The position numbers and the translations under genes are program-made. 29,212 nucleotides of DNA, taken from the IMG/VR virus record IMGVR_UViG_3300030061_002550, positions 4,629 through 33,840 of that record; one strand, written 5' to 3'. Below the pieces are notes generated by a model that saw nothing but the letters and a program-made list of their open reading frames with translations, was not told the DNA's origin and ran no database searches. Below are positions 1 through 29,212 of the stretch, piece by piece (within the stretch, counting starts at the first letter, position 1; each line of letters starts with the position of its first letter). The stretch comes from a virus.

Positions 1-95
1 GCGTCCTGCTAACAGGATGAACGATCCGTTCCGAGTCGGCTTACTTGCGTCCCCCAGTCGAAGGGGGGATGAACGATTGTGTTAATAATAACACA
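1..95. repeat. Hairpin-bearing direct repeat at window edge
   Basis: The sequence GCGTCC, a stem-loop, then GGATGAACGAT occurs twice. The 11-base end motif lies at 15-25 and 67-77, 52 bases apart. The stems are TCCTG/CAGGA (4-17) and TCCCCC/GGGGGA (50-69), so different stem sequences sit in the same frame of conserved bases. A third perfect hairpin, TGTGTTA/TAACACA, lies at 78-95. The 52-base period is not a multiple of three, which argues against a simple coding repeat. It may be a structured RNA or the edge of a repeat array extending beyond the window. No function can be assigned. Confidence 0.5.
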
Positions 96-99
96 GTTA

Positions 100-125
100 T
101 ATTATATAGTCAAGTAGTTATGTAA
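100..125 (-). promoter_or_regulatory. Possible -10 element reading out of the window
   Basis: Just after the terminator, the minus strand reads ACTTGACTATATAATATAACTG, which contains TATAAT with no properly spaced -35 box. It could start a transcript running left into the hairpin repeat region. This rests on a short AT-rich match only. Confidence 0.2.
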
Positions 126-171
126 AAAACCCTACAGAGCAAAAAAATACCGGGGTTTTTTGCCCCGATAT
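124..171 (-). terminator. Rho-independent terminator closing the leftward operon
   Basis: On the minus strand, TATCGGGG pairs with CCCCGGTA around a CAAAAAA loop (148-170, one mismatch) and is followed by seven T (147-141). A second T run after AGGG lies at 129-124. It sits just beyond the stop of the last small gene. The element is homologous to the terminator at 18031-18077, including the flank TTTTAATTCCAAAA. Confidence 0.85.
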
Positions 172-196
172 TTTGGAATTAAAAGTCAATTTTGGT

Positions 197-547
197 TTAT
201 ACCTTTCTTTTTTTCTTTGATTGTTTAGGTGATTGATACCCCCAAAGGTATGGTTTTATAGTGCCACTACCATAATCAATAGTCTTTAAACCATTTTTAA
301 ATTTATCCCAATACATATCAAAAAGATTAACTTTGGTACCTCTAGTTAAATCAAAATGAACCTTATTATCATACTCATATTGAACGATATAAGAATCAGT
401 AGGTGCTTTCTTTGTATGAACATCACCTAAAGAACCATCTTCAATAACTATATCACATCCATATTGAGATTTTATTTTTTCCTTCTCTTCTTTTGTCCAT
501 ATATTTTCTTTTCTTTCAGGTTTTTTTGCTTCCTTTACAGTAGTCAT
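197..547 (-). CDS. Conserved small T4-like cyanophage protein, unknown function
   Basis: A 116-residue soluble, lysine-rich protein with no signal peptide or membrane segment. Its middle (about residues 50-100) resembles small proteins I recall from T4-like cyanophages, with a 'DSYIVQYEYDNKVHFDL-RGTKVNLFDMY-DKF' type core. I cannot name a function. The ATG overlaps the TGA of the preceding gene (ATGA at 544-547), so translation is probably coupled. It is the last gene before the terminator at 124-171. One oddity: after the TAA (197-199) the same frame reads T-K-I-D-F then a second TAA (179-181). This resembles a C-terminal tail cut off by a premature stop, and a near-identical tail lies upstream of the other terminator at 18086-18103. 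The basic end 'KQSKKKRKV' may therefore be a shortened terminus. Confidence 0.8.
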   Translation of the reverse strand: MTTVKEAKKPERKENIWTKEEKEKIKSQYGCDIVIEDGSLGDVHTKKAPTDSYIVQYEYDNKVHFDLTRGTKVNLFDMYWDKFKNGLKTIDYGSGTIKPYLWGYQSPKQSKKKRKV

Positions 548-1149
548 TCTTTATCACTCCATACAATATTAGGATATGCTCCTTCAACGATTTCTCTTGT
601 AATATTATACTTATCAGAAATTAATTTATCCTTAGCAAGAACAACAATCTCTGCCTCTAATGGATGAAGACCTTGAAGAATATTAATAAACATCGTTTCA
701 CGACGTATATTACTCATGGCATCATTACCACCTCGGATAAAGTTATAAAAATTTTTAGATTCTCTACGAATAGTTGTATGACCTTGTTGATCACTCACAC
801 CTAAAGAAAAATTTCCTGTCTCATGCATAGTACGAACATCATGAGATATTTTAGTACTCAAGGTTCCATTATAAGTATTCTGTTCATCATATCCAACGTA
901 AGGAACAGGACCTTCTGGAAGTATTGATTGTATAGATTCATTAAAATTCCATATAAGAATTCTTCTTAATGATTGATCATCATATTTTTGAAGAGTTGCT
1001 ATTTTTTTTGCTTTACTTCTTGAACGGGATACTAAATCCAACACCTCAAACACTAAAGGTCTGGATGGTAAATTGTCAACAACAAAAGGTGTAGCCTTTT
1101 TATTTCTTGTTACTGTTGGTTTAGTTTTCGTCTTCTTCGTCGTAGTCAT
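544..1149 (-). CDS. Conserved T4-like phage protein (DUF6433-like), unknown function
   Basis: Read from the ATG at 1149 this is 201 aa. The frame is open to a TTG at 1161, but ATG is the more likely start and shortens the overlap with the upstream gene to about 29 bases. The N-terminus (about 20 residues) is rich in Thr and Lys and looks disordered. The body has 'LRRILIWNFNESIQSILPEGPVPY' in its first half and 'RRETMFINILQGLHPLEAEIVVLAKDK' near the C-terminus. That pattern matches a roughly 200-residue family widespread in T4-like cyanophages which I believe Pfam lists as DUF6433; the family number is from memory. Its role is unknown. It is translationally coupled to the 116-aa gene by an ATGA overlap and belongs to the compact small-gene operon running from glutaredoxin to the terminator. 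Confidence 0.85.
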   Translation of the reverse strand: MTTTKKTKTKPTVTRNKKATPFVVDNLPSRPLVFEVLDLVSRSRSKAKKIATLQKYDDQSLRRILIWNFNESIQSILPEGPVPYVGYDEQNTYNGTLSTKISHDVRTMHETGNFSLGVSDQQGHTTIRRESKNFYNFIRGGNDAMSNIRRETMFINILQGLHPLEAEIVVLAKDKLISDKYNITREIVEGAYPNIVWSDKE

Positions 1150-1345
1150 AATTGTTTTCAAATCTGAATGCTATAACCTCATCGGGAACTAAATTTCCCA
1201 TTTCATCGAACATTTCAGGATGAGGTCTTGGTATTTCCTGATAGTTCATCATGTAGTCTCGTGCAATCCATCCACCTAGTGCTCCTGCACAAAATAATAA
1301 AAAGGATATCGGTAACACTAAGACTAGTATTGTTTCTATGGTCAT
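1121..1345 (-). CDS. Small single-pass membrane protein of cyanophage type
   Basis: A 74-residue protein. Residues 3-30 form one hydrophobic segment (TIETILVLVLPISFLLFCAGALGG), followed by a short basic patch and a soluble tail with 'RPHPEMFDEMGNLVPDEVIAFRFEN', ending in an acidic run (DYDEEDEN). The layout suggests an N-terminal membrane anchor with the tail in the cytoplasm. Similar anchored peptides occur in T4-like cyanophages, with no function known to me. It has the best ribosome binding site in the window: AAAGGAGGT at 1359-1351, five bases before the ATG. The last codons overlap the start of the next gene, so the acidic tail of this protein and the Thr/Lys-rich start of the next one come from the same bases in two frames. 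Confidence 0.85.
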   Translation of the reverse strand: MTIETILVLVLPISFLLFCAGALGGWIARDYMMNYQEIPRPHPEMFDEMGNLVPDEVIAFRFENNYDYDEEDEN

Positions 1346-1350
1346 TTGCT

Positions 1351-1359
1351 ACCTCCTTT
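1351..1359 (-). promoter_or_regulatory. Strong Shine-Dalgarno sequence for the 74-aa protein
   Basis: The minus strand reads AAAGGAGGT, then AGCAA, then ATG (1345). This complements the 16S 3' end almost perfectly. Most other starts in the window have weak or no Shine-Dalgarno sequence. Confidence 0.8.
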
Positions 1360-1363
1360 GGAA

Positions 1364-1579
1364 TTATTTTTTTTTCCTCAAATTTAAGGAAAATTCAAAG
1401 TAAATGTCTATCTCTGTATTAAAGAAACAAACAACATTATCAAATATAATGTGAAATGGTTTTCTTTTTTTCTTACCCTCACTAAGAATAAAATCAATAC
1501 CTCTATTTAGAGGGATGTTAACATTATTTAGTTTAGTTGTTGATAATTTTTTGTTCTTTGAGGTATTTGATTGTGTCAA
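1364..1579 (-). CDS. Small hypothetical protein, TTG start overlapping glutaredoxin
   Basis: 71 aa, unrecognised. The only plausible start is TTG at 1579, because the frame has no ATG. It is preceded five bases earlier by AGGAGG (1590-1585), which also encodes part of the conserved GGC motif of glutaredoxin, so the ribosome site could be coincidental. The frame overlaps the glutaredoxin end by 47 bases. The part outside the overlap has a regular mix of charged and aromatic residues ('PFHIIFDNVVCFF', 'YFEFSLNLRKKK') that looks like a real beta-rich protein, and without it there would be a 187-base gap in a tightly packed operon. It ends 18 bases before the next ATG. Existence is likely but not certain; function unknown. 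Confidence 0.5.
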   Translation of the reverse strand: MTQSNTSKNKKLSTTKLNNVNIPLNRGIDFILSEGKKKRKPFHIIFDNVVCFFNTEIDIYFEFSLNLRKKK

Positions 1580-1793
1580 TACATCCTCCTAGTTTTTTTC
1601 CATCACATACTACCTGTGGAAAGGTAGATTCTTCACCAAATTCACCATGAAAAGCATCTTTATCAAATTGTTCACCTAAAGTATACACCACAAAGTTAAT
1701 TTCTGTCAACTTTAATACTTCTTTTATCTTTTCACAATATGGACAATCATTCTTAGAAAAAACTGTATAATTCATATCTTTTTGATAAGTCAT
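1533..1793 (-). CDS. grx: Glutaredoxin
   Basis: An 86-residue thiol-disulfide oxidoreductase of the glutaredoxin family. The active-site CPYC lies at residues 17-20, the cis-proline motif TFPQVV at about 57-62, and the glutathione-site motif GGC at about 69-71, all in the correct order and spacing. Such proteins use glutathione to reduce cytosolic targets. In T4-like phages they typically supply electrons to ribonucleotide reductase, but no such gene lies in this window, so that role here is inference. A second ATG at 1775 gives 80 aa starting 'MNYTVFSKNDCPYC', closer to the usual glutaredoxin start and preceded by AAAAAG, so the first six residues may not be translated. The gene lies 15 bases after a strong terminator (1809-1833), so it either depends on readthrough or has its own promoter (TATAAATT at 1797-1804). 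Confidence 0.95.
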   Translation of the reverse strand: MTYQKDMNYTVFSKNDCPYCEKIKEVLKLTEINFVVYTLGEQFDKDAFHGEFGEESTFPQVVCDGKKLGGCIDTIKYLKEQKIINN

Positions 1794-1796
1794 AAT

Positions 1797-1804
1797 AATT
1801 TATA
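1797..1804 (-). promoter_or_regulatory. Possible T4-type late promoter for glutaredoxin
   Basis: The minus strand reads TGTATAAATT between the terminator and the glutaredoxin start. T4 late promoters have the core TATAAATA, and this differs only at the last base. A start a few bases downstream would leave a usable leader only if translation begins at the inner ATG (1775). The match is short, so confidence is low. Confidence 0.3.
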
Positions 1805-1808
1805 CAAG

Positions 1809-1833
1809 AAAAAAGGGGAGTCAAACTCCCCTT
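1809..1833 (-). terminator. Strong Rho-independent terminator
   Basis: On the minus strand AAGGGGAGT pairs perfectly over nine bases with ACTCCCCTT around a TTG loop (1813-1833), and TTTTTTCTTG follows. It ends the putative small RNA and stands 15 bases before glutaredoxin. Confidence 0.93.
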
Positions 1834-1906
1834 GTGTTCTCACCAACACACTTCCCCCACCACAGGAAAGTGACTTCAATCCCAAAACTACAAGGATGTT
1901 GAAGAT
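1809..1906 (-). ncRNA. Putative structured small RNA (or glutaredoxin leader)
   Basis: This non-coding stretch lies between the 157-aa gene and glutaredoxin. It starts just after a consensus sigma-70 promoter and ends in a strong terminator, giving a transcript of about 98 nt. On the minus strand it folds into consecutive hairpins: CTTCAA/TTGAAG with an inner TCC/GGA (1904-1874), CACTTTCC/GGGAAGTG (1872-1849), GTGTT/AACAC (1849-1834) and the terminator (1833-1813). The second stem is complete only on the minus strand, where its odd pair is a U-G wobble; on the plus strand it would be an A-C mismatch. This supports transcription from the minus strand. It could be a free small RNA or an attenuator/riboswitch leader for glutaredoxin. 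I recognise no known RNA family. Confidence 0.65.
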
Positions 1907-1912
1907 GTAGAT

Positions 1913-1941
1913 ATTATAAGAGATTTTTAATCATATGTCAA
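1913..1941 (-). promoter_or_regulatory. Consensus sigma-70 promoter
   Basis: The minus strand has TTGACA (1941-1936), a 17-base spacer, and TATAAT (1918-1913): both boxes and the spacing are exact consensus. It fills the space just after the stop of the 157-aa gene (1944). A likely start is the A at about 1906. It suggests strong transcription by host RNA polymerase and no need for a phage late sigma factor. Confidence 0.85.
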
Positions 1942-1943
1942 CA

Positions 1944-2417
1944 CTAAAATGAATATAATGTGCTTCGTGCTTGTTCGAACTTATTTTTAGATTCTTGCAG
2001 TTTAGTTTCACATTCTTCAAGTTTAGTATTCTTTTCATCAGATCCTTCTTCTAATAATTCTGCTTCCACTCCAAGTTCATTCGCTTCCATATTAAGATTA
2101 TTTGAAGCATCCACAAGGTCTTTAACAGAATTGAATTGGTCTTCATTTAATATCTGAACAACCTTTTTATTATCATATGAAACATTTTCAACACTAGTAG
2201 AATCAGGAAGGTCTGAAAGGCATATGTCAACCCCCTCACTATCTAAAATCCATACTTTAGTACCAAGACCTGGATATTCTTTATCAGGTTTTCTTCTCTC
2301 TACAAATGTAGTATCAGAACTCCATTGATTAGTAGTTGAATTGTATATTTTTTTAATGGATGTTATCCATGTATCATCACTCGTTTTTTTATAATAATGT
2401 TTTATGTATTGTGTCAT
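1944..2417 (-). CDS. Hypothetical protein with C-terminal coiled coil
   Basis: 157 aa, not recognised as a known family. Residues 1-50 are aromatic and polar ('YIKHYYKKTSDDTWITSIKKIYNS'), and the middle has a compact 'YPGLGTKVWILDSEGVDICLSDLPD' segment. From about residue 90 to the end it is rich in Glu, Lys, Leu and Asn with heptad-like spacing, which predicts a coiled coil and oligomerisation. No signal peptide or membrane segment. It follows the carbamoyltransferase by 16 bases containing a run of 12 T and no Shine-Dalgarno site, so it may be translated weakly or by coupling. Possible roles include a small fibre accessory protein or chaperone for the giant fibre genes upstream, but nothing in the sequence proves this. 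Confidence 0.8.
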   Translation of the reverse strand: MTQYIKHYYKKTSDDTWITSIKKIYNSTTNQWSSDTTFVERRKPDKEYPGLGTKVWILDSEGVDICLSDLPDSTSVENVSYDNKKVVQILNEDQFNSVKDLVDASNNLNMEANELGVEAELLEEGSDEKNTKLEECETKLQESKNKFEQARSTLYSF

Positions 2418-2433
2418 TGTTTTTTTTTTTTAA

Positions 2434-3849
2434 TTATTTAGATTTCACTTCACCATTTATAACCATCATATCTAAATGAGAATTATTAAAGAACTCATTT
2501 GCTTCTTCAGGTGTTTCTACTATTGGTTCTCCATTTCCATTCATACTGGTATTTAATAGCACAGGAACACCAGTTAATTCATAGAATGCCTTGACTAATC
2601 TATAGTAGTTTGGATTCGTCTTCTCATTGATGGTCTGGAACCTCGCAGACCCGTCTACATGAGTCACAGCAGGTATTTTATCTGATTGTTTTACAGGTGC
2701 CGTATAGAGCATATAAGGACTAGGTATAGGGAAATCAAACCAGTCTTTATAATGTTCTTCCAATACTACAGGAGCAAATGGACGGAACCATTCTCTCTTC
2801 TTGACTACATGATTAATAATATCTCTGGTGTGTGGATTTCGAGGGTCAGCAAGTATAGAACGATTACCTAGTGCTCTTGGTCCAAACTCAGATCTACCCT
2901 GAAACCATCCAATAATTTTTCCATTCGCAAGTTCTTGTGCCAACTGTTTATAATCTGGTTCCTGTATCTGATAATCCTTTCCAGTATAACAAAGATCTTT
3001 CTGTTCATAATCATGTCTTGGCTCACCGAAGATATGATGTGAGACATAGAGTGCTGAACCCACAGAAGTTCCATCATCACCACAGGCAGGATAGATATGA
3101 TAATTCTTAAACTTAGATTCCTTTACTATTTTTGCATTCGCATTACAATTCAAAAATGATCCACCAGACAGACAAAGATTATTTGTCTTATCATCCATGT
3201 CCTCAATAACTTTTAGAGAAACTTGTTCTAATACTTGTTGAACTGTTGCTGCAACATCCATCTTATGTTTAATCTCATCAGTATATGATTGCCAATCAAA
3301 CTCAAATGGTGTTCCATAGGATGCTAGACCCATCGTAGTTCCTGCCTTATGAAGTGCTGGACCTAATCCTAACTTCTCTGTCACCTCACCATATAATACT
3401 CCTTCCATTCTATTAGGGCAGTACTCGGCAAATATTTTCTTACCTTTTCCATAGGCAACTAATGAATTTGCTTCTGGTTTTCCCATACTACAATCCATAC
3501 TGAAGCAATAAGCATCATCGAATGAACTTGTATAATATACCGAAGCACAATGTGCCATATGATGAGGAATAATATAACTCTTCACTTTCTTCCCTCTCAT
3601 AGGCATATCTTCTATGAGATATTTGTTGCCAAAAACTTCTTGCTTGAAATCATTGGTCGCAATACAATCTATATCATCGAATGTTAGATTTGATTGTTGT
3701 AAAACATAATCTATTACATCATCATTGAATGCCTGATCTTTTTTCTTTCTTGTAATTCTTTCTGTTGCTACACATGCCTCCAACTTACCGTCCTTGACAA
3801 GACAGACTGATCCATCGTGCCCGAACTGCAATCCCAAAATGTTTGCCAT
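2434..3849 (-). CDS. Carbamoyltransferase of the NodU/CmcH/TobZ family
   Basis: 471 aa. The family transfers a carbamoyl group from carbamoyl phosphate through carbamoyl-adenylate to a hydroxyl, usually on a sugar, nodulation factor or antibiotic. The N-terminal Kae1-like domain shows 'FGHDGSVCLVKDG' (9-21), the metal-binding HHMAH (96-100), LSGGSFLN (227-234) and 'PACGDDGTSVGSA' (254-266). The C-terminal domain has 'GRSEFGPRALGNRSIL' (318-333), 'REWFRPFAPVV' (352-362) and VPVLLNTSMN (428-437). All main motifs are present, although the protein is shorter than the usual 550-600 aa. It follows the 2OG oxygenase by three bases, so the two are probably one operon. The substrate is unknown; a glycan made by the nearby glycosyltransferases or a surface sugar would fit. 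Cytoplasmic. Confidence 0.95.
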   Translation of the reverse strand: MANILGLQFGHDGSVCLVKDGKLEACVATERITRKKKDQAFNDDVIDYVLQQSNLTFDDIDCIATNDFKQEVFGNKYLIEDMPMRGKKVKSYIIPHHMAHCASVYYTSSFDDAYCFSMDCSMGKPEANSLVAYGKGKKIFAEYCPNRMEGVLYGEVTEKLGLGPALHKAGTTMGLASYGTPFEFDWQSYTDEIKHKMDVAATVQQVLEQVSLKVIEDMDDKTNNLCLSGGSFLNCNANAKIVKESKFKNYHIYPACGDDGTSVGSALYVSHHIFGEPRHDYEQKDLCYTGKDYQIQEPDYKQLAQELANGKIIGWFQGRSEFGPRALGNRSILADPRNPHTRDIINHVVKKREWFRPFAPVVLEEHYKDWFDFPIPSPYMLYTAPVKQSDKIPAVTHVDGSARFQTINEKTNPNYYRLVKAFYELTGVPVLLNTSMNGNGEPIVETPEEANEFFNNSHLDMMVINGEVKSK

Positions 3850-3852
3850 AAA

Positions 3853-4515
3853 TTAAACCACAGGAACACCATATTGTCTTGATATATTATCATTTATTTC
3901 CTTCATCGATGGAGCACCCTTTACAGTAGCCCAACATACTATAGAATATCTTTTACCTTTTGTCACTGGTTCGACACCGTGCTTATAAAAATGAGTAGAA
4001 GGAAAGGCAACTAGCATACCTGGTTCTGGTCTTACTCTGATTGCATGATCTGGAAATATAAAATCACCACCCTCAAAATTATCATTCAGATAAAGGACAA
4101 AAGATAAATCCCTATCAGTAGATTTCTTCCAGATGTGTTCTCCTTTTGGTGTCACCCATATACTTTCACCATCAATGTGAGGCTTATAGTGTCCTCCTAC
4201 TCCATAAGAAAGTATCTGTGGAACTTCACTACTATCTACCTGACACTCAAAGAAAGGATTAACAACCTCTCTGACCATATCATGATATAGTTGTTCTATT
4301 TTTGGAAACAAAGGTCCAGCATCAACAATCTGTGTGTCTCTAGTTTCTTTATCAACTCTCCATGATGTTTCACCTGTTCTATTCGTTGTCTCCGAATCAA
4401 AAACAGATAAGTCTTCTGCTGGTGAAGACTCAATATGATTAACTATCTCCCTGATTCCTTCAGGATTAATTACATTTCTTCTTACTAAAATATAAGTTAA
4501 TGGGTTGTCTATCAT
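3853..4515 (-). CDS. 2OG-Fe(II) oxygenase, prolyl-4-hydroxylase type
   Basis: 220 aa. Enzymes of this family use Fe(II), oxygen and 2-oxoglutarate to hydroxylate a protein side chain or small molecule. The jelly-roll core covers about residues 98-200. The iron ligands are visible as H113-x-D115 ('HYKPHIDGES') and H179 ('FYKHGVEPV'), and a basic residue for 2-oxoglutarate (K188 or R189) follows in 'KGKRYSIVCW'. The phrase 'FVLYLNDNFEGGDFIFPD' is typical of phage and prolyl-hydroxylase members, so the site looks intact. The gene begins 33 bases after the 1914-aa repeat gene, behind the TGCTATAAT element, and is followed by the carbamoyltransferase three bases later. The substrate is unknown; the neighbouring repeat proteins are candidate targets (inference). 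Confidence 0.93.
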   Translation of the reverse strand: MIDNPLTYILVRRNVINPEGIREIVNHIESSPAEDLSVFDSETTNRTGETSWRVDKETRDTQIVDAGPLFPKIEQLYHDMVREVVNPFFECQVDSSEVPQILSYGVGGHYKPHIDGESIWVTPKGEHIWKKSTDRDLSFVLYLNDNFEGGDFIFPDHAIRVRPEPGMLVAFPSTHFYKHGVEPVTKGKRYSIVCWATVKGAPSMKEINDNISRQYGVPVV

Positions 4516-4536
4516 AACAAAAATTCAGTTTTAATT

Positions 4537-4545
4537 ATTATAGCA
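4537..4545 (-). promoter_or_regulatory. Extended -10 promoter element behind the 1914-aa gene
   Basis: The minus strand reads TGCTATAAT, an exact extended -10 (TG-N-TATAAT), two bases after the stop of the giant repeat gene and 22 bases before the ATG of the oxygenase. No convincing -35 box is visible. The same nine bases occupy the same place behind the other two giant genes (11747-11755 and 20601-20609). Confidence 0.65.
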
Positions 4546-4547
4546 CA

Positions 4548-7500
4548 TTATCCACCAAATTGGGGAAGTGCATGTTCTCCAGCACCACAAGCGAGATTAT
4601 ATTCTAGAGCTGTTAGTAATGGACCTCTTGCCGATGCTGTTGCAGTGTCATTACTATAATCAATTCTATCCATTGATGATGAACCTCCAGGAGAAGGACC
4701 CTTTCCACCACCGAAGTAACCAAAATTAATATTACCTGTTGCAGCGTGTCTATTTTTTACAGCACTTAATGGACCTTTTGGTGTTGCTGTTGCAGTATCA
4801 TTACTATAATCAACTCTATCTACTTTTGATACATTTGGTGATGTATAACCACCAGTAAAATATCCATAATCAGCATTACCTGCTGCAGCAAAGTAGGCAC
4901 TACTATAACTTAAATTACCTCTTGGTGATGCTGTTGCAGTATCATTACCATAATCAACTCTATCTACAAATGATAGTACACCAGCCCATACAGTACCACC
5001 ACCAATCCATCCAAAATTAGCATTACCTGTTGCTGTTGCTTGTGCTCTGTTGTTTGCTAATGGACCTTTTGATGATGCTGTTGTACTATCATTAGAAAAA
5101 TCAAGTCTATCTACTGTTGATATTGGAGGATTAGCAGGACTACCACCAGCCCAATATCCATAATCTTTATTACTTACTGCTGCTCTACCATAAGCAGCAC
5201 CAGCAAGATAAGTTCTTTGTGGTGCATCTGCTGTATCATTAGAATAATCAAGACGATATACATCTGATTTTCCAGGAGAACCACCCTGAAAATATCCATA
5301 ATCAGTACTACTACATGCATCACCATTATATCTACCTACAGCCATATTACCTTTTCTTGCTGCCACTACCGTATCATTCGCAAAATCAATTCTTTGTATT
5401 AATGTTAATGGACTAGGATAACCTTGAGTCCAATATCCACGTTGTGATGATGGATAGTATTGACGAGTGACAATATTAGTAAACTCAGAAACTGTGCTTC
5501 CGACTATTGGTAGTGCATTACCTCTGGCACTTGATGATGCCGTACCATCTTTAGCTACACTTAATGCACCTCTTACTAGTGCTACTACTGTATCACTACT
5601 ATAATCAATACGATCTACTGTTGATATTATACTTGGAGTACCACCTCCACAGAAATATCCAAAACTTCTACTACCATTTGCTGCTAATCTTCTTCTAGCA
5701 ACAGTTAATGGACCTTTTGGTGTTGCTGTTGCAGTATCATTAGCATAAGTAATTCGATCTACTGTTGTTACTGGTCCAGGACTAGGTGTTCTACCAGTAC
5801 CAGCATATCCAAAATCTTCAGTACCCGTTGCACCTACTCCATATCTACTACTACTCAATGGTCCTTTATCTACTGCTGTTGCAGTATCATTATTATAATC
5901 AATTCTTTGTACTTGTGAATTATAAGGACTAAAACCAGTAACAAAATATCCATAAGATTTATTACCAACTCCTGCCATATAAGCTCTAGCAGTATTCAAT
6001 GGACCTTTTGTTACTGCATCTGTAGTATCACTACCATAATCAAGTCTATCTACTGTAGATTCTGTAGGATTATCACCAGCAAAATATGCAAAATTAACAT
6101 TAGATACTGCTGCCATCGCAATTTTAGCACTAGTCGCATTACCTTTTGCTACTGCTATTGGTGTATCATTAGAATAATCAATTCTTTCTATTGTTGATGT
6201 AGCAGCAGGAACTTCTCCACCACCAAAGTATCCATGAGAAGAACTACCTGTTCCTGCTGCTAAACGTCTAGCAATACTTAATGGACCTTTTACTGCTGCT
6301 GTTTCTGTATCATTTGCATAATCAATTCTATTTACATCTGATTTCCAATCAGTAGCAGGAACAGCAGGATTATTACCACCAGCGATATATCCAGCACCAT
6401 AAGAACCAACATATCCTTGTGAGAATGTTTGTGGAAGTGCATTTGCTTGAGAACTGAAAGCACCCCTCAAAGAATTACTACCTCCAAGAATAGGTGCTAC
6501 AAGTGTAGCTTTTGGAGTATCATTACTATAATCAACTCTTTCTATTGATGTTATTGTACCAGGTTGACCACCCATAAAGTATCCATGAGTCGTATTACCT
6601 GTTGCTCCATGTCTATATCTACCCGTATTTAATGGACCTCTTGCTGATGCTGTTGCCGTATCATTCGCATAATCAACTCTATCTATTGTTGATATAGTAG
6701 GACCAGGAGAACCACCACCCCAATATCCAAAATCTTTATTACCTGTTGCTGATTGGTATGTTCCTGCAGCAGATAATGGTCCTTTTGCTACTGCTGCTAC
6801 CGTATCATTACTATAATCTAATCTATTTACTATTGATTTATTATTACCACCACCAAAATATCCAAATGAAGGATTACCTGTTGCTCCACCATAATTTGTA
6901 GTTTCACTTAATGGACCTCTTGGAGATGCTGTTGATGTGTCATTGGCATAATTAATTCGATCAACTGATGATACGGCAGAAGGAGCATTACCACCACCAA
7001 CATATCCAAAATCTTTAGTACCTGTTGCCATTGTACCAACTCTATTACTAGTCAATGGACCTCTTATTGATGAAAGTACCATATCATTAGAAAAATCAAC
7101 TCTTTCTACTCTCGATATAACAGTGTTAGGATGTACATCACCACCAGTAAAGTATCCGTGATTTAAACTAGCTACTCCTCCAACATAAACACCACCACCA
7201 GCAGACAAATAACCTCTTCTTGTTGGTGATGTATTATCATTAGCATAATCAATTCTTTCTACTAATGTATTATAATTATTACCATCACCATAATATCCAT
7301 AAGGATAAGATACTGTTGGATTATTTCCGAAGGCAAATGGAGTGCTTATTGTTAATGAATATTGTGAAAGTCCATCTTCTTTAGAACTCAATCCACTTAT
7401 CGCATCTGCTGTTTCAGTTAAATTAGATATCGATATTGCTGTTGCTGTATCATTACTATAGTCAATTCTATTTACTGTTGATTTTGGACCACCTGAAGGA

Positions 7501-10292
7501 GGAGCACCACCACCAACGTATCCATAAGAAGCATTACCTGTTGTTCCTGGTCTTATGGTACCATCAGTCAAAGGACCTTTTGGTGATGCTGTTGTTGTAT
7601 CACTAGAATAATCAATTCTATCCACTACTGACGTTATAGGATCACCTCCACCACAGAAGTATCCATAATTAGCATTACCTGTTGCATTTGCCTCATATCT
7701 GGTAGTAGATAATGGACCTTTTAGTACTGATGTTGCAGTATCACTACTATAATCAACTCTATCTACTATTGATTGTTGACCACCAGAACCTTTAGCAGCA
7801 CCCCAATATCCATAATGTGGGTTACCTACTGCTGCATTACAACGACTACCATAAGTTAATGAACCTCTTTCTAATACATCTGCTGTATCATTAGAATAAT
7901 CAATTCTTTCTACTGTTGTTATTGCAGGATTACCAGCACCCAAATACCCATAATCTTGATTACCTGCACCTGCAAATTGTGATCGAGTAGAAGATAATGG
8001 ACCTTTTGCTACTGCTGTTGCTGTGTCATTACCAAAATCTATTCTATCTATTATTGATGTATCTGGACTAGCACCACCAGCAGCATACCCATAATTAGTA
8101 TTACTTACTGTTGCTTTATACTTACCAGCAGCAGTCAAGTTACTTTTTATTGATGTTACCGTATCATTACCATAATCAATTCTACATACTTCTGTTCCAA
8201 ATTCACCACCAACCAAATATCCATATTCATTTTTTCCAAAATTTCTAGTTCCACTTACTTCTTCACTACTAGAAACAGTTGTTGAATATATAATCTCTCC
8301 TATTGGAAGTACATTTTCTCTAGCACCGACAGCTGCCACATAATTCCTAGCAGCACTTAATGGACCTTTTGTTGTTGCTGTTGCTGTATCATTAGAATAA
8401 TCAATTCTACTAATATCTGATCTTTGACCAGGAGAAGCAGGATCAAAACCACCACCATGATATCCAAAATTACGGCTACCTGTTGCTCCATGTCTATATC
8501 TACCAGCAGCTAATGGACCTTTCTGTAATGCTTCTGCTGTATCATTAGCATAATCAACTCTTTGTACAAATGTTTGTGCAGCAGAAGGCCAACCAGGACC
8601 ACCACTAACGTATCCATAAGAAGCATTACCTGAAGCTGACTTATTAAATGCTGATGGTGATATATTATCTAATGTACCTCTTACTACCATTGTTGCAGAA
8701 TCACTAGCATATTCAATACGCTCTATCTCTGATGTAGCAGGATTACCACCAGCAAAGTATCCAAAATCTTTATTACCTACTGCAGCTCTACCTTCTTTAG
8801 CAGATTTCTGAGTACCTCTAAATGGACTTACTGCAGTATCATTAGAAAAATCAGTTCTAATCATATTTGATAGACTACTACCACCAGGGTTCTTAGCACC
8901 AACCCAATATCCATAATTATTATTAGATACACCTGTAATATAATCTGCGTTACTAGTTAAATTACCTTTTGGTGATGCTGTTGGTGAATCGTTTGAATAA
9001 TCAATTCTATCTACTAAAGTAGCACATGAAGGTTCACCACCAGCAATATACCCATAATTATTATTACCACAAGCACCATGTCTTTTTCTAACACTAGTTA
9101 ATGGACCTTTTACTGCTGCTGTTGTTGTATCATTATTAAAATCAAGTCTATCTACTGTTGAACTGATAGAAGGAACTAAACCACCAGCCCAATATCCATA
9201 AGCAGGTCCTGCAGCTACATCTCTAATATATTCAGTGTTTGATGCTGTGCCTTGTAGTCCTACTCCTAGTGCATCACCAGCAGCACTTGTTGATGCACCA
9301 TTATATCTGGCTGCTGTTAGATTACCTCTTACTGTAGGACTTGTTGTATCATTATCATAATCAATTCTATATACTGTGGTTTTAGCATCAGCAAAACCAT
9401 TCAAATATCCATGAGTTGTATTACCTGTTCCAGAATGTTTCTGCTTTGAAGCAGGTAAATTAGCTTTTGGTGATGCTGCTGTTGTATCACTAGAATAATC
9501 AATACGATCTACTACTGATTGAGCACCAGGACCAGGTAGTTGGTGACCACCACCAAACCATCCATAATTAGAATTACCAGATGCTGCAAGATAACGCCTA
9601 CCAGCACTTAATGGTCCCTTTGCTAATGCTTCTGCGGTATCATTAGAATAATCAATTCTATCTATAAATGATACCGCCTGAAAACCACCACCAATATATC
9701 CATAATTTTGATTACCAACTCCTGCAGATTGAGCAGCACCTGCTGCTGCCCTATCTAATGGACCTTTTGGTGTTGTTGCTACAATATCATTAGAAAAATC
9801 AATTCTACTTACGGTTGTTTTAGAAGGATCACCACCACCCATAAGATATCCATAATTTCTATTACTTGCTCCTGATTGTCCCGAACTAAGGGCCAATGAA
9901 CTTAAGGGACCTCTTACTAATGGTGATGCTGTATCATTACCATAATCAATTCTTTCTATTGATGATATTTGAGTTACTGGACTTCCAATTTTTCCACCAA
10001 CAGCATATGCATGAGTAAGACTACTTACTGCTGCAACTTTAAATCTTCCTTGACCTAATGGACCTCTTACTGATGTATTTAATGTATCATTATTATAATC
10101 AATTCTTTGTACTGTTGATATTTGAGTATTGTAATCTGGATTAACACCACTAATACAATATCCAACATCACCTTTTGCTACTATTACTGGTGATCCAATC
10201 ATCCATACATCCGATGCCGTATCCCAAGAACCAGTTTCCTGACGCTCTCCTACATCTCCTAATGTAAATACTCCACTTTTATTGCTTGCCAT
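4548..10292 (-). CDS. Giant kelch-like propeller-repeat protein A (adhesin/tail fibre-like)
   Basis: 1914 aa. A short N-terminal region (1-45, 'GVFTLGDVGERQETGSWDTASDVW') is shared with the two paralogues and may attach the protein to the virion. The rest is 36 repeats of about 48 aa with consensus G-Y-aromatic-x-G-G-G, a variable loop, ST-V-D-R-I-D-Y-S-N-D-T, a short polar stretch, then K/R-G-P-L. Non-repeat linkers starting near residues 339, 668, 975, 1283 and 1591 divide them into six groups of six. The glycine doublet, paired aromatics and repeat length suggest kelch-like beta-propeller blades, hence six six-bladed propellers in a row. No signal peptide or membrane segment. The start overlaps the sulfotransferase end by 14 bases. 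A virion receptor-binding role is inferred from the fibre-like gene upstream and the phage context. The reading frame is intact. Confidence 0.9.
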   Translation of the reverse strand: MASNKSGVFTLGDVGERQETGSWDTASDVWMIGSPVIVAKGDVGYCISGVNPDYNTQISTVQRIDYNNDTLNTSVRGPLGQGRFKVAAVSSLTHAYAVGGKIGSPVTQISSIERIDYGNDTASPLVRGPLSSLALSSGQSGASNRNYGYLMGGGDPSKTTVSRIDFSNDIVATTPKGPLDRAAAGAAQSAGVGNQNYGYIGGGFQAVSFIDRIDYSNDTAEALAKGPLSAGRRYLAASGNSNYGWFGGGHQLPGPGAQSVVDRIDYSSDTTAASPKANLPASKQKHSGTGNTTHGYLNGFADAKTTVYRIDYDNDTTSPTVRGNLTAARYNGASTSAAGDALGVGLQGTASNTEYIRDVAAGPAYGYWAGGLVPSISSTVDRLDFNNDTTTAAVKGPLTSVRKRHGACGNNNYGYIAGGEPSCATLVDRIDYSNDSPTASPKGNLTSNADYITGVSNNNYGYWVGAKNPGGSSLSNMIRTDFSNDTAVSPFRGTQKSAKEGRAAVGNKDFGYFAGGNPATSEIERIEYASDSATMVVRGTLDNISPSAFNKSASGNASYGYVSGGPGWPSAAQTFVQRVDYANDTAEALQKGPLAAGRYRHGATGSRNFGYHGGGFDPASPGQRSDISRIDYSNDTATATTKGPLSAARNYVAAVGARENVLPIGEIIYSTTVSSSEEVSGTRNFGKNEYGYLVGGEFGTEVCRIDYGNDTVTSIKSNLTAAGKYKATVSNTNYGYAAGGASPDTSIIDRIDFGNDTATAVAKGPLSSTRSQFAGAGNQDYGYLGAGNPAITTVERIDYSNDTADVLERGSLTYGSRCNAAVGNPHYGYWGAAKGSGGQQSIVDRVDYSSDTATSVLKGPLSTTRYEANATGNANYGYFCGGGDPITSVVDRIDYSSDTTTASPKGPLTDGTIRPGTTGNASYGYVGGGAPPSGGPKSTVNRIDYSNDTATAISISNLTETADAISGLSSKEDGLSQYSLTISTPFAFGNNPTVSYPYGYYGDGNNYNTLVERIDYANDNTSPTRRGYLSAGGGVYVGGVASLNHGYFTGGDVHPNTVISRVERVDFSNDMVLSSIRGPLTSNRVGTMATGTKDFGYVGGGNAPSAVSSVDRINYANDTSTASPRGPLSETTNYGGATGNPSFGYFGGGNNKSIVNRLDYSNDTVAAVAKGPLSAAGTYQSATGNKDFGYWGGGSPGPTISTIDRVDYANDTATASARGPLNTGRYRHGATGNTTHGYFMGGQPGTITSIERVDYSNDTPKATLVAPILGGSNSLRGAFSSQANALPQTFSQGYVGSYGAGYIAGGNNPAVPATDWKSDVNRIDYANDTETAAVKGPLSIARRLAAGTGSSSHGYFGGGEVPAATSTIERIDYSNDTPIAVAKGNATSAKIAMAAVSNVNFAYFAGDNPTESTVDRLDYGSDTTDAVTKGPLNTARAYMAGVGNKSYGYFVTGFSPYNSQVQRIDYNNDTATAVDKGPLSSSRYGVGATGTEDFGYAGTGRTPSPGPVTTVDRITYANDTATATPKGPLTVARRRLAANGSRSFGYFCGGGTPSIISTVDRIDYSSDTVVALVRGALSVAKDGTASSSARGNALPIVGSTVSEFTNIVTRQYYPSSQRGYWTQGYPSPLTLIQRIDFANDTVVAARKGNMAVGRYNGDACSSTDYGYFQGGSPGKSDVYRLDYSNDTADAPQRTYLAGAAYGRAAVSNKDYGYWAGGSPANPPISTVDRLDFSNDSTTASSKGPLANNRAQATATGNANFGWIGGGTVWAGVLSFVDRVDYGNDTATASPRGNLSYSSAYFAAAGNADYGYFTGGYTSPNVSKVDRVDYSNDTATATPKGPLSAVKNRHAATGNINFGYFGGGKGPSPGGSSSMDRIDYSNDTATASARGPLLTALEYNLACGAGEHALPQFGG
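5440..5519 (-). repeat. Conserved linker island 5, shared with 12641-12720
   Basis: These 80 bases encode the linker between propellers 5 and 6 (ending the fifth with ALPIVGSTVSEF and leading to YYPSSQR). By eye, 77 of 80 bases match the same place in gene B, while the blades on either side have clearly diverged. Confidence 0.85.
6388..6443 (-). repeat. Conserved linker island 4, shared with 13571-13626
   Basis: This 56-base segment encodes the linker between propellers 4 and 5 (LPQTFSQG-VGSYGAGY). About 53 of 56 bases match the partner in gene B. Confidence 0.85.
7327..7366 (-). repeat. Conserved linker island 3, shared with 14531-14570
   Basis: Forty identical bases encode QYSLTISTPFAFG between propellers 3 and 4 in both genes. 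One mismatch then precedes seven more identical bases. Confidence 0.88.
8241..8288 (-). repeat. Conserved linker island 2, shared with 15451-15498
   Basis: Forty-eight bases with one mismatch encode YSTTVSSSEEVSGTRN between propellers 2 and 3 in both genes. Confidence 0.88.
9235..9274 (-). repeat. Conserved linker island 1, shared with 16436-16475
   Basis: Forty bases with about three mismatches encode ALGVGLQG-ASNT between propellers 1 and 2 in both genes. Confidence 0.82.
10161..10199 (-). repeat. Conserved N-terminal island, shared with 17362-17400
   Basis: Thirty-nine identical bases encode IGSPVIVAKGDVG just before the first blade in giant genes A and B. The third giant gene lacks this sequence although it shares the preceding G-x-WDT-S-V pattern. 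Confidence 0.85.
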
Positions 10293-11115
10293 ATTGTTCC
10301 AAATAAGGACTGTCTGGATACTTCCAATATTCCAGTTTCTTATACTTATTTAGAATACGAGGAGATAAAACATCTTCAGGTCTTTTAGAAGTCCTCTTAA
10401 CTTCTTTACGAACATGGTGCATGTCCTTTAAATTCCACTGTTTTTCACTCTCACGGTGAGTATTTGCCACATTATTAAAGTCATGTTGGTAATAATCTAC
10501 CTCTAAGAAATCATATATTCTTCTCATCGTCTCATCAGGTTGATCAACCATGTCATCATATTCAACCATTAATAAATGTTTCGTATCATTTCTAAGAAAA
10601 GCTTGCAACTGTGCCCAGAGTGCCTGATCGACAATACCATCATCACCCATTAAATACTGACACCTATTATCATCATCAACTGTATATCCTTTCTCAATCA
10701 AATACTCATCTACAAATGAAACCTCATCCGAATTACGATGTATCATTGTAATAAAAGATGTGAGCACTTCTACTACATCTCTTACAGGACAAATGATCTT
10801 AGGGTTCGGAGTTATATATGTTTTAATTCTTTCTATGTTATTTGGCCATGCACGATTATGATCTATAATTATTGGTTTATCTATATTGTAATAATAATTT
10901 TCAACATAACTATGAATAATTTTATAAGCATTCTCTGGTTTTGGATAACCTATGTACTGCTCACTCTGTTTAAAATATTCTTCCGTATGATACATCAATT
11001 CCATCACTGGACTCACTGGTTCAGTATGGACATTCGGATTCTGATTTATAATACTTTTCAGTAAGGTGCTTCCAGCACGTGGAAGTCCTGCCATAAAATA
11101 ATAACTTTGATTCAT
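10279..11115 (-). CDS. PAPS-dependent sulfotransferase
   Basis: 278 aa. The family moves a sulfuryl group from PAPS to a hydroxyl or amine on a sugar, lipid or protein. The 5'-phosphosulfate loop is clear at residues 10-17 (GLPRAGST, followed by LLKSIINQNPNV). The 3'-phosphate binding motif is 'PVRDVVEVLTSFI' (110-122), with R112 and S120 as the expected contacts. Length is normal for a single-domain sulfotransferase, and there is no signal peptide or membrane anchor, so it acts in the cytoplasm of the infected cell. It lies three bases after the 203-aa oxygenase-like gene and overlaps the start of giant gene A by 14 bases, so the three are probably co-transcribed. The substrate is unknown; a phage or host surface glycan is a reasonable guess. 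Confidence 0.93.
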   Translation of the reverse strand: MNQSYYFMAGLPRAGSTLLKSIINQNPNVHTEPVSPVMELMYHTEEYFKQSEQYIGYPKPENAYKIIHSYVENYYYNIDKPIIIDHNRAWPNNIERIKTYITPNPKIICPVRDVVEVLTSFITMIHRNSDEVSFVDEYLIEKGYTVDDDNRCQYLMGDDGIVDQALWAQLQAFLRNDTKHLLMVEYDDMVDQPDETMRRIYDFLEVDYYQHDFNNVANTHRESEKQWNLKDMHHVRKEVKRTSKRPEDVLSPRILNKYKKLEYWKYPDSPYLEQYGKQ

Positions 11116-11118
11116 GAT

Positions 11119-11730
11119 TTACTTTTTATCACTAAAGAAAAATAATTGAACTAATCTACCATTCTCAAGAGTATCACCGAAGTTCTCACTATGAGAATGC
11201 CAAAGACGAGTACGGAATAATACTAGTCTATTATACTTCATAGGGCACAACATATATCTAGTCCATTCTTCTCTATTCTGTCCCATACCATAAACAGTTG
11301 TCCACCATGCTTCTTTGTATGTTGGATATCCATATGCCTGTGCATGTTCATCATCATTCGGGCACCATTCCCAACGGAGATCATTATGTCTCCAGAAAGA
11401 AGTACCACCTTCAGAAATACAATCCTCTGGTTTAGATAGGTATATGACTGCACCCCAATCCCAACCAGGATCTACATGAACATCTTGTTTATGTTTGACT
11501 CCATCTAATGAGATACGAAAGTATCCATTCTGATCTGCAGGTATTAAATCACCCTTTACTAATTTCTCAAATGCACCATGAACTTTATCATCATAATATG
11601 AACCATCAGAATTTTTCCCAGGATAAGTATATCCTCCTTCAGGTTCTGGATATTCTACAGACAATGCACGATCCCTCACCTCTTGGGGATTGTCATAAAA
11701 ATCATCAACAATAATAATGTTTTGTCTCAT
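11119..11730 (-). CDS. 2OG-Fe(II) oxygenase-like protein (DUF6445-like), intact site
   Basis: 203 aa. The start 'IIIVDDFYDNPQEVRDRAL' and the ending 'YNRLVLFRTRLWHSHSENFG' followed by NGRLVQLFFF are typical of a family related to 2OG-Fe(II) oxygenases, which I recall as DUF6445 (number from memory). Candidate iron ligands are H85-x-D87 ('DVHVDPGWDW') and H178 or H180, and R192 could bind 2-oxoglutarate, so it may be an active hydroxylase. A tryptophan-rich insert (about 112-157) separates the two halves. The gene follows giant gene B by 33 bases behind TGCTATAAT and is followed three bases later by the sulfotransferase. The 178-aa protein at 17477-18013 is a diverged paralogue that has lost most of these residues. 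Substrate unknown. Confidence 0.82.
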   Translation of the reverse strand: MRQNIIIVDDFYDNPQEVRDRALSVEYPEPEGGYTYPGKNSDGSYYDDKVHGAFEKLVKGDLIPADQNGYFRISLDGVKHKQDVHVDPGWDWGAVIYLSKPEDCISEGGTSFWRHNDLRWEWCPNDDEHAQAYGYPTYKEAWWTTVYGMGQNREEWTRYMLCPMKYNRLVLFRTRLWHSHSENFGDTLENGRLVQLFFFSDKK

Positions 11731-11746
11731 ATAATTTTTTCTTTTT

Positions 11747-11755
11747 ATTATAGCA
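11747..11755 (-). promoter_or_regulatory. Extended -10 promoter element behind the 1906-aa gene
   Basis: TGCTATAAT on the minus strand, eight bases after the stop of giant gene B and 17 bases from the ATG of the 203-aa oxygenase-like gene. It is the second of three identical copies. No clear -35 box is seen. Confidence 0.65.
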
Positions 11756-11763
11756 TATTATTC

Positions 11764-14700
11764 TTATTGTGGAAGTGCATCCTGTCCTCCAGAAAGTTTA
11801 TCAGAATTCTGAAGTCTAACTGTAACAACACCTCTTTGTAATGCTGTTGCTGTGTCATTTGAATAATCAATACGATCTATACGTGTATCATTAGTAGAAC
11901 TTGGTTCTCCACCAGCCCAATATCCATAAGAAATATTGCCTGATGCGGTAGCATGTTCAGACCTTCCAGCAGCTAATGGTCCTTTTGGTGATACTGTTGT
12001 TGTATCACTAGAATAATCCAATCGTTTTACATCAGTACGGGTAGAACCTGGACCACCACCACCAAAGTATCCATAAAAAGCATTACCTGTAGCATTACTT
12101 CCCCATCCAGTTATTCCATCTGCTCTTCTTACTGCTGTTGCTGAATCATTACTATAATCAACTCTATTTACTGTTGAAATACCAGGTTGATGTCCAATAA
12201 AGTATCCAAAATTAGCATAACCAACTCCTCTACAATGGTATTGGAAGTTATCAGCTAAATTACCTCTTGCCAATGCTGTTGCTGTATCATTAGAATAATC
12301 AATTCTTTGCACTCGTGAAGGATTATTACTTGCTCCAGCAATATATCCATAATCTGTATTTGTTGCTCCACCTGTCTGAGTATTACCATCAGCAAGATAT
12401 AAATGAGAGCTTGTCATACCTGTATCACTTGCATAATCAAGACGCTCTATATGTGTAGAAGATGAATTATTAACAGCAACATAACCATAATATTGATTAC
12501 TTACACCAGATCTTCTTCTAGTACTTGGTGCACCTACAGGATTAACAAGACTATAACGAGGAACTGCATTTACAGTATCATTAGGAATATTAAATCTTTG
12601 AACTACGTAATTATTATTATTACCACCAACCCAATAAACACGTTGTGATGATGGATAGTATTGTCGAGTGACAATATTAGTAAACTCAGAAACTGTACTT
12701 CCGATTATTGGTAGTGCATTTGCTCTGGCACTTGTTGCTGCAGCACCCTGTCTAGCAGCACTTAATGAACCTCTTATTGATGCTACTGCATCATCATTAG
12801 CAAAATCAATTCTTTGTATTGTTGACATTGGTCCAGGACTACCACCACCAATGTATCCATGAGAACTATTACTTGTTCCTGGTGCCTTATAAGCACCAGC
12901 ACTTAATAGACCTTTTGCTACTGCTGTTGCCGTATCATTACTATAATCAATTCTTTCTACTGTTGTTTTTGCACCAGGAGCACCACCAGCAACATACCCA
13001 AAATCTTCATTACCTACTGCCATCATCTGAGATCTAGCAGTTGCTAATGGACCTTTTGTAGCACATGCTGTTGTATCACTTGAATAATCAAGTCTATTTA
13101 CTGTTGATTTGGTGCTAGGTCCACCATGAGCAAAATATCCATAAGATTTATTACCTGCTGCTGAAACATATCTTGTAGCAGCACTTAATGGACCTTTTGC
13201 TACTGCTGTTGCAGTGTCATTACCATAATCTACTCTATCTACCACTGTTGAATCTGAACCAGCATCACCACCACCAAAATATCCAAAATTAACATTACTT
13301 ACTCCTCCAAAATGAATTCTAGCTTGACTTAAATTACCTCTTTGTGATGCTATTACTGTATCGTTTGAATAATCTACTCTATCTACTGATGATACGCCAC
13401 CAGGAGCATTACCACCACCCCAATATCCATAATCCACACTACTTACTGCTGCATTGAAAGCTCTGTTATTATTTAATGGACCTCTTTGTGATGCTATTAC
13501 TGTATCATTTGAATAATCTACTCTATCTACTCTTGATACTTGAGCACCAGGATCATAACCACCAGCCCAATATCCAGCACCATAAGAACCAACAGTTCCT
13601 TGTGAGAATGTTTGTGGAAGTCCATTCATTACATTACTTGTAGCAGAAGATTCAGTTCTAGCAGTAGCCATGTCAGATCTTCTTGATGCCGTTGCAGTAT
13701 CATTTGAAAAATCAATACGTTGTAATACTGTACCAGATGGATCACCACTACCCCACCATCCATAAGAAGCATTACCCATTGCTCCCATAGCCCAATTAGG
13801 AACAGCTAATGGACCTCTTACTGATGCTGTTGCCGTATCATTACTATAATCAATTCTATCTACTGTTGATCTTGTACCAGGATAACCACCACCAAACCAT
13901 CCATAATTAGAATTACCTGTTGCTCCTATATAAGCCCTAGCAAGACTTAATGGACCTTTTGGTGATGCTGTTGCTGTATCATTCGCATACTCCATTCTAT
14001 CCACAGTTGAATATGGACCAGGTTCTCCTCCCCCAAACCATCCATAATTTAAATTACCTACTCCAGTAACAGAGTATCTAGTAGAACTTAGATATCCTCT
14101 TTGCGTTGCATTTGCTGTATCATTACTATAATCTATTCTATCTATTCTTGTATAATCAGGATTTCGCCCACCAGTCATCCATCCAAAATTAGTATTACCT
14201 ACTGAACCCCACCAACGTCTTTCAACTGCTGTGTTACCTCTTGGTGATACTGCTCCTGTATCATTACTATAATCTATTCTACTAATGTAGCTAACAGTAG
14301 GACTATAACCACCACCAAATAAATATGCATGAGTCTGACTGCTTACTGCTCCCATTCCATTTGTCCCCTCAGGCAAAGGACTTCTTATTGATGATTGCAC
14401 CATATCATTACTAAAATCAACTCTATCTACATGAGTATGTTTAGAAGGAGCAGGAGCATTACCAGGACCACCAGCAACATATCCATGACCTATAAAATAA
14501 TTATCTATTGCTGTTGTTCTTGAATTTTCTCCGAAGGCAAATGGAGTGCTTATTGTTAATGAATATTGTGGAAGTCCATTCATTCTAGGACCTGCAGCTC
14601 CCATCAAAGTTCTATTACTACTCATATAACCTTTTGCTACTGCTGTTGCAGTATCATTAGTAAAATCAGTTCTATCTACTGTTGATGCTGCACTACCAGG

Positions 14701-17484
14701 ACCAGAACCCAACCAATATCCACCAACAGTATTACTTGTTCCTGCAAAACCATACTTAACAGCAGTTATTGGACCTCTTGATAATGCATCTGTTGAATCA
14801 TTAGAATAATCAATTCTATCTACTGTTGTAAGTCCAGGTTGAGGACCACCAGTGATGTATCCATACTCAGCATTACCACAGGCAGCAATTTCTTGTTTTG
14901 CCGAACTCAATGGACCTTTTGGTGATGTATTTGATAAATCATTCGCAAAATCAAGTCTATCTACTGTTGATACTGTAGGACTGCTTCCAGCCATCCAATA
15001 TCCAAAATCAGCATTACTCACTGCTGCAGTTGCATACTTATGTCCACTGGAACGGAAACCTCTATTTAATGATGTTGCTGTATCATTAGAATAATCAACA
15101 CGAGTTATATTAGAACCACCTGCATCAGCTTGGATTCCATTACCAAAATATCCATAATCTTTATTACCTGTTCCAGAACCCCATCTATCAGCAAAAGTTA
15201 ATGGACCTTTTACTAATGCTGTTGCACTATCATTCGCAAAATCAACTCTATCTACTGTTGATATGTAACCAGGAGCTATACCAGCAGCACAATATCCATA
15301 ATCATTATTACCTGCTCCATAACAATATCCATGATTAACAGTTAAATTACCTCTATTTAATGAGGTTGCTGTATCATTATCAAAATCTATTCTATCAACT
15401 TTTGAAGTAGCAGACCAACCACCCATCGAATATCCATAATTAGGTAAAGCATTTCTAGTTCCACTTACTTCTTCACTACTAGAAACAGTAGTTGAATAAA
15501 TGTTTTCAGTTGGAAGGTTATTTTCTCTGGAACTTCCAGCACCATGTCCTATAGAACCAAAAGTTAATGGACCTTTTGTAGCACATGCTGTCGTATCACT
15601 CGAATAATCAAGTCTATCTACTGTTGTATAACCAGCAGTTCCACCACCAGTCCAATACCCATGAGAGGTACTAGTTGTTGATCCAGTTTTTTCTTTAGCA
15701 ATGGTTAATGGTCCTTTTGCTACTGTTGCTGTTGTATCACTCGAATAATCAAGTCTATCTACTGTTGATCTAGTACCCGGAGTAGGACCAGAACCACCAT
15801 CACCACCACCCCAATATGCAAAATTAGCACTACCGTTTGCTGCTATACCATAAGTTTGATTTGAAGTTAATGGACCTTTTACTGTCATTGTTGCAGTATC
15901 ATTACTGTAATCAATCCTATCCATTACAGTGCCACCAGCAGTTCCATTTTGACCACCACCAGCAAAGTATCCAAAATCAGAATTACCTGCAGCACCACCA
16001 TTATAAATTTGATTACTAACTGTTCTATATGTCCTGACTAATGCGTTTGAAGTATCACTAGCATACTCTAAACGAAACACACTTGTTTCTGGATGTGCTA
16101 CTGAAAAATATCCAAAATCTTCATTACCTGTATTATAATTTGCATGACCTTCAGGAACTCCTCCTTTTGCTGATGTTCCTGATGTATCATTAGAATAATC
16201 AAATCTTTGCATATTAGTACCTGCAGGTCCAGTTCCTGGTTGTACGTATGCATAATTAGTATTTCCTACCGTAGCTCTATTGTTCATTGCATTCGGTAAA
16301 GAAGCAGTTTGTGGTGCCGTTGCTGTATCATTACTGTAATCAATTCTTTGCACTGCTGATAGATAACCAGGACTAGGTTTATAACCACCAAAAGTATATC
16401 CAAAATTAGTTCCGACAGGTACTCTATTAACTCCTGTGTTTGATGCCGCACCTTGTAGTCCTACTCCTAGTGCATTTGCTGCAGCACTCATTCCTCCAAA
16501 TCTATCTGTACCATTAACTAAATACGCTCTTTCTATTCCTGCTGTTGTATCAGATGCATAGTCTAATCTTTGAACTGTAGAAACATGGGAAGCTCCTCCA
16601 GCCCAATATCCATGAGTTGTATTACCTGTTGCTGCTAAAGTATATAAAGCAACTGCTAAAGGACCTTTTGCCAATCCATCTGATGTATCACTTGAATAAT
16701 CAATTCTATCTGCTGTCGATACAGTAGGAGTATAACCTCCACCAAAATATCCAAAGTTAGCATTACCTGTTGCTGCTCTATATTGTCTAGCAAGACTTAA
16801 TGGACCTTTTGCTACTGCTGCTGTACTATCACTCGAATAATCAAGTCTTTGCACTGTTGATTGGTTTGAACCAGCATAGACACCACCACCCCAATATCCA
16901 TAAGATTGATTACCTGTTGCTGATATGTATGCAGTATTAAGTGCTAATGGACCTTTTGCTGCAGCAACTGCAGTATCATTACTATAATCTATTCTACTTA
17001 GTGTTGATCGATTACCATTAGGATGATTATGACCTCCACCATAATATCCATAATCTCTATTACCTGCTGTTCCCCCTCCTTTTATACCATCACTTAATGG
17101 ACCTTTTACCAATGATATTTCTGTATCATTGGCAAAATCAAGTCTGTCTATTGTTGTTGTCTGAGTAGCATCAGCAATTGCTGTCATACCAGCAATAATA
17201 TATCCATAATTAAGACTAGCTATTGATGCTGTATATTGTCTAGCCTGAGTTATTGGACCTCTTGTTAGTGGTGATGTATTATCATTACTATAATCAACTC
17301 TATGAACTGCTGAAGAAACAATGGTAGCAGGACTTGATGCAGTTCTACCTCCAGCAAAATATCCAACATCACCTTTTGCTACTATTACTGGTGATCCAAT
17401 TAACCATACATCAGATGCAGTAGACCAATCTCCCGATACTTGTTCGTTATATGCTTCATTAAGACCGAAGATTCCTCTAGACAT
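11764..17484 (-). CDS. Giant kelch-like propeller-repeat protein B (adhesin/tail fibre-like)
   Basis: 1906 aa, paralogue of protein A with the same architecture: a short N-terminal region ('GIFGLNEAYNEQVSGDWSTASDVW'), then 36 blades in six groups of six. The groups are separated by linkers near residues 336-349, 662-677, 971-984, 1286-1304 and 1588-1614. Linker sequences match those of protein A in the same order and are nearly identical in DNA. Blades differ in the loop after the GGG turn and in the residue before it (W, F, I, V or Y). A few blades are degenerate, such as the first of the last group, where IPNDT replaces YSNDT. The ATG overlaps the stop of the 178-aa gene by eight bases. No secretion signal. 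A virion adhesin role is inferred. The frame is intact through 5.7 kb of repeats. Confidence 0.9.
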   Translation of the reverse strand: MSRGIFGLNEAYNEQVSGDWSTASDVWLIGSPVIVAKGDVGYFAGGRTASSPATIVSSAVHRVDYSNDNTSPLTRGPITQARQYTASIASLNYGYIIAGMTAIADATQTTTIDRLDFANDTEISLVKGPLSDGIKGGGTAGNRDYGYYGGGHNHPNGNRSTLSRIDYSNDTAVAAAKGPLALNTAYISATGNQSYGYWGGGVYAGSNQSTVQRLDYSSDSTAAVAKGPLSLARQYRAATGNANFGYFGGGYTPTVSTADRIDYSSDTSDGLAKGPLAVALYTLAATGNTTHGYWAGGASHVSTVQRLDYASDTTAGIERAYLVNGTDRFGGMSAAANALGVGLQGAASNTGVNRVPVGTNFGYTFGGYKPSPGYLSAVQRIDYSNDTATAPQTASLPNAMNNRATVGNTNYAYVQPGTGPAGTNMQRFDYSNDTSGTSAKGGVPEGHANYNTGNEDFGYFSVAHPETSVFRLEYASDTSNALVRTYRTVSNQIYNGGAAGNSDFGYFAGGGQNGTAGGTVMDRIDYSNDTATMTVKGPLTSNQTYGIAANGSANFAYWGGGDGGSGPTPGTRSTVDRLDYSSDTTATVAKGPLTIAKEKTGSTTSTSHGYWTGGGTAGYTTVDRLDYSSDTTACATKGPLTFGSIGHGAGSSRENNLPTENIYSTTVSSSEEVSGTRNALPNYGYSMGGWSATSKVDRIDFDNDTATSLNRGNLTVNHGYCYGAGNNDYGYCAAGIAPGYISTVDRVDFANDSATALVKGPLTFADRWGSGTGNKDYGYFGNGIQADAGGSNITRVDYSNDTATSLNRGFRSSGHKYATAAVSNADFGYWMAGSSPTVSTVDRLDFANDLSNTSPKGPLSSAKQEIAACGNAEYGYITGGPQPGLTTVDRIDYSNDSTDALSRGPITAVKYGFAGTSNTVGGYWLGSGPGSAASTVDRTDFTNDTATAVAKGYMSSNRTLMGAAGPRMNGLPQYSLTISTPFAFGENSRTTAIDNYFIGHGYVAGGPGNAPAPSKHTHVDRVDFSNDMVQSSIRSPLPEGTNGMGAVSSQTHAYLFGGGYSPTVSYISRIDYSNDTGAVSPRGNTAVERRWWGSVGNTNFGWMTGGRNPDYTRIDRIDYSNDTANATQRGYLSSTRYSVTGVGNLNYGWFGGGEPGPYSTVDRMEYANDTATASPKGPLSLARAYIGATGNSNYGWFGGGYPGTRSTVDRIDYSNDTATASVRGPLAVPNWAMGAMGNASYGWWGSGDPSGTVLQRIDFSNDTATASRRSDMATARTESSATSNVMNGLPQTFSQGTVGSYGAGYWAGGYDPGAQVSRVDRVDYSNDTVIASQRGPLNNNRAFNAAVSSVDYGYWGGGNAPGGVSSVDRVDYSNDTVIASQRGNLSQARIHFGGVSNVNFGYFGGGDAGSDSTVVDRVDYGNDTATAVAKGPLSAATRYVSAAGNKSYGYFAHGGPSTKSTVNRLDYSSDTTACATKGPLATARSQMMAVGNEDFGYVAGGAPGAKTTVERIDYSNDTATAVAKGLLSAGAYKAPGTSNSSHGYIGGGSPGPMSTIQRIDFANDDAVASIRGSLSAARQGAAATSARANALPIIGSTVSEFTNIVTRQYYPSSQRVYWVGGNNNNYVVQRFNIPNDTVNAVPRYSLVNPVGAPSTRRRSGVSNQYYGYVAVNNSSSTHIERLDYASDTGMTSSHLYLADGNTQTGGATNTDYGYIAGASNNPSRVQRIDYSNDTATALARGNLADNFQYHCRGVGYANFGYFIGHQPGISTVNRVDYSNDSATAVRRADGITGWGSNATGNAFYGYFGGGGPGSTRTDVKRLDYSSDTTTVSPKGPLAAGRSEHATASGNISYGYWAGGEPSSTNDTRIDRIDYSNDTATALQRGVVTVRLQNSDKLSGGQDALPQ

Positions 17485-18013
17485 TTTGTATTAATATTTT
17501 TTGGTACATCATTGAGTTATTTAGTTCTGTACCAAAGCCAGTTCCATACGAGTGCCACAAATCAGCACGAAATAGAACCAATCTATTATATCTTACAAAT
17601 AAATTAGTATATTCTTCCCATTGTTCCTTATTATTAACATCAAATGTCCTCATTATATCTTCCATGTTCTGCCACCCATGAATATCCATTTCACTCTCAT
17701 TAGGAAAAGATTCTAACCTTGTTATCTTATGTGTATAGAAACTTACACCTTTCTTCATGACACAATCTGCTGGCATCGTAAGATAGATTACAGCAATCCA
17801 ATCACAACCAGTATTTGCCGTAATTGTATTGGGTGTGTTTTCATTATCTACTACATTAAATGCTTCTACTATATTAATAGGACGATCTAAAATATGTGAT
17901 AATTTCTCTGGTAATTCTTGAGGGTTGATTTCTTTAACATGCTCAGAAAAACTTTTATGATACATATGTGCAACATCATAAAAATTATCTACGACAATAG
18001 TTTTTTGATTCAT
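17477..18013 (-). CDS. Degenerate oxygenase-like paralogue (likely pseudoenzyme)
   Basis: 178 aa, homologous to the 203-aa protein: both start with 'IVVDNFYD'-type sequence, share 'DW-AVIYL--P-DC----G-SF--H', and share 'YNRLVLFR--LWHS---FG' near the end. The iron site is broken here. H85-x-D87 of the paralogue aligns with T65-A-N67 ('ITANTGCDW'), and R192 aligns with M168. Only H153 in LWHS is kept. It therefore probably cannot bind iron or 2-oxoglutarate normally, yet the frame is intact, suggesting a kept structural or binding role. The gene has a good ribosome site (AAAGGT, eight bases before the ATG) and begins after the terminator at 18031-18077. It overlaps the start of giant gene B by eight bases. 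Confidence 0.8.
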   Translation of the reverse strand: MNQKTIVVDNFYDVAHMYHKSFSEHVKEINPQELPEKLSHILDRPINIVEAFNVVDNENTPNTITANTGCDWIAVIYLTMPADCVMKKGVSFYTHKITRLESFPNESEMDIHGWQNMEDIMRTFDVNNKEQWEEYTNLFVRYNRLVLFRADLWHSYGTGFGTELNNSMMYQKILIQNV

Positions 18014-18030
18014 AATTAATTACCTTTCAT

Positions 18031-18077
18031 AAAAAAACCTATAGGCGAAAAAAATACTGGGATTTTTTTACGCCTAT
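18031..18077 (-). terminator. Long-stem terminator between glycosyltransferase and the 178-aa gene
   Basis: On the minus strand ATAGGCG pairs with CGCCTAT, and inside it seven A pair with seven T around TCCCAGTA. AGG and seven T follow. One extra T is unpaired. The sequence also ends in a T run on the plus strand, so it may work both ways. It is homologous in sequence to the terminator at 124-171, although the main GC stem is placed differently. Confidence 0.8.
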
Positions 18078-18085
18078 TTTTGGAA

Positions 18086-18103
18086 TTAAAAGTTGATTTT
18101 GAA
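18086..18103 (-). other. Vestigial C-terminal codons FKINF-stop before terminator
   Basis: Downstream of the fused glycosyltransferase stop, the minus strand reads TTC AAA ATC AAC TTT TAA, preceded by GAT. This encodes D-F-K-I-N-F then stop, but in a different frame from the gene just ended. The matching site at 179-196 encodes T-K-I-D-F-stop, in frame with its upstream gene. Both are followed by TTCCAAAA and a terminator, so this is likely the old 3' end of a gene carried along with its terminator. Confidence 0.5.
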
Positions 18104-18114
18104 ATCAGGAGAAT

Positions 18115-19908
18115 TTATTGTCCTGCTTCTAGTCTCTTCTTCTCTGCTTCTAATCTCTTCTGTTCTTCTTCCTTGGTGCCTCCAAGCATTAGGCTCTCAC
18201 CAGTCACTTCCTCAATACCATTAAGAACTTTCTTCTGAAGATCGTTAAGGAAATCCATCTTACCTTGAGGACTTTCAAGAACTTTATTCAGTCCTACATA
18301 TCCATTCGGTAATTCATTTCTCTTATCAACAATTGCTGGTGCAGATGCACGACGCATACTGTGAAGATTACCGATAGAAATACCAGTCTGAGCAGCAACC
18401 ATTTCATCCATTGCCTGATCAGCAAATCTACGCTCCCAATATGCACCATCATTATCAAGGAACTGCTGACGACTTACGACCTTACCACCATTCTGTTCGA
18501 TAAGTTTCTCAAGAATCTTATCTAGATGCTCCATCTGGTGTAGTCTATCACGAATTTCTAACTCACTAGACTTTAGGTAGTGTGTAAGTGATAGTTCATC
18601 CAAGTCGAACCAACATAGTTTCTTATTACTATCAGGACCACCACCACAATCCCACATAAGAGGCTTTGCTTTGTCTTGATCTTTCCACTTGTACTCAAAC
18701 TCACGAACCTTCTCTTTCATCTCAATGAGTTTGTACATATATCCTTCTGCCATCTGTCTTCTTGACTTAAGACTGTTCTCGAAAGCAACTGGAAGTGTAT
18801 GAGTATCAAGTAGTGCAAACTTTTCTAACTGGAAGTTTGTTCTACCCTGTGCGAGTTCCTTATCACTTTCCTCCCACTTCATTACATTCTCAAATGCCCT
18901 ATACAGGTAATCATCATCTTGAACTGCTTGTTGAGCATCAATTGGTTGATATGATAAAGAAGTTTGCTTCTTTTCAGTGCTTTCGGTAGTCATAAATTGT
19001 CCACTTGTAATTTTTGTAATTAACTTTTCCCATTGTTTGGAAATTTTCTTCCAATCACACTTTTGTGTAATATGATTCGAAGCAGATTTTGAGATCTGAT
19101 TATATAATGTTCGATCATTTTCAAAATAATCTAGAGCAGTACAACAAACCTCTGCGAATTTATTTATAAAGTCTTGTGTGACAATATATTTTTCAGTGGT
19201 TCGGGTTCCATCAATAGGAACAATAGAAGCAAACTGCTCTGTTGATACTTCTGGTAGTGCTCCAATATTTGTAATGATTGGATAAGCACCAGACTTCATT
19301 GCCTCTGCCATTGATACACAGAATACTTCCTCCCAAATATTTGGATGAAAAAAGAATGCAGCATCCTGATAACACTTAATCAACTCTTCTTGATCTACCA
19401 CTGCAGAATACTCTACATTCGGCATCGTCTTTAGTTTATCATACAATTCAATGTATGGATCATTCATCTGTCCGTATAAAGACATTGATGAAAAGATTTT
19501 AAACTTAGCATCAGGATGTCTCTGATGAATCAGGGGTATAATCGCAGGGAATAATTCTAATCCTTTATATGGTACAGAAGTATGAATAAAAGTCTTAGTT
19601 TTATTCTCTGAGAAAGTAAATTTCTCAGATACACCTGTAGCAATTACAGTAATCTTATCTTTAGGTACATGATGGTACTTAATCAATTGTTCCTTTGCCC
19701 AATGAGAAGGAATAACAATATGATCTACTGTATTATGATCGAAACCATTGAATACTGGTTGATCATATGCATGATGTGCCCAAAGAATTTTATACTTCTT
19801 ATTAGATTCTCTTAGTTTATCAGGAAAATGTGTAACTTCTACATCTTCAGGAAATTTATAATGCTCTGCAAGATAATGATATGCAGTTTCTGTAGAACCA
19901 GATTTCAT
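18115..19908 (-). CDS. GT-B glycosyltransferase fused to a phage-type C-terminal protein
   Basis: 597 aa in two unlike halves. Residues 1-305 look like a family 4 GT-B glycosyltransferase: 'KILWAHHAYDQPVF', 'VIATGV', 'PYKGLELF' and the donor-site region 'HPNIWEEVFCVSMAEAMKSG' with its spaced glutamates, then 'NIGALPEV'. This part would transfer a sugar from a nucleotide sugar in the cytoplasm. From M306 the character changes to a helical, charged region with 'PLMWDCGGGPDSN', 'KKLCWFDLDELSLTHYL' and a final 'KRLEAEKKRLEAGQ' that predicts a coiled coil. M306 (ATG at 18993) could start a separate 292-aa protein, although only a weak AGTGGA precedes it. I do not recognise a function for this half, but its style fits T4-like cyanophage core proteins. 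It follows the other glycosyltransferase by three bases and ends before a terminator. Confidence 0.85.
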   Translation of the reverse strand: MKSGSTETAYHYLAEHYKFPEDVEVTHFPDKLRESNKKYKILWAHHAYDQPVFNGFDHNTVDHIVIPSHWAKEQLIKYHHVPKDKITVIATGVSEKFTFSENKTKTFIHTSVPYKGLELFPAIIPLIHQRHPDAKFKIFSSMSLYGQMNDPYIELYDKLKTMPNVEYSAVVDQEELIKCYQDAAFFFHPNIWEEVFCVSMAEAMKSGAYPIITNIGALPEVSTEQFASIVPIDGTRTTEKYIVTQDFINKFAEVCCTALDYFENDRTLYNQISKSASNHITQKCDWKKISKQWEKLITKITSGQFMTTESTEKKQTSLSYQPIDAQQAVQDDDYLYRAFENVMKWEESDKELAQGRTNFQLEKFALLDTHTLPVAFENSLKSRRQMAEGYMYKLIEMKEKVREFEYKWKDQDKAKPLMWDCGGGPDSNKKLCWFDLDELSLTHYLKSSELEIRDRLHQMEHLDKILEKLIEQNGGKVVSRQQFLDNDGAYWERRFADQAMDEMVAAQTGISIGNLHSMRRASAPAIVDKRNELPNGYVGLNKVLESPQGKMDFLNDLQKKVLNGIEEVTGESLMLGGTKEEEQKRLEAEKKRLEAGQ

Positions 19909-19911
19909 AAT

Positions 19912-20565
19912 TTATTCTGCGAAAATATGTGAACCAACATGTTGGAGTTTAATTGTAGTATCTAGCCATGTATCATATCCTAGCATAGTTGCTCGAAAAA
20001 AGAAACTCTTGTCTTCAGATAAGAACCCATCGCCTTTTTTATGTTCCATAAAGAAATGATATGAATTATCTATTTCTCCCTGTGTTGGGGGAACATTACT
20101 ATCTTTAGTAGGAGGAGTATATTTCAATTCAGGAAAGTTTTGTGCCATTTTTATAAAGACATTACGATGAATGAGTGAGAACCCCATTCCATTTCCTTCT
20201 ATCTTAACTAAATCACCTTTCCTTTGCTCTGGTTGTATGATATTCACACAATACCTTATGGGTATTGTCTTCATCGGATATGCACCAGTAACAATATCAA
20301 CCTGATGATTCATTAACTTTAACACATCTTCAGGATTAAATCCAATATCACTGTCTAAAAATAACAAATATTCATGGTCTGTATTATTCATAAAGAAACT
20401 AACACACTTAGATCTTCCCTGAGTAATCAAAGAAGAGTTTGCCTGTGTTAGTAATCCATGTGGAATTCCACTACGAACAAAGAGCTTACCCAGATTGAAT
20501 AAACTCATCGTAGTTTTTTCTGCCACAATCCCTCCGTGACACGGAAGGGCAATCATCACACCCAT
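19912..20565 (-). CDS. GT-A type glycosyltransferase (family 2-like)
   Basis: 217 aa from the ATG at 20565. The frame is open to TTG at 20571, but the ATG gives 'MGVMIALPCHGG', which fits the first strand of a GT-A fold. It has the nucleotide-sugar features 'ITQGRSKCVSFFM' (about 48-60) and a DxD metal site, D71-S-D73, in 'YLLFLDSDIGFNPEDVL'. 'VTGAYPMK' follows, a common pattern in short phage and cyanobacterial glycosyltransferases. No membrane segment, so it is a soluble cytoplasmic enzyme. Sugar and acceptor are unknown. It lies behind the 1898-aa giant gene and its TGCTATAAT element, with the second glycosyltransferase three bases downstream, so the pair probably acts in one pathway. Confidence 0.88.
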   Translation of the reverse strand: MGVMIALPCHGGIVAEKTTMSLFNLGKLFVRSGIPHGLLTQANSSLITQGRSKCVSFFMNNTDHEYLLFLDSDIGFNPEDVLKLMNHQVDIVTGAYPMKTIPIRYCVNIIQPEQRKGDLVKIEGNGMGFSLIHRNVFIKMAQNFPELKYTPPTKDSNVPPTQGEIDNSYHFFMEHKKGDGFLSEDKSFFFRATMLGYDTWLDTTIKLQHVGSHIFAE

Positions 20566-20600
20566 AAACAATTATATTTGTTTCTTATATATTATAAGAT

Positions 20601-20629
20601 ATTATAGCACACTATTACTAAAATGTCAT
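20601..20629 (-). promoter_or_regulatory. Promoter-like element behind the 1898-aa gene
   Basis: TGCTATAAT lies at 20609-20601. Here a fair -35 box (ATGACA, 20629-20624, one mismatch from TTGACA) stands 17 bases before TATAAT, inside the last codons of the giant gene. A second TATAAT follows at 20596-20591. This is the best of the three copies and should drive the two glycosyltransferase genes. Confidence 0.68.
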
Positions 20630-23600
20630 TGGAACCTGAGGAAGTGCATTTGATCCACCAGAACATGCTGCGACATATGATGCAGGAGCATCTAATGAAC
20701 CTTTTACTACTGGTGTTGCTGAATCATTAGCAAAATCAATTCTTTCCACTACTGAATGATAAGGATGAGGACCAGGTTCACCACCAACAAAGTATCCATG
20801 ATTTATATTACCTGCTGCTCCAAGGTTATGTCTAGAAAAATTTAATGGACTTTTTGGTGCCAATGCTGTTGTATCACTAGAATAATCAAGACGTTCTACA
20901 AGTGATTTAGCAGGATCACCACCACCAAAATATCCGTAATCAGCATTACCTGTTGCACCCATTTCTCTTCTATCAAGAACTGCTCTTACTGTACATGTTG
21001 TTGTATCACTCGAATAATCAAGTCTTTGTATTTCTGATCCTGCAGGATAATTACCAGCAAAATATCCATAAGATTGATTACCAACTCCTCTTACCATTCT
21101 TTTTGCAACAGTTAATGGACCTTTTGCTACAGTATTTGTGGTATCATCAGAAAAATCAAGTCTAGATACAAATGTTGTTCCAGATGGGGCAGAAGGAGTA
21201 GCACCACCAGCCCAATATCCATAATCACTGGTAGCAGCTGCTCCAAATTGTCCTGTTTGACCAGATGTAAATGAACCTTTTGCTACTGTTAATGCGGTAT
21301 CATTAGAATAATCAAGACGAGTTGTTGTTGCAGCTGGTTGAGCAAAATACCCAAAATTTTCATTACCTGTTGCTGTATTATTCCAAGTACCAGGACTTAG
21401 GGTTCCTCTTGATGGTGCTGTTACTGTATCATTTGCATAATCAATTCTCTTAATTGCCTCCGTGGGATGTCCAGGAGCTAAACCTTGGAAATATCCTCTT
21501 GCAAAAGTTGGTATTATTTGAATTGGATTTGTATTCCACTGCTCAGATGTTTGACCAATTGTATGTAAAGATAATGAATTTTCCCTACAACTTGTTCCAC
21601 CAGACATTGCACCACCCAAATACGCTTTACTCTCACCTCTGGTTATTGCTGTTGCCATGTCATTTGCATAATCAATACGTTGTATAGTAGGTTGGTAATA
21701 TCCCTGAACATAACCATAATTTTCATTACCATGACTAGAAGCATACGTTGCGGATAAAGGATTAAGAGTTTCTAAATAACCTCTTACTGTTGCTGTTGCA
21801 GTATCATTACTATAATCAACTCTATTTACTGTTGTTGGACCACTACCAAAGTACCATCCATAATTAACATTACCTGTTGCAGTACTTCTCTGCCCTATGG
21901 CATAACTTAATGGACCTTTTTCTGATGCAGCAACTGTATCATTCGCAAAATCAAGACGAACAATTCTACTACCAGTATTATTATAATATCCATAGCCAGC
22001 ACCTGCTGTTGCTCCTCTTTCATGAACGCTAGAATTTCCTGTAGATCTCTCCAACCCACCAGCAAGATCATTCGCATAATCAAGACGTTCCATTGATGTT
22101 CCTGTAGCAGTATATCCATAATTCTTATTTCCAAATGCACCAGCTGAATCATCAGCAGCAATCCTATTTCCTACTGTCATCACATTGGTATCGTTCGCAT
22201 AATCAAGACGATGAATTGTTGATGTCTGATGAGAACTAGGACCTGCTTCCCCACCCATCCAATATCCACTAATAAGACTACTTACGGCACCATTATTAAC
22301 CTGAAGACCTCTAGGGAAATTTGCTTTATTGATTGGATCTACACCATCATTAGAGTAATCCATACGTTCTATGTTGGACTTACGATAAAGTCCACCACCA
22401 AGATATCCACCAAAAGAAGTTCCATTAGAATATGTTACTGTTGATGTATAAGATTGTGGAAGTGCATTTGCTTTAGGACTTGCTGCTGCTAATGCCCCTC
22501 TAGCAAGAGTCAATGGACCTTTTACTACTGATGTTGCAGTATCACTACTATATTGTATTCTATCTACTGCTGAATATTCACCAGGAGAACCACCACCCCA
22601 ATATCCATGAGAAAGATTACCCGTTGCTGCTCGCCAACCTTTACTAACACTTAATGGACCTTTAGTTGGTGATGTTCCTGTATCACTAGAGTAATCAACA
22701 CGATCTACTGTTGAGTATCCAGGATGACCACCACCCCAATATCCAAAATCGTTATTACCTGTTGCTCCAGGAGATATTCTAGCAAGACTTAATGGACCTC
22801 TTGGTGATGCTGTTGGTGTATCATTACTATAATCAATCCTATCTACTGTTGTTACAGGACCAGGACTAGGATTACCACCAGTACCAAACCATCCATAAGA
22901 AGGAGTACCTGTTGCTGCTAGATGATATCTAGCAGATGTTATTGGACCTTTTACTAATGCTACTGCTAAATCATTACTATAATCAATTCTATGTACTGTT
23001 GTTCTATAACCAGGATGACTATCACCACCAGCAAAGTATCCATAAGAAGAATTACCTGCAGATCCTGTACCAAACCAAGTAGCAGTTAATGGACCTTTTG
23101 GTGCCATCACTGATGAATCACTAGAATAATCAAATCTATCTACTGAAGATACTTCAGAAGGAGTTTCTCCACCAGCAAAGTATCCATAAGACTCATTACC
23201 TGTTGCTGAAAATTGATGTCTAACAACACTCAATGAACCTCTTACTAATGCTGTTGCTGTATCATTCGAATAATCAACTCTATCTACTACTGAACCTATG
23301 GAAGAAAATCCACCACCACCAAAGTATCCATAATCAGTAGTATTAGAAGTTAATGGACCTTGTATTTCTGGAAGTGTTTCAGTAAGACCTTTTAGTTTTA
23401 TCTGAGATACAAGAGCACGATTAGAAGTTCCAGCAAATCCTTCACCTTTAGCAACAGTCAATGGACCTTTTGCCGTTGCTGCGACTGTATCATTAGAATA
23501 ATCAACTCTATCTACTGTTGATACAAGACTAGGAGTAGCACCACCACCCCAATAACCATAAGATTGATTACCTGTTGATCCTCCGTTGTACTTAGCAGCA

Positions 23601-26314
23601 GTCAATGGTCCTTTTACTACTGCTGTTGCTGTATCATTAGTAAAACTAATCTTATCTACTGTTGATCTTGGATAAGGACTTGATGGTTGATATCCACCAC
23701 CAACATATCCAAAATCTGCACTATTAGTTCCTGATACATACGTTTTTGCCTCAGTTAATGGACCTTTCGTTACACATGCTGTAGTATCACTCGCAAAATC
23801 AATACGATCTACTGTTGATTTAACACCCGATGGATCAGTACCACCACCCCAGTATCCATAATCAGCACTCATTACAGCACCTGTTCCTTTTCTTGCAACA
23901 GTCAATGGACCTTTTGCTACTGCTGTTGTCATATCAGTAGAAAAATCAAGACGATCTACTGTTGTTACAACACTCGATGGATCTTCACCACCACCAAGAT
24001 ATCCATAATCTTTAGTTGATAATCCAGCACCAAAATGTCTAGCAACAGTTAAATAACCTGCATCTCCTAAAGTTCCTGTATCATTTGTATAATCAAGACG
24101 TTCTATATCTGTTATAGCAGCATTTGTATCAGCATTATATCCACCACATCTATATCCATAATTAAGACTAGTGAAAGCTCCAATTCTTCTACTTATATGA
24201 CTTAAATTTCCCTTTACTAATGCATCAGCAGTATCATTACCAAAATCAATCCTATCTATTGTTGATATTGAACCAGGATTACCACCACCCATAAAATATC
24301 CATATCCTGGTGAAATTGATAGTTCATTCAAGGGACTATAATCCCATGTCATACCACCAGTTAAATAACCTTGTGATTTTCCTGGATCTAGTGTTGTTTC
24401 TGAAACAGAAGCAGGTGTTGCATATGTATAATCATATTGGAATGATCTAAGTCCACTAAGAACAGCTTCTTTAGAACTTGATGCTCCTTCCCAGACCCAT
24501 CTTCTACCAGCACTTAATGGACCTTTTTCTGTTCCTGTTGATGTATCATTAGTAAAATCAAGACGATGAACTTTTGATGTTCCTGGATTTCCTCCACCCC
24601 AATATCCATAAGATTTATCATTACTTGTAGAACCTGCAAAACTACCATTACCACCAGCTAATGGACCTTTTGGTGTTGCTGCTGTTGTATCAGTAGAAAA
24701 ATCAATACGATATACTTCACTAGAATCACCACCCAAATATCCATACGCAAGAGTACTAGATCCACTCCAACCATTTGTGTTTGCTGGAAGATTTGCTATT
24801 GTTGGTGCATTTACAGTATCATTACTAAAATCAATTCTATCTATCGATGATTTTGATGGAGTACCACCACAAATATATCCATAAGATTGATTACTTAATC
24901 CTCCAGCAGCATATCTACCACTAGTTAATGGACCTTTTGTTATTCCTCCTGCAGTATCATTATTAAAATCAATTCTTTCTACTGTTGTTCCTGCAGCTGC
25001 CTTACCACCAATATATCCGTAGTTAGTATTCTGCACACCAAATCTTCGTTGACCTGGACTTATACCGCTAGAAGATCTTTCTGATGCTGTTGCCGTATCA
25101 TTCATATAAGACAATCTTTGGACTTTATTACCTGTACCATTAGTAGTATAGAAATAATTTAAAGTACTCCATGCAACACATTGTTCCACAGCTGATATCA
25201 TGTTGCCTTTATGTAAACAAGTCGCAGTATCATTATCATAATCAAGACGATCTATTTTTGATACCTGACCTGGTACACCAGGTTCATCACCACCAGCAAA
25301 ATATCCATAAGGAACTCCTTCTGAATGATTAGTTGATAACTCTGGAAGACCTTTAGTTCTATTACCTGTTCCTCCACATCCCCATGTTCCATCTGAAATA
25401 TTTCCCTTTAATACTGCTGTTGCTGTATCATTAAAATAATCAATTCTTTCTAATACACTATTACCAGGAGAAGCACCACCATGATATCCAGCAATAGAAT
25501 TTCCTGTTGATCCAATATGTCTTTTTCCAACACTTAATGGACCTTTTGCTACACAATTTGTTGTATCACTACTAAAATCAAGACGATCTACTGTTGATAT
25601 ATGACCAGCTGGATCACCATATCCACCAGCAATATATCCATATGCACTATTTGATGATCCACCACCATCATAATTTACTGTACTTAAATTTCCTTTTGCT
25701 ACTGCATTTGTTGTATCACTACTAAAATCAATACGATCTATAGAACTATATGGAGCACCTCCAGCAGCATATCCATATGCCATATTACCAAATCCCATAG
25801 AAATGCTTCTAGCTAGCGTTAGATCTCCTCTATCTAATGCTATTGCTGTATCATTACCAAAATCAATACGTTGTATACTAGAATTTGCTCCTCCATAAAA
25901 ATATCCATAATCTATATTATGTGAAGTGTTGTAAGTATCTGTGGATGTTAAAAGATAAGTTCTTACTGCTGCTGTTACTGTATCATTAGCATAATCAAGA
26001 CGATGTACCCTTGATGTATCAGGTGCAGGATTATCATTACATCCAGAAAAATATCCATAAGATTTACTACTTAATCCCTCTACACTACGTGCACCATTAC
26101 TAATAAGTTCGAATGAGGATCTAGCTGGACAAAGATTGGTATCGTTAGCAAAATCAATACGCCAAATATGATTTTTATCATATCCACCAGCCATATATCC
26201 ATAATTACCTAAAACTGGTTCTAATTTTTCGGTAAGAAATACATTTGATAATGTATCCCATGTGCCTCTATCCTGTTGTCTACCAACTTGACCTAATACA
26301 AATATTCCACTCAT
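20618..26314 (-). CDS. Giant kelch-like propeller-repeat protein C (adhesin/tail fibre-like)
   Basis: 1898 aa, the first-transcribed of the three giant paralogues. The N-terminus ('SGIFVLGQVGRQQDRGTWDTLSNVF') resembles those of A and B. I again count 36 blades in six groups of six, but the linkers are unlike those of A and B (near residues 320-331, 615-671, 966-988, 1281-1303 and 1578-1605; the second is longest, with 'YDYTYATPASVSETTLDPG'). Architecture is therefore conserved although linker sequence is not, and C is the more distant paralogue. Several blades in group 5 are short or irregular ('YGYTATG', 'YGYYNNT'). The start is supported by AGAGGT eight bases before the ATG, and the gene follows the 958-aa fibre gene by 12 bases, so both are probably expressed late together. 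A virion receptor-binding role is inferred. Confidence 0.9.
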   Translation of the reverse strand: MSGIFVLGQVGRQQDRGTWDTLSNVFLTEKLEPVLGNYGYMAGGYDKNHIWRIDFANDTNLCPARSSFELISNGARSVEGLSSKSYGYFSGCNDNPAPDTSRVHRLDYANDTVTAAVRTYLLTSTDTYNTSHNIDYGYFYGGANSSIQRIDFGNDTAIALDRGDLTLARSISMGFGNMAYGYAAGGAPYSSIDRIDFSSDTTNAVAKGNLSTVNYDGGGSSNSAYGYIAGGYGDPAGHISTVDRLDFSSDTTNCVAKGPLSVGKRHIGSTGNSIAGYHGGASPGNSVLERIDYFNDTATAVLKGNISDGTWGCGGTGNRTKGLPELSTNHSEGVPYGYFAGGDEPGVPGQVSKIDRLDYDNDTATCLHKGNMISAVEQCVAWSTLNYFYTTNGTGNKVQRLSYMNDTATASERSSSGISPGQRRFGVQNTNYGYIGGKAAAGTTVERIDFNNDTAGGITKGPLTSGRYAAGGLSNQSYGYICGGTPSKSSIDRIDFSNDTVNAPTIANLPANTNGWSGSSTLAYGYLGGDSSEVYRIDFSTDTTAATPKGPLAGGNGSFAGSTSNDKSYGYWGGGNPGTSKVHRLDFTNDTSTGTEKGPLSAGRRWVWEGASSSKEAVLSGLRSFQYDYTYATPASVSETTLDPGKSQGYLTGGMTWDYSPLNELSISPGYGYFMGGGNPGSISTIDRIDFGNDTADALVKGNLSHISRRIGAFTSLNYGYRCGGYNADTNAAITDIERLDYTNDTGTLGDAGYLTVARHFGAGLSTKDYGYLGGGEDPSSVVTTVDRLDFSTDMTTAVAKGPLTVARKGTGAVMSADYGYWGGGTDPSGVKSTVDRIDFASDTTACVTKGPLTEAKTYVSGTNSADFGYVGGGYQPSSPYPRSTVDKISFTNDTATAVVKGPLTAAKYNGGSTGNQSYGYWGGGATPSLVSTVDRVDYSNDTVAATAKGPLTVAKGEGFAGTSNRALVSQIKLKGLTETLPEIQGPLTSNTTDYGYFGGGGFSSIGSVVDRVDYSNDTATALVRGSLSVVRHQFSATGNESYGYFAGGETPSEVSSVDRFDYSSDSSVMAPKGPLTATWFGTGSAGNSSYGYFAGGDSHPGYRTTVHRIDYSNDLAVALVKGPITSARYHLAATGTPSYGWFGTGGNPSPGPVTTVDRIDYSNDTPTASPRGPLSLARISPGATGNNDFGYWGGGHPGYSTVDRVDYSSDTGTSPTKGPLSVSKGWRAATGNLSHGYWGGGSPGEYSAVDRIQYSSDTATSVVKGPLTLARGALAAASPKANALPQSYTSTVTYSNGTSFGGYLGGGLYRKSNIERMDYSNDGVDPINKANFPRGLQVNNGAVSSLISGYWMGGEAGPSSHQTSTIHRLDYANDTNVMTVGNRIAADDSAGAFGNKNYGYTATGTSMERLDYANDLAGGLERSTGNSSVHERGATAGAGYGYYNNTGSRIVRLDFANDTVAASEKGPLSYAIGQRSTATGNVNYGWYFGSGPTTVNRVDYSNDTATATVRGYLETLNPLSATYASSHGNENYGYVQGYYQPTIQRIDYANDMATAITRGESKAYLGGAMSGGTSCRENSLSLHTIGQTSEQWNTNPIQIIPTFARGYFQGLAPGHPTEAIKRIDYANDTVTAPSRGTLSPGTWNNTATGNENFGYFAQPAATTTRLDYSNDTALTVAKGSFTSGQTGQFGAAATSDYGYWAGGATPSAPSGTTFVSRLDFSDDTTNTVAKGPLTVAKRMVRGVGNQSYGYFAGNYPAGSEIQRLDYSSDTTTCTVRAVLDRREMGATGNADYGYFGGGDPAKSLVERLDYSSDTTALAPKSPLNFSRHNLGAAGNINHGYFVGGEPGPHPYHSVVERIDFANDSATPVVKGSLDAPASYVAACSGGSNALPQVPMTF

Positions 26315-26326
26315 GCTATATTACCT

Positions 26327-29203
26327 CTAAGAGTACTTCTTACCTGAAACAACGACATCTATTGTCCCTGTTTGTTGTACCTTGACTCCTAGTGTTGATC
26401 CAGTTTCCATTCTCTTTGGTCTCTCTAAAATTTCTACTGATGAATATTTTGGTATGACTAAATTCTTAACAAGATATGTAGTCACAACACCCGTACTATT
26501 TGTCAACATAATATCAACTGGGAATGCTCCAACATCACTTCTATTAGTAAGATGAATAGATTGAAGAGCTGCTGCATAAGTAGGTCCTGCAGTATGTATG
26601 CCAATTATTGTTGTGGATCCTATTGATGTATTAGAAGCATACTTACCGAAGAAATCAGTGCTATCTTGCTGAGTATATGTCATGTGAACCTGAATAGCAC
26701 TCGCAATACCAACATATGTTGAATTAGTAGCCCATAACTTCACAATATCATTCGGGTTAGCAACAATTGGTTCTTTGATTAATTCAATCGCACCACCTGC
26801 AGCAATAGGAATATTATATGCAATGTAAGTTTGTTCTGTAGTTCCTGCAGCAACACCAGAGTTTGATGAGATAGAAGCAATAAGATTTACAGTTGTTCCG
26901 ACACCAACATTAGCAACATTTGATGCCATGATGGAATCAATCACATAAGTTTTACTTACTGTTGATGGGAATGTATGTCCTGTCACTTCAAAACTATTAG
27001 CATTCATAGTGACAGAACTTGTGAATCCTACATAGAAGTCACCAGTTCCACCTGCCTCAATACCAGTTAGTGCAGAACCATCACCAGAGAAGGATGATGC
27101 TGTGACGACACCAGTATAATTACCACCGATTGCGGATACATTAGTGAAGGAAGGATTAACACAAGTTAAAACACCAGTTATATTTGCACCGACTGCAGTT
27201 ATAATTCCAGTAGCACCTAGTGCTCTACCAGAACCAGCAACAAGATTTATACCAGTAGCAGTTACAATTCCTGTAAATCCAGATGTGGGTTCAGCAAATG
27301 ATGCATAATTTCTTGCTAAATCTTCATCATGGAAGGTTATTGTTCGAGCACCAATACGTAATTTATTATTAGTTTCATCTTTTATATTACCAGTATTAGT
27401 ACTACTATCATGATATATTTTTAAGTCACCAGAATCACCTAGTTGTAGTTGGAAACTGTCATTCCATCTGGAATGATTACTATGTTTCGTTTGATTACTG
27501 AATGTTGCTACACCAGCGACTACTACTTCATCTAAGTCAGTCTGTCCATCAACATCTAATCCTCTGGTTCCTATATCAAGTCCGAAGAATGTACCAGTAC
27601 CAACAGAAGCATTAACACCACCAGCAACGGTTATACCACCGACTTCAGTATTCAATTTCTCTACGTGATTATGATAGAGCTGACATTCTCCACCATCAAT
27701 AAATTCTGCTATAGAATTATTGCTGCCATCAGAAATTGTTACAGTATTAGATTTTATAACTAATTTTCCAGTTCCACCTTCAGTAAGAAAAGTATTACCA
27801 CCGTCATGTTCAATTGAAAAATCTTGACCAGTTCCAAACACTAATGATGTTTGATCTGCAAATTTTAATTTAGCATCACTTTGATCCCATTGGATATTCT
27901 TTCCACCACCCCAGAAATATACATCATTATTGAATGTAGTGACACCAACAACTGTTGCTCCACCACCAACTTGAACTTCATGTTGTGCCTTAACAATATC
28001 ATTAAAGGTAGAAACACCAGAGACATTTAAGAGGTCAGTTTCAACACGTCCAGTAACATCAATTCCTTGAGCAGTGGTTTCCATCTGTTGAATGGCATTA
28101 TAATATAATTCAACCTCTGCATTTGCCTTAGCAATAACAGCATTCTCAGTACCATTAGTACGAAGATAAACATCACCAGTATTTTGTATGTAACTATTTC
28201 CTTTTGTATTATAAAGATAAAAATCAGTATCATTGTGATAAACAGATACGTCACCACTAGAACCGAATACTAATTTACCACTATCTTTTATTCTTAATTG
28301 CCCATTACTACGGGTCCATTGCATATCATAATCAGAACCACCTTGACCTCTCCAATAAGCATCATTATTGAATGTAGTAACACCAACAACAGTTAATCCA
28401 CCACCAACTTGAACTTCATGAAGACCCTTAATAATACTATTAAAGGTTGATATACCAGCAACAACTAATCCTCTTGTGGATATATCACTAGTATCTCCAA
28501 CACCAGTTAGAGAAGAACCATCACCAGAGAATGAAGTAGCAGTTACGACACCGACAACCTGAACATCACCAACAACATCTAACTTCGATGTTGGACGTGT
28601 GGTTCCAATACCAACCAGTTCACCAGCACCAAAAGGAGCCAATTGAATTGTTCCAGCAGCACCAACATCAATGCTTGGCATACCAGAAACATCATTAACA
28701 GAGAATATAGAACCATCAGTTAAATTATTACTAATCGAGAACAACTGTCCTGCTGTACCATCAAAGGTTAGTGTTCCATCATTGAGTGTGGTAGCACCAA
28801 TTGTAATCTGATTTCCTGCAGTAGAACCACCACCGACAATCTTAACATCATTGTAGAATGTGGCTATACCAGCAACTACTAAATCAAATGTAGATACATG
28901 ATCGGTTGCGGCAATACCAGTTAGTGCAGAACCATCACCAGAGAAGGATGATGCTGTGACGACACCAATAAAGTTCGCACCTGAATTGTTTATAGTTGTT
29001 CCACTTCCTACTTCAAAATGTTGATTGGGATTAAATACATAAGTCCAACCGTTCTGATAAATTTTAAATGGTGAACCACCACTTGAATGAGTGAAAATAG
29101 AAAACGCACTAGCATCAACACTAATAGCACCATGCTGTGTAGCACCAGAATCATTCCTAAATCTAAAGATTTGAGAAGTCTTATTAGAATGAATCTCACT
29201 CAT
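26327..29203 (-). CDS. Fibre-like virion structural protein, 958 aa
   Basis: The protein is a string of beta-rich repeats typical of cyanophage tail fibre or baseplate-fibre proteins. 'VVTA-SFSGDGS-LTG' occurs near residues 80, 218 and 705. 'EVQVGGG-TVVGVTTFNND' occurs twice, around 262 and 412. Segments such as 'GDVSVYHNDTDFYLYN', 'AEVELYYNAIQQMETT' with G-I-D-V-T-G, and 'GDLKIYHDSSTNTG' lie between. The last 240 residues form a different, probably globular or tip domain ('YVIDSIMASNVANVGVGTTVNLIA'). Such proteins trimerise into beta-helical shafts. The start 'MSEIHSNKTSQIFRF' looks complete although only nine bases of upstream sequence are in the window. Giant gene C follows 12 bases downstream. 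The exact position in the virion is not deducible from sequence alone. Confidence 0.88.
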   Translation of the reverse strand: MSEIHSNKTSQIFRFRNDSGATQHGAISVDASAFSIFTHSSGGSPFKIYQNGWTYVFNPNQHFEVGSGTTINNSGANFIGVVTASSFSGDGSALTGIAATDHVSTFDLVVAGIATFYNDVKIVGGGSTAGNQITIGATTLNDGTLTFDGTAGQLFSISNNLTDGSIFSVNDVSGMPSIDVGAAGTIQLAPFGAGELVGIGTTRPTSKLDVVGDVQVVGVVTATSFSGDGSSLTGVGDTSDISTRGLVVAGISTFNSIIKGLHEVQVGGGLTVVGVTTFNNDAYWRGQGGSDYDMQWTRSNGQLRIKDSGKLVFGSSGDVSVYHNDTDFYLYNTKGNSYIQNTGDVYLRTNGTENAVIAKANAEVELYYNAIQQMETTAQGIDVTGRVETDLLNVSGVSTFNDIVKAQHEVQVGGGATVVGVTTFNNDVYFWGGGKNIQWDQSDAKLKFADQTSLVFGTGQDFSIEHDGGNTFLTEGGTGKLVIKSNTVTISDGSNNSIAEFIDGGECQLYHNHVEKLNTEVGGITVAGGVNASVGTGTFFGLDIGTRGLDVDGQTDLDEVVVAGVATFSNQTKHSNHSRWNDSFQLQLGDSGDLKIYHDSSTNTGNIKDETNNKLRIGARTITFHDEDLARNYASFAEPTSGFTGIVTATGINLVAGSGRALGATGIITAVGANITGVLTCVNPSFTNVSAIGGNYTGVVTASSFSGDGSALTGIEAGGTGDFYVGFTSSVTMNANSFEVTGHTFPSTVSKTYVIDSIMASNVANVGVGTTVNLIASISSNSGVAAGTTEQTYIAYNIPIAAGGAIELIKEPIVANPNDIVKLWATNSTYVGIASAIQVHMTYTQQDSTDFFGKYASNTSIGSTTIIGIHTAGPTYAAALQSIHLTNRSDVGAFPVDIMLTNSTGVVTTYLVKNLVIPKYSSVEILERPKRMETGSTLGVKVQQTGTIDVVVSGKKYS

Positions 29204-29212
29204 AAATGTTGT

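Follow-up and report, generated by a model that had tools for sequence, protein, structure and literature searches.

The window analyzed here, a stretch of 29,212 nucleotides, is part of a 41,208-base IMG/VR virus record. On its minus strand, a 157-amino acid gene of no assigned function (1944-2417) is followed by a glutaredoxin (nrdC-like) gene (1793-1533, ATG at 1793), identified through Pfam (PF00462, E = 4e-11) and PHROG 22 (thioredoxin domain). The region between them contains a predicted small RNA gene on the same strand. Its promoter is made up of exact consensus hexamers: the -35 hexamer TTGACA (1941-1936), which starts two bases past the stop codon of the upstream gene, and, after a 17-bp spacer, the -10 hexamer TATAAT (1918-1913). 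The predicted transcript measures approximately 98 nt (1906-1809), its start around 1906 and its end being placed from the promoter and the terminator. It begins with hairpin 1 (P1, 1906-1872), made up of an outer stem (1906-1899 with 1879-1872) whose outermost two pairs are unformed in the window member, an inner stem (1896-1893 with 1883-1880) and the loop UUGUAGUUU (1892-1884). It continues with the 8-bp hairpin 2 (P2, 1871-1850) and its loop GUGGUG (1863-1858), both hairpins being supported by covariation, and with a linker (1849-1834) that carries a UUGRUGR motif and, in the window member, a small third hairpin (GUGUU-GGUGAG-AACAC). The 9-bp stem of an intrinsic terminator (1833-1813, 5 GC) is followed by a T-run to approximately 1809, and a gap of 15 nt separates the terminator from the glutaredoxin ATG. 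A TATAAAT motif resembling the late promoters of cyanophages (1804-1798) precedes the glutaredoxin gene. The promoter (1941-1913) and the nine-base-pair terminator with its T run 15 bases before glutaredoxin had both been proposed in a preliminary description of this DNA, and their coordinates agree with it.

Taken alone, the promoter is only mildly unusual: the exact 12/12 promoter has a single instance in the whole window and appears somewhere in 19 of 300 Markov-randomized windows. The fold of 102 nt reaches -36.4 kcal/mol, compared with -27.1 ± 3.2 for shuffled sequences (z = -2.9, 0/200), and the z score drops to -1.7 without the terminator. Since the promoter is mildly unusual and the fold energy comes in part from the terminator, the evidence from this single sequence is suggestive, not decisive. 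The decisive support for the RNA is comparative and comes from covariation.

Relatives were gathered with the glutaredoxin protein, the terminator, a hairpin-2 pattern and two promoter-plus-hairpin patterns. L035 and several pattern matches were dropped as terminator-only or unrelated. The first set contains 46 distinct sequence versions. Nearly all of them come from cyanophage contigs of IMG/VR; a freshwater isolate, Synechococcus phage S-SRM01 (MW015081), is also represented. In this phage the RNA lies upstream of the glutaredoxin gene, and a blastn search with a metagenomic member finds it (E = 6e-6). In a gapless MAFFT alignment of 20 members that was not fitted to the structure (A2), 95% of the cells are paired and 10 of the 20 pairs have changed on both sides. 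The covariation score of this alignment is 0.365, compared with 0.176 ± 0.015 after shuffling (matched by 0/500 shuffles), and structures slid along it score at most 0.11. The alignment of 43 members to the model (A3), which is structure-fitted and hence biased towards the structure, displays both-side changes in 15 of 20 pairs (127 cells, 0/500 shuffles). P2 is 100% paired in A2, with 5 of its 8 pairs changed on both sides, and 99.4% paired in A3, with 7 of 8. The small RNA that had been put forward as a candidate has thus passed the test for compensatory changes in homologous regions. The covariance models derived from the family (R1 and R2) are good enough for annotating the RNA elsewhere.

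The common anatomy of the family starts with P1, with a GUCUUC-type outer stem on its 5' side, a UCC/GGGA-type inner stem and a loop of the form UUGYANNUU. It is followed by a P2 of approximately 8 bp with a GUGGUG loop, a linker that is usually UUGRUGR, the terminator and the T-run. The terminator hairpin and T-run follow the core in the relatives, with varied sequence. Of the 20 relatives found by promoter-free queries, all have TTGACA and 18 have TATAAT, the other two having TATACT. The invariance of the GUGGUG loop is partly by construction, because several search patterns contained GGTGG; the eight members found via glutaredoxin alone (L002, L003, L005, L006, L007, L017, L022 and L023) all have this loop. 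The UUGRUGR linker is absent from several members, and the linker can form a hairpin of at least 5 bp in 25 of 46. The third small hairpin is not a conserved element: the approximately 98 bases with three hairpins of the preliminary description hold for the window member, but only the first two hairpins extend to the family. The RNA has a conserved secondary structure and, judged by sequence motif, its own promoter and terminator, as would be expected of a trans-acting phage sRNA, and the preservation of the structure over dozens of related viruses makes it very probable that this is a working regulatory RNA.

None of the Rfam 15 covariance models reaches its gathering score over the region, in agreement with the initial failure to match it to a known RNA family. 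The best sub-threshold match, SraG, is on the opposite strand and chance-like (29 bits, gathering score 50). The non-coding RNAs named in the literature on cyanophages (CfrI, PhotoRC-II, wcaG, manA, abiF and the glutamine riboswitch; PMC9964418, PMC2864571, PMC12197685) are mostly a cis-antisense RNA and cis-regulatory leaders, and none of them is the present RNA. A text search of the S-SRM01 paper (PMC8557907) for small or non-coding RNA returned no mention. The RNA is thus a new, previously uncatalogued family, although a transcriptome paper may contain it as an unlabelled record, subscription journals lying outside the literature search. CfrI, described from S-PM2 as an antisense RNA of approximately 225 nt against psbA and a homing endonuclease gene (Millard et al. 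2010, as summarized in PMC2984593), is likewise a non-coding RNA of a lytic T4-like cyanophage. Yet, by that summary, it differs from the present RNA, which is intergenic, approximately 98 nt long, equipped with its own consensus promoter and terminator and antisense to no neighbouring gene; it has no antisense overlap with psbA or a homing endonuclease gene. The wcaG (RF01761), manA (RF01745), PhotoRC-II (RF01717) and glutamine riboswitch (RF01739) RNAs are, like this one, conserved structured RNAs of cyanophages (PMC2864571, PMC9964418), but they are described as cis-regulatory and none of them matches the region by covariance model. By kind rather than by sequence, the family may be likened to P22 sar, a stand-alone, trans-acting phage sRNA that is also short and structured and acts on other transcripts, in that case in an enterobacterium and not in the host of a cyanophage (PMC12197685).

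We consider it rather likely that the locus is an independent small-RNA gene of T4-like cyanophages, with an early promoter, action in trans through the GUGGUG loop and a glutaredoxin gene expressed separately and late. The RNA is not tied to one downstream gene, as would be expected of a trans-acting sRNA. From its sequence we infer early transcription, action in trans and contact through the GUGGUG loop. Host RNA polymerase would recognize the consensus, sigma-70-type promoter early in infection and produce a transcript of approximately 98 nt ending at the intrinsic terminator. This RNA would fold into the two hairpins conserved by covariation and expose the GUGGUG loop, often along with a second stretch, UUGRUGR. 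These stretches would then contact another RNA in trans; the most likely mode is an antisense or kissing-loop interaction with C-rich sites of the ACCACC type in mRNAs of the host or the phage. Glutaredoxin would be expressed from the late promoter suggested by the motif beyond the terminator, and the RNA could additionally arise from a 3' UTR when late transcription reads through from the tail-fibre genes upstream. A free-standing RNA kept by T4-like cyanophages of both marine and fresh waters, with S-SRM01 as a cultured carrier, would allow control of host or phage genes at the RNA level to be tested in aquatic viruses of a very abundant group.

Action in trans through the GUGGUG-loop hairpin is probable, but the search for targets in phage and host proposed at the outset returned no significant site: no good site was found in the rRNAs, and nothing significant emerged from a conserved-target scan of the phage genes of six phages or from half of the WH7803 genome. 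In that half, CACCACC is present in 19 of 1168 start regions, including psbA. Scored by the loop alone, host psbA takes rank 5-6 of 1168, but it drops to 141 once the flanks count, so it does not stand out as a target, and the phage psbA starts examined lack ACCACC whether or not the phage carries the RNA. In the strongest reading, which seems unlikely, this would be the first trans-acting RNA family found to be conserved in T4-like cyanophages, an early and abundant host-takeover RNA of marine and freshwater phages whose GUGGUG loop redirects host translation, for example by covering the ACCACC after the host psbA start codon (AUGACCACCACC). Two S-SRM01 genes are preceded by a hairpin with a CACCAC loop that pairs very well with the RNA (-21.9 kcal/mol) but was not seen in the other phages. 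S-SRM01 also contains, at 88.5-90.4 kb (L235 38500-40400), GC-richer repeats (GGACAGTTCGCAAGGTGGCACAAG) that precede neighbouring genes, with two CACCAC-loop hairpins right before an ATG and no Rfam match.

Several alternatives may be weighed against an independent, trans-acting RNA. The main rival for how the RNA acts is a decoy: its GGUGG loops would titrate either an RNA-binding protein of the host or a component of the ribosome, and would pair with no mRNA. The loop is conserved while the stems vary freely, in loop 1 two variable positions interrupt a fixed UUGYA..UU frame, which suits the recognition of a structure better than antisense pairing, and the strong promoter suggests abundance. 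GGUGGUG is also present in cyanobacterial 16S rRNA (read from the complement). Nevertheless, this last resemblance extends over only a 7-mer and may be due to chance, and we know of no cyanobacterial protein with a GGUGG-type site, so that a decoy appears unlikely, if worth keeping in mind. The RNA may have a protein or a small molecule as a ligand.

A second alternative, which we regard as improbable and somewhat more so than the decoy, is a cis-acting glutaredoxin leader, in which an aptamer or attenuator would decide the passage of the terminator into the glutaredoxin gene. The order of promoter, structured region, terminator and gene corresponds to the layout of a transcriptional riboswitch, and nearly all members are followed by glutaredoxin. 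Furthermore, the 5' strand of P2 pairs with the 5' arm of the terminator at -8.0 kcal/mol in cognate and -7.4 kcal/mol in swapped combinations (permutation p = 0.0065). Yet, this excess is small, and both relatedness and purine/pyrimidine bias confound it; the alternative pairing is also less stable than the native stems, and hairpins 1 and 2 coexist with the terminator in nearly all the full-length folds inspected. The gene context also speaks against a leader. Each of the 46 distinct members in the first set has TATAAAT shortly after its core and terminator, one base off the late T4-type promoter motif reported for S-PM2, NATAAATA (PMC2984593). Since TATAAAT follows the terminator in all of them, glutaredoxin probably has its own late promoter. 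In L110, a gene for an HNH endonuclease (PHROG 953, E = 1e-87) is inserted between this motif and glutaredoxin. In a second type of locus (L131 and L230, L231, L232 and L233), a divergent member of the family (35-44 bits with R1, E = 1e-6 to 1e-10) lies upstream of a peptidase gene of 705-728 amino acids (PHROG 459), with no adjoining glutaredoxin; the downstream motif read from L230-L233 resembles an extended -10 and not TATAAAT, and L131 has another inserted HNH gene. One member from each context was examined for what lies upstream, in each case a DUF7936 protein; the window has a different gene there. Judged by motif and gene order, there is thus neither the constant downstream gene nor the dependence on read-through expected of a glutaredoxin riboswitch. 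As the RNA changes its downstream partner and is separated from it by punctuation, it is best read as a gene of its own. Between the two readings initially offered, an independent RNA is favoured and a switchable glutaredoxin leader is disfavoured.

The two HNH genes are found directly downstream of the RNA in different gene contexts (L110, 11848-12486, minus strand; L131, 10715-11005, plus strand), a placement suggestive of homing to the conserved RNA gene.

It is very unlikely that the locus is mere operon punctuation, that is, a terminator for the upstream tail-fibre genes next to a fortuitous promoter and hairpins: the terminator does sit between the upstream operon and glutaredoxin, and a terminator-like match without the RNA was found in other phage DNA, but compensatory changes in both hairpins 5' of the terminator, conserved loops and a conserved consensus promoter contradict this explanation. 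Finally, a plus-strand RNA or a small coding gene, for which nothing speaks except the intergenic position, can be dismissed almost completely, as pairing is 84% in antisense and 95% in sense and the members share no reading frame. The strand is identified by the U.G pairs of P2, namely the loop-closing pair and one internal pair: the closing pair alternates between U.G and G.U across the family, flips that would be A.C on the opposite strand, and point to the minus strand. The early remark that one stem forms fully only in the minus-strand RNA through a U-G wobble was right in substance. Similarly, the claim that no open frame explains the region held when a conserved ORF was sought across the family: none was found, there is no common start codon or frame, and the longest frames measure 0-23 codons and differ between members.

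Each long record checked contains one significant copy of the RNA, including the 213-kb G001 and the 241-kb genome of S-SRM01, the cultured carrier, which grows on Synechococcus KCZYC6. The presence of psbA in G001, G002, G004 and G005 is consistent with cyanophages; psbA was not found in the 41-kb record of the window. At least 19 further records (phage or single-cell virus) yielded no convincing copy of the RNA, among them Syn9, P-SSM2, S-PM2, S-SM2, P-HM2, S-SKS1, S-T4, S-RIM50, S-CRM01 and S-CBWM1. The best match in the S-PM2 genome (E approximately 0.01) lacks a promoter and a proper hairpin 1. A match in S-RIM2 was rejected for its position inside a coding sequence, and those at S-PM2 35878 and in ACG-2014f look like chance. 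A host origin was also rejected: the picocyanobacterial genomes searched, 6 of Synechococcus/Cyanobium and 300 of the host family to which these belong (one common to both sets), gave only chance-level matches, including two weak ones among the 300 without the loop or hairpin.

Some other elements were observed in these searches. S-PM2 (NC_006820, 11370-11421, minus strand; L223) contains a stand-alone intergenic hairpin with a GUGGU loop that resembles hairpin 2 only and has neither a promoter nor a proper hairpin 1. The psbA with the highest identity to the phage copy (90%) comes from a contig labelled Gammaproteobacteria (L240, NYUL01000008), probably a misbinned cyanophage contig. The glutamine riboswitch (RF01739) was matched in the window (23-77, minus strand) and in L042 (3850-3901, plus strand), its score equalling the gathering score, with an apparent second tandem copy at the window edge, and S-SRM01 has a weak copy of this riboswitch (28.9 bits) approximately 1.6 kb downstream of its glutaredoxin gene.

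Follow-up and report, generated by a model that had tools for sequence, protein, structure and literature searches.

Kelch-like propeller arrays in a conserved enzyme cassette of T4-like marine cyanophages as a candidate modular tail appendage

Introduction

Kelch-type proteins are already known in phages. Jumbo phages encode kelch-type propellers, such as CBB_550, CBB_552 and CBB_554 of phage CBB and the proteins of PhiPA3 and Noxifer, but these chains are much shorter than those considered here (about 260-700 aa) and we found no triplet arrays or enzyme cassette described for them. One of them, CBB_552, was detected by mass spectrometry in the virion of CBB, a phage with tail whiskers (PMC5259590), and a kelch-repeat protein has been mentioned in cyanophage P-HM2 (PMC3037559). 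Named relatives lie in Synechococcus phage S-SKS1, whose SWZG_00001, 00287, 00289 and 00291 (phrog_19111) are direct homologues of the proteins described below. These are 12-blade arrays, with two propellers per chain as opposed to six in the window, and they are annotated as hypothetical, with no function assigned in the record. As in the window cassette, sulfotransferase, oxygenase and GT4-C-like genes lie between them.

Outside phages, KLHL12, KEAP1 and SAKe6 likewise form six-bladed propellers from blades of ~48 residues with a glycine doublet, whereas the phage arrays lack the canonical tryptophan and the BTB/BACK domains and carry up to six propellers per chain. Cellular Kelch domains often serve as adaptor platforms, as in the KLHL proteins, and the BC and DA loops make up the ligand face of KEAP1. 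Moreover, phage receptor-binding proteins that are DGR targets work in a comparable way, with hypervariable exposed loops on a fixed scaffold. The arrays differ from these in that variation is spread over many propellers and seems to arise partly by exchange of whole propellers; no reverse transcriptase was seen among the genes of the window. In the open-access literature that we searched, we found no description of propeller-quantised arrays, of a triplet cassette or of exchange at the level of propellers.

Results

A probable cyanophage record resembling S-SKS1

The window is a stretch of 29,212 nucleotides, positions 4629-33840 of the 41,208-base virus record IMGVR_UViG_3300030061_002550. 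One flank carries what we take, judging from the translations, to be T4-like replication genes (gp32-, gp59-, PhoH- and ThyX-like), and a similar replication-gene order is annotated in S-SKS1, a Llyrvirus with Synechococcus WH7803 as its host. The other flank encodes fibre-like structural proteins of 958, 982 and 933 aa. Because the flanking genes are S-SKS1-like and S-SKS1 also has kelch-array homologues, the record most likely belongs to a T4-like marine cyanophage resembling S-SKS1. Of 13 records with the cassette, 7 contain photosystem II reaction-centre genes (psbA/psbD-type); the window's own short record has none. A glutamine riboswitch (RF01739, window positions 23-77, minus strand) scored exactly at the gathering threshold and is consistent with a marine cyanophage.

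Three chains of 36 blades

A motif scan and a blade HMM agree that proteins A, B and C contain 36 blades of ~48 aa apiece (Table 1). From motif to motif, the spacing measures 41-54 residues within a block and reaches 65-104 residues only after blades 6, 12, 18, 24 and 30; the probability of finding the five longest among 35 spacings at exactly those positions by chance is 1 in 324,632 per protein. These counts are not independent of one another, since the chains can be aligned end to end, B and C being 46% and 40% identical to A, and the N-termini are common to all three. Between A and B, each linker is specific to its position in the chain and most are almost the same in sequence, with a nucleotide identity of 81-96% compared with 63% for the blades. 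The earlier note, written from the letters alone, had counted 36 blades in each of three open reading frames, with linkers after each sixth blade and different linkers in protein C. Our scans bear this out, although some of the C linkers, different as they are from those of A and B, can still be aligned.

Table 1. Features of the kelch-array locus in window coordinates.
Feature	Coordinates	Strand	Remarks
Kelch-array protein A	4548..10292	-	1914 aa, 36 blades, six propellers; slot: after sulfotransferase
Kelch-array protein B	11764..17484	-	1906 aa, 36 blades, six propellers; slot: after DUF6445_2
Kelch-array protein C	20618..26314	-	1898 aa, 36 blades, six propellers; slot: after fibre-like protein
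Propeller A1 (blades 1-6)	9243..10190	-	
Propeller A2 (blades 7-12)	8298..9224	-	
Propeller A3 (blades 13-18)	7356..8249	-	
Propeller A4 (blades 19-24)	6417..7325	-	
Propeller A5 (blades 25-30)	5493..6419	-	block used for AF2, pTM 0.90; kelch fold by Foldseek
Propeller A6 (blades 31-36)	4554..5465	-	
Propeller B1	16444..17391	-	
Propeller B2	15493..16428	-	
Propeller B3	14554..15462	-	
Propeller B4	13594..14511	-	
Propeller B5	12691..13602	-	
Propeller B6	11767..12666	-	
Propeller C1	25322..26227	-	
Propeller C2	24440..25333	-	
Propeller C3	23390..24328	-	
Propeller C4	22439..23356	-	
Propeller C5	21548..22435	-	
Propeller C6	20630..21523	-	
Fibre-like structural protein, 958 aa	26327..29203	-	matches virion and tail-fibre PHROGs; adjoins gene C
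GT2, putative glycosyltransferase, 219 aa	19912..20571	-	phrog_1574; weak glycosyltransferase match; conserved member
GT4, group-1 glycosyltransferase N-terminal half and C-terminal domain without assigned function	18115..19908	-	
DUF6445_2, oxygenase-like paralogue	17477..18013	-	8 bp overlap with gene B
DUF6445_1, oxygenase-like	11119..11730	-	HxD...H...R kept
Sulfotransferase	10279..11115	-	PF13469, phrog_27463; 14 bp overlap with gene A
2OG-Fe(II) oxygenase	3853..4515	-	PF13640; conserved 3' cassette member
NodU/TobZ-type carbamoyltransferase	2434..3849	-	PF02543/PF16861; 3' cassette end, in some cassettes

The blocks are predicted to be kelch-fold propellers

Given an alignment of 45 six-blade blocks, AlphaFold2 returned a confident six-bladed propeller for block A5 (pLDDT 88.6, pTM 0.90). 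Foldseek comparison of this model with the PDB gave the Kelch domain of KLHL12 as top match (2vpj, E 4e-18), followed by the designed SAKe6 and by KEAP1, the best matches having E values of about 1e-18 to 1e-17 and TM scores of about 0.8-0.87. Among predicted viral structures, Foldseek matched S-SKS1, a kelch-motif protein from a Burkholderia phage, and structural proteins from the phages Noxifer, PhiPA3 and CBB. Structure prediction thus shows the propeller fold and supports, for each chain, a model of six six-bladed kelch-fold propellers, which is what the earlier note had proposed. A prediction for residues 1-989 of A (three propellers; pLDDT 35, pTM 0.38) was uninformative on propeller arrangement.

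The blades keep the glycine doublet G12/G13 at 90-92%, with a spacing of about 48 residues, and Tyr or Phe at position 27 at 99%. The kelch tryptophan is absent, there being no Trp downstream of position 27 in the blade alignment. All Pfam kelch models remain below their cut-offs, Kelch_4 in protein C alone giving a match to mention (E 0.0017, 18.7 bits against 21.6), and we therefore file the repeat as kelch-like and not as a Pfam kelch member. The block profile matched one PDB sequence only, SAKe6FR (E 3e-6), and a phmmer search of the PDB with whole protein A gave no match. The profile of phrog_19111, a PHROG without assigned function, matches across the repeat regions (E 1e-226, 2e-211 and 5e-194). 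N-x-S/T sequons are present in many blades (NDT/NDS, 21-27 per chain) but were discarded as evidence of glycosylation, as they fall on a conserved turn of the fold.

The unit of count is the propeller

Relatives turned up in 266 viral stretches and in a small number of phage records that bear names (S-SKS1, Marine virus AG-345); a pattern-based scan of 84,980 genomes of bacteria and archaea found none. In 74 of the 85 complete ORFs, the number of blades is divisible by six (6 blades in three, 12 in 32, 18 in 13, 24 in nine, 30 in ten and 36 in seven). By our own reading of each case, the non-multiples comprise the split frames of S-SKS1 (9+3 and 9+3) together with one S-SKS1 ORF at the record end, a 25-blade split frame whose missing portion adjoins, totals of 13, 13 and 7 that we read as spurious first matches, a weak case of 11, and a 17-blade ORF whose last blade has apparently been truly lost. 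The two broken S-SKS1 genes are interrupted at 43163-43181 and 44952-45009 (L010); a third S-SKS1 kelch gene spans the record ends, and the pieces of these genes carry, in part, annotations as separate hypotheticals.

Homologous chains carry from one to six propellers, whereas the number of blades per propeller is fixed at six. Paralogues of one genome are sometimes unequal (24/36/24, 30/30/36 and 12/30 blades), and equal chains occur in 13 of about 16 three-gene cassettes, our own count, which allows for split frames and one undetected block and which includes many closely related records. The identical counts in the window had been taken as a sign of selection on an exact assembled shape. 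Six blades per block does hold among the homologues, but the number of propellers per chain does not stay constant and, because it varies, the inference fails. We reject an exact 6 x 6 shape and count in single propellers instead of 6 x 6 chains.

One could ask whether such counts simply follow from recent tandem amplification of repeats that have no strong function, with the block structure as a by-product. The six-blade blocks are indeed alike within and between chains (about 33-52% identity). However, no block is a recent copy of another in its chain, on which ground we set aside an origin by recent tandem duplication, and divergent phages have retained the six-blade blocks, the linkers specific to each position and the cassette. 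Core positions are, moreover, fixed in orthologue pairs, and we regard this explanation as very improbable.

Propellers shared between otherwise different chains

Comparison of records G020 and G022 gave two examples of sharing at the level of propellers. Between their kelch 2 genes, propeller 2 is 96-100% identical, compared with about 38-65% for propellers 1 and 3, and propeller 1 of G020 kelch 3 matches propeller 1 of G022 kelch 2 at 90-100% over most blades. In a scan for shared runs in otherwise different chains, all 10 runs are in register and 8 of them stop at blade 6. Five have the length of exactly one propeller, and two of these five represent a single event seen in near-identical contigs; the sample is small, some pairs are related, and in-register sharing is also expected from common descent. 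These few cases suggest that whole propellers may be exchanged. The A and B linkers are near-identical in DNA and therefore could act as joints for exchange.

Divergence is concentrated in loops

In a set of more than 2000 blades, variability is highest at positions 14-19, which separate the glycine run from the strand that follows it, and at positions 42 and 45-46, which surround the arginine. By strand order in the A5 model, these positions correspond to the BC and DA loops. At a set of loop positions chosen after the variability profile was known (14-19, 42, 43 and 45-47), 64% of codon comparisons show a replacement; the figure for the remaining positions is 17%. The orthologue pairs compared are about 70-81% identical, and several of them share a member. 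Synonymous-only change does not rise at the loop positions, and core blade positions stay fixed in orthologue pairs. In the same pairs of closely related phages, flanking enzymes are mostly 91-98% identical and kelch proteins mostly 66-81%, the lower enzyme values being a sulfotransferase at 85% in G020/G022 and non-orthologous copies at 44-45% in two pairs. The wealth of replacements in the loops may reflect relaxed constraint rather than diversifying selection.

Relaxed constraint would fit arrays that act as structural spacers or decoration, that is, strings of propellers forming whiskers or tail decoration that has no specific receptor, with loops that are merely unconstrained. In favour of this reading, the CBB kelch protein is structural and comes from a phage that has tail whiskers, the fold recurs in structural proteins of Noxifer, PhiPA3 and CBB, and chain length changes in units of one propeller. 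Against this stands the fact that the loops are replaced far more than the remaining protein and the flanking enzymes, and propeller exchange together with variation on the loop face is typical of recognition proteins. On balance, we think a role as spacer or decoration unlikely.

The arrays are embedded in a recurrent cassette

In the records viewed in full, the recurrent order is a fibre-like gene, kelch 1, GT2, GT4, DUF6445_2 and kelch 2, followed by DUF6445_1, sulfotransferase, kelch 3, 2OG-Fe(II) oxygenase and often a carbamoyltransferase. This cassette, usually with three kelch genes, is kept across divergent phages beside fibre-like genes, and in certain phages its order is rearranged or a member is missing. 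In the window, its genes are nearly contiguous or overlapping and co-directional with the fibre-like genes. Phage S-SRM01 has a similar sulfotransferase, but its record was unmatched in the kelch searches. The C-terminal half of GT4 (18115-19008, minus strand), for which no clear PHROG or family match was found, stands alone as SWZG_00290 in S-SKS1 and is apparently a gene of its own in G020 and G022.

The HxD...H...R positions of DUF6445_1 are kept in 24 of 24 rows. DUF6445_2, which usually lies directly upstream of a kelch gene, has lost the HxD and the 2OG-binding Arg in all 16 rows, and because of this loss it looks like a conserved inactive partner; judging from these motif positions, we consider it a putative inactive oxygenase. 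The type of kelch N-terminus tends to follow the upstream neighbour, with 11 label changes on a tree compared with 31 in shuffles; this tree, built from the N-terminus and first propeller, has long deep branches with poor support and places A and B of the window in one group. A related N-terminal motif is present on many arrays, and a search for it in other phage records returned nothing meaningful. None of the kelch genes is preceded by the late-promoter core ATAAATA, and the motif shows no enrichment. It is strongly depleted on both strands of the window (2 found, 15.8 expected), and the sole copy in the fibre region outside the window is located about 50 bp upstream of the gene for the 933-aa fibre protein.

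The interleaving of kelch genes with sulfotransferase, glycosyltransferase, oxygenase and carbamoyltransferase genes, and the frequency of adaptor-platform roles among cellular Kelch domains, would also suit scaffolds outside the virion, intracellular or secreted, that are produced late in infection and serve the co-encoded enzymes as platforms, either as substrate or as partner, for example for modifying host surface glycans or small molecules. Nevertheless, the kelch genes are contiguous and co-directional with fibre-like genes and many arrays share the N-terminal motif, and hypervariable loops are more in keeping with an external target than with partner enzymes that are conserved. We therefore consider an enzyme scaffold quite improbable.

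Discussion

We believe that the paralogous kelch arrays form a modified, modular external tail appendage for surface recognition that diversifies through its loops and through propeller exchange, and we put the probability of this reading at roughly 0.55. The arrays would be made together with the tail fibres of a T4-like marine cyanophage. Each propeller would offer a rigid core and one conserved face, with its variation carried in the BC and DA loops, through which the arrays could bind varied host surface structures such as polysaccharide, S-layer or pili. Diversification would proceed by rapid loop replacement and by gain, loss and swap of whole propellers, which we propose as the reason for blade totals that are divisible by six. 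The glycosyltransferases, sulfotransferase, oxygenases and carbamoyltransferase would most likely modify the arrays by hydroxylation, glycosylation and sulfation, but they could instead act on host or phage glycans or on neighbouring fibres. Virion location, ligand binding and modification of the arrays are the steps that we infer, and by analogy CBB_552 may serve as a precedent for the first of them. Tentatively, we can go further and imagine an enzyme-modified appendage of three chains with up to 18 binding faces, in each phage, in which the propeller is the evolving unit, gained, lost and exchanged across genes and phages via conserved linkers, and the loops of the ligand face evolve fast. 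This would be a strategy of phage diversification distinct from DGRs and from the swapping of tail-fibre tips.

Marine cyanophages and their hosts are engaged in a fast race at the cell surface, and many large phage proteins in this setting are known only as "hypothetical". S-SKS1 is cultured on Synechococcus WH7803, which makes the appendage reading directly testable. If it is true, a phage family builds its recognition device from interchangeable propellers that are chemically modified by the phage's own enzymes.
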